Source of the DNA: Bosea sp. 685
GTDB taxonomy: Bacteria > Pseudomonadota > Alphaproteobacteria > Rhizobiales > Beijerinckiaceae
Length of the DNA stretch: 64,000 nucleotides
NCBI RefSeq assembly: GCF_031884435.1
Contig: NZ_CP134779.1
Coordinates: 868,001 to 932,000 of the forward strand
Direction: 5' to 3'
Position 1 is the first letter of the stretch. Each line of letters starts with the position of its first letter. Positions 1-64,000 of this stretch are shown here, piece by piece. The notes below the pieces were generated by a model, which did not search any database, was not told the DNA's origin, and saw only the letters and a program-made list of their open reading frames with translations. The translations under genes and the position numbers were made by a program.

Positions 1-1
1 C

Positions 2-1402
2 AATGCGATGGCGCTGATCGAGGCCGTGCGCGGCGTGTTCACGTTGCCCTTCGCGGAGGGCATGGCGGCCGAGCGGACGCTGTTTCGCACGCTCGTCGCC
101 GATGAGCGCTCCAAGGCGCTGCGCTATGCCTTCTTCGCCGAGCGCGAGGCGGCCAAGGTGCCGGGCATTGAGGCGAGCGTGAAGCCGCGCCCGATCGCGA
201 AGGCGGCCGTGATCGGCGCCGGCACGATGGGCGGCGGCATCGCCATGTGCTTCGCCAATGCCGGCATTCCCGTGACCCTGATCGAGACCGAGCAGGGGCA
301 GATCGACAACGGCATGAACCGGGTTGCGGCGATCTATGAGATGTCGGTGACGCGCGGCTCGCTGACGCCGGAGAAGCGCGACGAGCGTATGGCGCTGATC
401 ACCGGGGCGGTCGGCCTCGCGGCAGCTCATGACGCCGATATCGTCATTGAGGCGGCCTTCGAGGAAATGGGCGTCAAGAAGCAGATTTTCGGCGCGCTCG
501 ACGGCATCGCCAAGCCGGGTGCGATCCTCGCCAGCAACACCTCCTATCTCGACATTCCGACCATCGCGGCCGCGACCAAGCGGCCCCAGGATGTGATCGG
601 GATGCATTTCTTCAGCCCGGCCAATGTCATGAAGCTCCTGGAGGTGGTGCGGCCAGCCGGCGTCGCCGATGATGTCGTCGCGACCGCGGTGGCGCTCGGG
701 CGCACGCTCGGCAAGGTGCCGGTCGTGGTCGGCAATTGCTTCGGTTTCGTCGGCAACCGCATGCTGGCGCAGCGCACCCGGGCGGCCGAGCGCTTGCTGA
801 TCGCCGGCGCGCTGCCCCATGAGGTCGATGCGGCCGTGACCGCTTTCGGCTTCAAGATGGGGCCCTTCGCGATGTCGGATCTCGCCGGCAACGATATCGG
901 CTGGCGCACGCGCAAATCATTGGGGAAGAAGGCTGCGGTCGCCGATGCGCTCTGCGAGGCCGGGCGCTTCGGCCAGAAGACCGGCAAGGGCTATTATCTC
1001 TACCCGGCCGGTGCGCGTGCCGGCCAGCGCGACCCCGAGGTCGAGGCGCTGATCGCGCGCATCTCGGCTGAGAAGGGTGTGACGCGGCGGTCCTTCACGG
1101 CCGATGAGATCGTGGCGCGCTTGATGGATCCGATGGTCAATGAGGGCGCGCGCATCCTCGAAGAGGGCATCGCGGCGCGGCCGGGCGACATCGATATCAT
1201 CTGGCTCAACGGTTATAACTGGCCGGCCTGGCGCGGCGGGCCGATGCATTGGGCCGATACGGTCGGGCTCGACGTGATCGTCAAGCGGCTGGAGGCGCAA
1301 GCGGCCGAGAGCGGCGATGCGACGCTCGAACCGTCGCCGCTGCTGCGCAGGCTTGCCGCCGAGGGCAAGGGGTTCTCGGAGCTGAAGGCGCAGGCCGCAT
1401 GA
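2..1402 (+). CDS. pimF: Enoyl-CoA hydratase/3-hydroxyacyl-CoA dehydrogenase, 3' part
   Basis: This is the 3' part of a bifunctional beta-oxidation enzyme. The frame is already open at the window edge, so the ATG at 8 is internal; full-length relatives are about 700 residues and 464 are visible here. The first ~55 residues look like the tail of the hydratase half. A Rossmann NAD site follows ([10 protein letters not shown], near nt 212-241), then [17 protein letters not shown] (near nt 599-649) with the catalytic histidine, and two C-terminal 3HCDH domains. It would hydrate enoyl-CoA and oxidise 3-hydroxyacyl-CoA with NAD+. Its TGA overlaps the next start as ATGA. The order F-A-B-C-D matches the pim operon of Rhodopseudomonas palustris, so the symbol rests on family plus context. 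Confidence 0.88.
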
Positions 1403-3096
1403 GCGCGGCCGGGAATTCCGGTCTGAGGCCGGTCTGGCAGCAGCGCTTCCCCAAAGCCTGCGACTGGGAGGCGCGCGTCGAGACCGGCATCGTGCCGGAT
1501 CTGCTGGCGGCTGCCGTGGCGGCGCGCCCGGATGCGCCCGCGATCGAATTCCGCGAGCGCCGGACGAGCTATGCCGAACTCGACGCCATGGTCGCGCAGC
1601 TGGCGGCCGGATTGATCGCCGACGGCGTCAAGCCTGGCGACCGCGTCGCCCTGCTCCTGCCCAACACGCTCTGGCATCCGGTCGCCTTCTTCGCCATCGC
1701 GCGCTGCGGGGCGAGCGTGGTGCATCTCTCGGCGCTGGATGCGCCGCGCGAGCTGGAGCACAAGCTCAAGGCGACGAAGCCGGGTCGGTTGATCACAACC
1801 AATCTGCCAGGCTTTCTGCCGAATGCGCTGAAGCTGCTGGAGGCGGGCGGCGTCCCGCGCCTGCTCGTCGGCGAGGATGGCCGCTGGGGGCCGGGCGAGG
1901 CCGCGCCATCGGCGATCCCGAACCAGGCGAACGTCGCCCGGCTCGACGACCTCATGGACGCAGCTCCACCGGCGTCATGGCCTGTCGTCTCGCCCGACGA
2001 CGTCATGCTGCTGCAGTTCACCGGCGGCACCACCGGCCTGCCCAAGGCGGCGATGCTGAGCCATGGTAACCTCGTCTCCGCCGTGAACATCTATCGGCTC
2101 TGGACCGATGGTGAGCCGCTGGAGCCCGGCGCGCAGAAGACGATCTGCGTGTTGCCGCTGTTCCATATCTACGCGCTGACGACGCTGCTGCTGCGCCATA
2201 TCCGCGATGGCAACGAGATCCTGCTGCGCCAGCGTTTCGATGTGGAGACGCTGATCGCCGATATCGCGGTCAAGCGCGCGACGCTGTTCTCCGGCGTGCC
2301 GACGATGTGGTTCGCGCTGTTGAACCGTGAAGGCGTCGAGGCTGTCGACTTCTGCTCGCTGCGCTCCTGTGTCTCCGGCGGCGCGCCATTGCCCTTCGAG
2401 GTGCAGACGAAGCTCGAAGGCATTCTCGGCGTCCGGCTCAACAATGGCTGGGGCATGACCGAGACCGCGCCGGCGGGCTCGCGCGTGCCCGGCGACGCCA
2501 AACCGCGGCCGGGGCTGATCGGCGTGCCCTTGCCGGGCATCACCATGAAGATCGTCTCGCTCGAGCCCGAGCGCGACGAGTTTCCGCCCGGCGAGATCGG
2601 CGAGATCGCGATCAAGGGTCCCAATGTCTTCAAGGGCTATCTCGACGACGCGGCCGCGACGCAGGAGGCCTTCCATGAGGGCTGGTTCCTGACCGGCGAT
2701 CTCGGCCGGATGGATGAGGACGGGCTGTTCGAGATCGTCGACCGCCGCAAGAACATGATCATTTCAAGCGGCTACAACGTCTATCCCGTCGCGATCGAGA
2801 GCGCGATCTACGAGCATCCGGCGGTGCAGGAGGTCGTCGTGATCGGCGTCGATGACGCCTATCGCGGCCAGGCTGCCAAGGCCTTCGTCAAGCTGAAGGC
2901 CGGCCATGTGCCGTTTTCGCTGGAAGAGCTCTCCGCCTTCCTGAAGGACCGGCTCGGCCGGCACGAAATGCCGCGCGCGCTGGAATTCCGCGAGAGCCTG
3001 CCGCGCAGCGCCGCCGGCAAGCTGCTGGCCAAAGTGCTGGTGGCCGAGGAAAAACAGAAACAGGCGGCTTCGACCGCTACCGATTCCGCCGCATAG
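1399..3096 (+). CDS. pimA: Acyl-CoA/dicarboxylate-CoA ligase (AMP-forming)
   Basis: This is a 565-residue ANL-superfamily ligase that would activate a fatty or dicarboxylic acid to its CoA thioester with ATP, giving AMP and PPi. Visible motifs are the phosphate loop [18 protein letters not shown] (near residue 205), the A5 motif [11 protein letters not shown], the hinge region [20 protein letters not shown], and the C-terminal catalytic lysine in [12 protein letters not shown]. The frame stays open upstream to 1249, but ATG 1399 overlaps the stop of the preceding gene as ATGA and gives the usual family N-terminus, so it is the chosen start. Its place between a hydratase/dehydrogenase and a thiolase supports entry of acids into beta-oxidation. 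Chain length and dicarboxylate preference are inferred from synteny only. Confidence 0.9.
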
Positions 3097-3110
3097 GACA
3101 AAGCTCAGCC

Positions 3111-4295
3111 ATGACCGAAGCCGTCATCGTCTCCACTGCCCGCACGCCGATCGGCAAGGCCCATCGCGGCGCCTTCAACCAGCTCCGCGGCGCCGATATG
3201 GCCGCCCATGCGATCCGTCACGCGCTTGCCCGCGCCAAGGTCGAGCCCGAGGCCATCGAGGAGGTGGTGCTGGGCTGCGGCTATCCGGAGGCCGCGACCG
3301 GCGGCAATGTCGCGCGCCATGCGGCGCTCGTCGCGGGCATTCCGGTGCAGTCGGCCGGCGTCACCGTCAGCCGCTTCTGCGCTTCAGGTCTGGAGGCGAT
3401 CGCCCATGCGGCGCGGCGCGTGATCCTGGACGGCGTGCCGGTCGCGGTCGGTGGCGGCGTCGAGTCGATCTCGCTCGTGCAGCCAGTGGTCAGGCGCGAG
3501 CTGACCCAGAACGACTGGCTGATGGCCAACAAGCCGACGATCTACACTTCGATGATCGAAACTGCCGACAATGTCGCGCAGCGCTACGGCATCTCGCGGG
3601 AGCGCCAGGACGAATTCTCGCTGGAGAGCCAGCGCCGCACGGCCTCGGCCCAGCAGCGCCAGCTCTTCGATGACGAGATCGTGCCGATGAGCGCGGTCAT
3701 GGCGGTGACAGACAAGGCGAGCGGCGAGGTGCGCCAGGAAGAGGTGACGCTGTCCAAGGACGAGGGCAACCGGCCCGATACGACGCTGGAGGGCTTGCTC
3801 AAGCTCAAGCCCGTGCGCGGTGAGGACCACTTCGTCACCGCCGGCAATGCCAGCCAGCTCTCGGACGGCGCCTCGGCCAGCGTGGTGATGTCGGCGCAGG
3901 AGGCGGCGCGGCGTGGGTTGTCGCCGCTCGGCACCTTCCGCGGCTTCGCCTCGGCCGGTTGCGAGCCCGACGAGATGGGCATTGGCCCGGTCTTCGCCGT
4001 GCCGCGCCTGCTGGAGCGCAACGGCCTGACCGTCGCCGACATCGATCTCTGGGAGCTGAACGAGGCCTTCGCCTCGCAGTCGCTCTATTGCCGCGATGTG
4101 CTCGGCATCGATCCCGAGAAGGTCAACGTCAATGGCGGCGCGATCGCGATCGGCCATCCCTTCGGCATGAGCGGGGCGCGCCTCGTCGGCCATGCGCTGC
4201 TGGAGGGCCGTCGCCGCAAGGCGCGCTATGCCGTCGTCACGATGTGCGTCGCAGGCGGCATGGGCTGCGCCGGCCTGTTCGAAATCAACAATTGA
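3111..4295 (+). CDS. pimB: Acetyl-CoA acyltransferase (thiolase)
   Basis: This 394-residue protein is a complete thiolase. The acylated nucleophile is Cys90 in [14 protein letters not shown]. The second half carries [19 protein letters not shown] with His349, and the acid/base cysteine Cys379 lies in [11 protein letters not shown]. It would cleave 3-ketoacyl-CoA with CoA to acetyl-CoA and a chain shortened by two carbons. It starts 14 nt after the ligase gene and is followed by a palindromic repeat before the acyl-CoA dehydrogenase genes. The degradative direction is inferred from the operon. Confidence 0.93.
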
Positions 4296-4313
4296 GGTTG
4301 CGATGAACCGCCT

Positions 4314-4434
4314 CGTCATTCCGGGGCTCGCGGAGCGAGAACCCGGAACCCACGACTGGGTGAGCAGTGGCGACTTGGCCGTCGTACCCCGTCGTGGGTT
4401 CCGGGTTCCCGGCTGTGCCGGGCCCCGGAATGAC
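4314..4434 (+). repeat. Palindromic intergenic repeat (CGTCATTCCGG type), copy 1
   Basis: An imperfect inverted repeat fills the gap between pimB and pimC. The outer arms are CGTCATTCCGG and CCGGAATGAC, and inner arms rich in GGAACCC and GGGTTCC surround a central loop. Similar outer arms recur at 5699-5795, 15287-15391, 18744-18847 and 25854-26061. As transcribed RNA it would fold into a long hairpin between cistrons. Confidence 0.8.
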
Positions 4435-4468
4435 AGGACGGTTTGGCACATATGAGGAAAGCATAGTC

Positions 4469-5668
4469 ATGGACCTTCGCTTCACGCCTGAGGAGATCGC
4501 GTTCCGCGACGAGGTGCGGCAGTTCTTCCGTACCGAAGTCCCGGCCGATATCCGCAAGAAGGTCTCTGAAGGCCGCGGCATGACGCGCGAGGATTACATC
4601 ACCTCGCAGCGCGTGCTGAACGCCAAGGGCTGGGCCGTGCCACATTGGCCCAGGGAATGGGGCGGGCAGGACTGGACGCCGATCCAGCGCTACATCTTCA
4701 CCGAGGAGATGCTGCTGGCGGCCGTGCCGCTGCCGCTGCAGTTCAACTGCTACATGGTCGGGCCGGTGATCGCCGCTTTCGGCAACCAGGCGCAGAAGGA
4801 AAAGCATCTCGCCAAGATCGCCAATCTCGACGAGTGGTGGTGCCAGGGCTTCTCCGAACCGGGTGCGGGTTCCGACCTCGCCTCGCTCAAGACCAAGGCG
4901 GTGCGCGAAGGCGACCACTACATCGTCAACGGCCAGAAGACCTGGACGACGCTTGGCCAATATGCCGACTGGATCTTCTGCCTGGTGCGCACCGATCCCG
5001 CCGCCAAGAAGCAGGCGGGCATCTCCTTCATCCTGATCGACATGAAGACGCCGGGTATCACGGTTAGGCCCATCATCACGCTCGAGGGGCGCCACGAGGT
5101 CAACGAGGTCTTCTTCGACAACGTCAAGGTGCCGGTCGAGAACCTGGTCGGCGAGGAGAACAAAGGCTGGGACTACGCAAAATTCCTGCTGGCGAACGAG
5201 CGCACCGGCATCGCCCGCATCGGCCTCTCCAAGGAGCGGCTGGCGCGGATCAAGCGCCTGGCCAGGGAGATGCCGGCCGGCGAGGGCACGCTCTGGGACG
5301 ACCGCGATTTCCGCGAGCGGGTGGCCGAGGTCGAGATCGAATTGAAGGCGCTGGAGATCACGCAGATGCGGGTCGTCGCCGCGCAAGGCAAGCGCGACCC
5401 CAACAAGCCCGATCCAGCCTCCTCGATCCTGAAGATCAAGGGCTCGCAGCTCCAGCAGGCGACGACGGAGCTTTTGCTGGAGGTGGCCGGGCCCTTCGCA
5501 TTGGCTGCTCCGGTGCGCTCGGGCGACCTGACCAATGACTGGCCCTTCGACTATGACTGGGCCGATGCGGCGGCGGCGAGCTACTTCAACAACCGCAAGG
5601 TCTCGATCTATGGCGGCTCGAACGAGATCCAGAAGAATATCATCGCGAAAGCGGTGCTCGGATTGTGA
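4469..5668 (+). CDS. pimC: Acyl-CoA dehydrogenase, large-subunit type
   Basis: A 399-residue acyl-CoA dehydrogenase-fold flavoprotein that would introduce the 2,3 double bond into acyl-CoA and pass electrons to ETF. The FAD/substrate region reads WWCQGFSEPGAGSDLASLKT, followed by GQKTWTTLGQYADWIF, and the C-terminus carries the family signature YGGSNEIQKNIIAKAVLGL. The frame is open further upstream (to 4367) but that part lies in a palindromic repeat; ATG 4469 gives the standard MDLRFTPEEIAFRDEV start. It pairs with the next gene as a PimC/PimD-like large and small subunit pair. Confidence 0.91.
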   Translation: MDLRFTPEEIAFRDEVRQFFRTEVPADIRKKVSEGRGMTREDYITSQRVLNAKGWAVPHWPREWGGQDWTPIQRYIFTEEMLLAAVPLPLQFNCYMVGPVIAAFGNQAQKEKHLAKIANLDEWWCQGFSEPGAGSDLASLKTKAVREGDHYIVNGQKTWTTLGQYADWIFCLVRTDPAAKKQAGISFILIDMKTPGITVRPIITLEGRHEVNEVFFDNVKVPVENLVGEENKGWDYAKFLLANERTGIARIGLSKERLARIKRLAREMPAGEGTLWDDRDFRERVAEVEIELKALEITQMRVVAAQGKRDPNKPDPASSILKIKGSQLQQATTELLLEVAGPFALAAPVRSGDLTNDWPFDYDWADAAAASYFNNRKVSIYGGSNEIQKNIIAKAVLGL

Positions 5669-5698
5669 GATTCATCTCGACCTGTCCCCACGCTCCGC

Positions 5699-5795
5699 CG
5701 TCATCCCGGGCTTGACCCGGGATCCATCCTAGAGCGCTTGCGCCCTTCGATGGATCCCGGATCGGCGCCGCTTACGCGGCTTGTCCGGGATGACG
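5699..5795 (+). repeat. Palindromic intergenic repeat (CGTCATCCCGG type), copy 2
   Basis: Outer arms CGTCATCCCGGG and TCCGGGATGACG enclose inner arms GGGATCCATC and GATGGATCCC. It sits between the two acyl-CoA dehydrogenase genes of the pim-like operon, in the 170-nt gap, and belongs to the same family as the element at 4314-4434. Confidence 0.85.
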
Positions 5796-5838
5796 CGGCG
5801 GGTGGAATGGCTGCATTGCGAACCTGAAGAGACGCATC

Positions 5839-6987
5839 ATGGATTTCGACCTTTCTTCCGAACAGACGCAGCTCAAGGATGGCGTCGAGCGGCTTGTGGC
5901 TGCGACCTATGGCTCGCTCGAACAGCGCAAGGCGCAAGGCGCCGGCCCGCTCGGCTTCAGCGAGAAGAGCTGGGCGCAATTCGCCGAGATGGGACTGCTC
6001 GGCATTCCCTTCACGGAGGAGGAGGGCGGCTTCGGCGGCGGCCCGGTCGAGACGCTGGTGGTGATGGAGGCGCTGGGCAAGGGGCTGGCGCTGGAGCCCT
6101 ATCTCGCGACTGTCGTGCTCGGCGGCGGCGCGGTCAGGCTGGGCGGATCGAATGAGCTCAAGCAGCGCATCATTCCCGGCATCGTCGAGGGCAGCACGAG
6201 GCTGGCGCTGGCCTTCACCGAGAAGCAGTCGCGCTACGATCTCAACGATGTTGCGACCACGGCGCGCCAAGCGGGCGACGGCTTCGTGCTGGAAGGCGCC
6301 AAAAGCGTTGTCATCCATGGCGACAGCGCCCAGCATCTCGTCATCAGCGCTCGCACCTCCGGCAACCGGCGCGACAAGGCCGGTATCAGCCTGTTCCTCG
6401 TTGCGGCCGATGCGCCCGGCGTGAAGATCCATGGCTACGCGACGCAGGATGGCGGGCGTGCGGCCGAGGTCGCGCTGTCAGGCGTTCGGGTCGGGGCGGC
6501 CGAATTGATCGGGCCATTGGACCAGGGCCTGCCGATCCTGGAGCGCGTCTGCGAATTCGCCATCGCCGCGCTCGCGGCCGAGGCCGTCGGCATCATGGAA
6601 GCACTGCATGGGCTGACGGTGGAGTATCTCAAGACGCGCCAGCAATTCGGTGCTCCGATCGGCAATTTCCAGGTGCTGCAGCATCGCGCGGTCGACATGC
6701 TGATCGCGCTGGAGCAGGCGCGCTCGATGGCGGCCTATGCGGCGATGATGGTGGAACACGACAATGCGGTAGAGCGCGCGGCAGCGCTTTCGGCGGTCAA
6801 GGTCCAGATCAACCGCTCCTGCCGCATCGTCGGCCAGGAGGCGGTGCAGCTCCATGGCGGCATCGGCATGACGATGGAGTATCTCGGCGCGCATTACTTC
6901 AAGCGCCTGACCATGATCGAGAGCCTGTTCGGCGATACAGCGCATCATCTGCGCCGGGTCGATGCAGCGGGAGGGCTGGCGGCATGA
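5839..6987 (+). CDS. pimD: Acyl-CoA dehydrogenase, small-subunit type
   Basis: A 382-residue protein with the three-part acyl-CoA dehydrogenase architecture: an N-terminal helical domain (MDFDLSSEQTQLKDGVERL), a central beta domain with ALAFTEKQSRYDLNDV, and a C-terminal helical domain with RQQFGAPIGNFQVLQHRAVD and QLHGGIGMTMEYLGAHYFKR. It probably forms a heteromeric dehydrogenase with PimC. It overlaps the following hydratase gene by 4 nt (ATGA), which suggests translational coupling. The family call is firm; the substrate is inferred from the operon. Confidence 0.9.
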   Translation: MDFDLSSEQTQLKDGVERLVAATYGSLEQRKAQGAGPLGFSEKSWAQFAEMGLLGIPFTEEEGGFGGGPVETLVVMEALGKGLALEPYLATVVLGGGAVRLGGSNELKQRIIPGIVEGSTRLALAFTEKQSRYDLNDVATTARQAGDGFVLEGAKSVVIHGDSAQHLVISARTSGNRRDKAGISLFLVAADAPGVKIHGYATQDGGRAAEVALSGVRVGAAELIGPLDQGLPILERVCEFAIAALAAEAVGIMEALHGLTVEYLKTRQQFGAPIGNFQVLQHRAVDMLIALEQARSMAAYAAMMVEHDNAVERAAALSAVKVQINRSCRIVGQEAVQLHGGIGMTMEYLGAHYFKRLTMIESLFGDTAHHLRRVDAAGGLAA

Positions 6988-7772
6988 GTCCGGACGACAA
7001 GCTGCCGGCGGCGACGGCTTTCCTGCTCGCGCATTGGCGCGGGGGCACGAAATGCGCGGAGATGCCGGAGGTTCTGCGCCCGGCGGATCTGCGCGAAGCC
7101 TATGGCATGCAGGCGCTGTTCGAACAGAGCAGCGCGTCGCCGCTGTTCGGCTGGAAGATCGCCGCCACCAGCAAGGCGGGACAGGCGCATATCGGAGTCG
7201 CGGGACCGCTCGCCGGACGGATTCTTGCCGAGCGCGTGCTGGCGGATGGCGCGACGACTTCGCTCAGCGGCAACGCCATGCGCGTGGCCGAACTCGAATT
7301 CGCTTTCCGGATGGGTCGCGATCTGCCGCCGCGCGAGACGGTCTATTCGCAGGACGAGGTTTTGGCGGCGGTCGAAAGCCTTCACCCTGCGATCGAGCTG
7401 CCGGATTCACGCTTCGTGGATTTCGCCGCGGCAAGAGGCGTCCAGCTCGTTGCCGATAATGGCTGCGCCCATGAGTTCGTGCTTGGCGACAGCACAGGAG
7501 CGGCGTGGCGCGGCCTTGATCTCGCGGCGTTCCGGCCGGTTGCGCGGATGCCGGGCCGGCAGGACCAGGAAGGACTCGGCGCCAATGTGCTGGGTGATCC
7601 ACGCATCGCGCTGACCTGGCTGGTCAACGAACTCTCCGCCCTTTGCGTGGTGCTGAAAGCAGGCGAGGTGGTGACGACGGGGACCTGCCTCGTGCCGATC
7701 GCGATCTCGCCCGGAGACAGGCTCGACGCTGATTTCGGCGTGCTTGGGCGGGTTGCGGTGGCTTTCTCCTAA
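6984..7772 (+). CDS. 2-keto-4-pentenoate hydratase / FAH-family protein
   Basis: A 262-residue protein of the fumarylacetoacetate hydrolase superfamily, 2-keto-4-pentenoate hydratase branch. The divalent-metal region is visible as VAELEFAFRMGRDLP, preceded by LFGWKIAATSKAGQAHIGVAGPLAGR (about residues 55-80), and the C-terminal GEVVTTGTCLVPIAISPGD is typical of the fold. Members add water to 2-oxo-4-enoic acids or decarboxylate 4-oxalocrotonate. Its start overlaps pimD, so it is the last gene of the operon, where other pim operons carry an enoyl-CoA hydratase gene (pimE). Its role beside CoA-ester beta-oxidation is not clear. Confidence 0.82.
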   Translation: MSPDDKLPAATAFLLAHWRGGTKCAEMPEVLRPADLREAYGMQALFEQSSASPLFGWKIAATSKAGQAHIGVAGPLAGRILAERVLADGATTSLSGNAMRVAELEFAFRMGRDLPPRETVYSQDEVLAAVESLHPAIELPDSRFVDFAAARGVQLVADNGCAHEFVLGDSTGAAWRGLDLAAFRPVARMPGRQDQEGLGANVLGDPRIALTWLVNELSALCVVLKAGEVVTTGTCLVPIAISPGDRLDADFGVLGRVAVAFS

Positions 7773-7860
7773 CAACCCTGCTCCCAACGAACCTTGCTCC
7801 GGCGCTGTCATATCAGGGCCATTCATGCTTGTTTCGCTGCATTGCGGCAGAAGCGGCATG

Positions 7861-7865
7861 GGAGG
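7861..7865 (+). promoter_or_regulatory. Shine-Dalgarno deciding a GTG start
   Basis: GGAGG lies 5 nt before the GTG at 7871. It selects the start that gives the SSGLFALLDDIA N-terminus usual for DUF808 proteins, rather than the upstream in-frame codon at 7829. Confidence 0.7.
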
Positions 7866-7870
7866 CCTCC

Positions 7871-8854
7871 GTGAGTTCAGGACTGTTTGCCCTGCTCGAC
7901 GATATCGCTGGATTGGCGAATGTCGCGGCGGCCTCGCTCGACGATGCCGCTTCCCAAGCTGCCAAGGCCTCGGCCAAGGCCGCCGGCATCGTCATCGACG
8001 ATGCTGCGGTGACACCGCGCTATGCGGTCGGTTTCGCGGCGGATCGCGAATTGCCGATCATCTGGCGGATCGCGCTCGGTTCGCTGAAGAACAAGCTCCT
8101 GATCCTGCTGCCCGCGGCGCTGGTGCTGACGCTGGTCGCGCCCTGGGCGATCACGCCCCTATTGATGATCGGCGGCGTCTATCTCTGCTATGAGGGCGCG
8201 GAAAAGCTGATCGAGCGCTTCCTGCCGCATGCCGGGCATGGCGAAGCGGCGGCTGAGGCTGAACCGCTCGACCCCAAGGCGCTCGAGAACCAGAAGATCA
8301 GCGGCGCGATCAAGACCGATCTGATCCTGTCCGCCGAGATCATGGCGATCACGCTCGCCAGCGTCTCGGACTCGTCGTTCTGGACGCAGGCATTGGTCCT
8401 GGCCGTGGTCGGCCTTGGCATGACCGCATTCGTCTATGGCATCGTCGCGCTGATCGTGAAGGCGGACGATGCCGGTGTGGCGCTGGCGAAGCGACGCTTT
8501 GCGCCTGTGCGCCTGCTGGGGCGGGGCCTCGTCGTCGGCATGCCGTATTTTCTCACCGGGCTTGGCGCGGTCGGCACGATCGCCATGCTCTGGGTCGGCG
8601 GCGGCATCATCATTCACGGCTTTGCCGGCTATGGGCTGGCCGGGCTCGAACACGTCATCCACGATCTCGCGACGGCGGGTGGCCGCGTCGTGGCTATGCT
8701 CGCGTCGGCGGTCGAATGGCTGGTGACGGCGGGGCTCTCGGCGGTGTTGGGATTGCTGATTGGCGCGGTCGCGGTCCTCGCCATGCATTTTGGCGTCGTG
8801 CCACTCCTGAAGAGTATCAGGAAGAGCGCGCCGAAGGCCTCGCTCGGCGCCTGA
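7871..8854 (+). CDS. DUF808 family inner-membrane protein (YedI-like)
   Basis: A 327-residue integral membrane protein of the DUF808/YedI family, whose function is unknown. The N-terminal segment (SSGLFALLDDIAGLANVAA, VIDDAAVTPRYAVGFAADRE) is a family hallmark. Hydrophobic segments follow near nt 8095-8150 (LLILLPAALVLTLVAP), 8390-8460, 8540-8640 and 8690-8810. The start is GTG with GGAGG at 5-nt spacing. It stands alone, about 100 nt after the pim-like operon and convergent with a nitroreductase gene. Confidence 0.88.
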   Translation: MSSGLFALLDDIAGLANVAAASLDDAASQAAKASAKAAGIVIDDAAVTPRYAVGFAADRELPIIWRIALGSLKNKLLILLPAALVLTLVAPWAITPLLMIGGVYLCYEGAEKLIERFLPHAGHGEAAAEAEPLDPKALENQKISGAIKTDLILSAEIMAITLASVSDSSFWTQALVLAVVGLGMTAFVYGIVALIVKADDAGVALAKRRFAPVRLLGRGLVVGMPYFLTGLGAVGTIAMLWVGGGIIIHGFAGYGLAGLEHVIHDLATAGGRVVAMLASAVEWLVTAGLSAVLGLLIGAVAVLAMHFGVVPLLKSIRKSAPKASLGA

Positions 8855-8872
8855 ACCTGATCGGCACCTGCT

Positions 8873-9556
8873 CTAGGCGAGCCAGGTGGTGAAGGCCTCG
8901 ACCGGTTCGCGCTCCGGCACGAGGGCGTTGGCGGGCGCGTCGGGATCGGCCTTGCCGATGGCGATGCCGCAGACCACGACTTCGTTCTCGGGAATGGCGA
9001 GTTCGCGCCGCACCACCGGATGGAAGCGGGCGAAGATCGCCTGCGGGCAGGAGTTCAGCCCATGCCCCTGCGCCGCGATCAGGATGTTCTGCACGAACAT
9101 GCCGAGATCGAGCCAGGAGCCGATTTCGAGGTCGCGGTCGATCGTCACCATCAGCGCGACCGGCGCGTCGAAGAAACGCAAATTCGCCGCGGTCTGGCGC
9201 CTCATGCCCGCGGTATCGCCCTTCTTGACGCCGAGCAGGCCGTAGAGATCCCAACCGACCTTGCGGCGGCGCGAGAGATAGGGCTCGCGGAAGCTCTCGG
9301 GATAGTAGCGGTATTCCTCCGCCGCCGGCAGGTCCGGCGAATCCAGCGCTGCGAGCAGGCCGGCCTCCAGCCGGGCGCGGCTGTCGGGGCCGATCACCCG
9401 GACCTTCCAGGGCTGCATGTTGGTGCCGCTCGGCGCCTGCGCCGCGACCGCCAGGATACGGTGCAGGAGCTCGGGCTCGACAGGATCGGGCAGGAAGGCG
9501 CGGATGGCGCGACGGGAGGCGATGGCGCTTTCGACGGCTTCGGCGGCGTCGGTCAT
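8873..9556 (-). CDS. Nitroreductase family protein (FMN-dependent)
   Basis: A 227-residue nitroreductase-fold flavoprotein. The N-terminal FMN phosphate-binding motif is ASRRAIRAFLPDPVEP, followed by AAQAPSGTNMQPWKVRVIG, and the C-terminal FMN loop region includes VVCGIAIGKADPDAPAN. Members reduce nitroaromatics, quinones or related electron acceptors with NAD(P)H. GGGAGGA stands about 6 nt before the ATG. It is monocistronic and convergent with the DUF808 gene. The substrate cannot be predicted. Confidence 0.9.
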   Translation of the reverse strand: MTDAAEAVESAIASRRAIRAFLPDPVEPELLHRILAVAAQAPSGTNMQPWKVRVIGPDSRARLEAGLLAALDSPDLPAAEEYRYYPESFREPYLSRRRKVGWDLYGLLGVKKGDTAGMRRQTAANLRFFDAPVALMVTIDRDLEIGSWLDLGMFVQNILIAAQGHGLNSCPQAIFARFHPVVRRELAIPENEVVVCGIAIGKADPDAPANALVPEREPVEAFTTWLA

Positions 9557-9585
9557 TCAAGGTCCTCCCGCTGTACTGCTTTCAC

Positions 9586-9667
9586 CATTTGCGAGGAGCG
9601 TCAGCGACGAAGCAATCCAGGGGCTGCGCGAACCTTCCTGGATTGCTTCGGCTCACGCTCGCAATGA
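9586..9667 (+). repeat. Palindromic intergenic repeat with 14-bp perfect arms
   Basis: Perfect arms CGAAGCAATCCAGG (9608-9621) and CCTGGATTGCTTCG (9637-9650) flank a 15-nt loop, with weaker outer arms around TGCGAGGAGCG and CGCTCGCAATG. It lies between the nitroreductase and lysK genes. Only this copy was seen in the window. Confidence 0.8.
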
Positions 9668-9673
9668 CGAATG

Positions 9674-11383
9674 TCACCCCGCCTTGCGTGCCTCGACGAA
9701 GGCCGCGTGCTCGCTCACCAATTCGCCGGCAAGCGCCTTGGCGATCAGCGCGCGGGTCTCGGGGATGCCGTAGATCGCCACAAAAGAGCCGAAGCGCGGG
9801 CCCTGATCCTCGCCGAACAGCACCTGGTAGATCGCCTTCCACCAGTCGCCGCTGACGCCGGGCCGCTCGGGCGTCGCGCCCTTGGCGGTGAGGTTCTGGT
9901 AGCGCGGAACCACACGGGCGACATCGAGCGCCGTGTCCTGGATCATTTCGGCGGTGGCGTCCGGCGGCAGGGCTGCGAGCGCGGCGTCGAGCGCGAGGAA
10001 GGCCGCGCGTTCGGTCTCGTCGGCGGCGCGATAGGTCTTCGCCGGCTTCACGAAATCGCGGAAATAGACGATCGCGTAGCCGACCAGCGCGTCGAGGCGC
10101 GGATGGGTGGCAGGCGAGATCGCAGGCGAATAGCGCTGCAGGAAGCCCCAGAGCACGCCCTTGTCCTCGGAATTCGCCACAGCGACGAGGTTCATCAGCA
10201 GGCCGAAGGTGATCTGCGCCCTGGTCGCGTTCTCGCCTTCGCCGGTGGCGATGATTTCCGGCTGTGGCAACTCGCCATTGTGGATGTGCCAGGCCGGGTT
10301 GCCGAGGCGGTTCTTCCAGTCCTGCCGCTCATAGCCGCCAAGGAACTGCAGATAGTCGTCGACCGCGCGCGGAATGACGTCGAAATGCAGCTTCTTGGCC
10401 TCGCGCGGACGCGAATACATGAACAGCGACAGGCTCTCGGGGCTGGCATAGGTCAGCCATTCGTCGATGGCCAGGCCATTGCCCTTCGACTTCGAGATCT
10501 TCTGGCCCTGCTCGTCGAGGAAGAGCTCGAAGACATAATGCTGCGGGGCCTTGCCGCCGAGGATCTCGCAGATGCGGTCGTAAATCGGTGCGTTGGCCTG
10601 GTGGTCCTTGCCGAACATTTCGAAATCGACGTCGAGCGCGGCCCAGCGGGCGCCGAAATCCGGCTTCCACTGAAACTTCACATGCCCGCCGGTGACAGGA
10701 ACCGTCTTGTCCTGGCCATCCTCGTCCGTGAAGGTGACGGTCCCGGCGTTTGCGTCGACTGCCTTGAGCGGGACGTAGAGCACACGGCCGCTGACAGGCG
10801 AAATCGGCAGAAAGGGGCTGTAGGTTGCCCGGCGCTCTTCGCCGAGGGTCGGCAGCATGACCTTCATGATGTCGTCATAGCGCGCCGCGGCGCGCAGCAG
10901 CACGGCGTCGAGCTTCCCGGACTTATAATAGTCGGTCGCGCTGGCGAACTCGTAGTCGAAGCCGAAGCTGTCGAGGAAGCGGCGCAGCATCGCGTTATTG
11001 TGGTGGGCGAAGCTCGGATAGTCGCCGCTGAACGGGTTCGGCACTGCGGTCAGGGGCATCTGAAGATAGGGCTTGAGCGCCTCCGGATCAGGCACATTCT
11101 CCGGAATCTTGCGCATGCCGTCCATGTCGTCGGAAAAGCACAGCAGCCGGGTGGGGATCGCGTCCTGCGTCAGCACGCGGAAGGCATGGCGCACCATCGA
11201 GGTGCGCGCGACCTCGCCGAAGGTGCCGATATGCGGCAGGCCCGACGGTCCGTAGCCGGTTTCGAACAGCACCTCTTTCTTGCCCGATTTCTCGATCCGC
11301 GCGACGAGCTTGCGTGCTTCCTCGAACGGCCAGGCGGCCGAACGCTGGGCGGCGTCAACAAGGGCGGGGTCGAAGGCGGGCAT
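9674..11383 (-). CDS. lysK: Lysine--tRNA ligase, class I
   Basis: A 569-residue lysyl-tRNA synthetase of the class I (archaeal/alphaproteobacterial) type, which charges tRNA-Lys with lysine using ATP in the cytoplasm. The HIGH-like element is [15 protein letters not shown] (about residues 46-60) and the KMSKS-like loop is [12 protein letters not shown] (about residues 293-304). The N-terminal Rossmann catalytic domain is followed by an alpha-helical anticodon-binding region. There is no sign of the class II fold. A purine-rich GGAGAGGA precedes the ATG. Length is normal for the family. Confidence 0.95.
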
Positions 11384-11550
11384 GATCGGGGCGGTCCTCT
11401 CCAGGAATTTGAAAAATGAGCCTCGGGCTTTGGCAGATCGCCAAGGGGGGCGTCAATGCGTGTTGCTGGGACGAGGCATCCGCTGCGGCGGCTTGTCGAT
11501 GCCCTGCGCCAGTATAGGCTGACGCTTGCTTCGCCTGAAAGGATACCGCC

Positions 11551-12726
11551 TTGGATCGTGATCTCCTCGACAAACTGACCGCATGGCGGCGCCATCTGCA
11601 TGCCCATCCCGAGCTCGGCCGGTACGAGAAGGCGACGAGCGCCTTTGTGCAGGAAAAGCTGACCGAGCTCGGCGTGCCCTTCGTCACGGGTGTCGGGGGC
11701 TATGGTGTCGTGGCGACGCTGAGGCGAGGTACGTCCGATCGTTCGGTGGGGCTTCGCGCCGATATGGACGCGCTGCCGATCCAGGAGGCGAGCGATCTGC
11801 CTTACAAATCGCGCACTGCGAACGTCATGCATGCCTGTGGGCACGACGGACATACGGTCTCGCTGCTGGGCGCGGCTGCGCTCCTCGCCCGCGACGAGAG
11901 CTGGAGTGGCACGGTCCAGCTGGTCTTCCAGCCGGCGGAAGAAGGGGCGGGCGGCGCCCAGGCGATGGTCGCGGACGGCTTGTTCGAGCGTTTCCCGATG
12001 GAGCGAATCTTCGGGCTGCACAACTGGCCGGGGCTGGAAGCCGGCGCCGTTGCCGTGCACCATGGCCCGGTGATGTCGGAGCCCGGCCGTTTCCAGGTCA
12101 CACTCAAGGGCACGGCAGGCCATGCGGCGAAGCCCGACCTGACGCGCGATCCGATCATCGCGATGGGGCATCTTCTCGTCGCGCTGCAGACTATCGTGGC
12201 ACGCAATGTCGATCCGATGGATTCAGCGGTCGTCTCCGTCGGCCAGATCCATGGCGGGCTTGCGCCGAACCAGATCCCCACCAGCGTCTGGATCGACGGA
12301 ACCTACCGGACCTTCAAGCCCACTGTACGTGAGCGTGTGATGGCGCGCATCCGCGGCATCTCCGAGAACATCGCTGCCACCTTCGAGATGGAGGCCGTGG
12401 TCGAATTCTCGACCGGCGGTCTCGCTACCATCAATACGCCTCTGGAGGAAGAAATGGCGGCAAGCGCTGCCAAGTCCGCCGGGTTGACCTTGCGCCGCGA
12501 CATACCGGCGAGCACCACCGGCGAGGATTTCTCCTGGATGCTCAAGGAGCGGCCCGGCGCCTATGTCTGGGTCGGCAACGGCCCGGCCAGGGATGGCGGC
12601 GAATTGCACAATGATCGCTATGACTTCAACGACGCCATCCTGCCGGCGACGGCAGGATGGCTGGCGGCAGTAGCGCGCCAGGCGCTGGAGGGCGAGCTCT
12701 CCAACGCGCCGGTCAGTCGAATTTGA
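11551..12726 (+). CDS. M20 family amidohydrolase (hippurate hydrolase-like)
   Basis: A 391-residue M20D metallo-amidohydrolase with all expected metal-site motifs: MHACGHDGHTVSLLG (near residue 93), QPAEEGAGGAQAM, the dimerisation domain beginning GTAGHAAKPD, and the C-terminal TGEDFSWM. Members remove N-acyl groups from amino acids (hippurate, N-acetyl or indole-acetyl amino acids). The apparent start is TTG 11551 with GAAAGGA 8 nt upstream; no ATG gives a complete N-terminus. Its end overlaps the convergent downstream gene by 14 nt. The exact substrate is unknown. Confidence 0.9.
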   Translation: MDRDLLDKLTAWRRHLHAHPELGRYEKATSAFVQEKLTELGVPFVTGVGGYGVVATLRRGTSDRSVGLRADMDALPIQEASDLPYKSRTANVMHACGHDGHTVSLLGAAALLARDESWSGTVQLVFQPAEEGAGGAQAMVADGLFERFPMERIFGLHNWPGLEAGAVAVHHGPVMSEPGRFQVTLKGTAGHAAKPDLTRDPIIAMGHLLVALQTIVARNVDPMDSAVVSVGQIHGGLAPNQIPTSVWIDGTYRTFKPTVRERVMARIRGISENIAATFEMEAVVEFSTGGLATINTPLEEEMAASAAKSAGLTLRRDIPASTTGEDFSWMLKERPGAYVWVGNGPARDGGELHNDRYDFNDAILPATAGWLAAVARQALEGELSNAPVSRI

Positions 12727-13315
12727 CCAGATTGTGGATCGGTAGCGGGCCGCCGGGGAACTGGGCGAGGTGCGCGCCGAGCGCGAGCGGGCCGAGATCG
12801 ATGCCGAAGAAGCCGAGGCTGTCGATCAGGGCGGCGACCTCTGCCTTGGCCTTGGCGTCGTCGCCGGAATAGAACAGCACGCGCCGGCCGCCCTCGGCCT
12901 TGGGATCTGCTTCCAGCTGTTTCGCTATGAGATGGTTGAAGGCTTTGACCAACCGCGCGCCCGGGACGAGATCGGCGACGATCTCGCTGGAGAGGCGTCC
13001 GTTCAGCTCAGCCGGCTTGAACAACGGCGCCTCGATCGGGTTATTGGCGTCGATCACGATGCGGTTGTTCCAGTCCGGTAGGCCGGCGAGCGCGCCAGGC
13101 AGCTTCGACCAATTGACCGCGATGAGGACGATATCGGCCTGCGCGGCTTCCTCGCGCGTGCCGGCTTTGATGTTGGGCCCGAGTTCCGCGACGAGCCCTG
13201 CGAGAGAGGCCGGGCCGCGGCTGTTGGCGATGGTGGCCTTGAGGCCGTTCCGGGCGAGGGTCCTGGCGAAGGCCTGGCCGATATGGCCTGCGCCGATGAT
13301 GCCGATGGTGGTCAT
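12713..13315 (-). CDS. NADP oxidoreductase, F420-dependent type (Rossmann)
   Basis: A 200-residue single-domain protein with an N-terminal dinucleotide-binding motif GIIGAGHIGQAFARTLARNG and the family segments VLIAVNWSKLPGAL and RVLFYSGDDAKAKAEVAAL. This matches the coenzyme F420-dependent NADP oxidoreductase/NADPH-dependent reductase family; in bacteria without F420 the natural reaction is usually unknown. It is divergent from a LysR gene across a 126-bp gap with a strong palindrome, so LysR control is likely. Its 3' end overlaps the convergent amidohydrolase by 14 nt. Confidence 0.85.
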   Translation of the reverse strand: MTTIGIIGAGHIGQAFARTLARNGLKATIANSRGPASLAGLVAELGPNIKAGTREEAAQADIVLIAVNWSKLPGALAGLPDWNNRIVIDANNPIEAPLFKPAELNGRLSSEIVADLVPGARLVKAFNHLIAKQLEADPKAEGGRRVLFYSGDDAKAKAEVAALIDSLGFFGIDLGPLALGAHLAQFPGGPLPIHNLVKFD

Positions 13316-13392
13316 GGGAAAAGCTCCGTTCTGTTGGTGGAGCCGATATCGCCTGTTTCATTCTCCTGGATTAGCCGGGAATGGCTGGAATT

Positions 13393-13415
13393 ATTTTCAA
13401 GCATATGTTGAAAAT
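13393..13415 (+). promoter_or_regulatory. Candidate LysR operator in a divergent promoter
   Basis: A perfect inverted repeat has arms ATTTTCAA (13393-13400) and TTGAAAAT (13408-13415) and a 7-nt spacer. Its core TTCAA-N7-TTGAA fits the LysR T-N11-A box. It lies 27 nt before the LysR start and 78 nt before the divergent oxidoreductase start. Confidence 0.65.
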
Positions 13416-13441
13416 TGGCGCCAGATGGTGAAAAAGACCAG

Positions 13442-14371
13442 ATGGAGACGCTCGCCAATCTCGAATCCTTCGTCCGCAGCGCGGAGACGCTGAGCTTCTC
13501 GGAGGCTGCGCGGCGATTGTCGCTGACGCCGGCTGCGGTGAGCCGCAATGTCGCGATGCTGGAGCGTAATCTCGGTGTCAGGCTGTTCCAGCGCTCGACG
13601 CGCAAGCTGACGCTGACCGAGGCCGGCGAGAGCTTCCTGCTGGGGATCGGCGACAATCTCGAGGCGCTCCAGGCGGCGATCTCCGGCGTGGTGCAGGCAG
13701 GCGGGGAGCCGGCGGGCGTGCTCAAGGTCAGCCTCAGCCCAACCTTCGGGATAGACCATATCCTGCCGCTGCTGCCGGCTTTCCTGGCGCGTTATCCCCG
13801 CATCCGGCTGGACTGGCGTTTCGAGAACCGGCCGGTCGATCTGATCGCGGAAGGATTTGATGCGGCGATCGGCGCTGCGTTCGCGTTGTCTCCCGGCGTG
13901 GTCGCGCGGGCGCTGGCTCCGGCCCATATCATCGCGGTGGCGTCACCTGCCTATCTCGCTGGGCGGGCCTGGCCCACGGACCCCTCCGATCTCGCCGGGC
14001 TGGACGGGATCGTGATGCGCTCGGCTCGCACGGGCCGCCCGCGGCACTGGACGATGCGCAACGCAGCCGGGGTCGAGATGGCGACCGCGCAGCCGGAGAC
14101 GATCGTGCTGAACGATCCCACCGCGATGTGCCGCGCGGCGCAGTTCGGCCTCGGCGTAACATTGGTCGCGGTGCCGGATGTGCTGGCGGCCCTGGAGAGT
14201 GGCGCGCTGGTCCGGCTCGTGCCGCACTGGTATGCCGATGCCGGTTCGATCTCGCTCTACTATGCCAGTCGCACGCTGCTGCCGGCGAAGACCCGCGCCT
14301 TCGTCGATTTCGTCACCGAGGCGTTCAGGCGCGAGCGGCTGGCGGAGCGGTTCGCGGGGAGCTTGGGGTAG
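13442..14371 (+). CDS. LysR family transcriptional regulator
   Basis: A 309-residue LysR regulator. The N-terminal winged helix-turn-helix covers METLANLESFVRSAETLSF through RNVAMLERNLGVRLFQRSTR, followed by the linker helix and a periplasmic-binding-protein-like effector domain from about residue 90 (GVLKVSLSPTFGIDHILPLL). The frame is open upstream from a TTG at 13415, but ATG 13442 gives the usual family N-terminus. It probably controls itself and the divergent oxidoreductase through the palindrome at 13393-13415. The effector is unknown. Confidence 0.92.
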   Translation: METLANLESFVRSAETLSFSEAARRLSLTPAAVSRNVAMLERNLGVRLFQRSTRKLTLTEAGESFLLGIGDNLEALQAAISGVVQAGGEPAGVLKVSLSPTFGIDHILPLLPAFLARYPRIRLDWRFENRPVDLIAEGFDAAIGAAFALSPGVVARALAPAHIIAVASPAYLAGRAWPTDPSDLAGLDGIVMRSARTGRPRHWTMRNAAGVEMATAQPETIVLNDPTAMCRAAQFGLGVTLVAVPDVLAALESGALVRLVPHWYADAGSISLYYASRTLLPAKTRAFVDFVTEAFRRERLAERFAGSLG

Positions 14372-14377
14372 AGCCTT

Positions 14378-15211
14378 TCAAAACGGGCTCACCGGGAAGA
14401 ACCGGAGATAGAGCCTTGCATAGGTGCCGTCGTCCCAGAGCGATTGCAGCGCGTAGTCGAGGCCGCGTTTCAGGGCGAGGTCGTCCTTGCGGGTGAGGAA
14501 GCCGACGCCCTCGCCGAAATAGCGGCTTTCCAGAAAAGGGCTGCCGGTGAAGGCGAGCTCGCTGCCGCCAGTCCCGGCCAGCAACAGCGAGAGTGCGACG
14601 CCGTCGGCGAAGACGAACTCGGCGTCGCCGTTGCGCAGCGCTGCGATCGCGCCCGCAAGCGTCCCGGTTTCGCGGCGCTGCACGAAGGGCAGGAGCCGCT
14701 CGAGGAAGGCTTGATGCGCGGTGCCGCCGACGACTGCGACGCGCTTGCCCTGAAGCGTGCGCGGATCGAGATCGGCCCGGGCGTTGCCGCGCGTGGTGAC
14801 GAGGCGGGCGGTGCTGCGGAAATAGAGATGGCTGGCGGCGAAGCGGCTGCGCAGCTGCGGGGTGAGGTTGAGTGCCGCCGCCAGCACGTCGCCGCGTCCC
14901 TCAGTCAGTGAATCGAGCAGGGTGTCGAAGCGGCGTGCCTGCACCGTGCAGGTCCAGCCGAGCTTTTCGCAGGCGGCGCGTGCGAGTTCGACCGAGAAGC
15001 CAGTCAGCGTGCCATCGGCCGCGGAAAAATGCAGCGGCGGATAGTCGTCGTCGGTGAGGAAGCGGACGATGCGGGGCGGGCCGGGCTCGGGCCGGTCGAG
15101 CCTGATGCGCTGATCCCAGAAATTGGGCACGACGACGCGCGACTGTGCCACCGCCTGGCCTGCGGCCAGTGTCGAGACGGCAAGAGCGAGGAGTGCGAAC
15201 AGGCGCATCAT
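14378..15211 (-). CDS. Extracellular solute-binding protein, family 3
   Basis: A 277-residue periplasmic binding protein of the SBP_bac_3 type. A signal peptide (MMRLFALLALAVSTLAAGQAVAQ, cleavage after AQ, near 15140) precedes the ligand-binding domain, which begins IVRFLTDDDYPPLHFSAADG and contains GFSVELARAACEKLGW, typical of amino-acid or opine binders. The frame is open further upstream to 15301 but lacks a signal peptide there; ATG 15211 or 15208 is the likely start. No permease or ATPase lies beside it, so it is an orphan or serves a sensor or a transporter encoded elsewhere. Confidence 0.85.
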   Translation of the reverse strand: MMRLFALLALAVSTLAAGQAVAQSRVVVPNFWDQRIRLDRPEPGPPRIVRFLTDDDYPPLHFSAADGTLTGFSVELARAACEKLGWTCTVQARRFDTLLDSLTEGRGDVLAAALNLTPQLRSRFAASHLYFRSTARLVTTRGNARADLDPRTLQGKRVAVVGGTAHQAFLERLLPFVQRRETGTLAGAIAALRNGDAEFVFADGVALSLLLAGTGGSELAFTGSPFLESRYFGEGVGFLTRKDDLALKRGLDYALQSLWDDGTYARLYLRFFPVSPF

Positions 15212-15286
15212 CGCCACATCTGGCGCGAGCTTGGCGGCGCGAGCAAGGGGCCTGTGATCGCCTACTACATTCTGACCCAACCGCGC

Positions 15287-15391
15287 CGTCATTCCGGACA
15301 AGCCGCGCGAGCGGCGCAGATCCGGAAACCATCGTAGAGTTCAGCGCCCTCCGATGGATTCCAGGACGACCTTCGGTCGCCCGGAATGACG
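15287..15391 (+). repeat. Palindromic intergenic repeat (CGTCATTCCGG type), copy 3
   Basis: Outer arms CGTCATTCCGGA and CCGGAATGACG enclose a variable centre. It fills most of the 203-nt gap between the solute-binding protein gene and the uxuB-like gene; nothing else is seen in that gap. Confidence 0.8.
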
Positions 15392-15414
15392 GTGGGGTTC
15401 CTCCAGCGAACTGG

Positions 15415-16887
15415 TTATGAAGCGAGTGCCGCCGCTGTCGCCCTGGCGCCATGCTCGAACAGTTTCGCGAGCTGAGCCTCGACCGCTTGGGTGAAAGCGG
15501 CTTCGCGTGGCAGGTCCGTGCCGAAGATGCTCTCGATCCCGAGCAGCGCCGAACTGAGTGCCTTCGCGTCGCGGCCGGCCGAAGCGGCGCGCTTGGCGAA
15601 TTCGGCGGAGAGCGGGTCACGCACGTCGATCGCGCCGCCCTTTTCGTCGCTGCCCGTGACGTAGCGCATCCAGGCTGCGACGCCCAGTGCGAGATGGTCG
15701 ATCGGCGCTCCGGCCTTCAACCGGTCGCGGATCGTGCCGAGCAGGCGTTGCGGCAGCTTCTGGGAGCCGTCCATGGCGATCTGCCAGGTGCGGTGGCGGA
15801 TCGCCGGATTCTGGAAGCGGGCGAGCAGGGCCGAGGCGTAATCGGCGAGCACGACGCCTTGCGGCGCGGGCACGGTCGGGGTGACCTCGCTCCAGAGACC
15901 TTGCAGGAAGCGGGCGAGGACTGCATCGCCGCTGGCCTGCGCCACCGTCTCATGCCCGGCGAGATAGCCGAGATAGGCCAGGCTCGAATGCGCGCCGTTG
16001 AGCATGCGCAGTTTCATGAACTCGAAGGGCGCGACCTCTGAGACGAGCTGCGCGCCGACCTCGCCCCAGGCCGGGCGGCCGATAGTGAAGACATCTTCGA
16101 TCGCCCATTGCCGGAAGGGCTCGCCGATGACGGGGGCGGCGTCGTGCAATCCGAGCAGGCTCTCGACCTCGGCGATGTCGGTGTCCGTCGTCGCGGGCAC
16201 GATGCGGTCGACCATCGTCGAGGGGAAGGCACTGTGGGCCTCGATCCATTGGGCGAGCGTGTCGTCGCGCAAGGCGGCGAAGTCACGAATGAGGCCACGC
16301 AGCACCTTGCCGTTATGGGGAAGGTTGTCGCAGCTCATCGCGGTGAAGGGTGCAAGGCCTTCCGCCTTGCGGATCGCAAGCGCGGCGGTGATCAGGCCGA
16401 TGGCCGAGCGCGGCGCTTGGGGGTTTTCGAGATCATGCAGGATGTCGGGATGGTCTTCCCGGAGCCGGCCGGTCGCGGGATCGTGGCAATAGCCCTTCTC
16501 GGTGATCGTCAGCGAGACGATGCGCGTCTCGGCCGCGGCCATGCGGGAGATAAGGGTGGCAGGATTCTCGGGCGCGACGAGCACGTCGAGGACGGAGCCG
16601 ATGACGCGCAGCTCCGGACCGGCCGGCGCGCGCTTCAGGAAGGTGTAGAGCCCGTCCTGCGGTTTCAGCCGGTCGCGCTGGTCGGGCCGCTGCAGGCTCG
16701 CTCCGATGATGCCCCAGGCACCGAAATCCCGCTCAAGCGCGTCTTCGGTATAGTCGGCGAGATGGGCGCGGGCGAAAGCGCCAAGGCCGAGATGGACGAT
16801 GCCGGGCTTGAGTTGCGAGCGCTCATATGCCGGGCGGCGAATGCTCGCGGACAGGCCGGCGAGGCTTGTGGTCTTCAGTCTCGTCAA
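15415..16887 (-). CDS. uxuB: Mannitol dehydrogenase family protein, probable fructuronate reductase
   Basis: A 490-residue polyol-specific long-chain dehydrogenase. The N-terminal NAD region has IVHLGLGAFARAHLADYTED, the middle ITEKGYCHDPATGRL, and the catalytic motif K-x4-N-x2-H is visible in KLRMLNGAHSSLAYLGY. The family includes mannitol 2-dehydrogenase, tagaturonate reductase and D-mannonate oxidoreductase (UxuB). Its ATG overlaps the stop of the TRAP permease gene dctM, and it lies downstream of uxaC, so reduction of fructuronate to mannonate is the best reading. No mannonate dehydratase (uxuA) is present in the window. Confidence 0.8.
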   Translation of the reverse strand: MTRLKTTSLAGLSASIRRPAYERSQLKPGIVHLGLGAFARAHLADYTEDALERDFGAWGIIGASLQRPDQRDRLKPQDGLYTFLKRAPAGPELRVIGSVLDVLVAPENPATLISRMAAAETRIVSLTITEKGYCHDPATGRLREDHPDILHDLENPQAPRSAIGLITAALAIRKAEGLAPFTAMSCDNLPHNGKVLRGLIRDFAALRDDTLAQWIEAHSAFPSTMVDRIVPATTDTDIAEVESLLGLHDAAPVIGEPFRQWAIEDVFTIGRPAWGEVGAQLVSEVAPFEFMKLRMLNGAHSSLAYLGYLAGHETVAQASGDAVLARFLQGLWSEVTPTVPAPQGVVLADYASALLARFQNPAIRHRTWQIAMDGSQKLPQRLLGTIRDRLKAGAPIDHLALGVAAWMRYVTGSDEKGGAIDVRDPLSAEFAKRAASAGRDAKALSSALLGIESIFGTDLPREAAFTQAVEAQLAKLFEHGARATAAALAS

Positions 16888-18164
16888 CGGAATACACTCG
16901 GCAGCCAGAGGGACACGCTGGGCACATAAGTGACCAGCATCAGCACGGCAATGCTTGCGCCGTAGAAGGGCCAGATCGTTTTCATCGACTGCCCGATCGA
17001 GATGCGCCCGATGGCGCAGGCGACGAACTGCACCGAGCCGACAGGCGGGGTGTTCAGGCCGATGCCGGCATTGAGGATCAGGATCACGCCGAAATGAACG
17101 GGGTCGACACCGAAGGCCTTGACCACCGGCAGGAAGATGGGCGTGCAGATGATGATCATCGGCGCCATGTCCATGAAGGTGCCGAGCACCAGCAGGATGA
17201 GGTTGATCATCAGCAGGACGACGATGGGATTATCGGAGACCGCCTTCATCGCGCCGATCGTCGCCTGCGGCACCTGCAGGAAGGCCATCAGCCAGCCGAA
17301 GGAGCCGGCGGTGCCGATTACGAGCAGCACCATTGCGGTGGTACGCACGGCGCCCAGCGTCGCCTCGACGAAGCCGTTCCATGAGAGTTGCCGGTAGACC
17401 AACACGGTGACGAGGAGGGCGTAGACCACGGCCACGCAAGAGGACTCCGTCGCGGTGAAGACGCCCGAGCGCACGCCGCCGAAGATGATGCCGATCAGCA
17501 GGATGCCGGGCAGCGCCAGCACGACATAGCGGCCGACCGCCCTGAAGCCTGGAAAGGCCTCGGCGGGATAGCCGCGCCGGACCGCCACCGCCCAGGCCGT
17601 CACCATCAGCGCCAGGCACAGCATCAGGCCCGGAATGACGCCGGCGGTGAAAAGGTCGGCGATCGAGAGATTGCCGCCTGCCGAGAGCGCGTAGATGATC
17701 ATGTTGTGCGAGGGCGGGATCAGAAGCGCAATGATTGCGGCGTTGGCCGTGACGTTCACCGCATAGTCGGCGTCATAGCCGCGCTTGACCATTTGCGGGA
17801 TCATCAGCCCGCCGATGGCGGAGGCATCAGCCACCGCCGAGCCCGAAATGCCCCCGAAAAGCGTGCAGGTGACGACGTTGACCTGGCCGAGGCCGCCGCG
17901 CAGATGACCGACCATGCTGGAGGCCATCTGGACGAGCTTCTCGGCGATGCCGCCGCGGATCATCAGATCGCCCGCGAAGATGAAGAACGGGATCGCCATC
18001 ATGGCGAAGGCACCCATCCCCGAGCTCATCTGCTGGAACACCACCACCGGCGGCAGGCCCATATAGACGACGGTGGCGAGCGAGGCGATGCCGAGACTGA
18101 AGGCAACCGGCGTGCCGACGAGGAGGAAGAGGCTGAAGACGCCGAACAGGATCCAGAGTTCCAC
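16884..18164 (-). CDS. dctM: TRAP transporter large permease (DctM)
   Basis: A 426-residue integral membrane protein of the TRAP DctM family with about a dozen hydrophobic segments, beginning MELWILFGVFSLFLLVGTPV. Family segments include GQVNVVTCTLFGGISGSAVAD and LNAGIGLNTPPVGSVQF. It forms the ion-coupled translocation pore for the substrate delivered by the DctP protein encoded upstream. It follows dctQ by 3 nt and overlaps the uxuB-like gene by 4 nt. Co-transcription with uronate genes points to a hexuronate substrate. Confidence 0.93.
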   Translation of the reverse strand: MELWILFGVFSLFLLVGTPVAFSLGIASLATVVYMGLPPVVVFQQMSSGMGAFAMMAIPFFIFAGDLMIRGGIAEKLVQMASSMVGHLRGGLGQVNVVTCTLFGGISGSAVADASAIGGLMIPQMVKRGYDADYAVNVTANAAIIALLIPPSHNMIIYALSAGGNLSIADLFTAGVIPGLMLCLALMVTAWAVAVRRGYPAEAFPGFRAVGRYVVLALPGILLIGIIFGGVRSGVFTATESSCVAVVYALLVTVLVYRQLSWNGFVEATLGAVRTTAMVLLVIGTAGSFGWLMAFLQVPQATIGAMKAVSDNPIVVLLMINLILLVLGTFMDMAPMIIICTPIFLPVVKAFGVDPVHFGVILILNAGIGLNTPPVGSVQFVACAIGRISIGQSMKTIWPFYGASIAVLMLVTYVPSVSLWLPSVFR

Positions 18165-18167
18165 GGG

Positions 18168-18698
18168 TCACTCCTGCGCGGCGGCGAAATGGGAAAAGCC
18201 GATCGAAGCGCGACGCTCGCCGGTCAGGAACAGCATCAGTTTCTCAAAGGAGAAGAGCGCGATCAGCGCCCCGCCGGCCGCGATCGGGACATAGTCCCAG
18301 CCGCGCGAGATGCCGATGATCGGCATGCGGTCGCTCCAGGTGCCGGCGGCGAGCTGCCAGCCATAGCCGAGCATGGCCAGCCCGAAGAGCAGCACGGTGA
18401 CCTCGGTCAGGATGACCAGCGCCTTGCGCAACAGCGGCGGCGACATGGCGAGGCCGACCTCAAAACCGAGATGGTCGCTCTCGCGCACGCCGACGGCCGA
18501 GCCGAGCAGGATGAACCAGGCCATCAGGAACAGAGAGCCAGCCTCGACCCAGATCGGCGTGTCGTTCAGCACGTACCGGCCGAAGACGCCCCAGGCGACC
18601 ATGACGGTCATCAGGACGAGCCCGACGCCAGCGATCAGGAGGGCTGCGATGCAGACCTTGGCTCCCAGGCGTGTCAGGATTTGTGTGAAGGCGTGCAT
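18168..18698 (-). CDS. dctQ: TRAP transporter small permease (DctQ)
   Basis: A 176-residue membrane protein with four hydrophobic segments (CIAALLIAGVGLVLMTVMVA, SLFLMAWFILLGSAVGV, VILTEVTVLLFGLAMLGYG and a C-terminal YVPIAAGGALIALFSFEKL), the normal DctQ layout. The frame is open up to 18749, inside a palindromic repeat; ATG 18698 has GGAG at 18704-18707 with 5-nt spacing and is the chosen start. It associates with DctM in the inner membrane. It is separated from dctP by the repeat at 18744-18847. Confidence 0.9.
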   Translation of the reverse strand: MHAFTQILTRLGAKVCIAALLIAGVGLVLMTVMVAWGVFGRYVLNDTPIWVEAGSLFLMAWFILLGSAVGVRESDHLGFEVGLAMSPPLLRKALVILTEVTVLLFGLAMLGYGWQLAAGTWSDRMPIIGISRGWDYVPIAAGGALIALFSFEKLMLFLTGERRASIGFSHFAAAQE

Positions 18699-18743
18699 GA
18701 GGGCTCCGGGGCGCGCGGGCTCGGCTGGTGCAGCGTGCTCCAG

Positions 18744-18847
18744 CGTCATCCCGGACGACTGCAGGGAGACCCGGGATCCATCGAAGGGCTCAAGAGCTCT
18801 ATGATGGATCCCGGCTCTGCTCTGCGCTTCGCTTGGCCGGGATGACG
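18744..18847 (+). repeat. Palindromic intergenic repeat (CGTCATCCCGG type), copy 4
   Basis: Outer arms CGTCATCCCGG and CCGGGATGACG enclose inner arms GGGATCCATC and GATGGATCCC. It lies between dctP and dctQ, that is, after the abundant binding-protein cistron, where it could stabilise the upstream message or limit read-through. Confidence 0.85.
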
Positions 18848-18880
18848 GCGGAGGTCGTCATCAAGGAGTGCGGCGAAAGC

Positions 18881-19864
18881 TCACTGCGTCGCCTGGATCG
18901 CGACGACCATGTCCTTCAGCTTCGCGTCGGTGACGAACTTGTCGTAGACCGGCTTCATCGCGTCGATGAAGGGCTGCTTCTCCACCGCGTTCACCTGGGC
19001 GCCGCCAGCTTTCACCTTGGCTTCCGATTCCTTCTCGCGCGCATCCCAGAGCTCGCGCATCTTGAGGACAGAGTCCTTGGCGGCGACACGGATCAGCTTC
19101 TGGTCCTCGGGCGAGAACTTGGCGAAGCTGCGCTTCGACATCACCAGAACCTCGGGCGAGAGCGAGTGTTCGGTGATCGAATAGAATTTCGAGACCTCGA
19201 AATGCCGCGTCGATTCATAAGACGGCCAGTTGTTCTCGGCCCCGTCGATGACGCCGGTCTGGAGTGCCGAATAGACTTCGCCGAAGGGCATCGGCGTGGC
19301 GTTGGCGCCGAGCGCCGAGACCAGGGCGACGAACATGTCCGACTGCTGGACGCGGATCTTCATGCCCTTCATGTCGGCGGGCGTCTTGATGGGGCGCTTG
19401 CCGTTGTAGAAGGAGCGCGAGCCGGAATCGTAGAAGGCGAGCCCGATCAGGTCGTGCTTGTCGAATTCGGAGAGCAGATTGTCGCCGATCGACCCGTCCA
19501 TGACCTTCCGCATGTGGTCGACAGAGCGGAAGATGAAGGGCAGCGATGGTACATTGGTCGCCGGGATCAGATTGTTGAACGGCGCCATGTTGATGCGGTT
19601 CAGGTCGATGACGCCGAAGCGGGTCTGGTCGATCGTGTCCTTCTCTTGGCCGAGCTGGGCGGAGTGGAAGACGTTGATCTTGATGCGGCCATTGCTGCGC
19701 TGATCGAGCAACTGGCCCATATATTTGACCGCTTCGATTGTCGGATAGCCGTCCGGGTGGATGTCGGTCGAGCGCAGGGTGACGTTCTGAGCGCTTGCTG
19801 CGCCGGTGACGGCGGCGAACATGGCCGCGCCGGCCAAGGCCGCGAAGGTGCGTTTGGTCAACAT
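18881..19864 (-). CDS. dctP: TRAP transporter substrate-binding protein (DctP)
   Basis: A 327-residue periplasmic DctP-family protein. A signal peptide (MLTKRTFAALAGAAMFAAVT, then GAASAQ) precedes the mature domain, which begins NVTLRSTDIHPDGYPTIEAV. Family landmarks include MKGMKIRVQQSDMFVAL and GVIDGAENNWPSYESTRHFE; the arginine of KIRV usually binds the substrate carboxylate. The frame extends upstream, but ATG 19864 has GAGAGGA close before it and begins the signal peptide. Given the neighbouring genes the ligand is probably glucuronate or galacturonate (inference). Confidence 0.92.
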   Translation of the reverse strand: MLTKRTFAALAGAAMFAAVTGAASAQNVTLRSTDIHPDGYPTIEAVKYMGQLLDQRSNGRIKINVFHSAQLGQEKDTIDQTRFGVIDLNRINMAPFNNLIPATNVPSLPFIFRSVDHMRKVMDGSIGDNLLSEFDKHDLIGLAFYDSGSRSFYNGKRPIKTPADMKGMKIRVQQSDMFVALVSALGANATPMPFGEVYSALQTGVIDGAENNWPSYESTRHFEVSKFYSITEHSLSPEVLVMSKRSFAKFSPEDQKLIRVAAKDSVLKMRELWDAREKESEAKVKAGGAQVNAVEKQPFIDAMKPVYDKFVTDAKLKDMVVAIQATQ

Positions 19865-19958
19865 TGTCGGTTTCCTCTCCCGTGGTCTTGCGCCGGTTTT
19901 TCCCGGTCGTTCTTGCCCGTGATGGGCGGCCTGCCGACCCCTGCCGGTCAGGCGAAGA

Positions 19959-20300
19959 TCAAAGAAACTCCTCCCGCATCGGCGTGAAGGAATCGACGAG
20001 CTGCCCGGCCTCGACCGCGACGACGCCATGGATGAGATCGGCCGGCACGAAGAAGGTGTCGCCGGCGATCAGGCGCTCGGTCCGGCCGTCGATGGTGACG
20101 TCGAAGACGCCGCTCTCGACATAGGATGCCTGCCGGTGCGGATGGCTGTGCGCCTTGCCGACAGCGCCGGCGTCAAAAGCGACGCATACGACCATCAGAT
20201 CGGGGCCATAGGCCATGATCTTGCGCTTCACGCCGGGTTCGGTCGGCTCCCAGGCGAGGGCGGCTTCGTGCTGGAAGAAGGAATTGAGACGGTTCGTCAT
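19959..20300 (-). CDS. kdgF: Cupin, probable KdgF (unsaturated uronate linearisation)
   Basis: A 113-residue single-domain cupin. The metal-site motif is visible as AHSHPHRQASYVESGVFDV, with a second cupin motif AGDTFFVPADLIHGV. This matches KdgF, which speeds ring opening of 4,5-unsaturated galacturonate to 5-keto-4-deoxyuronate. The ATG at 20300 overlaps the kduD stop as ATGA. Its place right after kduI and kduD supports the call; a general cupin function cannot be excluded. Confidence 0.82.
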   Translation of the reverse strand: MTNRLNSFFQHEAALAWEPTEPGVKRKIMAYGPDLMVVCVAFDAGAVGKAHSHPHRQASYVESGVFDVTIDGRTERLIAGDTFFVPADLIHGVVAVEAGQLVDSFTPMREEFL

Positions 20301-21061
20301 CGCGCCAGCCAACCTCCGTCGACGGGAAGGATCGCGCCGTGCATGTAGGCCGCCGCATCGCTCGCCAGGAACACCGCCGCACCGCCGATGTCCGAGGGTT
20401 TGCCCCAGCGCGCGGCGGGAATGCGGGCGAGGATCGCGGTGCTGCGTTCTGGATCAGCGCGCAGGGCTTGGGTGTTGTTGGTTTCGATATAGCCGGGGGC
20501 GATCGCGTTGACGTTGATGCCTTTGGCCGCCCATTCGCAGGCGAGCAGTTTGGTCAGCCCGGCAAGCCCGCTCTTGCTTGCGGTGTAGGAGGCGACGCGG
20601 ATGCCGCCCTGGAAGGAGAGCAGCGAGGCGATGTTGACGATGCGGGCGCTGCGGCCGGCGGCAAGAGCCGCCTTGGCGAAGGCCTGGCTGAGGAAGAACG
20701 CCGCCTTGAGATTGAGGTTCATCACCTCATCCCAGTCGGCCTCGCTGAAATCGAGCGCGTCCGAGCGGCGGATGATGCCGGCATTGTTGACCAGGATGTC
20801 GAGCGGGCCGGCTGTGGCCACCGCGCTTGTGATCGCCTTGGCCGCGCTGCCGGGTTGCTGCAGATCGAGTTGAAGCGGTACGGCGCTTGCGCCCGCCGCC
20901 TTGATCAGCCCCAGCGTCTCGCTCATATCCGAGCGCCCTGCCGCGACGATCGTCGCCCCGGCCTCAGCCAGCGCCAGCGCGATGCCCTGGCCGATGCCGG
21001 TATTGGCGCCTGTGACCAGCGCGGTCCGGCCTTCGAGCGAGAAGGGCGAGCGGCGGGTCAT
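20297..21061 (-). CDS. kduD: 2-deoxy-D-gluconate 3-dehydrogenase (KduD-type SDR)
   Basis: A 254-residue short-chain dehydrogenase. The cofactor site is ALVTGANTGIGQGIALALAE, the structural NNAG motif is DILVNNAGIIRRSD, and the catalytic Ser and Tyr-x3-Lys lie in NIASLLSFQGGIRVASYTAS and the following K. The C-terminus VFLASDAAAYMHGAILPVDG is typical. With KduI it would reduce 2,5-diketo-3-deoxygluconate to KDG. The frame runs far upstream, but ATG 21061 shares its A with the kduI stop (TGATG) and gives the normal length. Confidence 0.88.
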   Translation of the reverse strand: MTRRSPFSLEGRTALVTGANTGIGQGIALALAEAGATIVAAGRSDMSETLGLIKAAGASAVPLQLDLQQPGSAAKAITSAVATAGPLDILVNNAGIIRRSDALDFSEADWDEVMNLNLKAAFFLSQAFAKAALAAGRSARIVNIASLLSFQGGIRVASYTASKSGLAGLTKLLACEWAAKGINVNAIAPGYIETNNTQALRADPERSTAILARIPAARWGKPSDIGGAAVFLASDAAAYMHGAILPVDGGWLAR

Positions 21062-21912
21062 CAGCGCAGCGTCTCCACCGGGGCGGGATCCATGTCGGTG
21101 AACTCGACATTGTCGCCGGCCATGGCCCAGACGAAGGCGTAGTTCGAGGTGCCGCAACCGCAATGGACCGACCAGTTCGGAGCGATTACGGCCTGCTCGT
21201 TGGCGACCAGGAGGTGGCGGGTCTCGGTCGGCTCGCCCATGAAATGGAAGACGCGGTGGGCGGGGTCGAGGTTGAAGTAGAGATAGGCCTCCATGCGCCT
21301 CGTATGGGTGTGGCAAGGCATCGAGTTCCAGACCGAGCCCGGCTCCAGCGCCGTCATGCCCATCACCAGCTGGTTGGTGCCAGTGGTGTTGGGCATGATG
21401 TATTGCCGGATGGTGCGCTTGTTCGATGTCTCGGCCGAGCCGAGATGGATGGTGTTGGCGTCACTCTTGCGGATGAGCTGGTGCGGCGCCTCGCGATGCG
21501 CCGGGGCGCTGGTCAGGTAGAATTTCGCCGGGTTGGCGGCGTCCGCGCTGGTGAAGGAGACCTCCTTCACGCCGAGCCCGACATAGAGCGCGTCGAGATT
21601 GGGGATGTCGAAGCGCTGGCCGTCGACGGTGACGCTGCCTGCGCCGCCGAGATTGATCACGCCGAGTTCGCGCCGCGCCAGGAAGAAGGGTGTGCCCGTT
21701 GGTGCAAAGGGCTCAAGCGTCAGCGGCTTTGCCGCAGGCGTCGCGCCACCGACGATCATGCGGTCGTAATGGCTATAGGTCAGGGTGACCTCGCCGGACG
21801 CGAAGATGCGCTCGATCAGGAAGTCGTCGCGCAGGGTTTGCGTCTCATAACGCTTCACATCGCGCGGATGGGCCGCCTGGCGTTCGTCGATCGTCTTCGT
21901 CGCGGAGGTCAC
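21061..21912 (-). CDS. kduI: 5-dehydro-4-deoxy-D-glucuronate isomerase
   Basis: A 283-residue KduI cupin isomerase that converts 5-keto-4-deoxyuronate to 2,5-diketo-3-deoxygluconate. The zinc-binding region is visible as SMPCHTHTRRMEAYLYFNL, with a further ligand in SVHCGCGTSNYAFVW. The start is GTG 21912, which overlaps the uxaC stop as GTGA. Length is normal. Together with kduD and kdgF it shows that the cell can use 4,5-unsaturated uronates released from pectin or similar polymers. Confidence 0.95.
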   Translation of the reverse strand: MTSATKTIDERQAAHPRDVKRYETQTLRDDFLIERIFASGEVTLTYSHYDRMIVGGATPAAKPLTLEPFAPTGTPFFLARRELGVINLGGAGSVTVDGQRFDIPNLDALYVGLGVKEVSFTSADAANPAKFYLTSAPAHREAPHQLIRKSDANTIHLGSAETSNKRTIRQYIMPNTTGTNQLVMGMTALEPGSVWNSMPCHTHTRRMEAYLYFNLDPAHRVFHFMGEPTETRHLLVANEQAVIAPNWSVHCGCGTSNYAFVWAMAGDNVEFTDMDPAPVETLR

Positions 21913-23312
21913 AGCTTGTAGGCCTCCTTGGCCAGGCGGTAAGCGAGGTCATGGGCGACTTCGGCCGCCTCGTCCTCGTCGAGCCGGTGTTCGGCGACGA
22001 GCTTGGCGAGGTAGGTGCAGTCGCAGCGGCGGGCGACGTCGTGACGCGCCGGGATCGAGAGATAGGCGCGTGTGTCGTCGTTGAAGCCGACGGTGTTGTA
22101 GAAGCCGGCGGTCTCGGTGGTCAGCTCGCGGAAGCGCAGCATGGCCTCGGGCGCATCGAGGAACCACCAGCCAGGTCCGAGCTTCAGCGCCGGGTAATGC
22201 CCGGCCAGCGGCGCGAGCTCGCGCGAATAGCTGGTCTCGTCGAGGGTGAAGGCGATGACGGTGAGGTTGGGCTCGTTGCCGACCGCGTCGAGCAGCGGCT
22301 TCAGCGCCGTGACATAGTCGGTCTGGCGCGGAATGTCGGCGCCCATGTCGCGGCCGAACTCCTCGAACAGGCTGGCGTTGTGGTTGCGGAAGGAGCCGGG
22401 ATGGATCTGCAGGACGAGCCCGTCATCGAGGCTCATCTTGGCCATCTCGGTCAGCATCTGGCCGCGGAAGAGGTCGGCATCCTCAGTCGAGGCCTTGCCC
22501 TTGGCGACCTTGGCAAAGAGCTTCTCGGCTTCGGCCTGCGAGAGGTTGGCGGTGCGCGCCGTGGCATGGCCGTGGTCGGAGGAGGTCGCGCCGCGCTCCT
22601 TGAAATAGGCCCGGCGCTTGCGATGGGCCTCGAGATAGCCGGTCCAGGCGAAGACGTCCTCGCCGGTCAATTCGCCGAGGCTGGCGAGGTTCTCGGCAAA
22701 GCCCTCGAATTCGGGATCGACGACGCTGTCTGGCCTGTAGGCGGTGACGACCTTGCCGCCCCAGCCGGAGGCGCGGATCATGTCGTGCCATTTCAGATCG
22801 TCGAGCGCGCCTTCGGTGGTCGAGATCGCCTCGATGTTGAAGCGCTCGAACAGGGCCCGCGGCCTGAACTCCGGCTGGTCGAGCTTTTCGGCGATGATGT
22901 CGTAGATCGCGTCGGCATTGACGGGGGTGAGCCGCTCGTTGACGCCGAAGATGCTGGAGACGGCATGCTCGAACCACAAACGCGTCGGCGTGCCGCGGAA
23001 CAGATGCCAGTGGCTGGCGAAGAGCTTCCAGATGGCGCGCGGGTCGCTCTTGGCCGGCTTGCCGCCCTTGCGGGCGATGCCGAGCTGCTCCAGCCGGACG
23101 CCTTGCGAATAGAGCATGCGGAAGATGTAATGGTCCGGCTTGACGAAGAGAGTCGCGGGATCGGGAAAGGCCTTGTTCTCGGCGAACCAGCGCGGATCGG
23201 TGTGGCCATGCGGCGAGATGATCGGCAGATCGCGAATGCCCGCATAGAGCCGCCGCGCAATGCCGCGCGTCACTGGATCGGCGGGGAAGAGGCGATCATC
23301 GTGCAACAACAT
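21909..23312 (-). CDS. uxaC: Glucuronate isomerase
   Basis: A 467-residue UxaC of the amidohydrolase-related uronate isomerase family, which converts D-glucuronate to D-fructuronate and D-galacturonate to D-tagaturonate. The N-terminal metal motif SPHGHTDPRWFAEN and the segments GQMLTEMAKMSLDDGLVLQI and NDDTRAYLSIPARHDVARR are present. A GTG at 23330 is in frame, but ATG 23312 has GGAG at 23322-23325 and is preferred. It is the first gene of the minus-strand uronate operon and is divergent from a GntR/FCD regulator. Confidence 0.95.
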   Translation of the reverse strand: MLLHDDRLFPADPVTRGIARRLYAGIRDLPIISPHGHTDPRWFAENKAFPDPATLFVKPDHYIFRMLYSQGVRLEQLGIARKGGKPAKSDPRAIWKLFASHWHLFRGTPTRLWFEHAVSSIFGVNERLTPVNADAIYDIIAEKLDQPEFRPRALFERFNIEAISTTEGALDDLKWHDMIRASGWGGKVVTAYRPDSVVDPEFEGFAENLASLGELTGEDVFAWTGYLEAHRKRRAYFKERGATSSDHGHATARTANLSQAEAEKLFAKVAKGKASTEDADLFRGQMLTEMAKMSLDDGLVLQIHPGSFRNHNASLFEEFGRDMGADIPRQTDYVTALKPLLDAVGNEPNLTVIAFTLDETSYSRELAPLAGHYPALKLGPGWWFLDAPEAMLRFRELTTETAGFYNTVGFNDDTRAYLSIPARHDVARRCDCTYLAKLVAEHRLDEDEAAEVAHDLAYRLAKEAYKL

Positions 23313-23366
23313 CAAGCAAGACTCCAGCACGCACCGGCCAGGACAAGCCGAGCAGCGTCGGATAGA

Positions 23367-23382
23367 TATACTAATATACTAG
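23367..23382 (+). promoter_or_regulatory. Candidate operator: tandem ATATACTA repeat
   Basis: Two abutting copies of ATATACTA form an AT-rich island in otherwise GC-rich DNA, between uxaC and its divergent GntR regulator and 55 nt before the uxaC ATG. The position suits a regulator site overlapping the promoter. No binding data exist here. Confidence 0.5.
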
Positions 23383-23483
23383 CGTGTCAAACCACGTCGT
23401 GCTATCGCGGTTGAGTACCGCGGCACGGTTGCTGCGGCTTTGTGCAAAGGGGAGTTTCATCGGGAGTGGATGAGACGAGGGCG

Positions 23484-24227
23484 ATGTCGGAGATAGCGAG
23501 TGCGCGGGCGGCGGCGGTCGAGGCCACGCGCCGCGAGCGCCGGCCGATGCGCGGCGCCGGGACATCCTCCGGTCGCTCGACGGCGGCCTCGCTGGTGCAA
23601 GATGAGATGCGGCGCGCTATTCTCGCCATGCAGATTGTGCCGGGCGCGGCTCTCGTCGAAAAGGAGCTGACGGCGCGTTTCGGCATCAGCCGCACGCCGG
23701 TGCGCGAGGCGCTGATCAAGCTGAAGGAGGAGGGGCTGGTCGAGGTCTTTCCGCAGGCCGGCACCTTCGTGGCACGGATCCCGATCGAGGCGATTCCGGA
23801 AGCCGTGTTCATCCGGCAGGCGCTGGAATGCGCCACCATTGATCTCGTCGCCGGCATCGCGACGCCGGAGATCGTGGCGCGGCTCGATGCGGTGATCGCT
23901 CGCCAACATGAGGCTTTCGACGAGGGCGACCAGGAGCGCTTCCACCTGTTCGACGAGGCTTTCCACGAGACGATCGCGATCTGCGCGGGCTACCCCGGTA
24001 TTTGGAAGCTGGCGCATGCCGCCAAGAGCCAGATCGATCGCTGCCGGCGCATGACGCTGCCGGTGCCGGGCCGGATGGAGATGGTGATCCGCGAGCATCT
24101 CACGATCGTCGATGCGGTGCGGCGCAAGGACGGCCCGGCGGCGCAGGCGGCCATGCGCAAGCATCTCGGAACATTGCTGCCGGACCTTGTCCATCTGCGT
24201 GCAACGCATCCCGACTATTTCGCCTGA
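23484..24227 (+). CDS. GntR family regulator with FCD domain
   Basis: A 247-residue FadR-subfamily GntR regulator. The winged helix region spans VQDEMRRAILAMQIVPGAAL to FGISRTPVREALIKLKEEGL, and the C-terminal FCD effector domain has the usual metal-site pattern (FDEAFHETIAICAGY, REHLTIVDAVRRKDG). It resembles ExuR/UxuR regulators of hexuronate genes and is divergent from uxaC, so it probably represses the uronate operon until an intermediate such as fructuronate binds. The start is uncertain: ATG 23484, GTG 23466 and GTG 23442 are all in frame. Confidence 0.85.
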   Translation: MSEIASARAAAVEATRRERRPMRGAGTSSGRSTAASLVQDEMRRAILAMQIVPGAALVEKELTARFGISRTPVREALIKLKEEGLVEVFPQAGTFVARIPIEAIPEAVFIRQALECATIDLVAGIATPEIVARLDAVIARQHEAFDEGDQERFHLFDEAFHETIAICAGYPGIWKLAHAAKSQIDRCRRMTLPVPGRMEMVIREHLTIVDAVRRKDGPAAQAAMRKHLGTLLPDLVHLRATHPDYFA

Positions 24228-24270
24228 CAGCCCTGCGCGGCGCGGAGCTTGCTAGAGGCAGGGATGACGC

Positions 24271-24411
24271 GCGACGCTAGAGCAGGATGCGAAAAAGTGG
24301 GAACCGGTTTTTCGCATTGATCCTGCTCTCACTTTTAGATGAGAGACGAATTCAGATTTCAGACGGGGTCACTTTGTGACTCCGTCTGAAATCATCCGGC
24401 TCTAGCGTCGC
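24271..24411 (+). repeat. Two-hairpin structured repeat, copy A
   Basis: Outer 13-bp perfect inverted repeat (24271-24283 with 24399-24411). Inside lie a first hairpin containing GAAAAAGTGGGAACCGG and GAGCAGGATGC, and a second with arms GATTTCAGACGG and CCGTCTGAAATC. Three related copies occur at 42841-42968 (inverted), 53080-53191 and 59018-59134. It fills most of the 218-nt gap before the amidase gene. Confidence 0.85.
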
Positions 24412-24445
24412 CTGTCGCAGCCGAATCCAGGACGAGGACCCCCCG

Positions 24446-25828
24446 ATGACCAATCCCGCCGATCTGAGCGCGGCCGATCTGCTCGATGCCTATCGCGCCA
24501 AGACGCTCTCTCCCGTCGAAGTGACGGAGGCCGTGATCGCCCGGATCGACGCCTATGAGCCCAAACTTCGGGCGCTCTATGCCTATGATCCGGCCGCCGC
24601 GCTTGCCGCCGCCAGGGCGTCCGAGGCGCGCTGGTTCAAGGGCGAGGCGTTAGCGCTCGACGGCGTGCCGGGCACGATCAAGGAGAACATCGCGACCAAG
24701 GGCGTGCCGATGCCGATCGGCACGGCGGCGCGCGATCTCGTCCCGGCGACAGAGGACGCACCGGTCGCGGCCCGGTTGAACGAGGCGGGCTTCATCACGC
24801 TCGCCAAGACGACGATGCCCGATTACGGCATGCTCTCCTCCGGGCTTTCCAGCTTTCACGAACTCGCCCGCAATCCCTGGAACCTGGCGATGAATCCCGG
24901 CGGCTCCTCGGCCGGTGCTGGAGCAGCGGGCGCCGCCGGTTACGGCCCCTTGCATGTCGGCACCGATATCGGCGGCTCGGTCAGGCTGCCGGCCGGCTGG
25001 TGCGGGCTCGTCGGCCTGAAGCCGAGTTTTGGGCGGGTGCCGATCGATCCGAGCTACTATGGTCGTGTCGCCGGCCCGATGACGCGCACCGTGACCGACA
25101 CGGCGCTGATGATGCGCGAATTGTCCAAACCCGATGCGCGCGACGGCATGAGCCTGCCGCCGCAGGAGATCGACTGGCTGTCGCTCGACATCGATCTGAA
25201 GGGCCTGCGGATCGGCCTGCAGCTCGACCCCGGCATCGGCATCGAAGTCGAGCCCGAGACGAAGGCCGCGATCGAGGCGGCGGGCAAGGCTTTTGAGGCC
25301 GCAGGCGCGATCGTGACCTCTGCTCCCGCTTTCATGACGCGCGCCATGCTCGACGGGCTCGACGATTTCTGGAGCCAGCGCGCCTGGGCCGATATCGGCG
25401 CGCTGCCGCCGGAGAAGCAGGCCAAGGTACTGCCCTATATCTTCCAATGGGCGGAACGCGGAAAGACGCTCTCAGGCGAACGGGTCTATCGCGGCATGAG
25501 CCAGATGCTGGCGATCAAGGATGCGGCGCTGAAGCAAAGCGCGCCGTTTGATTTCGTGTTGTCGCCGGTCTCGCCGGTGCCGAGCTATCCGGCCGAACTC
25601 GCCTCGCCGATCCATGATCCGGATCGTCCCTTCGAGCATATCTGCTTCACGCTTCCCGCCAATATGTCAGACCAGCCCTCGATCTCGGTGCATGCCGCGA
25701 TGACCAGGGGCGGCTTGCCGATCGGCTTGCAGATCACCGGGCGACGCTTTGATGATCTCGGTGTGCTGCGGATGGCGAAGGCCTGGGAGGAGATGCGCGC
25801 GCCGATGCCGGCCTGGCCGTCGCTGTAA
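24446..25828 (+). CDS. Amidase (amidase-signature family)
   Basis: A 460-residue amidase-signature hydrolase with a Ser-cisSer-Lys triad: the lysine in VPGTIKENIATKG (about residue 77) and the serine-rich signature NPGGSSAGAGAAGAAGYGP followed by GTDIGGSVRLPAGWCGLVG. Members hydrolyse linear amides, and GatA is the family prototype; no gatB or gatC lies nearby, so it is a metabolic amidase. It is on the opposite strand to the hyuAB cluster and about 0.26 kb from it, so it could belong to the same pathway, but that is inference. Confidence 0.88.
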   Translation: MTNPADLSAADLLDAYRAKTLSPVEVTEAVIARIDAYEPKLRALYAYDPAAALAAARASEARWFKGEALALDGVPGTIKENIATKGVPMPIGTAARDLVPATEDAPVAARLNEAGFITLAKTTMPDYGMLSSGLSSFHELARNPWNLAMNPGGSSAGAGAAGAAGYGPLHVGTDIGGSVRLPAGWCGLVGLKPSFGRVPIDPSYYGRVAGPMTRTVTDTALMMRELSKPDARDGMSLPPQEIDWLSLDIDLKGLRIGLQLDPGIGIEVEPETKAAIEAAGKAFEAAGAIVTSAPAFMTRAMLDGLDDFWSQRAWADIGALPPEKQAKVLPYIFQWAERGKTLSGERVYRGMSQMLAIKDAALKQSAPFDFVLSPVSPVPSYPAELASPIHDPDRPFEHICFTLPANMSDQPSISVHAAMTRGGLPIGLQITGRRFDDLGVLRMAKAWEEMRAPMPAWPSL

Positions 25829-25853
25829 TCCGGTTTTCCCCGCGAAAACACAC

Positions 25854-26061
25854 CGTCATCCTGGGCGACCGCAGGTCGACCCGGAATCCATCGGAGGGCG
25901 TCATTCTCGGGCTTGACCCGAGAATCTCATGACCAGAGCGCTCTGGTTTACGAGATGGTCGGGTCAATCCCGACCATGACGCGTTTGGGATCACGGCGCT
26001 CCGCGGAGTTTATCCTTGGGCCGATCAAAGATCGGCCCCGAGGGCTACGGCCAGGATGACA
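25854..26061 (+). repeat. Palindromic repeat (GTCATCC type) interrupted by a second repeat, copy 5
   Basis: Outer arms GTCATCCTGG and CCAGGATGAC (10-bp perfect) enclose a second, complete element of another family at 25899-25981. It fills the gap between the convergent amidase and flavoprotein genes; no gene is seen there. Confidence 0.75.
25899..25981 (+). repeat. GTCAT...CCATGAC two-hairpin repeat, copy 1 (nested)
   Basis: Left hairpin from TTCTCGGG and CCCGAGAA, right hairpin from GGTCGGG and CCCGACC, with ends CGTCAT and ATGACG. The same architecture recurs at 37746-37838, 43905-43985 and 52117-52199. Confidence 0.8.
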
Positions 26062-26084
26062 GGGGAGGTTCTCGAACTCGATCG

Positions 26085-27485
26085 TCAGGCTGAGGAAGAG
26101 GCCGCCGCCGCCCTGCCTGCGATCTCGCCCAGCGCAACGGCGGTCAGCAGGCCGTTGCCGGAGAGGTAGCCCGAGGCCTGCGCACCGGAGATGCCGACCG
26201 CCGCGCCGCCGCAGGCGTGGAGATTGGGGAAGGCGCGGCCGCCCCTGTCCAGGACGCGGGCGGCGTCATCGACGCGCAGCCCGCCCTGGGTATGGAATAG
26301 TGCGCCGGTGACGCGAACCGCATGGAATGGCGCTGCCAGGGGCGGCACATTCGAGAAGTCGCGGCCGAAGCGATCGCGTCCCTCACCATGCTTCAGCGCC
26401 GCGACCTCGGCTGCGGTGGCCGCCAGCGCGGCTTTCGGCAGGCCGGTCTTTGCGGCCAGATCTTCGATCGAATCTGCACTGACGATTGCGCCTTGCGCTT
26501 CGGCGTTCTGGAAATCCTCGAACTGGCGCGCGATGCCGGCGATGCGGGCATCGAAGATCGTCCAGGCCTTGCCCTCGGGCTGGCGCAGCACGGTGGCGGC
26601 CTGTTCGGAATAGCCATGACTCTCGTCGGAAAAGCGCTCGCCCAGGGCGTTGACCTGAAAACCGCCCTCCATGATCGTCGCCCAGCTGATCAGGATGCCA
26701 TGCGGCTGGGCGACCGAGCCATGGCCCTGATGGCCAGACATATCGACGAGCTCCGCGCCGAGCTGCTCGCCCCAGAGCACGGCGTCGCCCTCATTGCCGG
26801 AATGGCCGAACCAGAGCGCCTCCGCCATTTGCGGGATGTGGCGCGCCACCAGAGCGCGGTTGCCGCCATAGCCGTTGCAGGCAAGCACGAGCGCCTTGCA
26901 GCCAATTCTCTCCTCGCTGCCATCGGGACGGGTGCCGGCGACGCCGGCGATCACGCCGTCCGGCCTTCGGAACAGCGTGGTGGCGCGAAACCCGGTGACG
27001 ATCGGGATGTCCTGGGCCTCCACGGCCGCGCGCAAACGGTCGATCAGCTCCGAGCCGGTGCGCTTGGGCAGGCCGTGCATGCGCCGGGCGGAATGGCCGG
27101 GATAGGAGAAGTTGGTGATGACGTCGAAGGGCAGGCCATGACGGTCGGCGAGCCATTCAAGCACCGGGCCGATGTGCTCAGCCAATTGCCCGACCATGGC
27201 TGCGTCGGGTTCGTGATGCGCCTTTTCGAGGATGTCCCGGGCGAACAGGGCCGGGCTGTCCTCGATGCCGGCCTGTCGCTGGAAGCGCGTGCCGGCGGCG
27301 GGGATCAGTCCGGCCGAAAGCGCGGTCGAGCCCGAGGGCACGACATCACGCTCGACGATGACGACCTCGGCTCCGGCCTCCTTCGCGGCGAGCGCGGCCG
27401 CAAGTCCCGCCGCGCCCGCGCCGATGATCAGGACATCGGCCTCCACCTCGAAGGCGATGTCGTCGACGGGGCGGACAGCGTTCAT
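26085..27485 (-). CDS. FAD-binding_2 flavoprotein (fumarate reductase/ketosteroid dehydrogenase type)
   Basis: A 466-residue flavoprotein of the succinate dehydrogenase/fumarate reductase/KstD family. The N-terminal FAD site is DVLIIGAGAAGLAAALAAKE followed by VIVERD, the capping domain carries GGFQVNALGERFSDESHGYS, and the C-terminal FAD region is LHACGGAAVGISGAQASGYL. Relatives oxidise or reduce C-C bonds next to carbonyl groups. The frame extends upstream to 27716, but ATG 27485 overlaps the isochorismatase-fold gene stop (ATGA) and is the natural start. It is the last gene of the long minus-strand unit; desaturation of the pathway substrate is a possible role (inference). Confidence 0.85.
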   Translation of the reverse strand: MNAVRPVDDIAFEVEADVLIIGAGAAGLAAALAAKEAGAEVVIVERDVVPSGSTALSAGLIPAAGTRFQRQAGIEDSPALFARDILEKAHHEPDAAMVGQLAEHIGPVLEWLADRHGLPFDVITNFSYPGHSARRMHGLPKRTGSELIDRLRAAVEAQDIPIVTGFRATTLFRRPDGVIAGVAGTRPDGSEERIGCKALVLACNGYGGNRALVARHIPQMAEALWFGHSGNEGDAVLWGEQLGAELVDMSGHQGHGSVAQPHGILISWATIMEGGFQVNALGERFSDESHGYSEQAATVLRQPEGKAWTIFDARIAGIARQFEDFQNAEAQGAIVSADSIEDLAAKTGLPKAALAATAAEVAALKHGEGRDRFGRDFSNVPPLAAPFHAVRVTGALFHTQGGLRVDDAARVLDRGGRAFPNLHACGGAAVGISGAQASGYLSGNGLLTAVALGEIAGRAAAASSSA

Positions 27486-28096
27486 GACGCGGCTATCTCG
27501 GTCATGGCATTCGCGATTGTTGTGATGCGGGCGACGGGCCTGAGCGCGGCGATGGCTTCTGCATGCATCGCCTCGGTCGGGGCGGCGCAGCCATCTTCCA
27601 GCACGGTCACGTCGATGTCGCGGACATGGGCGTCGCGTACCGTCGAGGCGACGCCGCCATTGGTGACGATGCCGCAGACGATCAGCTGTTCGATGGCGAG
27701 TTTGCGCAACAGCCATTCCAGCCTGGTCTGGTAGAAGGCGGAATAGGCGATCTTCTCGACCGCGATATCGATGGGCTGCAGGGTGTCCACCACCTGGTGG
27801 CCCCAGCCGCCGGGTAGGAAATCGCCCTTGCGCAGGAAGGGCCGCATCTGCAGCAGATGCGGCGAGATCAGCGGCTCGCCGCCGCGCCCCGGCACCAGGG
27901 TGAACTGGGTCGCGGCGACGAGCCCGCCCTTGGCGCGGATGAGGTCGGCCAGCGGTTTGAGCTTGACCGGCAGCGCCTGTGCCTGCGGGGAGGCGGCGTT
28001 GCCGCGGGCATAGGCGCCGTCGGGGTGGATGAAGTCGTTCTGCAGATCGACGATCAGCAAGGCGGTGTGGGCGAGGGAGGTGATGGAAGCCGCCAT
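27482..28096 (-). CDS. Isochorismatase-fold protein lacking the usual nucleophilic Cys
   Basis: A 204-residue isochorismatase/cysteine-hydrolase family protein. The catalytic Asp17 (LLIVDLQNDF) and the Lys in EKIAYSAFYQTRL are present, but the motif that normally reads T-N-x-C-V reads VTNGGVASTVRDA, with Gly148 at the nucleophile position. True isochorismatases such as PhzD and EntB also have Gly there and use acid/base chemistry on a vinyl ether, whereas nicotinamidases and N-carbamoylsarcosine amidases need the Cys. A plain amidase role is therefore doubtful. It follows hyuA by 3 nt and overlaps the flavoprotein gene, so it belongs to the same transcript. Confidence 0.85.
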   Translation of the reverse strand: MAASITSLAHTALLIVDLQNDFIHPDGAYARGNAASPQAQALPVKLKPLADLIRAKGGLVAATQFTLVPGRGGEPLISPHLLQMRPFLRKGDFLPGGWGHQVVDTLQPIDIAVEKIAYSAFYQTRLEWLLRKLAIEQLIVCGIVTNGGVASTVRDAHVRDIDVTVLEDGCAAPTEAMHAEAIAALRPVARITTIANAMTEIAAS

Positions 28097-28099
28097 GGC

Positions 28100-30328
28100 T
28101 CAGCTCCTGAGAATCACGAGGTTGCCCAGCGCATCGACCTCTGCCGTCAGGCCGGAATCGAGCAGGATCGTGGCGTCGGATTGCTCAAGCATCGCCGGTC
28201 CCTCGATCTTGGCGCCGACCGGCAGATCGAGCCGCGACCAGATCGCCGTCTCGCGCCACTCGCCGTCGAGATAGACTTGGCGGCTGCCGCGCCGCGCTGC
28301 GTCCAATGTTGCACCAGTGGCCGGCGCCAGCGCCGTCAGGTCGAAGGCTGGGCGGCGGCCGATCGCGGCCGTGCGCAGCGTGACGATGCGAACGGGGATG
28401 CCGGGCAAGAGGCGGCTGAAGGCAGCGCCATAGGCCTTGTCGAAGGCCTCGCGGATGATGGCGCTGGTCACGCCGGTGGTGAAAGAGGGCGCGGGAGCCC
28501 CTCCCCCTGGTGGGGAGGGGTTGGAGTGGGGGGCGGGCGACTGGGTGGGCGGTTTTGAATCGCTGGCCGCGGCCGGAGCGCTGTTCGCGGCAAGGATGAG
28601 CCCGGGCTTTTCGCCACCCACCCCCGGCCCCTCCCCACCAGGGGGAGGGGAGTCGCGAAGCATCACCGGCAGGGGCACTGCGACCGTGTGGGTCTGCCCG
28701 AGATAATGCATGTCGAGTTCGTAGAGCACGTCGATGCGCTCGACGCTCAAACCGGCATCGCTGACGATCGCATGGGCTTCTGCGCCTGCCTCGACCATGC
28801 GAGCGTCGAGGGCGGCAGCATCGAGACCGTCGAGCATCAAATTCACCGTCTGCACGCCGTCATGGCGGATATCGGCGATGACGCAGCCGAGCGCCGAGGT
28901 GACGCCCGGAAAGCGTGGCACCAGCGCGCCGCGCAGGCCGACCTCCTTGATCAGCGCGCCGGCATGGAGTGCACCGCCGCCGCCGAAGGGCATGGCCAGG
29001 AATTTTGCCGGATCATGGCCGCGCTCGATCGAGACCAGCCGGATCGCGCCGGCCATGCGGGCATTCGCGATCTTCACGATCGCTTCCGCCGCCGTCATCA
29101 CGTCGAGGCCGAGCGGCTCGGCGATCTTGAGGCGGATCGCCTCGCGCGCGGCCTCGACATCCAGGCTCTGCAAGGTGCCGAGCGGCTTCGAGCCGTCGAT
29201 GCGGCCGAGCACGAGATTGGCGTCGGTCAGGGTCGGGCGGTCATTGCCCCCGCCATAGCAGACCGGGCCGGGCCGGGAGCCGGCACTTTCCGGCCCCACT
29301 TCGAGCAGGCCGCCGGCATCGACGCGAGCGATCGAGCCGCCGCCGGCGCCGATGGTGGTGATCTCGATCATCGGCGTGCGGATCACCATGCCGAAATCGA
29401 TCGTGCTCTGGGCGGCGAGCGCCGCCTCCCCGCCCGCGATGAGCGAGACGTCGAAAGAGGTGCCGCCGAGATCACCGGTAATAACATCGGGAAAGCCGGC
29501 GGCGCGGGCGATCGCAGCGGCGGCGATGACACCCGCCGCCGGCCCCGACAGCGCGGTACGGACGGGGAGCTTGCGGGCGGTGGCTGTCGACATCACGCCG
29601 CCATTGCTCTGGACGATGTGAAAGCGACCGGTGAAACCATCCTGCGCCAGCGCATCCTCCAGCCGGCCGAGATAGGAGCCGACCAAAGGCTGCAAGGTGG
29701 CGTTGAGCGCGGTCGTCGAGGCGCGTTCGAATTCGCGGATCTCGGGCAGGATCGCGCTGGAGCAGGCGAGGTGCTCGTTCGGCCAGACCGAGCGTGCGGC
29801 CTCCAGCGCGGCGCGTTCATTGGCGGGATTGGCGTAGGCGTTGATGAAGATGATCGCCAGCGCCTCGCAGCCTTGGCTCGCGAGTGTCTGGGCAGCCTCG
29901 CGCACCGCGTCGAGATTGACAGCCGTGCGGATCGTGCCGTCGGCAAGCGTCCGCTCGGGCACCTCCAGCCGGTTCTCGCGGCTGGCGGCGGGCGTGAAAT
30001 CGCCCCACAGTCCCCAGGTCTGGCGGCGGTCACGCCGGCGCATTTCGAGTGCATCGCGGAAGCCCGGCGTGGTGATGACGCCGACCTTGGCGCCCTTGCG
30101 CTCGAGCAGGGCATTGGTGCCGACGGTGGTGCCGTGGACGATCGAGGCGAGGCCGGAGACGGGGCCGAAGGTCGTCAGGCCGGCGATGAAGCCCTTGGCC
30201 TCGTCGCCACGCTGCGACGGAACTTTCGCGACGCGGAAGCGCTTTTCCGCCTCGTCGAACCAGAACAGATCGGTGAAGGTGCCGCCGACATCGACGCCGA
30301 CGACGGCTTTGGGCGAGGGGGAGATCAT
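28100..30328 (-). CDS. hyuA: Hydantoinase/oxoprolinase HyuA-type subunit with in-frame palindromic insertion
   Basis: A 742-residue ATP-dependent hydantoinase A-type subunit. ASKHA-fold landmarks are VVGVDVGGTFTDLFWFDEAE, SIVHGTTVGTNALLERKG, LSGPAAGVIAAAAIARAAG and DLGGTSFDVSLIAGG. With HyuB it would open a cyclic amide (hydantoin, 5-oxoproline, lactam or imide) using ATP; acetophenone carboxylase is a remoter relative. Residues about 558-612 are low-complexity, Pro/Gly/Ser-rich and encoded by a REPIN-like element (28498-28650); homology to the family resumes at GVTSAIIREAFDKAYG, so the reading frame survives. Its start overlaps the hyuB stop. Confidence 0.9.
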   Translation of the reverse strand: MISPSPKAVVGVDVGGTFTDLFWFDEAEKRFRVAKVPSQRGDEAKGFIAGLTTFGPVSGLASIVHGTTVGTNALLERKGAKVGVITTPGFRDALEMRRRDRRQTWGLWGDFTPAASRENRLEVPERTLADGTIRTAVNLDAVREAAQTLASQGCEALAIIFINAYANPANERAALEAARSVWPNEHLACSSAILPEIREFERASTTALNATLQPLVGSYLGRLEDALAQDGFTGRFHIVQSNGGVMSTATARKLPVRTALSGPAAGVIAAAAIARAAGFPDVITGDLGGTSFDVSLIAGGEAALAAQSTIDFGMVIRTPMIEITTIGAGGGSIARVDAGGLLEVGPESAGSRPGPVCYGGGNDRPTLTDANLVLGRIDGSKPLGTLQSLDVEAAREAIRLKIAEPLGLDVMTAAEAIVKIANARMAGAIRLVSIERGHDPAKFLAMPFGGGGALHAGALIKEVGLRGALVPRFPGVTSALGCVIADIRHDGVQTVNLMLDGLDAAALDARMVEAGAEAHAIVSDAGLSVERIDVLYELDMHYLGQTHTVAVPLPVMLRDSPPPGGEGPGVGGEKPGLILAANSAPAAASDSKPPTQSPAPHSNPSPPGGGAPAPSFTTGVTSAIIREAFDKAYGAAFSRLLPGIPVRIVTLRTAAIGRRPAFDLTALAPATGATLDAARRGSRQVYLDGEWRETAIWSRLDLPVGAKIEGPAMLEQSDATILLDSGLTAEVDALGNLVILRS
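28498..28650 (-). repeat. REPIN-like inverted pair of palindromes inside hyuA
   Basis: Two 23-bp units at 28498-28520 and 28628-28650 are exact reverse complements of each other, and each is itself a hairpin of the CCCCTCCCC-loop-GGGGAGGGG type. The whole element is 153 bp, a multiple of three, and keeps hyuA open. A similar single hairpin lies at 37850-37878. Confidence 0.85.
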
Positions 30329-32019
30329 CGGGTGGCCTCCAAATCCACGCCATACTGGGCTTGCGCGGCTTCGGCACTCACATATCCGTTCGCCACATCG
30401 CGCCGCACTGCGGCTGCATCGCGCTCCCTTGGCTCGCCATAGCCGCCACCACCTGGGCTTTCGAGCCGGACGCGCTGGCCTTTGGCTATATGGATGTCGG
30501 TGATCTTGGTGATGAGCGGCGGCGATGTCGGGCCGTCCGGGCCGTCATAGACGAAGCGGTTCATCGCGGCGGGCCCGCCGCCGGCGACGCCGAAGGGCGG
30601 GAACTTGCCGCGCTCGCCGAGCAGGAAGACGTCCGCGCCCGATTGCGCCAGCGCCTCGATCTCGTAGATCGCGCCACAGCCGCCGCGATGACGGCCGGCT
30701 CCGCCGGAATCGGGCCTGAGCGCCCATTGCGTGAACATCACGGGATAGGCGGCCTCGAGGATTTCGGCCGGCGGGATCGTCGCGGTCGAGATCGGATTGT
30801 TGCCATGGTTGAGGCCGTCGCCTTCGGGATTGCCGCCCAAGCCCCCGCCGAAGAAGGAGAACATCACGAAGCGCGAGCCGTCGTCGCGATGTCCTGCCAG
30901 CGAGAGCGCGTTGATCGTGGCATAGGGCGAGCCGTTGGCGCGCTCGGGCGCGATCTGGGCGAAGACGCCGAAGACGGTGTCGATGACGCGCAGGATCGTC
31001 TCGGTATAGCCGCCGACGGGCTTGGGCGCCTTGACGCCGAGCAGGGTACTGGCGGGGATGATGAAGCTGATCGGCTTCAGCACGCCGGCATTGGCCGGGA
31101 CATGCGGGAAGATATGCTTCAGCGCGACATAGCAGCAGGCGACCGCCGTGGAATAGGCGATGTTGAGCGGGCCCTGGCAGGGTGGGGCCGAGCGCGAGAA
31201 ATCGAGCGTCATCAGGTCGCCCGCGATCGTCAGGTCGAGCGCGATCCTGAGCGGGGTGTCGGTGATGCCGTCATTATCGAGGAAATCGTCGAAGGAATAG
31301 CGGCCGTCCGGGAGGCTTGCGATCTCGGCGCGCATCAGCGCCTCGGCGCGGGCGCTGAAGGCATCGAGCGCGGCGTCGACGGTGGCCACGCCATAGTCCG
31401 CCAAGAGCGCGTCGAGCCGCTGCTCGCCGAGATCGAGTGCGTTCAACTGGCCGTTGAGATCGCCCCAGTTCGATTGCGGCAGGCGTGAATTGGCGTTCAG
31501 GATCTCGACGATGTCGTGCTGGAACTCGCCCTTGCGCACGAGCTTCACCGGCGGGATGCGGAAGCCCTCCTGAAAGCTTTCCGTCGCCTTGGCGTTGAAA
31601 TTGCCCGGCACATTGCCGCCGACATCGAGCCAGTGGCCGACCGAGGCCAGCCAGCAGAACAGTTTGCCGTCGCGGAAGATCGGCCGCACCAGGCGCATGT
31701 CGTTGAGATGCGTGCCGCCCTCATAGGGGTCGTTGAAGAGCCAGGTGTCGCCGGGGTCGTTGACGGCACCGGCTTCGACGCGGTCGATCACGGCCTTCAC
31801 CGCGAAGGCCATGGCGCCGACGAAGATCGGCAGGCCGGACGTACCCTGCACCAGGGTCGCGCCGGTCGTGGCGTGGTAGAGGCCGTGGCAGGCATCGTGC
31901 GCCTCGGCGATGATCGGGTTGAAGGCGGAGCGGTAGAGCGTCGCGTCCATCTCGTTGGCGATCTGCTCCAGCCGGCCCTTCAGCACGGCGAGCGTGACGG
32001 GATCAAGCGTCATGGTCAT
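30325..32019 (-). CDS. hyuB: Hydantoinase/oxoprolinase HyuB-type subunit
   Basis: A 564-residue hydantoinase B/oxoprolinase family subunit. Recognisable segments are EQIANEMDATLYRSAFNPII near the N-terminus, NDPYEGGTHLNDMRLVRPIF, VACCYVALKHIFPHVPANAG and, near the C-terminus, LRPDSGGAGRHRGGCGAIYE. It forms the complex with HyuA that hydrolyses cyclic amides. It overlaps hyuA and the lyase gene by 4 nt on each side (ATGA), so the three are translationally coupled. The natural substrate is not predictable from sequence. Confidence 0.92.
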   Translation of the reverse strand: MTMTLDPVTLAVLKGRLEQIANEMDATLYRSAFNPIIAEAHDACHGLYHATTGATLVQGTSGLPIFVGAMAFAVKAVIDRVEAGAVNDPGDTWLFNDPYEGGTHLNDMRLVRPIFRDGKLFCWLASVGHWLDVGGNVPGNFNAKATESFQEGFRIPPVKLVRKGEFQHDIVEILNANSRLPQSNWGDLNGQLNALDLGEQRLDALLADYGVATVDAALDAFSARAEALMRAEIASLPDGRYSFDDFLDNDGITDTPLRIALDLTIAGDLMTLDFSRSAPPCQGPLNIAYSTAVACCYVALKHIFPHVPANAGVLKPISFIIPASTLLGVKAPKPVGGYTETILRVIDTVFGVFAQIAPERANGSPYATINALSLAGHRDDGSRFVMFSFFGGGLGGNPEGDGLNHGNNPISTATIPPAEILEAAYPVMFTQWALRPDSGGAGRHRGGCGAIYEIEALAQSGADVFLLGERGKFPPFGVAGGGPAAMNRFVYDGPDGPTSPPLITKITDIHIAKGQRVRLESPGGGGYGEPRERDAAAVRRDVANGYVSAEAAQAQYGVDLEATR

Positions 32020-32918
32020 GCCTGCTTGCTCTTTTCGGCCGCCGCGATGATCTGCTCGGCTTCATAGCTCCGGCCGGCCGCGATCATCTGCGGCGTGCCG
32101 ATCACGGCGTTGAGCTGGTCGAAATCGAACATCTGGTCGCGGAAGGCATCGGTCGAGCCGTCGCGCTTCAGCGTGCCGTAGAAATCCTGGGCAGCGCGGG
32201 CGAGCGCCCGCACGATGCCGCCGGGGAAGATGACGAGCGAGAAGCCAAGCGCCTCCAACTCCTTTGCCGATTTGATCGGCGTGCGCCCGCCCTCGACCAT
32301 ATTGGCCATCAGCGGAGCCAGGCCCTTCAGCTCGGCGGTGACGCGGCCAAGCTCGTTGGCGGAGCCTGGCGCCTCGACGAAGAGCATGTCCGCGCCAGCC
32401 TGGGCGTAGAGATGGGCGCGTTCGAGGGCGGCTTCGAAGCCCTCCACCGCGATGGCGTCGGTGCGGGCGATGACGAGCGTCTCCTGCGAGGCGCGGGCAT
32501 CGACGGCGGCCTTGATCTTGCCGACCATCTCGGCAGCCGGGATCACGCTCTTGTCGGCGAGGTGGCCGCAGCGCTTGGGAAAGCTCTGGTCCTCGATCTG
32601 CAGGGCATTGGCGCCGGCGCGCTCGAACAGGCGCATGGTGCGCTGCATGTTGAGCGCATTGCCATAGCCGGTATCGGCATCGACGATCAGCGGCGTCGCG
32701 ATGCGGTCGCGGATCATGGTGATGGTATCAGTGACCTCTGCCATCGAGACCAGGCCGATATCGGGTCGACCGAGGCGGGTATAGGCGATCGAGGCGCCCG
32801 AAACATAAAGCGCCTCGAAGCCGGCTGCCTCAGCCAGCGAGGCGGTCAGTGCGTCGTAGACGCCCGGCGCCAGCACGATCTTCGCCTGAGCGAAGCGCGC
32901 CTTGAGGGAGAGGGTCAT
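32016..32918 (-). CDS. ICL/PEP-mutase family C-C lyase (methylisocitrate or dimethylmalate lyase-like)
   Basis: A 300-residue TIM-barrel protein of the isocitrate lyase/PEP mutase superfamily. The Mg-binding motif is TPLIVDADTGYGNALNMQ, then NALQIEDQSFPKRCGHL: the KRCGH signature with its catalytic Cys marks lyases (methylisocitrate, dimethylmalate) rather than PEP mutase. The N-terminal segment YVSGASIAYTRLGRPDIGL is in the expected place. Such enzymes cleave a substituted malate or isocitrate into pyruvate, glyoxylate or oxalate plus a carboxylic acid. In this cluster it may act after a LeuCD-type hydratase. Substrate unknown. Confidence 0.88.
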   Translation of the reverse strand: MTLSLKARFAQAKIVLAPGVYDALTASLAEAAGFEALYVSGASIAYTRLGRPDIGLVSMAEVTDTITMIRDRIATPLIVDADTGYGNALNMQRTMRLFERAGANALQIEDQSFPKRCGHLADKSVIPAAEMVGKIKAAVDARASQETLVIARTDAIAVEGFEAALERAHLYAQAGADMLFVEAPGSANELGRVTAELKGLAPLMANMVEGGRTPIKSAKELEALGFSLVIFPGGIVRALARAAQDFYGTLKRDGSTDAFRDQMFDFDQLNAVIGTPQMIAAGRSYEAEQIIAAAEKSKQA

Positions 32919-34357
32919 GATTGGGGTCCGTTTGGGGTAGCGGGCGTGGCTGCGAGCAGGGCGTTCAGCGCGTCGAGTGTCGCGGCCTGCGGCAGGGCGT
33001 CGATTTGGGCGAGGATCGCTGCGGCATGAGCCTCTCCCCAGACCGGGCCGGCGAGATCGAAGAATTTCTCGCGGATCTCGGCTTCGCTATAGGGATCCTC
33101 AGTGTCGCCGCGGTTGGTCAGCGCTTCCGCTTCCAGCACACGGCCATCGGTCAGGGTGATCGTGACCTTGGCCGGGCGCAGCGCCGGCAGCCTGGCGGTT
33201 GCGGCCTCGTCCTCGCGGACGAAGACGCGGCGGGCGAGGTCGCGGGTGACGGGTTCGAGCCGCGCCGGTTCGCGGAAGGCCTCGACGGTCGCTGCGCCGT
33301 GGACGATCGTGGTCGCGATCGAGAAGGGCAGCGAGAATTTCGCCGCCAGCATGTTGTGCGGCTCCTGGCCGGCGAGCTGCGCCGCCCAGATATAGGTGCC
33401 GACATCGATGCGGGCGATCTGCTCCGGGGCGATGCGGCCGCCCTCGCCGGCCACGATCCGGCTGAGCGCATCGAGCGCGCCGTGATTATAGCGGCAGCAG
33501 GCGTGGCGCTTGAAATAGTTGCGCGCGATCTCCCAGCGCTGCCCCAGCGCCTCGACCATCACGTCAGGCTGCCAATGATCGGCGATGACCGAACCATAGA
33601 CGGTGCCCAACCCATCGGCCTCGCCGGTGAAGCCCGAGGCGACGAGACCATCGACCATCAGGCCGATCTGGTTGGAGAAGCCCGCGAATGTATTGCGGAC
33701 CGTGCCGCCCTCCAGCATCGTCCGGCGGCTGGTGGTGAGGCCGAGCGAGGAGGCGACGTTGATCGTCTCGATCATCGCGGCGGTGTCGCGCTTGTGCAGC
33801 CAGGCGATGGCGACGGCAGCACCGACCGTGCCCCAGGTGCCGTGCGGATGCATGGTGATGCGCAGTTTTGAGGCGATGCCGATTCGGGCGCCGATCTCGT
33901 AGCCGAGCGCGATGGCGGTGATCACATCCTTGCCGCTCGCCTTGGCTTGCATGGCCGCTGCGAGCACGGCGGGCACGACATGGATGCCGGGATGGCCGCG
34001 GGCGAACTGGTTGCCCTCGTCGAGCTCCAGCATCGTGCCGGCCGTGCCGTTGAGAAAAGCGGCGAGGCTCGGCGTCGCCTTGCGGCCGCTGCCGATGATG
34101 GCCGCGCCCGAGACGTCGTCGGCGGGCGCGAGGCGGCCGGAGAGCGCGATCGTCTCCGGCTCCTGCGCACCGGCGGCGATGGCGGCGACCGAGTCGGCAA
34201 TGACCTGAACGGTGCGCGAAACGACCTCGGGTGGCAGCTGCTCGAAGCGCAGATTGGCGCAGAAGGTGGCGAGCTCGCTAAGCCAGCCCGGCGTGGCGGG
34301 GCGCTGCATCACGGGTTCGGCGCGGGGCTGGGCGCTGACGGCGGCGTTTGCGTTCAT
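32915..34357 (-). CDS. MmgE/PrpD family protein
   Basis: A 480-residue MmgE/PrpD-fold protein. Family segments seen are LDEGNQFARGHPGIHVVPAV, RITMHPHGTWGTVGAAVAIA and KRHACCRYNHGALDALSRIV. Characterised members are 2-methylcitrate dehydratase, cis-aconitate decarboxylase and iminodisuccinate epimerase, all acting on small di- or tricarboxylates. It overlaps the lyase gene by 4 nt and starts 7 nt after livF. Beside a methylisocitrate lyase-like protein it suggests dehydration or isomerisation of a branched diacid, but no methylcitrate synthase gene is present. Confidence 0.88.
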   Translation of the reverse strand: MNANAAVSAQPRAEPVMQRPATPGWLSELATFCANLRFEQLPPEVVSRTVQVIADSVAAIAAGAQEPETIALSGRLAPADDVSGAAIIGSGRKATPSLAAFLNGTAGTMLELDEGNQFARGHPGIHVVPAVLAAAMQAKASGKDVITAIALGYEIGARIGIASKLRITMHPHGTWGTVGAAVAIAWLHKRDTAAMIETINVASSLGLTTSRRTMLEGGTVRNTFAGFSNQIGLMVDGLVASGFTGEADGLGTVYGSVIADHWQPDVMVEALGQRWEIARNYFKRHACCRYNHGALDALSRIVAGEGGRIAPEQIARIDVGTYIWAAQLAGQEPHNMLAAKFSLPFSIATTIVHGAATVEAFREPARLEPVTRDLARRVFVREDEAATARLPALRPAKVTITLTDGRVLEAEALTNRGDTEDPYSEAEIREKFFDLAGPVWGEAHAAAILAQIDALPQAATLDALNALLAATPATPNGPQS

Positions 34358-34364
34358 GACGGCC

Positions 34365-35066
34365 TCACAATCCGAGATAGGCGTGTTTCAGGGCCGGGTC
34401 GGCGGCGATCCGGCTTGAGGGACCTTCGACGACGATGCGGCCGTTTTCGAGCACATAGGCGCGGGCGGCGAGTCCGAGCGACTGCACGACATTCTGCTCG
34501 ACGAGCAGCACGGCGAGACCTTCGCCGGCGATGCGGGCGATCAGTGCAAACATCTCCTCGACCAGGAGCGGCGAGAGGCCGAGCGACGGTTCGTCGAGGA
34601 TCAGGAGCTTCGGCTCGCCCATCAGCCCGCGCCCGATGGCGAGCATCTGCTGCTCGCCGCCCGATAGCGTGCCGGCGGCCTGGCCCATGCGTTCGCGCAG
34701 ACGCGGGAAGAGCTGGAACATGCGCTCCAGATTGGCCTCGCGCGCCGGCTTGCCGCGCCGGTAGCTGCCGAGCACGAGATTGTCGCGCACGCTCATATTG
34801 GGGAAGATCCGCCGGCCTTCCGGCACATGGATCAGCCCGGCGGCGACGATGGCCGAGGCCTTGAGGCCGGCGATCTCCTGACCCAGGAAGCGGATCGTGC
34901 CGGAGCGCGGCTTGATCAGGCCGGACAAGGCGCGGTTCAGCGTCGTCTTGCCGACGCCGTTGGCGCCGAGCACCGCGACGATCTCGCCGGGCTTTACCTC
35001 CAGGCCGATGCCGCGCAGCACGTCCGCGCCGCCATAGCCGGCGACCAGGTTCTCGACCTCAAGCAT
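34365..35066 (-). CDS. livF: Branched-chain amino acid-type ABC transporter ATPase LivF
   Basis: A 233-residue ABC ATPase of the LivF type. The Walker A motif is GANGVGKTTLNRAL, the signature is LSGGEQQMLAIGRGL, and Walker B is LLILDEPSLGLSP. It pairs with LivG to energise import through LivH/LivM at the inner membrane. It overlaps livG by 8 nt. The transporter family takes branched-chain amino acids but also amides, urea and aromatic acids; this one probably imports the substrate of the downstream catabolic genes. Confidence 0.93.
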   Translation of the reverse strand: MLEVENLVAGYGGADVLRGIGLEVKPGEIVAVLGANGVGKTTLNRALSGLIKPRSGTIRFLGQEIAGLKASAIVAAGLIHVPEGRRIFPNMSVRDNLVLGSYRRGKPAREANLERMFQLFPRLRERMGQAAGTLSGGEQQMLAIGRGLMGEPKLLILDEPSLGLSPLLVEEMFALIARIAGEGLAVLLVEQNVVQSLGLAARAYVLENGRIVVEGPSSRIAADPALKHAYLGL

Positions 35067-35814
35067 GGTTGGCTCCCATGCCCGCCGACCCCTGCAGCCG
35101 CTTCGCCGCGCCCTGGCCGAGATAGGCCTCGATCACGGCCGGATCGCCAGCGATCTCTTTGGGCGTTCCTTGCGCGATGATGCGGCCCTGGGCCAGCACA
35201 TGGATGTCTTCGCACAGGCTCATCACGGCCTGCATGACGTGCTCGACCATCAGGATGGTGACGCCCTGGTCGCGGATCTGGCGGATGACCGGGATCATGT
35301 CGCGGATTTCCGACGGGTTGAGCCCGGCCAGCACCTCGTCGAGCAGCAGAAGCTTGGGCTCCGTCGCCAGGGCGCGGGCCAGTTCGAGCCGCTTGCGGCC
35401 GGAAACCGTGAGTGAGGAGGCCGGCTGGTCCAGCATCGCGCTGAGACCAACGAGGCTTGCGACCTCGCGCGCCCGGCCTTGCGCCTCGGCGCGCGCCGGA
35501 TGGCGCAGATAGGCGCCGACAGCGATGTTCTCGACGACGCTGAGGCCGGCGAAGGGCTGGACGATCTGGAAGGTGCGGGCGATGCCGGCCTGGGCCCGCA
35601 GATGGGCGGGCTCGGCGGTGATGTCCTGACCGGCGAAGAGGATGCGGCCTTCGCTGGCCCGCTCGAACCCGGCGATGACGGCAAACAGGGTGGTCTTGCC
35701 GGCGCCGTTGGGGCCGATCAGCCCGGTGATCGAGCCGGCAGTGACCTTCAGGCTTGCGGCATTGACCGCGACGAGCCCGCCGAAGCGCTTGGTGATAGTC
35801 TCGACGGCGAGCAT
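35059..35814 (-). CDS. livG: Branched-chain amino acid-type ABC transporter ATPase LivG
   Basis: A 251-residue ABC ATPase of the LivG type with Walker A GPNGAGKTTLFAVIAG, signature-like LTVSGRKRLELARAL (the usual LSGG is VSGR) and Walker B LLLLDEVLAGLNPSE. Its ATG shares a base with the livM stop (TGATG). It is the second ATPase of the heterodimer with LivF. Confidence 0.93.
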   Translation of the reverse strand: MLAVETITKRFGGLVAVNAASLKVTAGSITGLIGPNGAGKTTLFAVIAGFERASEGRILFAGQDITAEPAHLRAQAGIARTFQIVQPFAGLSVVENIAVGAYLRHPARAEAQGRAREVASLVGLSAMLDQPASSLTVSGRKRLELARALATEPKLLLLDEVLAGLNPSEIRDMIPVIRQIRDQGVTILMVEHVMQAVMSLCEDIHVLAQGRIIAQGTPKEIAGDPAVIEAYLGQGAAKRLQGSAGMGANHA

Positions 35815-36839
35815 CAGGCGGCTCCTTCCGTCTTGGCGGCGGTCGTTTTGGGAGCAGTCGTTTTGGGCGTGGACGTCTCGGGCGTGACCTGGCCGCGGCC
35901 CACCCGCTTCAACAGCCCCATCATGCCGTCGGGTGCGAAGGCGATCGCGGCAACGAGCAGCGCGCCGTAGATCACGAGATCGATGCCGGGGATGCCACCG
36001 GCGAAGCGTTTTGTCAGCTCGCCCAGGCCATGCAGTGTTACCGCGCCGACGATAGGCCCCAATGGCGTGCCGATGCCGCCGATGATCGGGGCGATCAGCG
36101 CCTCGATCGAGATCCAGGAGCCATAGGCGATGTTGGCGTCGAGATAGAGGTAATATTGCACATAAAGCGCGCCGGCCGCGCCGGTGATGCCGGCCGAGAG
36201 CGTGATCGCCTTGAGCTTCACGGCAAGCGTGTCGACGCCGAGTGCGCGCGCCGCGTCCTCGTTTTCGCGCACGGCGGCAAACCAGGCGCCCAGGCGCGAG
36301 CGGGCGATCGCCGTCGTCAGCAGCAAGGTGAAGCCGACGAGCGCGAGCGCGATCCAGACGAAGGCGGCGCGGCTGGCGAACTGGAAGTTCTCGGGCCGGA
36401 TATCGAGCTTGATCAGCGTGCCGGCCGCCCCGCCGGTAAAGGCCGAGGCATTGGCAAGGATGCGGAAGACCTCGGCGAAGGCGAGCGTCACCAGGGCGAA
36501 ATAGGAGCCGCGCAGCCCCGACCGGAAGCTGAGATAGCCGATGATCCAGCCGACCAGCGCCGCGAATCCGATGGCCGCAGCGAAGGCTGCCCAGGCATTG
36601 ACGCCATAGCGCGCCTGCAGCAGTGCGGCCGCATAGGCGCCGCTGCCGAAGAAGGCGGCGTGGCCGAAGGAGAACTGGCCGCAGAGCCCGCCGAGCAGAT
36701 TCCAGCCCTGGGCCGCCAGCGCGATGATCAGGGTGAAGACGATGAAGTTCAGCACCGTGTTGGCGGTGACGAAGACCGGGATCAGCGCCGCCAGCAGGAT
36801 GAGGACGAGCGCGGGAGCGAAGGCGCGCGAGGTGCTCAT
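35814..36839 (-). CDS. livM: Branched-chain amino acid-type ABC transporter permease LivM
   Basis: A 341-residue permease with about ten hydrophobic segments and the LivM landmarks GLCGQFSFGHAAFFGSGAYA and IGGIGTPLGPIVGAVTLHGL. An open frame continues upstream to 37772, but that part merely runs under livH in another frame; ATG 36839 overlaps the livH stop as ATGA and is the real start. The C-terminus is a Thr/Lys-rich tail (VTPETSTPKTTAPKTTAAKT) that the core family does not need. Confidence 0.92.
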   Translation of the reverse strand: MSTSRAFAPALVLILLAALIPVFVTANTVLNFIVFTLIIALAAQGWNLLGGLCGQFSFGHAAFFGSGAYAAALLQARYGVNAWAAFAAAIGFAALVGWIIGYLSFRSGLRGSYFALVTLAFAEVFRILANASAFTGGAAGTLIKLDIRPENFQFASRAAFVWIALALVGFTLLLTTAIARSRLGAWFAAVRENEDAARALGVDTLAVKLKAITLSAGITGAAGALYVQYYLYLDANIAYGSWISIEALIAPIIGGIGTPLGPIVGAVTLHGLGELTKRFAGGIPGIDLVIYGALLVAAIAFAPDGMMGLLKRVGRGQVTPETSTPKTTAPKTTAAKTEGAA

Positions 36840-37708
36840 GCGCGCGCTCCGAACAGGCCGGTGGGCCGCACCAGCAGCACCAGGATGAAGATCAGGAAGA
36901 TGCCGATCTGGCCCAGGCTCTCGCCGAAGAACAAACCGCACAGGCTCTCGACCACGCCGATGAAGAGGGCGCCCAGGAGCGCTCCGGGGATCGAGCCCAT
37001 GCCGCCGAGCACGACGATGGTGAAGGCGACCAGCACGAAGGCGTTGCCGGCGCGGGGCGTGACATAAAAGGTCGGCATCAAGAGGCAGGCGGCGATCGCC
37101 ACGCAAGCCGCGCCCAGGCCGAAGGTGACGGCGTAGATATGGGCGACGTCGATGCCGGCCAGCGCCGCCCCGGTCTTCTCGCGGGCAACCGCGCGGATCG
37201 CCTTGCCGGTGTCGGTGCGGGTGAGCAGCAGGCCGAGCAGCAGCGCGACCAGCAACGCCACGCCGAAGGCGAGCACGCGTGGCAGCGCCAGGAAGGTGAA
37301 GCCGAGATCGATCGAGGAGAAGGCGTAAGCCACGTCGATCGAGCGCGTATCGGAGCGGAAGATCGCGAGCATGGCGTTCTCGATCAGGATCGAGAGACCC
37401 AGCGTCACCAGCAGGATGTTGCGGTCTTCGCCATGGCTTGCCGGGCCGATGATGAAGCGCTGCACGCCGTAGCCCAGCCCGAAGAACAGCGGCGTGACGA
37501 TGAAGAGCGCGATGTAGGGATCGAGCTTGAAGACGGTGTGCGCGACATAGACGGCGAACATCGCCGCCGTCAGCGTTGCGCCATGGGCGAAATTGATGAT
37601 GTGCAGCACGCCATAGACCAGCGTCAGGCCCAGTGCGATCAGCGCATAGACCGAGCCGGTCATCAGGCCGTTCAGCACGGCTGCGAGGATGATGTCTGGT
37701 GCGAACAT
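36836..37708 (-). CDS. livH: Branched-chain amino acid-type ABC transporter permease LivH
   Basis: A 290-residue permease of the LivH type, with the N-terminal VLNGLMTGSVYALIALGLTL and HIINFAHGATLTAAMFAVY and the loop segment IVVLGGMGSIPGALLGAL. It forms the membrane channel with LivM. It lies 179 nt downstream of livK, separated by a repeat and a GC-rich hairpin. Confidence 0.93.
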   Translation of the reverse strand: MFAPDIILAAVLNGLMTGSVYALIALGLTLVYGVLHIINFAHGATLTAAMFAVYVAHTVFKLDPYIALFIVTPLFFGLGYGVQRFIIGPASHGEDRNILLVTLGLSILIENAMLAIFRSDTRSIDVAYAFSSIDLGFTFLALPRVLAFGVALLVALLLGLLLTRTDTGKAIRAVAREKTGAALAGIDVAHIYAVTFGLGAACVAIAACLLMPTFYVTPRAGNAFVLVAFTIVVLGGMGSIPGALLGALFIGVVESLCGLFFGESLGQIGIFLIFILVLLVRPTGLFGARA

Positions 37709-37745
37709 TCGGTTTTCGTTGGGTGACTTCGGCCGGAGCCTCTCG

Positions 37746-37838
37746 CGTCATGCTCGGCCTTGTGCCGAGCATCCACGTCTTGGACGCCGCCTTCGACGAA
37801 GGAAGACGTGGATGGTCGGGGCAAGCCCGACCATGACG
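37746..37838 (+). repeat. GTCAT...CCATGAC two-hairpin repeat, copy 2
   Basis: Ends CGTCAT and ATGACG, left hairpin GCTCGGC/GCCGAGC, central hairpin CCACGTCTT/AAGACGTGG and right hairpin GGTCGGG/CCCGACC. It lies in the livK-livH intercistronic gap. Confidence 0.8.
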
Positions 37839-37849
37839 GGTAGGGTGGG

Positions 37850-37878
37850 CTATCCTCCCCCGGAGAGGGGGAGGATAG
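37850..37878 (-). terminator. GC-rich stem-loop after livK (attenuator or mRNA stabiliser)
   Basis: A perfect 12-bp stem CTATCCTCCCCC / GGGGGAGGATAG with a 5-nt loop lies just after the livK stop. There is no T-run, so a simple terminator is unlikely; it may protect the livK message and lower expression of the downstream permease genes. Its sequence resembles the REPIN units in hyuA. Confidence 0.5.
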
Positions 37879-37887
37879 CCGCGCGCT

Positions 37888-39108
37888 TCACGCCGGCACG
37901 GGGAAGATCGGCTTGGCGTCGGCGAAATCGGTCGGGAAGATCACCTTGATGTCGGCACCCTGGACCTGGGTGTTCACCGGCGCGCCGCCCTCGTTCTGGC
38001 CGTTGACGAACTTGGTCGGGCCATAGGGCATGATGTGGCCGGCGAAGGTCGAGGCCGTGAGCGCCTCGGTCAGCTTGGCCTTATCGCCGGAGCCTGCGGT
38101 CTCCAGCGCGTCGGCGAGAAGCTGGACGCAGGAGTAATTGAGCGGGATGTTGTAGGTCCAGAACTTGCCCGAAGCCTCGACCTGCTTGCGCAGCGCCTCG
38201 GCGACAGGCTTGCGCGGATCGTGCCAATGGTTGCAGTCCATCACGAACTGGGCGGCGTCCTGGAATTCCTTGACGAAGCGGAAATTCGAGGCCGCGCCGT
38301 TGAGCACGGCGTAGATGCCCTTCGGCTTGATGCGCTGCTGCTGCATGGTGCGGGCGAGCAGGGCGAATTCGCCGTAATAGCTCGAGGGAATGACGAGGTC
38401 GGGGTTCTTGGCGCGGATCTGGAGCGCGACGTTCGACATGTCGCGCGACGGCGTCGGATGGGCGATCGTGTCCAGCACCTCGAAGCCGCGCTTGGGCAGT
38501 TCGGCCTGCATCAGCTTGGCCATGCCCGAGCCGAAGAGCCCGTCCTCATGCACCAGTACGACGGTCTTCGCCGGCTTGCCGGCGGCGTCGTTGAGCTTGG
38601 AAAGGTTGTCGAGCGCGGTCTTGGTCACCGTGCCGAAGCCGGGGCCGAAGCGGAAGGTGTTCTTCAGGCCCCGCGTGACGATCGAATCGGCGACGCCGAC
38701 ATCGACGATATAGGGCAGGTCGTAGCGCGCGGCGGCCTGGGAAGCGGCAAGGCAGATCGGCGAGGCGAAACCGCCGACGATTGCGACCACGCCCTCGGCC
38801 TGCATGCGTTCGACCTCCGCCGTACCGCCTTCGGGCGTCGAGCGGGCATCGCCGAAGACCATCTGGAGTTTCGCGCCGCCCATCGACTTGATGCCGCCGG
38901 CCTCGTTGATCGCCTTGATCGCGGCCTCCGCGCCGATCTGGCCCTGCTGGCCGTCATAGGCGAGCGCGCCGGTGACGGGCTGCAGGATGCCGACCTTGAT
39001 GGCGGGGGCTTGTGCGCGCAGCAGGCCGGGCATGGCGATGGTCGCCGCTCCGCCGATCGCCGCCGTCGTCAAAAGCGTGCGGCGGGAAAGCTCGGTGGTC
39101 CTGGTCAT
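37888..39108 (-). CDS. livK: ABC transporter substrate-binding protein (LivK type)
   Basis: A 406-residue periplasmic binding protein (Peripla_BP_6 type). The N-terminus has a twin-arginine-like signal, SRRTLLTTAAIGGAATIAMP, then the mature domain from PAIKVGILQPVTGALAYDGQ. Other family segments are GVVAIVGGFASPICLAASQA and KTVVLVHEDGLFGSGMAKLM. It delivers substrate to LivHMGF. The Tat-type signal suggests export of a folded protein. The ligand cannot be read from sequence; the neighbouring genes point to a cyclic amide, diacid or related compound. Confidence 0.9.
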   Translation of the reverse strand: MTRTTELSRRTLLTTAAIGGAATIAMPGLLRAQAPAIKVGILQPVTGALAYDGQQGQIGAEAAIKAINEAGGIKSMGGAKLQMVFGDARSTPEGGTAEVERMQAEGVVAIVGGFASPICLAASQAAARYDLPYIVDVGVADSIVTRGLKNTFRFGPGFGTVTKTALDNLSKLNDAAGKPAKTVVLVHEDGLFGSGMAKLMQAELPKRGFEVLDTIAHPTPSRDMSNVALQIRAKNPDLVIPSSYYGEFALLARTMQQQRIKPKGIYAVLNGAASNFRFVKEFQDAAQFVMDCNHWHDPRKPVAEALRKQVEASGKFWTYNIPLNYSCVQLLADALETAGSGDKAKLTEALTASTFAGHIMPYGPTKFVNGQNEGGAPVNTQVQGADIKVIFPTDFADAKPIFPVPA

Positions 39109-39176
39109 CTCACATTCTCCTCTGTTCTGTTTGCGGTGCGTCGGGCCCGGTCTCGCGCCGGGCTTGTCTCGAGCGA

Positions 39177-39950
39177 TCAGCCGGCCTGGGCCGGCACGGG
39201 CGACCAGCGCCTCTCGCCGGCCTCGCCGTCGCGGTGGAGTTCCATCTGGAAGGAGTAGCGGTCGGGCCGATAGAGCGCGTGCAGATGCTCGACGCCGCTG
39301 CCGTCAGGCCCGAGGACGACGCGCGTCAGGGACAGGAGCGGCGAGCCGATCTCGAGGCCGAGCGCCTCGGCGACATCAGGGCCGGCCAGGGTCGCGCTGA
39401 TCGCCTGGCTCGCGCGCTCGACCAACGCGCCCGAGCGTTCGAGCAGCGTCAGCAACGGCACGGTCGCGAGATCGGCTTCCGAATAGGTCAGGCCGATGCG
39501 CTCGGGCACATGCGTCGTCAGATAGGAGAAGGGCTGGCCGTCGATCAGGCGCACGCGGACCGAGCGCTGGGTGCGTTCGCCCGGGCCAAGTGCGAGCGCC
39601 TGGGCCACCGCCTCGGGCGGCTGGACATAGGAGAAGGCGAGCAGACGCACGCCGGTGCGGCGGCCCATCTCGACCAGATGGGTCAGCATATTCGAGAAAT
39701 CCGCGACGATCGGCCGAGGCGCTTCGGGCTCGCGCACGAAGGTGCCGGCGCCGACGCGACGGTCGATCAGGCCGTCCGTCGCGAGGCTGTCGAGCGCGCG
39801 ACGGATGGTGACGCGCGAGACGCCGTGCTGCAGCGCCAGGGCCGGTTCACTCGACAGGCGCGTGCCGGGTGAAATCTCGCCACTGGCGATGCGCTCGCGC
39901 AGCAGCAGATAGATGCGTCGCGCCTTGAGGGGTTCGAGCGAAGCGTCCAC
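39177..39950 (-). CDS. GntR family regulator with UTRA domain (HutC type)
   Basis: A 257-residue HutC-subfamily GntR regulator. The N-terminal winged helix spans RRIYLLLRERIASGEISPGT to SRVTIRRALDSLATDGLIDR, and the C-terminal UTRA ligand domain includes GPGERTQRSVRVRLIDGQPF. It lies at the head of the liv/hyu unit and is divergent from leuC; the 126-bp gap carries CTGTCTA repeats. It probably controls both directions and responds to a pathway intermediate. Confidence 0.9.
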   Translation of the reverse strand: MDASLEPLKARRIYLLLRERIASGEISPGTRLSSEPALALQHGVSRVTIRRALDSLATDGLIDRRVGAGTFVREPEAPRPIVADFSNMLTHLVEMGRRTGVRLLAFSYVQPPEAVAQALALGPGERTQRSVRVRLIDGQPFSYLTTHVPERIGLTYSEADLATVPLLTLLERSGALVERASQAISATLAGPDVAEALGLEIGSPLLSLTRVVLGPDGSGVEHLHALYRPDRYSFQMELHRDGEAGERRWSPVPAQAG

Positions 39951-39979
39951 GCAGGGCCTTTCAATGGCAAATGATCTGA

Positions 39980-40006
39980 CTGTCTATCAGAACAGTTATC
40001 TGTCTA
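39980..40006 (+). promoter_or_regulatory. Candidate GntR/UTRA operator in a divergent promoter
   Basis: Two CTGTCTA direct repeats (39980-39986 and 40000-40006) are exactly 20 bp apart, and between them ACAG-TTAT-CTGT forms an inverted repeat. The region lies 29 nt from the gntR start and about 70 nt before leuC. Confidence 0.55.
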
Positions 40007-40076
40007 GCGTATAGGACAACTTGCTTGCGTCAAGCGTCGTGTGGTCGCTATGCTCGGCGTGGAAAGGGTAGGCCCG

Positions 40077-41534
40077 ATGACAGCCGCAACCATGATCGCG
40101 GGAACGCCTGGGAGCGCAAGCAAGTCCGGGGCCGGACCACGCACGCTGTTCGACAAGCTCTGGGACGCACATGTCGTCGTCGAGCGACCGTCAGGCGATG
40201 CGCTGATCTGGATCGACCGGCATTTCGTGCATGAGGGTTCGTTTCACGCCTTTGCGCAAGTCGCAGGGCGCGACGGGGTCGTCGTCGAACCCGGCCTGAC
40301 CTTCGGTATCGCCGACCATTATGTGCCGACGCGCGGCCGCGACCACATCGCCAATCCCGAGATCGCCCGAATGATCGACGATCTGGAGGCGAACACGGCG
40401 CGCCATGGTGTTGAACTCTTCGGGGTGAACGATCCGCGCCAGGGCATCGTCCATGTCGTCGGGCCCGAGCAGGGGCTGACGCTGCCGGGGCTAACCATGG
40501 TCTGCGGCGACAGCCATACCTCGACCCATGGCGCCTTCGGGGCTTATGCCTTCGGCATCGGCGCCTCGGAAGTCGCGCATGTATTGATGACGCAGACGCT
40601 CTGGCAGAAGAAGCCCAGGCGCATGCGCATCACCATAGACGGCACGCCCGCTCCCGGCGTTGGGGCGAAGGATTTCATCCTCAGCATCATCGCGAAGATC
40701 GGCGCGGACGGGGCGCGCGGCTATGCTGTCGAATATGCGGGCGAGGCGGTGCGGGCGCTGTCGATGGCGGGCCGCATGACCATGTGCAACATGTCGATCG
40801 AGGCAGGCGCACGCTGCGGGCTGATCGCGCCCGACGAGACGACCTTCCGCTGGATCGCTGGCAAGCCCTACGCGCCCAAGGGAGCGGCGCTGGAGGCAGC
40901 CATCGCCGCGTGGCGGAATTTGCCAAGCGATACGGACGCCTGCTTCGACCGCGAGATCGCGCTCGAAGCTGCCGCGATCGCCCCCATCGTCACCTGGGGG
41001 ACCAGCCCGGAGGATGCGCTGCCGATCGGCGCCAGCGTGCCCGATCCTGCCGCGCTCAACGATGACGGCCGCGCTGCCGCCATGCGCGATGCGCTCGCCT
41101 ATATGGGGTTGCGACCGGGGCAGAAGCTGAGCGAGATCGTGGTTGACCGCGTCTTCATCGGCTCCTGCACCAATGCCCGCATCGAGGATCTGCGCGCGGC
41201 GGCAAGCGTGCTTGCGGGCCGCAAGGCGCGCGTGCCGGGGCTGGTCTCGCCGGGTTCGAGCCAGGTGAAGCGGCAGGCCGAGGAGGAGGGGCTCGACCGC
41301 ATCTTCATCGCGGCCGGGCTCGAATGGGTCGAATCCGGCTGCTCGATGTGCGTCGGCATGAACGGCGACAGCGTGCCCTCCGGCGAGCGCTGCGCCTCGA
41401 CGACGAACCGCAATTTCCGCGGCCGGCAAGGGCCGGGCGCCCGCACCCATCTGATGTCGCCGGCCATGGTCGCCGCTGCGGCCGTGACCGGGCATCTTAC
41501 CGATGTCCGGCCGATGCTGGAGGGCCGGTCGTGA
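40077..41534 (+). CDS. leuC: Aconitase-family hydratase large subunit (LeuC-like)
   Basis: A 485-residue protein closely resembling the 3-isopropylmalate dehydratase large subunit. The three [4Fe-4S] cysteines are visible in the first motif [20 protein letters not shown] region, in [14 protein letters not shown] and in the C-x2-C of [12 protein letters not shown]. The frame is open from GTG 40041, but ATG 40077 has GGAAAGG upstream and is preferred. Paralogues hydrate citraconate, maleate or dimethylmaleate. Being divergent from a catabolic regulator and far from leuB, a catabolic hydratase role is more likely than leucine synthesis. Confidence 0.88.
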
Positions 41535-42151
41535 AGCCCTTGACGGGGGTCAGCGGCCCGGCTTGCCCGCTTGGCCTCGCCGGCGTCGATACCGACCAAT
41601 TGATCCCGGCCCGTTTCATGAAACGGCCGCGCTCGGAGGGCTATGGCGGCTTCCTGCTGCATGATCTGCGCCGCGACGATGCCGGGATCGAGAAGCCCGA
41701 CTTTCCGCTGAACCGCCCGGTCTGGCGCGGAGCCGAGATCATGGTGGCGCGGCGCAATTTCGGCTCGGGCTCGTCGCGGGAGGCAGCGGTCTATGCGCTG
41801 GCCGACCATGGCGTCCGCGTCGTGCTGGCGCCGACCTTCGGCGACATCTTTGCGTCCAACGCGGTCAAGAACGGGCTTTTGCCGGCGGTGCTCGACGAGG
41901 CCGACATCGAGGACCTGCTGGCAGCCCTGACCGCGACGCCGGATCTGCCGGTCAGCGTCGATCTGGCGGAGCAGACGGTTGCCTGGGGCAATCGCGCGGT
42001 CATTTTCGCGATCGATCCGGTCTGGCGCGAGCAACTGCTCAATGGCTGGGACGATATCGACGTGACGCGGTCTTTTGCTGACGAAATCGCGCGTTTTCGC
42101 GACGCCGACGGCGCCAGGCGGCCATGGGCGCGACCGTCAGCGAAAGCCTGA
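41531..42151 (+). CDS. leuD: Aconitase-family hydratase small subunit (LeuD-like)
   Basis: A 206-residue swivel-domain subunit. Family segments are [20 protein letters not shown], the substrate-contact loop [20 protein letters not shown], and [20 protein letters not shown]. The start is GTG 41531, overlapping the leuC stop as GTGA, so the two subunits are coupled. It completes the active site of the large subunit. Confidence 0.9.
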
Positions 42152-42179
42152 ACCTAGCGCGCTTTGCGGCGAGGGGGCC

Positions 42180-42740
42180 TCAGAACAGCAGATGCGGGGC
42201 GAACATCGCCAGGCCCATGAAGCCAAGGGCCAGGGCGCCGAGGCCGCCGCCGACGAAGGCGAGCATGACGACGCCGGTGATGATCGAGGCTGAGGCGACG
42301 ACGATGCCGATCTGCAGCAGGCCCGAGGCGATTTCGAAATTCTCGTTGCGCGCCTTCAGATTGTCGCGCTCGTGCTCGCCAGCCTTGGCGCGCGCCATCA
42401 GCTCCTTGCGGCCTTCATTGGTCGAGGGCTCGCTGTCATAACGCGCGACCGTCTTCTTCCAGTCGTCGATGCGCTTTTGCATGCGCTCGCGCATGGCCGG
42501 ATCGGTCGCGGCGGTAAGGTCGATCTCCATCGCGTCGGCAGCTGTGCTCAAGGTGGTGCTGCGAATGGTCTTGGCCTGGAAGAAGGCCCACAGATTCGAG
42601 GCTTCGATGTTCTTGGCGACAGCCTCGTTCTCTGCCTGCTTGCCGCCGATCTCGGCCAGCGCCAGCATGAGCGCGAGAACCGCGATCAGCAGCGCGATCT
42701 TCTTGTTGCCGCCTTCCGGCGCCTCGAAATGCTCAGACAT
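42180..42740 (-). CDS. DUF4337 domain-containing membrane protein
   Basis: A 186-residue protein of the DUF4337 family, function unknown. One N-terminal membrane segment (KIALLIAVLALMLALAEIGG), a central charged helical region with LWAFFQAKTIRSTTLSTAAD, and two C-terminal hydrophobic segments (IGIVVASASIITGVVMLAFV and GALALGFMGLAMFAPHLLF). It is convergent with leuD and has no operon partner. Confidence 0.85.
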   Translation of the reverse strand: MSEHFEAPEGGNKKIALLIAVLALMLALAEIGGKQAENEAVAKNIEASNLWAFFQAKTIRSTTLSTAADAMEIDLTAATDPAMRERMQKRIDDWKKTVARYDSEPSTNEGRKELMARAKAGEHERDNLKARNENFEIASGLLQIGIVVASASIITGVVMLAFVGGGLGALALGFMGLAMFAPHLLF

Positions 42741-42840
42741 GCATCATCCCCCGTCCCGCGATTCGCGGTTGAACGCCATGTCCTTCCTCCAAGGCGACAG
42801 GTGAATGTCGGCTGAACGGGTTTCGCGCCGCTTCCGCGTC

Positions 42841-42968
42841 AGAGCCAGATGATTTCAGACGGGGTCAGTTCGTGATCCCGTCTGAAATCTGAATCCGTCT
42901 CTCACCAAAGAGTGAGAGCAGGATCGATTGCGAAAAACCGGTTCCTACTTTTTCGCATCCTGCTCTAG
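42841..42968 (-). repeat. Two-hairpin structured repeat, copy B (inverted)
   Basis: The same family as 24271-24411, read on the minus strand: GAGCAGGATGC with GAAAAAGTAGGAACCGG, then arms GATTTCAGACGG and CCGTCTGAAATC. Its TAGAGCAGG edge supplies the stop codon of xerC. Confidence 0.85.
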
Positions 42969-43891
42969 CGCCCGGCGCGAGGATGGGCGGCGTCATAGGC
43001 CGCCATCAGTCGTGTCGAGTCGATGCGGGTGTAGATCTGCGTCGTCGAGAGCGAGGCGTGGCCGAGCAGCTCCTGGATGGCGCGCAGATCGCCGCCGCGA
43101 CCCAGCAGATGGGTCGCGAAGGAGTGTCGCAGGGAATGCGGCGTTGCGGAGGAGGGCAGGCCGAGTGCGCCGCGCAAGCCCTCGACCGCGAGCTGGATGA
43201 TGCGCGGCGAGAGCGGGCCGCCTTTGACGCCGAGGAAGAGCGGACCATCCGGCGGCAAGCGCCAGGGACAAAGCGCGATGTATTCGGCGATCGCCGTCAC
43301 AACGGCTGGCAGCACAGGGACCATGCGGGTCTTCTGACCCTTGCCGATGACCGTCAGGGCATCACCGGCACTCGTCGGCGCCTGGGCGCGGGTCAGCGAC
43401 AGCGCCTCCGAGATGCGCAGGCCGCAGCCATAGAGCAGCGCCAGCACGGCGGCGTCGCGCGCCAGCACCCAGGCCTCGCGCTCTTCGCCGGCGCGAATCT
43501 CGACCTGCGTCACGGCCTTGGCGGCACGGGCGTCGAGCGGGCGCGGCAGCGATTTGCCGATGCGCGGTCCGCGTGTCGCGGCAAAGGCTGCAGCCTTGAG
43601 CTTGCCGGTGCGCTCGCCGAAACGGGCGAAGGAGCGCAAGCTCGCGAGCTGGCGCATCAATGTACGGTTGCCGACATTCTCGCGCCGGCGCTGGCCGAGG
43701 AAGGCGCGCAGGTCGAAGGGCTTCAGCGCCGCGATGTCGGCCAGCGAGGCCGGGCCGCCGAGATGGCCCTCCAGAAAGGCGGAGAACTGGCCGAGATCGC
43801 GGCCATAGGCTTCGAGCGTCTTGGGCGAGAGCCGGCGCTCATTCGCCAGATGGGCGAGCCAGTCGCGGCGCAGAGTGTCGAAGTCGGTCAA
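42965..43891 (-). CDS. xerC: Site-specific tyrosine recombinase XerC
   Basis: A 308-residue tyrosine recombinase that resolves chromosome dimers at dif together with XerD. The N-terminal SAM-like domain is followed by a catalytic domain with all residues: Arg in YGCGLRISEALSLT, Lys in GKGQKTRMVPVL, His-x2-Arg in HSLRHSFATHLLGRGGD, and LGHASLSTTQIYTRID with His and the nucleophilic Tyr. The stop codon TAG lies inside a dispersed repeat. It is divergent from priA. Chromosomal XerC rather than a phage integrase, by length and neighbours. Confidence 0.93.
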   Translation of the reverse strand: MTDFDTLRRDWLAHLANERRLSPKTLEAYGRDLGQFSAFLEGHLGGPASLADIAALKPFDLRAFLGQRRRENVGNRTLMRQLASLRSFARFGERTGKLKAAAFAATRGPRIGKSLPRPLDARAAKAVTQVEIRAGEEREAWVLARDAAVLALLYGCGLRISEALSLTRAQAPTSAGDALTVIGKGQKTRMVPVLPAVVTAIAEYIALCPWRLPPDGPLFLGVKGGPLSPRIIQLAVEGLRGALGLPSSATPHSLRHSFATHLLGRGGDLRAIQELLGHASLSTTQIYTRIDSTRLMAAYDAAHPRAGR

Positions 43892-43904
43892 GGCTCGAGG
43901 CTCC

Positions 43905-43985
43905 CGTCATGGGCGGGCGTGGCCCGACCATCTCGTCCCGCGTCTGGCTCTGCAAGAGATGGCCGGAGCAAGCCCGGCCATGACG
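43905..43985 (+). repeat. GTCAT...CCATGAC two-hairpin repeat, copy 3
   Basis: Ends CGTCAT and ATGACG with a GGGC/GCCC-rich left hairpin and a right GGCCGG/CCGGCC-type hairpin. It lies in the divergent gap between xerC and priA, so any promoters there flank or overlap it. Confidence 0.75.
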
Positions 43986-44050
43986 CGGTTGTTGCCTGAA
44001 CATGACGCTCCTGCCTTAACAGGCCCCGAATCGATGCTAGACACGGCGCC

Positions 44051-46237
44051 ATGAGTGACGAGCCGGCAGAGATGGGAGAAGGCGGTACGGTCGACGTGCT
44101 GATCCCGCTCGGGCTCGACCAGGCCTATAGCTATGCAGTGCCGAACGGGCTCGTGCTCAAGCCCGGCGATGTCGTGCAGGTTCCACTGGGCCCGCGCGAG
44201 ACCGTGGGCGTGGTCTGGAGCCTGGGCTCCGGCCGCGGCGGCAATCTCAAGCGGGTGACGGGCCGGGTCGACATGCCGCCGCTCGATCTCGCCCTGATGA
44301 AGCTGGTCGACTGGGTCGCCTGGTACACGCTCGCCCCAAAAGGCTCGGTGCTGGCGCTGGTCCTGCGCCGGCAGCCCGACGATACGCCGGAGCGGCCCAA
44401 GCTCGGTGTCAGGCTCGTCGGCGCGCCGCCTCCCCGCATGACGCCGGCCCGCGCCCGCGCCATCGCCGCGGCCGAGGGCGGCCTGCTGACGGGTAAGGCG
44501 GCGCTGGCGGAGGCGGCCTCGGTCAGCATGGCGGTGATCGACTCTCTGGTCGATGCCGGCACCTTCAGCGTCGAGGCGCTGCCGCGCGACGCCATCGCGG
44601 CAATGCCCGATCCCGATCACGCGCAGCCGGTTTTGTCCGAGGGGCAGGCAGCGGCGGCCAAGGAGCTCGTGGCTTCGGTTCAAGCCGCGGTGTTCGGCGT
44701 GACCCTGCTCGAGGGTGTCACCGGCTCGGGCAAGACCGAGGTCTATTTCGAGGCGGTGGCGCAGGCGATCCGGCAGGGCCGCCAGAGCCTGATCCTGATG
44801 CCGGAGATCGCGCTGACGGCGCAGTTCATCGACCGTTTTGAGGCGCGCTTCGGGGTCAGGCCGGGCCTGTGGCATTCGGCCGTGACGGGCCGCAAGCGCG
44901 AACGGTTGCAAGCGGCGATCGCGAGCGGCGAGGCCAGGGTGGTGGCGGGTGCGCGCTCGGCCCTCTTCCTGCCCTATCGCGATCTTGGCCTGATCGTCGT
45001 CGATGAGGAGCATGAGGCCGCCTATAAGCAAGAAGACGGCGTCAGCTATCATGCCCGTGACATGGCCGTGGTGCGTGGGCGCATCGAGAACGCGCCAGTC
45101 ATCCTGACCTCGGCGACGCCTTCGCTCGAGACGCGGGTCAATGCCGAGCGCGGGCGCTACACGCATCTCAAGCTGCCCGAGCGCTTCGGCGGGCGCGAAT
45201 TGCCGACGCTGGGGCTGGTCGATCTGCGCCAGGACAAGCCCGAGCGCGGACGCTGGATCTCGGGGGCGCTGATCAAGGCGATCGGGGACAACCTGGAGGC
45301 CAAGGAGCAGTCACTGCTCTTCCTCAACCGGCGCGGCTATGCGCCGCTGACGCTGTGCCGCGATTGCGGGCACCGTTTTCAGTGCCCGAACTGCTCGGCC
45401 TGGCTGGTCGATCATCGTTTCCGGCGGGCGCTGGTCTGCCATCATTGCGGCCATGTCGAGCGCCGGCCGCATGAATGCCCGGCCTGCCATGCGACTGAGA
45501 GCCTCTCGGCCTGCGGGCCGGGTGTCGAGCGCCTGGCCGAGGAGGTCGCGACGCTGTTCCCGCAGGCGCGGGGCATCGTGCTGTCCAGCGATTTTCCGGG
45601 TGGCACCGAGCGCCTGAAGCAGGAGCTGATTGCGGTCGCTGCAGGCGAGTTCGACATTGTCATCGGCACGCAGCTCGTCGCCAAGGGCCATAATTTTCCG
45701 GGCATGACCCTGGTCGGCGTGGTCGATGCCGATCTCGGACTGACCTCGGGCGATCCGCGCGCGGCGGAACGGACATTCCAGGTGCTGCGGCAGGTGACCG
45801 GCCGGGCCGGGCGCGGCGAACGGCCCGGGCGCGCCCTCCTGCAGACGCATGATCCCGGGCACCCCGTGCTGAAGGCGCTGATCTCGGGCGATCCAGAGCG
45901 GTTCTACGCCGCCGAGACCGCTTCACGCGAGGCGGCCGGCCTGCCGCCTTTCGGGCGGCTCGCTGGGCTGATCGTGTCGGCGAACACGGCGGCGGAGGCG
46001 GAGGGGCATGCGCGCGCGCTGGCGCGCTGTGCCGATGCGCCCGAGGGCGTGTCGGTGCTGGGGCCGGCTGAGGCGCCGCTTGCGGTGCTGCGCGGGCGCC
46101 ACCGCGTGCGATTGATCGTCAAGACGACGCGCGAGTTCAATCTGCAGGATTATCTGCGGGCCTGGCTCAAGCGCGGGCCGAAGCCGAAAGGCTCGGTCAG
46201 GGTCGCGGTCGATGTCGATCCGCAGAGCTTTTTGTGA
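44051..46237 (+). CDS. priA: Primosomal protein N' (replication restart helicase PriA)
   Basis: A 728-residue 3'-5' superfamily 2 helicase that reloads the replisome at stalled forks. The N-terminal 3'-DNA-binding domain starts near VDVLIPLGLDQAYSYAVPNG. Walker A is LEGVTGSGKTEVYFEAV, motif II is DEEH in LIVVDEEHEAAYKQEDGVSY, and motif III is LTSATPSLETR. Eight zinc-binding cysteines in four CxxC pairs are visible from CRDCGHRFQCPNCSAW to CHHCG and CPACH. Motif VI region is RQVTGRAGRGERPGRALLQT. Length is normal. Confidence 0.96.
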   Translation: MSDEPAEMGEGGTVDVLIPLGLDQAYSYAVPNGLVLKPGDVVQVPLGPRETVGVVWSLGSGRGGNLKRVTGRVDMPPLDLALMKLVDWVAWYTLAPKGSVLALVLRRQPDDTPERPKLGVRLVGAPPPRMTPARARAIAAAEGGLLTGKAALAEAASVSMAVIDSLVDAGTFSVEALPRDAIAAMPDPDHAQPVLSEGQAAAAKELVASVQAAVFGVTLLEGVTGSGKTEVYFEAVAQAIRQGRQSLILMPEIALTAQFIDRFEARFGVRPGLWHSAVTGRKRERLQAAIASGEARVVAGARSALFLPYRDLGLIVVDEEHEAAYKQEDGVSYHARDMAVVRGRIENAPVILTSATPSLETRVNAERGRYTHLKLPERFGGRELPTLGLVDLRQDKPERGRWISGALIKAIGDNLEAKEQSLLFLNRRGYAPLTLCRDCGHRFQCPNCSAWLVDHRFRRALVCHHCGHVERRPHECPACHATESLSACGPGVERLAEEVATLFPQARGIVLSSDFPGGTERLKQELIAVAAGEFDIVIGTQLVAKGHNFPGMTLVGVVDADLGLTSGDPRAAERTFQVLRQVTGRAGRGERPGRALLQTHDPGHPVLKALISGDPERFYAAETASREAAGLPPFGRLAGLIVSANTAAEAEGHARALARCADAPEGVSVLGPAEAPLAVLRGRHRVRLIVKTTREFNLQDYLRAWLKRGPKPKGSVRVAVDVDPQSFL

Positions 46238-46257
46238 GGAAGGGCCGTGAACTCGGG

Positions 46258-46593
46258 CTACCGAACGTTCAAATGCACCCGGCTTTGCGCATTGCCGCCC
46301 CAATAGAGATAGGCCTCGTCCGTGCCTCGGTAGCCGGGGTGCGGGATATAATCGACGACAACGGCTCTTTGCGTCAGATTTCCGCAGCGGTATTGCGTCA
46401 CCTCGCGAGTCCGGATCGAACCATGCGAGGCTGTGCCGGATACCGCCTGGATGACATCGGTCTGACAGTTGAAGAAACTGTAGATTACCGTCGCTTTGCC
46501 AGCATCGACGTTACGGCGCGATTGCACGAATTGTGCCTGCACAAGCTGCGTTCCTGCCAAAAGCAGCATGAGCGCGCAGATAGCCTTGATCAT
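46258..46593 (-). CDS. Small exported protein, function unknown
   Basis: A 111-residue protein with a signal peptide (MIKAICALMLLLAGTQLVQA, cleavage near QAQ) and a mature part of about 90 residues containing two cysteines (FFNCQTDV and QYRCGNL) that could form a disulfide. ATG 46593 has GGGGAG about 8 nt upstream. No family is recognised. The neighbouring gene also encodes a small exported protein without clear similarity. Confidence 0.7.
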   Translation of the reverse strand: MIKAICALMLLLAGTQLVQAQFVQSRRNVDAGKATVIYSFFNCQTDVIQAVSGTASHGSIRTREVTQYRCGNLTQRAVVVDYIPHPGYRGTDEAYLYWGGNAQSRVHLNVR

Positions 46594-46708
46594 AATTGTC
46601 TCCCCAACCCAAGGCCGCGAGGGGACGCTACCGTTACCTTGGGTTGAGTCAAGTTTCCGGCGCAGGCGTTCCTGAATCGGGAAGGCCGCGGACAAGTCGA
46701 TGCTGCCC

Positions 46709-47149
46709 TCACCGCAACGGCGCGATATTGAGGACGAGATCGCCGTAGTTGGGCTGGCCGCCGGTCACCGTGCGCAGATAGAGCTTGTCGCCGATCTTGA
46801 AGAAGACCGAGGCGCGCGAGGAGGCGTCCTCCATCGTCACATAAAGGGTGTTGCCGTAGCGGACCTCCCATTTACCCCGCGTCGGCTTCTTGCCGCCCGA
46901 TTCGTAGAAGCCGACATGGAGCGGGCCGGAGATGGTGTAGTCGTGGTTCCTGTAGAGCGAGATCACGGTCTTGTCGCGGAAGCTGAGCTGCCTGCCGCCG
47001 ACCGTCTCGTCATTCAATTGCATGTAGCGGATGTCCGCTCCGTCCTGGGCGAAGGCCGGTGGAGGCGCGAGCGGCCAGGCTGCGGCAAATGCGCCGACCA
47101 GGATATGAAGGCCCGTGACGAGCCCAAGATCGATCCCGTTCCTCGCCAT
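46709..47149 (-). CDS. Small exported protein, function unknown
   Basis: A 146-residue protein with a signal peptide (LHILVGAFAAAWPLAPPPAF then AQ) and a mature domain of about 110 residues rich in beta-type segments (KTVISLYRNHDYTISGPLHV, ASVFFKIGDKLYLRTVTGGQ) and free of cysteine. ATG 47149 has GGAG at about 7 nt. No family is recognised; a periplasmic beta-barrel or sandwich fold is plausible. It lies 115 nt upstream of the other small exported gene on the same strand. Confidence 0.7.
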   Translation of the reverse strand: MARNGIDLGLVTGLHILVGAFAAAWPLAPPPAFAQDGADIRYMQLNDETVGGRQLSFRDKTVISLYRNHDYTISGPLHVGFYESGGKKPTRGKWEVRYGNTLYVTMEDASSRASVFFKIGDKLYLRTVTGGQPNYGDLVLNIAPLR

Positions 47150-47568
47150 GTCGATCTCCGTATCCCAGCTTGTGCCGATGCTTCGGCCGGCCGCGGGCGG
47201 GCGGATCGATCCCGCCCGTGTCAGGGTCCGATGTCTTCGATCGTCACAGCGAAGTTAGTGCACGACGCCGAAAAGTGGAAACCGGTTCTCTGTGGGCGGC
47301 GGGCTCCAATTCGGCAGTGGGAGCCGATGGATGGTTGATCGCGGGGAGGCGAAAGCCTGCCCGGCGCCATCCCCAGATTGAGACCGAACTGTGGCGTTCT
47401 TCGGGTTGCGCACCCCCGGATCGCATGCTAGTGCACCGCCGCATTCTCGGTGTTAAGTGCGCTTGCCAGCGCGCATTTCGCCTGATCGATACATCGCAGC
47501 GCTAGGACGATGCACTCCGCCCTCGCAGGGGGTCGCCGGTGTGGTCCTTTGAACGAGAGACGTGACGC
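47150..47568 (+). other. 419-bp intergenic region upstream of the atp operon
   Basis: No convincing gene is seen. It must hold the atp promoter and the divergent promoter of the small exported protein gene. A weak sigma70-like pair is TTGCCA at 47463-47468 with GATACA at 47488-47493 (19-nt spacing, poor). GAAAAGTGGAAACCGGTT at 47270-47287 resembles the core of the two-hairpin repeats but lacks their stems, so it may be a decayed fragment. Confidence 0.45.
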
Positions 47569-48140
47569 GTGGCTGAAGGCGGATCGCAGGATCGAGTACT
47601 GGTTTCGGGCGTCGCCGAGCGCTACGCCACGGCGCTCTTCGAGCTGGCGAGCGAGGCCAATGCCATCGACGCCGTTTCCGCCGACCTTTCCAGCTTCAGC
47701 GCGATGCTGGCCGAGAGCGCCGATCTGCGCCGACTGGTCGAGAGCCCGGCCTTCTCGGCCGAGGATCAGGTCGCCGCTATCAAGGCGATCCTCGCCAAGG
47801 CAGGCATCTCCGGCATCGCCGGGAACTTCATCGGGCTGGTCGCGAGCAAGCGCCGCCTGTTCACGCTGCCGGGCATGATCCAGGGCTATCGCAACCTCGT
47901 TGCCGAGGCCAAGGGCATCGTCAGCGCCGAGGTCACGCTCGCCGAACAGCCCACGGCCAAGCGCGTCGAGGAAATCCGGTCCGCCCTCAAGGGTGTCGCC
48001 GGCAAGGATGTCGATGTCGCTATCAAGATCGATCCGGCGCTGATCGGCGGGCTCATCGTCAAGATGGGGTCCCGTATGGTCGACGCCTCGCTGAAAACCA
48101 AACTCAATTCAATTCGTCTTGCCATGAAAGAGGTCGGCTG

Positions 48141-48141
<1 letters not shown>
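47569..48141 (+). CDS. atpH: ATP synthase F1 subunit delta
   Basis: A 190-residue OSCP/delta subunit that links F1 to the peripheral stalk. Family segments are [20 protein letters not shown] near the N-terminus and [20 protein letters not shown] near the C-terminus. The start is GTG 47569. It is the first gene of the atpHAGDC operon; the Fo genes (atpIBEF) are not in the window, as usual in alphaproteobacteria. Its stop overlaps the atpA start by one base (TGATG). Confidence 0.95.
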
Positions 48142-49670
<1,529 letters not shown>

Positions 49671-49714
49671 GGCCGCGCGGGGCGCTCAGCGCTCTGCCAA
49701 TATGAGGATCGTCG

Positions 49715-52112
<2,398 letters not shown>

Positions 52113-52116
52113 GGGG

Positions 52117-52199
52117 CGTCATTCTCGGGCTCGCCCCGAGAAACTCTGGACGAGTGCACACTGGTTTTCGAGATGGTCGGGTCAAGCCCGGCCATGACG
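52117..52199 (+). repeat. GTCAT...CCATGAC two-hairpin repeat, copy 4, between atpD and atpC
   Basis: Left hairpin TTCTCGGG/CCCCGAGAA, right hairpin GGTCGGG/CCCGGCC, ends CGTCAT and ATGACG. It occupies most of the 106-nt gap inside the atp operon and would be transcribed as a two-hairpin spacer. Confidence 0.85.
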
Positions 52200-52218
52200 A
52201 GCCCGGAAGAGAGTAGCA

Positions 52219-52632
52219 ATGGCAACCTTCAAGTTCGAACTCGTCTCGCCTGAGCGCATCCTGTTCTCGGGCGATGTCGTCAGCGTCATCATCCCGTCCG
52301 TCGAGGGCGAGATCACCGTGCTCGCCGGCCATGCGCCGCTGGTCGCGACATTGAAGGCGGGCATCGTCTTCGCCCAGACCGATGGCAACAACGGCAAGGA
52401 ATTCTTCGTCAATGGCGGCCTCGTCGAGGTCAACCAGGCTGCGACGACGATCCTGGCCGAGCAGGCAAACTTTATCGAGGACGTCGATACTGCCGTTCTC
52501 GATAAGGAGATCCTGACCGCCGAGATGAAGCTCTCCGGCACGCATGACGAGGACGAGCGCAAGCGCCTGCACGACGTTCTGGTGCAGCTGCGCGAGTTCA
52601 AGCACGTCTTCGAGGGCCGCAAGGCGGCTTAA
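52219..52632 (+). CDS. atpC: ATP synthase F1 subunit epsilon
   Basis: A 137-residue epsilon subunit with the beta-sandwich N-terminal domain (FKFELVSPERILFSGDVVSV, EITVLAGHAPLVATLKAG) and a short C-terminal helical region (DEDERKRLHDVLVQLREFKH). It joins gamma to the c-ring and inhibits ATP hydrolysis. It is the last gene of the operon and is followed by an intrinsic terminator at 52661. Confidence 0.95.
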   Translation: MATFKFELVSPERILFSGDVVSVIIPSVEGEITVLAGHAPLVATLKAGIVFAQTDGNNGKEFFVNGGLVEVNQAATTILAEQANFIEDVDTAVLDKEILTAEMKLSGTHDEDERKRLHDVLVQLREFKHVFEGRKAA

Positions 52633-52660
52633 GGCGTCAGCCTTTACCTCAGAGACTGTC

Positions 52661-52686
52661 AAAAGGCCGCGCGAGCGGCCTTTTTC
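52661..52686 (+). terminator. Rho-independent terminator after atpC
   Basis: AAAAGGCCGC-GCGA-GCGGCCTTTTT: a 10-bp stem with a GCGA tetraloop, followed by T residues on the + strand and preceded by A residues, so it can also serve the convergent VOC gene. Confidence 0.9.
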
Positions 52687-53068
52687 ATGCGGAGTAGCTG
52701 ATGAACTCCAGCAGCGAGCCGTCGGGATCGCGGAAATAGATGCTGGTTCCCGGGCCGCCACGGCCGAAGCGCGGAACCGGGCCGAGTTCGATCGCGACCT
52801 TGCGCGTCTCCAGATGCGCGATGGCGTCCGTGATCGGCCCGGCCCAGGTGAAGCAGAGATCGCTCCCGCCGGGCGGCACCGGCAGGCGCGCGACCGGGAT
52901 TGGGTTCAGGCCCGGCCCATGGCAGTTCAACTGCGCTGCCCCGATGCGATAGACGAAGCCTGCGCCGTTGGGGAGGATCTCGGCTCCGATCACGTCGCGG
53001 TAGAAGGCATTCGAGCGCTCCCAGTCCGAGACGTGAATGACACAATGGTCGAAGCTGATCGGGCTCAT
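52685..53068 (-). CDS. VOC family protein (glyoxalase/bleomycin resistance type)
   Basis: A 127-residue vicinal-oxygen-chelate protein. The N-terminal metal/substrate module is SFDHCVIHVSDWERSNAFYR and the C-terminal one is GTSIYFRDPDGSLLEFISYS, with a His and Glu at positions usual for metal ligands. Members include glyoxalase I, dioxygenases and resistance proteins; no specific function can be assigned. It shares the terminator with atpC. Confidence 0.88.
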   Translation of the reverse strand: MSPISFDHCVIHVSDWERSNAFYRDVIGAEILPNGAGFVYRIGAAQLNCHGPGLNPIPVARLPVPPGGSDLCFTWAGPITDAIAHLETRKVAIELGPVPRFGRGGPGTSIYFRDPDGSLLEFISYSA

Positions 53069-53079
53069 CGCAGTCTCCT

Positions 53080-53191
53080 AGAGCAGGATGCGAAAAAGTG
53101 GGAACCGGTTTTTCGCATTGATCCTGCTCTAACTCTTGGATGATATCAGATGGAATCACATTGTGACCCCATCTGATATCATCCGGCTCTC
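53080..53191 (+). repeat. Two-hairpin structured repeat, copy C
   Basis: First hairpin with GAGCAGGATGC, GAAAAAGTGGGAACCGG and ATCCTGCTC; second with arms GATGATATCAGATGG and CCATCTGATATCATC. It differs from copies A and B at two positions in the second arm, each matched by a complementary change opposite. It fills the gap between the VOC and rppH genes. Confidence 0.85.
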
Positions 53192-53198
53192 GGACGGG

Positions 53199-53711
53199 TC
53201 AGGGTGATATAGAAACAATGGGCGCGGCGAAGCGCGAGAAGGCCTGCACGACCCGCTCATAGACCGGGCGCTTGAACGGCACGATGCGGGCCGGCATCTG
53301 CACGAGGGGTAGCCAGGCCCACTCGCTGAACTCGGCCGGCTCGTCGCCATTGGGCCGAGTGATGTCGATCTCGCTGTCTTGCCCCTCAAAGCGGAAGGCG
53401 ACCCAGCGCTGCCGCTGGCCCTTGAAGGCGCAGAGCTTATGCGCCGGGCCGTCATAGGGTGGGAAGTCGTAAGTCCACCAATCCTCTTTCAGCGCGATGA
53501 ACGTGGCGCTCGTCACGCCTGTTTCTTCAGTGAGCTCGCGACGCGCCGCCGCGACGATGTCCTCATCGGGATCGATGCCGCCTTGCGGCATCTGCCAGTC
53601 GAAACCGGGCTGCACGATTTCGGGGCCGGCGCTGTGCGAGCGGCCGGCGAAAACCAGGCCACCGGCATTGAACAGGGCGATGCCGACATTGGGGCGATAA
53701 GGCAGGTCCAT
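53199..53711 (-). CDS. rppH: RNA pyrophosphohydrolase (Nudix, RppH)
   Basis: A 170-residue Nudix hydrolase that removes pyrophosphate from the 5' end of mRNAs and so starts decay; the same family includes IalA dinucleoside polyphosphate hydrolase. The Nudix box is GGIDPDEDIVAAARRELTEE followed by TGV. The N-terminus YRPNVGIALFNAGGLVFAGR and the segment WWTYDFPPYDGPAHKLCAFKG are typical of alphaproteobacterial RppH. ATG 53711 is preferred over GTG 53729. Confidence 0.92.
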   Translation of the reverse strand: MDLPYRPNVGIALFNAGGLVFAGRSHSAGPEIVQPGFDWQMPQGGIDPDEDIVAAARRELTEETGVTSATFIALKEDWWTYDFPPYDGPAHKLCAFKGQRQRWVAFRFEGQDSEIDITRPNGDEPAEFSEWAWLPLVQMPARIVPFKRPVYERVVQAFSRFAAPIVSISP

Positions 53712-53762
53712 CCGGTGAGCATAAGACACCGTGTCGGCGAGCGAAACGGGCGGGCGAGAACC

Positions 53763-54068
53763 TCAGTCGTTGCGGGCCGAGAGAACACAGGACAGCAGCC
53801 CCGGGAAACGGCGCTCGATATCCTCCCGACGCAATGCGTTCATCCGTGTCGCGCCTTCATTGCGTGTCCGGATCAGCCCGGCTTCGCGCAGGACGCGGAA
53901 ATGATGGGAGACGCTGGATTTCGGACGGTCGCCTTCGAGCGCCTGGCAGCTCGCTTCGCCTTCGGCTGCCAGCCTGCGGACGATCTCCAGCCGAAACGGA
54001 TCGCTCAATGCGTGAAAAACGTCCTCGAGCGCGATCTCTTCCGAAGCAGGCAGGCGGGCATGTCGCAT
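53763..54068 (-). CDS. ArsR family transcriptional regulator
   Basis: A 101-residue winged-helix repressor. The DNA-binding helix is RPKSSVSHHFRVLREAGLIR and the start helix DVFHALSDPFRLEIVRRLAA. No cluster of cysteines for metal sensing is visible; the only ones are in SCQALEGD and LLSCVLS. A longer frame to 54104 exists. It is divergent from an Old Yellow Enzyme gene across a strong palindrome, so redox or electrophile sensing is possible but unproven. Confidence 0.88.
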   Translation of the reverse strand: MRHARLPASEEIALEDVFHALSDPFRLEIVRRLAAEGEASCQALEGDRPKSSVSHHFRVLREAGLIRTRNEGATRMNALRREDIERRFPGLLSCVLSARND

Positions 54069-54104
54069 GGTGACGAGTCTATCACAGGGATTTGATATTG
54101 CCAA

Positions 54105-54124
54105 AGTTCGAAAAATATCGAACT
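54105..54124 (+). promoter_or_regulatory. Candidate ArsR operator
   Basis: A perfect inverted repeat AGTTCGA (54105-54111) and TCGAACT (54118-54124) around a 6-nt AT spacer, in the 93-bp divergent gap between the ArsR regulator and the flavin oxidoreductase genes; it would overlap either promoter. Confidence 0.65.
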
Positions 54125-54161
54125 ATCGAATAATGGAATCCCTTTAGCGCGGAGCCGCTCA

Positions 54162-55262
54162 ATGCCCGGTCTTTTCGACCCCTTCAGCCTGAAAAACGTC
54201 ACCCTTCGCAACCGCATCGTGACCTCGCCGATGTGCCAGTATTCGGCGCAGGACGGCGTCGCCAATGAATGGCACCGCGCCCATCTCGCCGGGCTGGCGC
54301 GGGGCGGTGCCGGCCTCGTCGTCATCGAAGCCACTGGCGTCTCGCCGGAGGGGCGGATCACGCCTGCCTGTCTCGGACTGTGGAACGATGCGCAAGCCGA
54401 AGCGCTGGCGCCGATCGTTGGCGAAATGCGCAAGGCCGGTGCGGTCGCCGGCATCCAGATCGGCCATGCCGGCCGCAAGGCCAGCGCCAACCTTCCCTGG
54501 GAAGGCGACGACCATATCGCGGTCGGGGATCCTCGCGGGTGGGAGACGATCGCGCCGTCCGCCGTCGCTCAGGGCGGTGGCCTCGGGCGTGTGCCGCGGG
54601 CGATGACGCTGGCCGATATCGAGCGCGTGCGCGGCGATTTCGTCGCGGCGGCGGAGCGGGCCCGCGATATCGGCATCCAGTGGCTGAAGCTGCATTTCGC
54701 CCACGGCTATCTGGCGCAGAGTTTCCTGTCGCGCCACGCCAACAAGCGCGACGACGCCTATGGCGGCAGCTTCGAGAACCGCGCCCGCTTCCTGATCGAG
54801 ACGCTCGTGGCCGTCCGCAAGGTCTGGCCGCAGGATCGCCCGCTCTCGGCCCGGCTTGGCGTCATCGAATATGACGGGCAGGACGAGGAGACGCTGGTCG
54901 AGGCCATTGAACTGGTGAAGCGCCTCAAGGCCGAGGGGCTCGACTTCATCGATGTCAGCGTCGGCTTCTCGACCAACGAGGCCAAGATTCCGTGGGGGCC
55001 AGCCTTCCTGGCGCCGGTTGCCGAGCGTGTGCGGCGCGAGAGCGGCCTCCCGGCGTCGACAAGCTGGTACATCAGCCAGCCCGAGCAGGCCGATGCGCTG
55101 GTGCGCGAAGGCAAGGTCGATCTCGTCACGCTCGGTCGGCCGCTGCTGGCCGACCCGCACTGGCCTTATGCGGCGGCAAAGGCACTGGGCATCGAGGACG
55201 CGGCCTGGAAGACTCTGCCGGCGCCCTACGCCCACTGGCTGTCGCGCTACCGCGCGGCGTGA
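54162..55262 (+). CDS. NADH:flavin oxidoreductase, Old Yellow Enzyme YqjM class
   Basis: A 366-residue FMN TIM-barrel ene-reductase. Cys25 in SPMCQYSAQDG is the class III (YqjM-type) residue that tunes the flavin. Substrate and FMN segments are IQIGHAGRKASANLPWEGDD, HFAHGYLAQSFLSRHANKRD and DAYGGSFENRARFLIETL. It reduces activated C=C bonds, often in electrophile or xenobiotic detoxification. It is divergent from the ArsR gene and convergent with putA across a short hairpin. Confidence 0.92.
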   Translation: MPGLFDPFSLKNVTLRNRIVTSPMCQYSAQDGVANEWHRAHLAGLARGGAGLVVIEATGVSPEGRITPACLGLWNDAQAEALAPIVGEMRKAGAVAGIQIGHAGRKASANLPWEGDDHIAVGDPRGWETIAPSAVAQGGGLGRVPRAMTLADIERVRGDFVAAAERARDIGIQWLKLHFAHGYLAQSFLSRHANKRDDAYGGSFENRARFLIETLVAVRKVWPQDRPLSARLGVIEYDGQDEETLVEAIELVKRLKAEGLDFIDVSVGFSTNEAKIPWGPAFLAPVAERVRRESGLPASTSWYISQPEQADALVREGKVDLVTLGRPLLADPHWPYAAAKALGIEDAAWKTLPAPYAHWLSRYRAA

Positions 55263-55280
55263 TGCAAGGGCGTCATGCAA

Positions 55281-55299
55281 GAGGGGCCTGTGGCCCCTC
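55281..55299 (+). terminator. Stem-loop between convergent OYE and putA genes
   Basis: GAGGGGCC-TGT-GGCCCCTC is a perfect 8-bp stem with a 3-nt loop, but no T-run follows on either strand. It may act as a bidirectional mRNA end or pause structure. Confidence 0.4.
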
Positions 55300-55302
55300 C
55301 CA

Positions 55303-58300
55303 TCACTCCCCCATGGCGATCAAGCTGGCATTGCCGCCGGCGGCTGCCGTGTTCACCGTCACGGTCTGCTCGGTGGCAAAGCGCATCAGGTAGTTCGGCC
55401 CGCCGGCCTTGGGTCCGGTGCCCGAGAGGCCATGGCCGCCGAAGGGCTGTACGCCGACGACCGCGCCGATGATGTTGCGGTTGACGTAGATATTGCCGGT
55501 CGAGAGGCGGCTGACGACCTCCTCGACGGTGGTTTCGATGCGCGAATGCACGCCCAGCGTCAGGCCGTAGCCGGTCGCCTCGATCGCCTCGATGACCTTG
55601 TCGAGCTGACCCGACTTCCAGCGCACGACATGCAGGATCGGGCCGAAATGCTCGCGATCGAGTTCCGCGATGCTGTTCAGCGAGACGACATGGGGGGCGA
55701 CGAAGGTGCCGCCCAGCGCGGGCGTTTCGCCGGCCCAGATGATGCGGCCGAGCTTGCGCATCGCCTCGACATGGCTGTCGAGCCTCTGCTTGGCGGCGGC
55801 GTCGATGACCGGGCCGATATGGGTCTCGATCCAGCGCGGATCGCCGAGCTTCAACTCGCCGCCGGCACCGGTGATCATCTCGACCATCTTGTCGGCGACG
55901 TCCTCCTGCACCACGAGCAGGCGCAGGGCCGAGCAGCGCTGGCCGGCAGAGCGGAAGGCCGACATCACGACGTCGTCGGCAACCTGCTCGGCCAGCGCCG
56001 TCGCATCGACGATCATGGCGTTGAGGCCACCGGTCTCGGCGATGAGCGGGACGATCGGCCCGTCCTTGGCGGCGAGAGCGCGGTTGATGGCGCGGGCGGT
56101 GGCGGTCGAGCCGGTGAAGGCGACGCCGGCGACAGCGGGATGCGCGACCAGCGCCGCGCCGAGCGCGCCGTCTCCAGGGGTCAGGTGCAGGGCCGAGACG
56201 GGCACGCCAGCCTCGTGCAGCAGGCGCACGGTCACAGTGGCGATCAGGGGCGTCTGCGGGGCGGGCTTGGCGACGACACTGTTGCCGGCGACGAGCGCGG
56301 CCGCGATTTGCCCGGCGAAGATGGCGAGCGGGAAGTTCCATGGCGCGATGCACAGAAACGGGCCGCGCCCGCGCAGGATGAGGCGGTTGTCCTCGCCGGT
56401 CGGGCCGGGGAGGGCGGTCGGCGTTGCGAATTTAGCCTCCGCCTCGGCTGCGTAATAGCGGCAGAAATCGACGGCCTCGCGGACCTCGGAGATGGCGTCG
56501 TCGAGCGTCTTGCCGGCCTCGGCCTGGAGCAGGGCGAGCAGCAGGCCGCGCTTTGCCTCCATCAGGTCGGCGGCCTTGCGCAAAGCTGCGGCGCGCGTGC
56601 GGGCAGGCGTGCGGTTCCAGTCGTCGAAGCCGGCCTTGGCGGCGAGCATGGCGCGGCCGGCCAAGGCAGCGTCGGCTTCCGCGACGGTGCCGATCGCCTT
56701 GCCGTCGATCGGCGAGAGCACCGGGCGGGGTGTGCCGCCCGCTGCCTTGCCGTCGATGATCGCGCCGGCGTCCGGGAATGGCTTGGCGGAGGCTGCAGCG
56801 ATCTCGGCCAGCAGGGCGTCCAGGCTCTCGGCATGGCCGAGCTCGACGCCGGCCGAATTCTTCCGCGACGGGCCGTAGAGGTCCGCCGGCAATGGGATGC
56901 GGCGATGCCGGGCGGCGCCCGCATTGCCGATCAGGTCGGCGGGCGGCACCAGCAATTGCGCGACAGGCACGTCAGGATCGCCGGAGACGCTGACGAAGGA
57001 GGAGTTGGCGCCGTTCTCGAGCAGGCGGCGCACGAGATAAGCCAGCAGATCCTGGTGGCCGCCGACCGGGGCGTAGGTGCGGCAGGCATAGCCCGCCTTG
57101 TCCGCCAGCAGCTTCTCATAAAGCGCCTCGCCCATGCCGTGCAGGCGCTGGAACTCGAAATTCTCGGCGTCGCCTGCCATCTCGGCGACGCTTGCGACCG
57201 TCAGCGCGTTATGCGTCGCGAATTGCGGGATGATGCGCGGCCGCAGACGCAGCAATTGCGCGGCGCAAGCTTCGTAATTCAGGTCGGTCATCGCCTTGCG
57301 GGTGAAGACGGGATAGTCGGCGAGGCCGCGCTCCTGGGCGCGCTTCAACTCGGTGTCCCAATAGGCGCCCTTGACGAGGCGCACCATCATGCGACGGCCA
57401 TGGGCCTCGGCCAGCGCCGCGATATGGTCGATCACGGCTGAGGCACGCTTCTGATAGGCCTGGATGGCGAGGCCGAAGCCGTCCCAGCCGGCGAGCGAGG
57501 CATCGGCGACCACCGCGTCGATGACGTCGAGCGAGAGTTCGAGCCGGTCGGCCTCCTCGGCGTCGATGGTGAAGTTGAGATCGTAGGATTTGGCCTGCTG
57601 CGCGAGCTTGATGACCTTGGGTGTCAGTTCGGCCAGCACGCGCTCGTGATTGGTCGCGTCATAGCGCGGATGCAGGGCCGAGAGCTTGACCGAGATGCCC
57701 GGCCGGTTCGGCAGCGGCTCATTGCCGGCGGAGCGGCCGATGGCGTCGATCGCGGCGCTGTAGGAGGCGAGGTAGCGGTCGGCGTCGGCTTGCGTGCGCG
57801 CGCCTTCGCCCAGCATGTCGAAGGAATAGCGATAGAGCTTGCCAGTCTTTGAGCCGGCGCGCTTCAGCGCCTCCTCGATGGTCTGGCCGAGCACGAAATG
57901 GTTGCCCATCACGCGCATGGCCTGGCGCGTCGCGGTGCGCACCGTCGGCACGCCGAGGCGCTTGGCGAGGCTGCCGATGATGCCCGTCGGCGTTTCGCCG
58001 GGCTGGATGACGCGTGCGGTGATACCGAGCGCCCAGGCCGAAGCCGAGACCAGGAAAGCGTCTGATTTCGACTCGTGATTGGCGAAGTCGCCTTGGCCGA
58101 GCTTGTCCTCGATCAGCCGGTCGGCGGTCGCCGCGTCGGGCACGCGCAGCAGCGCCTCGGCCAGCACCATCAGGGCCAGCCCCTCCTTGGTCGAAAGCGA
58201 ATATTCGCGGAGCAACTCCTCGATGCCGCCCAATCCGACCTTGCGGGTGCGGATCGCCTCGATCAGTTCGGTGGCGCGGGCGTCGATGCGCGCCTTGGCG

Positions 58301-58422
58301 GCGGGCTCGCGCCGGGCCCCGGCCAGCAGCGTCGCGGCGATCGCGCCATCGTCTTCCGCATAGGGAACGCGGAAAGCGGAAAGGGCTGGCGCTTCGACGA
58401 AACGCGGGGCGGCGGTGGCCAT
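55303..58422 (-). CDS. putA: Bifunctional proline dehydrogenase / P5C dehydrogenase
   Basis: A 1039-residue PutA that oxidises proline to glutamate. The N-terminal half is the FAD proline dehydrogenase barrel (DAEEADRLELSLDVIDAVVA, GFGLAIQAYQKRASAVIDH, VRLVKGAYWDTELKRAQERG). The C-terminal half is an aldehyde dehydrogenase with AETGGLNAMIVDATAL and catalytic Cys830 in FRSAGQRCSALRLLVVQ. It lacks the N-terminal ribbon-helix-helix domain of E. coli PutA (type A PutA), so it is not a self-repressor. ATG 58422 is preferred over an upstream in-frame start at 58482. Confidence 0.96.
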   Translation of the reverse strand: MATAAPRFVEAPALSAFRVPYAEDDGAIAATLLAGARREPAAKARIDARATELIEAIRTRKVGLGGIEELLREYSLSTKEGLALMVLAEALLRVPDAATADRLIEDKLGQGDFANHESKSDAFLVSASAWALGITARVIQPGETPTGIIGSLAKRLGVPTVRTATRQAMRVMGNHFVLGQTIEEALKRAGSKTGKLYRYSFDMLGEGARTQADADRYLASYSAAIDAIGRSAGNEPLPNRPGISVKLSALHPRYDATNHERVLAELTPKVIKLAQQAKSYDLNFTIDAEEADRLELSLDVIDAVVADASLAGWDGFGLAIQAYQKRASAVIDHIAALAEAHGRRMMVRLVKGAYWDTELKRAQERGLADYPVFTRKAMTDLNYEACAAQLLRLRPRIIPQFATHNALTVASVAEMAGDAENFEFQRLHGMGEALYEKLLADKAGYACRTYAPVGGHQDLLAYLVRRLLENGANSSFVSVSGDPDVPVAQLLVPPADLIGNAGAARHRRIPLPADLYGPSRKNSAGVELGHAESLDALLAEIAAASAKPFPDAGAIIDGKAAGGTPRPVLSPIDGKAIGTVAEADAALAGRAMLAAKAGFDDWNRTPARTRAAALRKAADLMEAKRGLLLALLQAEAGKTLDDAISEVREAVDFCRYYAAEAEAKFATPTALPGPTGEDNRLILRGRGPFLCIAPWNFPLAIFAGQIAAALVAGNSVVAKPAPQTPLIATVTVRLLHEAGVPVSALHLTPGDGALGAALVAHPAVAGVAFTGSTATARAINRALAAKDGPIVPLIAETGGLNAMIVDATALAEQVADDVVMSAFRSAGQRCSALRLLVVQEDVADKMVEMITGAGGELKLGDPRWIETHIGPVIDAAAKQRLDSHVEAMRKLGRIIWAGETPALGGTFVAPHVVSLNSIAELDREHFGPILHVVRWKSGQLDKVIEAIEATGYGLTLGVHSRIETTVEEVVSRLSTGNIYVNRNIIGAVVGVQPFGGHGLSGTGPKAGGPNYLMRFATEQTVTVNTAAAGGNASLIAMGE

Positions 58423-58486
58423 GAAACGGCTCCAGATGAGCGAGGCGGGATGATCTGAAGGATCGGGCCTCTTGGGCCGCATATCA

Positions 58487-58525
58487 ATTGGCTATTTTCC
58501 GATATTATCCGTATTAATATTGGCT
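58487..58525 (+). promoter_or_regulatory. Candidate Lrp-type operator between putA and its regulator
   Basis: Two ATTGGCT direct repeats (58487-58493 and 58519-58525) are 32 bp apart, about three helical turns, within an AT-rich stretch that includes GATATTATCCGTATTAATAT. This phasing suits Lrp/AsnC octamers. Confidence 0.5.
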
Positions 58526-58553
58526 GTTGGCTTTCGTTATAGAGAATAATCCC

Positions 58554-59009
58554 GTGCTCGATCGCACCGACCGCCGTATCCTCTCTCTCCTGCAATCGGA
58601 TGGCCGCATTGCCGGCGTCGAGCTTGCCGAAAAGGTCGGCCTCTCCCCGACGGCGGTGGGCGAACGGCTCAAGCGCCTGACGCGCGAGGGCTACATCACC
58701 GGCTATCGCGCGACGCTCGATCCGCTGAAGCTCGGGCTCAACCTGCTGGTCTTCGTCGAGGTCTATCTCGACAAGACGACGCCCGATGCTTTCGAGCGCT
58801 TCGCGGCGGCCGTGAAGCGTGCGCCCGAGGTGCTGGAGTGCCACATGGTCGCCGGCGGCTTCGACTATCTGGTCAAGACGCGCGTCGCCGACATGAATGC
58901 CTATCGCCGCTTCCTCGGCGAGGTTCTGCTGGCCTTGCCGGCGGTGCGCGAGACGCGCACTTATGCCGTGATGGAGGAGGTCAAGACCGACGGGGCGCTG
59001 CCGCTTTGA
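58554..59009 (+). CDS. Lrp/AsnC family regulator, probable PutR
   Basis: A 151-residue Lrp/AsnC regulator. The N-terminal helix-turn-helix is LDRTDRRILSLLQSDGRIAG to LSPTAVGERLKRLTREGYIT, and the C-terminal RAM (AsnC ligand) domain contains MVAGGFDYLVKTRVADMNAY. Divergence from a type A putA matches the PutR arrangement of alphaproteobacteria, where the regulator activates putA in the presence of proline. The frame is open from TTG 58527; GTG 58554 gives the usual N-terminus. Confidence 0.9.
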   Translation: MLDRTDRRILSLLQSDGRIAGVELAEKVGLSPTAVGERLKRLTREGYITGYRATLDPLKLGLNLLVFVEVYLDKTTPDAFERFAAAVKRAPEVLECHMVAGGFDYLVKTRVADMNAYRRFLGEVLLALPAVRETRTYAVMEEVKTDGALPL

Positions 59010-59017
59010 CCCTGTCA

Positions 59018-59134
59018 GAGCATTGCGCGAAAAAGTGGGTACCGGTTTTTTCGTGGGAGCAATGCTCTCAATTTTTAGAAGCGATCAGGCTTTTCGTATT
59101 CGGACGGTGCCGTCCGAATACGAAAAGCCTGATC
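59018..59134 (+). repeat. Two-hairpin structured repeat, copy D (divergent)
   Basis: First hairpin GAGCATTGC...GCAATGCTC around GAAAAAGTGGGTACCGG; second is a perfect 25-bp stem (59083-59107 with 59110-59134) with a 2-nt loop. Same architecture as copies A-C but longer, and with different stem sequence. It follows the Lrp-type regulator gene. Confidence 0.85.
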
Positions 59135-59304
59135 GAGCGGAACGCCGCTTTTTTCTTCGCGTTCTGCTTGCGCAAAGGGCGCTTTGTACTTGACCTGTCG
59201 TGTGGCTCGGCCAGTTTGGAGGCATGATCGTTCGGCCCGCCGGTCGCCGGTTCGATCTCTACGTTGAGCCAGGTCCGCACCCGTCCGTTCCTCCGGAGTT
59301 CGAG

Positions 59305-60369
59305 ATGCCTAAGCCTTTGCATGCCCCGGCCGTGGCGTTGTCCCGACGTGGCATCGCCCGCCTCGGCGCAGCCTTCCTGCTCGCGGTGACCGCGCCCATG
59401 GTGATGATCCAGCCAGCCCAGGCGCAGACGGCCGTGCGCTTCATGCTCGACTGGCGGTTCGAGGGGCCGGCTGCTCTGTTCCTGATGGGGCTCGAGAAGG
59501 GGTATTTCAAAGCCGAGGGGCTCGATGTTGTGATCGAGACCGGAAACGGCTCGCGCGAGGCGGTCCCGAAGGTGGCGTCGGGCGCCTATGATGTCGGCTT
59601 CGGCGACGTGAACTCGCTGATCCGCTATCGCGACGAGAACCCCGGCGTCGATCTCAAGGCCGTGATGATGGTCTATGACAAGCCACCCTTCGCGATCGTC
59701 GGGCGCAAGAGCCGCGGCGTGAGCGCCGATGTGAAGAGCCTGGAAGGCCGCAAGTTCGGCGCGCCCGCCGCCGACGCGGCTTTCGCGCAATGGCCGATCT
59801 TCAAGACGATCAACAAGCTCGACGACAGCAAGATGCGGCTGGAGAATGTCGGCTTCCCCGTGCGCGAGCCGATGCTGGCCTCGGGTGAGGTCGACGCCGT
59901 GTTCGGCTACGCCAACTCTTCCTATATCAACCTGAAGTCGCGCGGCGTCCCGGTCGACGACATCGTCGTCATGCTGATGGCCGATTATGGCGTCGAGCTC
60001 TACGGCAACGCCATCATGGTCTCGCCCAAATTCCTGGCGGAGAAGCCCGAGGCGCTGCGTGGCCTGCTGCGGGCGCTCGCCAGGAGCTTCAAGGACACGG
60101 TCGCCGATCCCGATCTCGGCGCGCAACTGGTGATCAAGCGCAACGATGTCGCCAGGGTCGAGGTCGAGCTGGAGCGCCTGAAGATGACGCTCGAGCAGAA
60201 TGTGGTGACGCCTTTCGCCAAGGCGAACGGGTTCGGCGGCATCGACAAGGCGCGCTGGGAGCGCGCGCTTGACCAGATCAGCCTGACCTACAGCTTCAAG
60301 GACAAGGCAAGAGCGGGCGATGCGTTCACGGACGCGTTCCTGCCGCCGGTCGCGGAGCGGCAATTCTGA
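59305..60369 (+). CDS. ABC transporter substrate-binding protein (NMT1/SsuA type)
   Basis: A 354-residue periplasmic binding protein. A long signal peptide (SRRGIARLGAAFLLAVTAPM, then AQAQ) with an RR pair precedes the NMT1-like domain: VRFMLDWRFEGPAALFLMGL, EKGYFKAEGLDVVIETGNGS and YDVGFGDVNSLIRYRDENPG. Relatives bind taurine, pyrimidine thiamin precursors, nitrate or sulfonates. ATG 59305 has GGAG 7 nt upstream. No permease or ATPase gene is adjacent, so the ligand is unknown. Confidence 0.88.
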   Translation: MPKPLHAPAVALSRRGIARLGAAFLLAVTAPMVMIQPAQAQTAVRFMLDWRFEGPAALFLMGLEKGYFKAEGLDVVIETGNGSREAVPKVASGAYDVGFGDVNSLIRYRDENPGVDLKAVMMVYDKPPFAIVGRKSRGVSADVKSLEGRKFGAPAADAAFAQWPIFKTINKLDDSKMRLENVGFPVREPMLASGEVDAVFGYANSSYINLKSRGVPVDDIVVMLMADYGVELYGNAIMVSPKFLAEKPEALRGLLRALARSFKDTVADPDLGAQLVIKRNDVARVEVELERLKMTLEQNVVTPFAKANGFGGIDKARWERALDQISLTYSFKDKARAGDAFTDAFLPPVAERQF

Positions 60370-60468
60370 GCGGTCTTCCCTTGCTGCGACCGACCTGACC
60401 CAGCGCCAGGGTGACAGGGCAAGGCGCTCTGCCTATCGTGCCGCGCCTTTTCGCCGGACCCCATTGCT

Positions 60469-62088
60469 TTGATACTGCCCGATCTGCGCGACTATGACGG
60501 CTTGCGTGCGGCCTTCCGCTGGCGCATCCCGGCTCGCTACAACATCGCTGTCGACATCTGCGACCGCTGGGCGGCGGCCGAGCCGCAGCGTACCGCGATC
60601 ATCGAGGTCTCACAGGACTGGCGCGTGAGCCCGGTCAGCTTCGGGCATCTGCGCGAGCAGTCGAACCGGCTTGCCAATGCGTTGCGGGCGCGCGGCGTCG
60701 AACGGGGCGACCGGATTGCGATCCTGCTGCCGCAGGGGCGCAGCGTTCTGACCGCCCATCTCGCCGCCTACAAGCTCGGCGCCATCGCTGTGCCCTTGGC
60801 GGCGCTGTTCGGGGTCGATGCGCTGGCCTATCGGCTGGGCGACGCCGCCGCCAGGGTTCTGATCACGGATGCGGCCGGGCTCATCAAGGTCGGGCAGATC
60901 GCCGAGCCGCTGCCCGAACTCGGTTTGGTGATCTCGACCGATGGCGCGCAGGGCGCGGCGCAGGATTGGGGAAGCCTGCTGGCGCAGGCGAGCCCGGATT
61001 TCACCGCCGTCGACACCGGTCCCGACGACCCGGCTCTGATGATCTACACCTCCGGCACCACCGGCAATCCCAAGGGCGCGCTGCATGGCCACCGGGTCCT
61101 GCCGGGCCATCTGCCGGGCGTGCAGATGCCGCATGAATTCCTGCCGCAACCGGGCGATCTCGCCTGGACCCCGGCCGATTGGGCCTGGGCCGGCGGCTTG
61201 CTCAACATGCTGTTGCCCAGCTTGCATTTCGGCGTCGCCGTCGTGGCGCGGCCGGTAACGCGCTTCGAGCCGGAGGAGGCCTATCGCCTGATCGCCGATC
61301 TCGGCATCCGCAACGCCTTCGTGCCGCCGACTGCGCTCAGGATGCTGCGCAGCGTCGACAGGCCGCGCGAGCGCTTCGCGCTCAGGCTGCGCACGATCGC
61401 TTCGGCCGGGGAGGCATTGGGCGCCGAGACCCTGGCCTGGGGACGCGAAGCATTGGGGCTCACCGTCAACGAGGCCTATGGCCAGACCGAGTGCAATCTC
61501 GTGCTCGCCTCCTGCGCTGCGATCGGCGTCAGCCGGCCGGGCAGCATCGGCAAGGCGGTGCCGGGTCATGACGTTGCGATCATCCGCCCCGACGGCTCCG
61601 TCTGCGCGGCCGATGAGGAGGGCCAGATCGCGGTCAGGCGGCCCGACCCGGTGATGTTCCTGGGTTATTGGCGCAAGCCCGAGGCGACGGCAGAAAAATT
61701 CATCGGCGACTGGATGACGACCGGCGATCAGGGCGTGCAGGATGCGGAAGGCTATGTCCGCTTCATCGGTCGCGACGACGACGTCATCACCTCGTCGGGC
61801 TATCGCATCGGGCCGGGCGAGATCGAGGATTGCCTGCTGAAGCATGAGGCGGTGTCGCTTGCGGCTGTCGTCGGCAAGCCCGATGCGCTCAGGACCGAGA
61901 TCGTCAAGGCCTTCGTCGTGTTGAAAGCCGGCCGCGAGCCGTCCGAGGCGCTCGCCGCCGAGCTTCAGGCCTTCGTGCGCAAGCGGCTTTCCGCGCATGA
62001 ATATCCGCGCGAGATCGCGTTTCGCGACGAGTTGCCGCTCACCACCACCGGCAAGATCATCCGGCGGCTCTTGCGGGCGGAAGCCTGA
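60469..62088 (+). CDS. Acyl-CoA synthetase, AMP-forming (AcsA/medium-chain type)
   Basis: A 539-residue ANL-superfamily ligase. The phosphate loop is LMIYTSGTTGNPKGALHGH, the A5 motif VNEAYGQTECNL, the hinge TTGDQGVQDAEGYVRFIGRD and the C-terminal lysine PLTTTGKIIRRLLRA. It activates a short or medium acid to its CoA ester. The apparent start is TTG 60469. Its last 32 nt overlap the convergent acyltransferase gene. Substrate unknown. Confidence 0.88.
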   Translation: MILPDLRDYDGLRAAFRWRIPARYNIAVDICDRWAAAEPQRTAIIEVSQDWRVSPVSFGHLREQSNRLANALRARGVERGDRIAILLPQGRSVLTAHLAAYKLGAIAVPLAALFGVDALAYRLGDAAARVLITDAAGLIKVGQIAEPLPELGLVISTDGAQGAAQDWGSLLAQASPDFTAVDTGPDDPALMIYTSGTTGNPKGALHGHRVLPGHLPGVQMPHEFLPQPGDLAWTPADWAWAGGLLNMLLPSLHFGVAVVARPVTRFEPEEAYRLIADLGIRNAFVPPTALRMLRSVDRPRERFALRLRTIASAGEALGAETLAWGREALGLTVNEAYGQTECNLVLASCAAIGVSRPGSIGKAVPGHDVAIIRPDGSVCAADEEGQIAVRRPDPVMFLGYWRKPEATAEKFIGDWMTTGDQGVQDAEGYVRFIGRDDDVITSSGYRIGPGEIEDCLLKHEAVSLAAVVGKPDALRTEIVKAFVVLKAGREPSEALAAELQAFVRKRLSAHEYPREIAFRDELPLTTTGKIIRRLLRAEA

Positions 62089-63199
62089 GGCCGCGCCGCA
62101 GCGCCGCGCGCGCCCGGCCGGCGAGATCGCGTGGCTTGCCTGTGGTCCGAGGCGAAAGCCGCACTTCGCCGAAACTAACGGCGTCCGCTCCGCTGGTTGG
62201 CGGCTTCGGCTGCAGGATCGTCCGGTCCGGCGCCGCTTGCCGCATCAGTGCGAACAGGACTTGCCCGGGAAAGAAGGGCGCTTCGCTCTCGTCGCGCGCG
62301 GCCATGTAGAGCCAACCGTCCTTCGCCCGCCCGATGACCAGCGCACCGGCGATCGGCCGTCCGTCCAGCGTCAGCAAGGCGACGCGGCACTGCCTGGAGC
62401 GGGCAAGCGCCCGCGTCATCGCGCGCAGGAAGCCGACCTCGCGGGTGTCTTGCAAAACCGCCTTGCCGGCGCGGCCTTTCGGGCCGGAAGCCTCCATTGC
62501 CAGCAGGATCTCGACCGCGTCGCGCAGTTCTATGCGCGATGTGGCTTCGACCAGTTCGAGTTTGCCGCGCCGCGCCAAAGCGTGCTGCATCGCCTCGATA
62601 TCATTGGGCGTCGGTACGCCATGTCGCCGCGGAATCGGCAGGTTCGCAGGGCTCAAGGTCGTGCTCAACCTGAGCGTTTCGGCCGCGCGCCGGATCGGTG
62701 CGATCAGGGGGCCTGCCATGTCGATCTGGCGCAGAACGAGCCCGCGCCCCTCCAGCACCCAGCCCTGGCGCAGGCTCAGCACGGCTGCGAGGACCGCTTG
62801 CGCCTGTGCGGCGTCGAGCAATGGCGCGCCATTGAAGATGCGCGGATCGGAGAAGCCGATCAATTCGTCGGGCACGAAGAGCCGGTTGCGTGGAAAGCAG
62901 GGGATCAGGCCGAGAAGGCGTCGCTGCGAGGAACCAGTTGGTGCCTGCCAGGCGAGCAGCACCGCGACGTCGCGGAAGGCGATGAGGTGTTGGGCTGCCG
63001 CGAGCGCGAAATCCGGCTCGAAGAACAGATTGGGCTCGAGCGCCCGCGCGGCGAGCTCCGTCCAGGCCTGCCTGATCTCGCCGCAGGCGGAGAGCAGGCG
63101 GATCTCGGTCGTGATGGCCGCGTCCGGGGTCCGGCCCGGTGCGGCATAGGCTGTGGAGCTGTCCGGGGAGACGCCCTTCAAAGCGATGATCTGGTTCAT
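62057..63199 (-). CDS. GNAT-type acyltransferase, CelD/BioF2-like
   Basis: A 380-residue protein resembling the acetyltransferase_6 (BioF2-like, CelD/FemAB-type) family: a first GNAT-like half around LFFEPDFALAAAQHLIAFRD and GFSDPRIFNGAPLLDA, and a second with RVALLTLDGRPIAGALVIGR, then GWLYMAARDESEAPFFPG. Relatives are linked to cellulose or other polysaccharide synthesis, but no such genes are here. The 3' end overlaps the convergent acyl-CoA synthetase gene by 32 nt. Confidence 0.75.
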   Translation of the reverse strand: MNQIIALKGVSPDSSTAYAAPGRTPDAAITTEIRLLSACGEIRQAWTELAARALEPNLFFEPDFALAAAQHLIAFRDVAVLLAWQAPTGSSQRRLLGLIPCFPRNRLFVPDELIGFSDPRIFNGAPLLDAAQAQAVLAAVLSLRQGWVLEGRGLVLRQIDMAGPLIAPIRRAAETLRLSTTLSPANLPIPRRHGVPTPNDIEAMQHALARRGKLELVEATSRIELRDAVEILLAMEASGPKGRAGKAVLQDTREVGFLRAMTRALARSRQCRVALLTLDGRPIAGALVIGRAKDGWLYMAARDESEAPFFPGQVLFALMRQAAPDRTILQPKPPTSGADAVSFGEVRLSPRTTGKPRDLAGRARAALRRGLRLPPARAAG

Positions 63200-63323
63200 C
63201 CGATCCTGCCCGCCGCTGTGCTGGATCGTTCCGGCGCGGGCTTGTACCGGAACGGCACGGCGCGACGTCGGGAGCGATCCCTGGCGGTGAGGATTTCAAG
63301 AACGGGGCCGTAAGGCTCCCGTC

Positions 63324-64000
63324 TCAGGCCGTGACGTTGCGGCCGGGGGTGGAAGCCCTGGTGTGACTTGTCTGCCCGAGAAAGGCGGCCCAGAGCCGCT
63401 CCACCACGCTTGGGTCGATATCTTTGACAATGAGCACGAGCCGGGAGCGATGGTCGGCATCCGGCCAGGCCTCGAGCATGAGCGGCGGGTGCAGGATCTG
63501 CTGGACGGCATGGACCAGCATGGGCTGCCCGGGATGCTCGGCGAGGTTCACCAGCCCCTTCAAGCGCAGCAGCTTTGGGCCATGCGTCGAGCGCAGCAGG
63601 GTCCAGAACAGATCGAAGGTCGCCTGCGCGATCGGCGCATCGGCTGTGAGCGCGAAGGCGCGGATGCTGGCGTCATGCCGGTTCACATCGTGATGGTCAT
63701 GCCCGTGATGATGGTGATGGCCGTGTCCGTGATGGTCGTCATGAGCATGGCCGACATGAGCATGGTCCTGGCCATGATGGTGATCGGCCTCGCCCAGGGC
63801 CTCATCGGCAAGCCATTGCCGTAGCATCTGCGGGCGCTCGGCGAGATCGTAGAGGCCGGAGCCGACGAGCGCCTTCGCCGCTGCATCCGGCTTCAGCAGG
63901 GTGATGCCCGGGTTGAGTGCGGCCAGCCTGTCGCGCAGAGGCGCGAGTTCGGCCTCGTCGGGGGCGAGGTCGGCCTTGGTCAGGATGAGGCGGTCGGCCG
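63324..64000 (-). CDS. CobW/COG0523 GTPase with His-rich loop, 3' part
   Basis: The C-terminal part (about 225 residues) of a COG0523/CobW-type GTPase; the N-terminal part with Walker A and the CxCC metal motif lies beyond the right edge. The G4-type motif TKAD in ADRLILTKADLAPDEAELAP is present, then a histidine-rich loop (about 63670-63790, more than 15 His) and the CobW C-terminal domain (RSTHGPKLLRLKGLVNLAEH, SRLVLIVKDIDPSVVERLWA). It would insert or deliver a metal, probably zinc, cobalt or nickel. The metal cannot be told from this part. Confidence 0.88.
   Translation of the reverse strand, partial: ADRLILTKADLAPDEAELAPLRDRLAALNPGITLLKPDAAAKALVGSGLYDLAERPQMLRQWLADEALGEADHHHGQDHAHVGHAHDDHHGHGHHHHHGHDHHDVNRHDASIRAFALTADAPIAQATFDLFWTLLRSTHGPKLLRLKGLVNLAEHPGQPMLVHAVQQILHPPLMLEAWPDADHRSRLVLIVKDIDPSVVERLWAAFLGQTSHTRASTPGRNVTA

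Follow-up and report, generated by a model that had tools for sequence, protein, structure and literature searches.

We identified in Bosea sp. 685 a conserved gene set that we read, with about even confidence, as a regulon that breaks down a substituted cyclic imide with a five- or six-membered ring, or else a cyclic amide much like it. The evidence at the sequence level consists of the parts themselves, their conservation, module swaps between loci, a candidate operator and linkage to glutarate genes, and from it we infer the reactions, their order and the substrate. No described function for this gene set was found among the entries listed by the open-access literature searches.

Organization of the locus

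The window analysed is a 64-kb stretch of contig NZ_CP134779.1, in which eleven minus-strand genes and one gene for a GntR/UTRA regulator are accompanied by a divergent leuCD pair. We verified all coordinates, and this layout, as described in the initial annotation, holds together with its junction overlaps: the eleven genes overlap by 1-8 nt at seven of their ten junctions, with gaps of 3, 7 and 179 nt at the rest. The importer genes, all on the minus strand, are livF (34365..35066) and livG (35059..35814), encoding ATPases and assigned from their ORFs and conserved order; livM (35814..36839), a permease gene assigned from its translation and conserved order; livH (36836..37708), a permease gene assigned from its ORF; and livK (37888..39108; PF13458), encoding a periplasmic binding protein. 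The last two are each present in 36 of the 86 loci described below.

The regulator gene (39177..39950, minus strand; PF00392 and PF07702) is found in 64 of the 86 loci, and the best NCBIfam model for its product, HutC, scored 115.5 bits, below the cut-off of 220. The palindrome TGTAT-N8-ATACA marks promoters shared across loci. The 64-kb window holds a single site scoring at least 9 of 10, the candidate operator TGTCTAGCGTATAGGACA (40001..40018, not assigned to a strand), which lies between gntR and leuC. The divergent promoters would be controlled by a single GntR/UTRA regulator acting on such a palindrome. As far as the sequence tells, neither separate regulation nor a lack of conservation is seen, given the candidate operator between gntR and leuC, and the initial proposal of one coherent catabolic regulon is supported by conservation, the shared candidate operator and the presence of a second LeuCD in the genome.

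Conservation of the gene set

The comparison sample comprised 86 fetched loci, each with a close relative of the lyase. Co-occurrence of hyuAB, the lyase and leuCD in other genomes had been proposed as a check, and it is borne out in these lyase-anchored loci: HyuB is present in 67, an aconitase-family large subunit (LeuC) in 71, the flavoprotein in 66 and the isochorismatase-fold gene in 67, and 53 loci hold all four together. LeuC is one of two types that never occur in the same locus, the shorter being used by 14 of the 86, and the gene order around it varies among the 71 positive loci. In the short loci other than our own, the set lies next to HyuA or HyuB in 29 of 29. By record titles the set is found in Alpha-, Beta- and Gammaproteobacteria, and its hosts include many bacteria of soil, plants and the sea. 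The importer differs by lineage: it is LivKHMGF here, and TRAP DctPQM in certain others, most of which are marine.

In a draw across the phylum the set was mostly conserved among the loci sampled; of nine close loci, one (L136) has the lyase but otherwise lacks the core genes, and a weaker match (L142) has no members of the set. Ten of the 86 loci lack all three types of ring opener described below, L048 having just a 42% HyuA-like match, and they include short loci (L048, L078, L088 and L114, all below 13 kb). Neither LeuC type occurs in 15 of the 86, nine of which are shorter than 17 kb. The set is real and conserved, and this conservation contradicts chance assembly.

Candidate ring openers

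The putative ATP-dependent ring opener is encoded by hyuA (28100..30328, minus strand; PF05378, PF01968 and PF19278) and hyuB (30325..32019, minus strand; PF02538), and hyuA carries a palindromic in-frame insertion of 165 bp (28484-28648). Members of the HyuAB family such as 5-oxoprolinase and N-methylhydantoinase are ATP-dependent cyclic amidases, and the family likewise includes ureide openers. Both subunits encoded here carry the Pfam domains of that family, and the nearest NCBIfam model of HyuA is that of the caprolactamase alpha subunit, itself below cut-off. Caprolactamase is a HyuAB-type ATP-dependent cyclic amidase (PMC6061476); however, the CapAB models NF050156 and NF050157 gave 479 and 313 bits, far below the cut-off of 1000, and the partner genes differ.

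The ring-opener slot is filled by HyuB in 67 of the 86 loci, by two PuuE-like proteins in six and by an allantoinase/hydantoinase-type amidohydrolase in three, with zero overlap, so that two unrelated cyclic-amide-hydrolase families take the place of HyuAB in nine loci. These proteins fall below the cut-offs of their family models: the PuuE-like pair of L112 scored 114-116 bits against a TIGR03212 cut-off of 424.6, and the allantoinase-type proteins of L058 and L084 scored 235 and 223 bits against a TIGR03178 cut-off of 357.9. Since three unrelated cyclic-amide-hydrolase families occupy one slot, a cyclic imide or amide is favoured over an aromatic N-heterocycle. This narrows the substrate range first suggested, of which the cyclic amides and imides are retained and the aromatic N-heterocycles disfavoured. 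In the accessible part of a report on nicotinate catabolism in Aspergillus nidulans, the cyclic imidase HxnM, which is related to cyclic imide hydrolases and PuuE, opens a cyclic imide to a half-amide that is then hydrolysed by the amide hydrolase HxnN (PMC9304392). The opener in six of our loci is likewise PuuE-related. In that part of the report, however, the route ends in 2-hydroxyglutarate and LeuCD and the lyase are absent from the description (PMC9304392), whereas the opener in the window is HyuAB.

Possible nitrogen release and redox chemistry

The isochorismatase-fold protein (27482..28096, minus strand; PF00857) keeps the Asp and Lys of its family and has Gly at the position of the catalytic Cys (TNGGV). 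All 69 aligned copies have Asp and Lys, and 68 of the 69 have Gly in place of Cys; only a second paralogue in L092 departs from this. Because the Cys is replaced, the protein lacks the Asp-Lys-Cys triad of a cysteine hydrolase (amidase). YecD shares its triad with the cluster protein, and the wild-type enzyme is reported to have hydrolysed neither the lactam nor several amides on which its Cys mutant was active. Both observations weigh against the pathway proposed below. The count of eleven genes in the initial annotation is right with this gene included, but its title and pathway reading omit it. The gene is common (67 of 86 loci).

These data bear on a cyclic ureide (hydantoin) pathway of the creatinine/N-methylhydantoin kind, in which HyuAB would open the hydantoin, the isochorismatase-fold protein would remove the carbamoyl group and the flavoprotein would oxidise the resulting amino acid. 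The allantoinase-type and PuuE-type families, like HyuAB, include ureide openers, and in Marinobacter the isochorismatase-fold protein that is swapped in can be aligned to N-carbamoylsarcosine amidohydrolase, at 87 and 71 bits. However, the creatinine/N-methylhydantoin pathway combines HyuAB with an N-carbamoylsarcosine amidase that has a catalytic Cys; here HyuAB is present and the amidase cysteine is absent, in 68 of 69 copies of the cluster's own protein. We agree with the earlier remark that such a pathway leaves the lyase and LeuCD unexplained, as it does the glutarate genes, and consider it unlikely.

The FAD flavoprotein (26085..27485, minus strand; PF00890) belongs to the flavocytochrome c / urocanate reductase / TcuA superfamily, with 1qo8 and 6t85 as PDB relatives and a score of 243 bits against TIGR01813, below the cut-off of 285. 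Its motif GYSE is invariant in 67 aligned copies, that of the window included. TcuA of tricarballylate utilisation is a flavoprotein whose desaturation of a tricarboxylate yields an acid of the aconitate type; the window protein shares this superfamily but scored 153.9 bits against a cut-off of 369 for the TcuA model NF006130. We propose that it performs C-C/C=C redox chemistry on a succinate moiety.

Putative hydratase and lyase

LeuC (40041, GTG, or 40077, ATG, to 41534, plus strand; PF00330) and LeuD (41531..42151, plus strand; PF00694) form a putative aconitase-family hydratase. Both pass the cut-offs for 3-isopropylmalate dehydratase (TIGR00170, 651 bits against 560; TIGR00171, 171 against 116), so the substrate that it hydrates could resemble isopropylmalate. 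The pair might accordingly be read as a second leucine-biosynthesis isomerase adjoining an unrelated hyu/liv operon by accident, but we consider this highly improbable. LeuC accompanies the lyase in 71 of 86 loci although the order of the genes varies, the candidate operator is shared, and the pair is not the only isopropylmalate isomerase candidate of the genome, as the initial annotation had allowed: a housekeeping-type LeuCD lies elsewhere, with 53.5% (LeuC) and 38.8% (LeuD) identity to the window copies. The LeuD signature is also altered, in that the housekeeping stretch SSREHAPWAL is replaced by a different ten-residue stretch, and cluster copies have the latter or close variants such as SSREGAVYAL (56 aligned rows, housekeeping copy included). 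The label 3-isopropylmalate dehydratase, given to the LeuCD copies in five of six plasmid regions, is probably wrong.

The lyase (32016..32918, minus strand), a PrpB/ICL-superfamily protein that putatively cleaves a substituted malate, has methylisocitrate lyases as its nearest solved relatives (E 1.8e-70, profile A1), with 2,3-dimethylmalate lyase also among them. In its K(R/K)CGH motif, K, C, G and H are present in 87 of 87 sequences and R in 86, with K in the other one.

The 2-methylcitrate cycle employs the dehydratase PrpD, the aconitase-family hydratase AcnD/AcnB and the lyase PrpB in sequence. The window resembles it in having a dehydratase, an aconitase-family hydratase and a PrpB-superfamily lyase with the KRCGH motif. 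A variant of the end of this cycle, with HyuAB and the other genes feeding in a methylcitrate-like acid, PrpD dehydrating it, LeuCD replacing AcnD/AcnB and the lyase acting on methylisocitrate, is nevertheless quite unlikely. The lyase scored 286.4 bits against the PrpB cut-off of 354.4 (TIGR02317), the Leu-Ser of the PrpB stretch YPLS is mostly Gly-Gly in the cluster lyases, and the glutarate genes would be left unexplained. Moreover, prpD (32915..34357, minus strand; PF03972 and PF19305), which the initial annotation took as integral to the set, is an optional member present in 14 of 86 loci. Unlike the cycle, the cluster has a LeuCD-type hydratase, HyuAB, an isochorismatase-fold protein, a flavoprotein and an importer of either the ABC or the TRAP type.

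In nicotinate fermentation, an aconitase-family dimethylmaleate hydratase is followed by an ICL-superfamily dimethylmalate lyase, and the cluster likewise pairs a putative substituted-maleate hydratase of the former family with a lyase of the latter. An aerobic counterpart of this branch, with the lyase splitting 2,3-dimethylmalate to pyruvate and propionate, would fit these families, the solved relatives of the lyase and the shorter LeuC of 14 loci, of which the copy in L106 scores above cut-off with two subfamily models, homoaconitate-hydratase and IPMI_arch. We nonetheless regard it as very unlikely: the cluster differs in its proteobacterial hosts, its cyclic-amide opener and the genes linked to it, which are for glutarate and not propionate, and glutaryl-CoA dehydrogenase suggests a C5 rather than a C3 product.

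Linkage to glutarate genes

Genes for glutaryl-CoA dehydrogenase (GcdH) and a CaiB-type CoA-transferase lie in seven of the 86 loci. These seven represent about three lineages, and in three of them (L056, L099 and L100) the dehydrogenase ORF overlaps the FAD gene. The best PDB match of the L112 GcdH copy scored 643 bits, and among the best ten matches nine carry the name (putative) glutaryl-CoA dehydrogenase and the other is called an acyl-CoA dehydrogenase. The remaining six copies share 70-92% identity with that of L112; by nearest solved relatives the enzyme is a glutaryl-CoA dehydrogenase. On NCBIfam, the top model for three of these proteins was the FadE acyl-CoA dehydrogenase (237-252 bits, below cut-off), and NF045552 for glutaryl-CoA dehydrogenase ranked fourth (207-215 bits; cut-off 470). 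The transferases of L040 and L099 matched the succinate-glutarate CoA-transferase model NF052585 by far best, at 542 and 540 bits, below its cut-off of 750. Within the order, 46 of 48 lyase-positive genomes have GcdH, against 179 of the 249 others (Fisher p 1.6e-4, uncorrected for kinship), and the gene is common regardless (225 of 297). The presence of GcdH and the transferase in these seven loci points to glutarate as the acid product, which would probably be metabolised further by the CoA-transferase and glutaryl-CoA dehydrogenase.

Proposed pathway and its significance

For the cyclic imide or amide that we favour, LivKHMGF (or TRAP DctPQM) would import the compound, HyuAB with ATP would open it to a polycarboxylate, and the isochorismatase-fold protein, though Cys-less, may finish nitrogen release. 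The flavoprotein, judging by its superfamily, would determine how oxidised the succinate/maleate moiety is, LeuCD would hydrate the resulting substituted maleate-type polycarboxylate, and the hydroxy acid so formed would be split by the PrpB-like lyase into a carboxylate, most likely glutarate, and either pyruvate or glyoxylate as the 2-oxo acid. The logic of the initial annotation, from ring opening through hydratase to PrpB-type lyase, is supported.

A tentative and rather unlikely extension is that the regulon salvages imides of tetrapyrrole oxidation, namely hematinic acid (from heme and bilins) and dihydrohematinic acid (from chlorophyll ring D). Once opened and deamidated, these imides would give a C8 tricarboxylate, with the flavoprotein desaturating the dihydro form; LeuCD would give a methyl-homoisocitrate, and the lyase pyruvate and glutarate, in keeping with the linked genes for GcdH and the CoA-transferase. 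Variants in C=C bonds would fall to optional OYE-family reductases, together with a protein that has a tautomerase domain.

The set offers a clear family, with a regulator, an operator, core genes and a ring opener that can be swapped, and it suggests a few substrates for assay, imides from chlorophyll and heme breakdown among them. If the salvage of tetrapyrrole imides were true, bacteria would have a route for recovering both carbon and nitrogen from the pigments that are most abundant.

Organization of the gene cluster

Eleven tightly packed minus-strand genes run from the flavoprotein gene (26085-27485) to livK (37888-39108), followed by a GntR/UTRA gene (39177-39950) and the divergent leuC and leuD (40041-42151). 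The initial annotation had described this arrangement and the coordinates agree with it, giving overlaps of 1-8 nt at seven of the ten junctions of the row. It had counted the second gene of the row, which encodes an isochorismatase-fold protein (27482-28096, minus strand), and had left it out of its functional reading.

Within hyuA, positions 28484-28648 of the window hold an in-frame palindromic insertion of 165 bp (amino acids 561-615). Its ends are perfect inverted stretches of 21-23 nt, its fold as single-stranded DNA has a z-score of -4.8, and no further copy was found within the 64-kb window. HyuA is 742 aa long here, and the annotated HyuA proteins of L035, L037, L038 and L039 span 684-691 aa by coordinates (L-numbers denote fetched loci of other genomes carrying a relative of the lyase).

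At 15415-23330 the minus strand carries uronate-catabolism-like genes, which Pfam assigns to the families of mannitol dehydrogenase, KduI and UxaC, and between them ORFs that by eye resemble TRAP transporters and short-chain dehydrogenases. A second GntR regulator, of the FCD type, and an amidase-signature amidase lie at 23442-25828 on the plus strand and are transcribed towards the flavoprotein gene. This amidase (24446-25828) was rejected as a member of the set, since none of 86 related loci reached the 40% identity threshold.

Conservation of the gene set

Of 297 genomes of the order searched with the lyase as query, 48 contained a relative with 58% identity or more, and the next matches fell to 50% and less. 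In all 29 short loci (the best 30 lyase matches of this search, own locus excluded), hyuA or hyuB lay about 1.5 kb or less from the lyase. We scored the set in 86 loci, comprising 80 longer loci (the best of the named-record matches) and six plasmid loci taken from 455 plasmid records with a lyase match, using gene-specific identity thresholds and a query coverage above 35%. A recount of this scoring, and of the catalytic-Cys column described below, gave the same numbers. Near-identical loci were kept in these counts; L099 and L100, for example, share the same start of GcdH, a glutaryl-CoA dehydrogenase-like protein.

The co-occurrence of hyuAB, the lyase and leuCD in other genomes, as expected from the initial annotation, was observed: HyuB was present in 67 of the 86 loci and LeuC in 71, as a long type (57) or a short type (14) and never as both. 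HyuA and the isochorismatase-fold protein were also each found in 67, the FAD flavoprotein in 66 and GntR in 64, and 53 loci combined HyuB, the flavoprotein, the isochorismatase-fold gene and a LeuC. Transport genes varied (livK 36, TRAP DctP 23, TctC-type binding protein 9), and a tautomerase-domain protein (35), PrpD (14) and a member of the Asp/Glu racemase family (6) were further partners. Gene order differs among the loci, so the association is more than the inheritance of a single intact segment. Azospirillum oryzae, Sulfitobacter pontiacus and Marinobacter are among the carriers of the set. Because loci were selected by the lyase, lyase-free versions of the set are invisible in these counts, and the maps of unclustered ORFs come from a crude gene picker.

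A draw of 349 genomes from the phylum, which is only partly independent because the order-level search had already covered G218 and G287, gave a strong lyase match in ten genomes, our own counted. Ten stretches were fetched around matches of the nine other genomes, and nine carried the lyase at 56-72% identity. HyuAB and the isochorismatase-fold protein accompanied it in five of these, LeuC and/or LeuD lay close by in seven, and a pair of PuuE-like proteins with a Cys-type isochorismatase-fold protein was present in one; L136 had the lyase and no core partner. In L142, a weaker match, none of the set's genes passed the thresholds used.

A candidate operator shared by the divergent genes

Of 65 regions upstream of gntR, 13 contain the exact palindrome TGTAT-N8-ATACA, compared with a maximum of three for any palindrome in shuffled regions; its discovery and its definition rest on one set of loci, and shuffles and spacer variants served as controls. 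The 1.66 Mb of loci contain 18 occurrences, and none of the versions with spacers of 4-7 or 9-12. A relaxed form, with a score fixed after the sites had been seen, gave 30 full-score sites, 29 of them at most 400 nt from matches to gntR, leuC, livK, the tautomerase, hyuB or the FAD gene. In three Marinobacter loci the palindrome lies between gntR and leuC, upstream of leuC and apart from the hydrolase operon. The candidate operator at 40001-40018, in the gntR-leuC interval, is the only site scoring at least 9/10 in the whole window. Separate regulation of leuCD and hyuAB would have counted against the initial annotation; the placement of this putative operator speaks against it. As judged from sequence comparison, the gene set is a real and widespread predicted regulon.

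Replacement of HyuAB by other hydrolase families

HyuAB, the proposed ring opener, is replaced in six loci (L040, L090, L108, L109, L112 and L119) by two tandem PuuE-like proteins of the polysaccharide-deacetylase family, with a Cys-type isochorismatase-fold protein in five of the six. In L058, L076 and L084 an amidohydrolase of the allantoinase/hydantoinase type, located immediately behind the lyase, takes the place of HyuAB. The allantoinase-type protein was searched for in all 86 loci, and none combined HyuB with either type of replacement. Both types score under the cut-offs of named allantoinase models, so their family can be assigned but their substrate cannot. The feature common to the three opener families is hydrolysis of cyclic amides, imides or ureides. 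In fungal nicotinate breakdown, HxnM, a relative of cyclic imide hydrolase and of PuuE, is described as opening a cyclic imide and so producing a half-amide (PMC9304392). A vicinal dicarboxylate for the LeuCD/PrpB-type sequence would follow directly from a cyclic imide and not from a ureide, and an imide is therefore favoured as substrate.

L088 (1518-7149) carries a close lyase relative, an amidase-signature amidase and a tartrate dehydrogenase (557.9 bits, over the cut-off), and also a protein that clusters with CaiB-type transferases, which suggests a further variant without HyuAB.

Of 69 aligned copies of the isochorismatase-fold protein, the one in the window among them, 68 have Gly at the catalytic-Cys position and only a second paralogue in L092 departs from this; Asp and Lys are retained in all 69. 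The Asp-Lys-Gly triad is also described in E. coli YecD and EntB, and wild-type YecD is reported not to hydrolyse a lactam or several amides cleaved by its Cys mutant (PMC12553813). The name "cysteine hydrolase" is therefore misleading. From its position and its swap with a Cys-type relative, we infer that this protein acts as a half-amidase; more speculatively, the neighbouring carboxylate of a cis half-amide could in principle serve as nucleophile. A creatinine pathway was set aside, since the protein lacks the catalytic Cys.

The lyase, LeuCD and the flavoprotein

The lyase belongs to the PrpB/ICL superfamily, with KRCGH, Arg152 and Phe180. Most of 87 sequences have a Gly-Gly pair at the position of PrpB's Leu-Ser, the Leu of which helps to form the pocket for the methyl group. 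We set aside a plain methylcitrate cycle, as PrpD is rare and the lyase scores under the PrpB cut-off. One of the four aconitase-family matches in the Bosea sp. 685 genome (6.8 Mb, two contigs) is a second LeuC, accompanied by its LeuD; they share 53.5% and 38.8% identity with the cluster pair. Cluster LeuDs carry a ten-residue stretch, or near variants of it, that differs from the SSREHAPWAL of housekeeping LeuD. With another LeuCD in the genome and this differing stretch, leucine biosynthesis was likewise set aside for the cluster pair.

A fumarate-reductase function of the flavoprotein was considered and provisionally set aside: the catalytic Arg of flavocytochrome c3 seems to correspond to a position within the invariant GYSE motif, a placement by eye that allows no firm conclusion. 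OYE-family reductases occur in eight of the 86 loci (confirmed by Pfam in four cases), L114 being a weaker ninth with an incomplete match at its edge, and the tautomerase-domain/SnoaL-like protein is an optional part of the set. In L106 (8163-19799), the lyase and LeuCD, here of the short type, lie opposite an operon that encodes a CaiB-type transferase, an amidase and a phenylacetate-CoA-ligase-like protein and also contains relatives of the L040 ETF genes.

Link to glutarate

GcdH and a CaiB-type CoA-transferase occur together in seven loci (L040, L056, L099, L100, L109, L112 and L119); assuming one GcdH per 4.5-Mb genome, we estimate that about 0.4 would be expected in the 1.66 Mb of loci. 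The L112 copy scores 643 bits to solved glutaryl-CoA dehydrogenases; counting against this assignment, for three copies run on NCBIfam a FadE model ranked above a glutaryl-CoA dehydrogenase model, all under cut-off. The best model for the transferases of L040 and L099 was succinate-glutarate CoA-transferase (542 and 540 bits, under the cut-off of 750). The dehydrogenase ORF and the FAD gene share 14 nt in L056, L099 and L100. Across the order, GcdH was found in 46 of 48 lyase-positive versus 179 of 249 other genomes (Fisher p 1.6e-4, ignoring kinship), the two lyase-positive genomes without it being drafts of 85% and 91% completeness. These loci and the order-level counts point to glutarate as one probable product of the pathway. 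In the Marinobacter loci L109, L112 and L119 (about 2300-3220), gcdH lies beside a gene clustering with the annotated FCD-domain protein of L036, and may be under its own control.

Proposed pathway and substrate

In the proposed pathway, a cyclic imide would be opened and its nitrogen removed, the flavoprotein would adjust the C-C/C=C state before hydration by LeuCD, and the lyase would cleave the product to a 2-oxo acid and glutarate. The OYE-family reductases and the tautomerase-domain/SnoaL-like protein could act optionally on C=C bonds. If the products are glyoxylate and glutarate, the acid before hydration would be homoaconitate. If they are pyruvate and glutarate, it would be a C8 acid and the imide would be hematinic acid or, if saturated, dihydrohematinic acid, which derives from chlorophyll ring D. 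A ferrochelatase gene in L139, more than 4 kb from the lyase, was not counted as evidence for a tetrapyrrole link. Hematinic acid is reported as measured in leaves, where maleimides were not detected, and is cited from senescent leaves and lake sediments (PMC7318184). Among the literature matches listed, all open-licence PMC papers, there was no description of such a gene set or pathway (some were judged by title) and no paper on bacterial use of hematinic acid. The most likely function of the set, as read from its genes, is cyclic imide degradation, for which hematinic or dihydrohematinic acid is a chemically neat candidate substrate that would suit the marine and plant-associated hosts.
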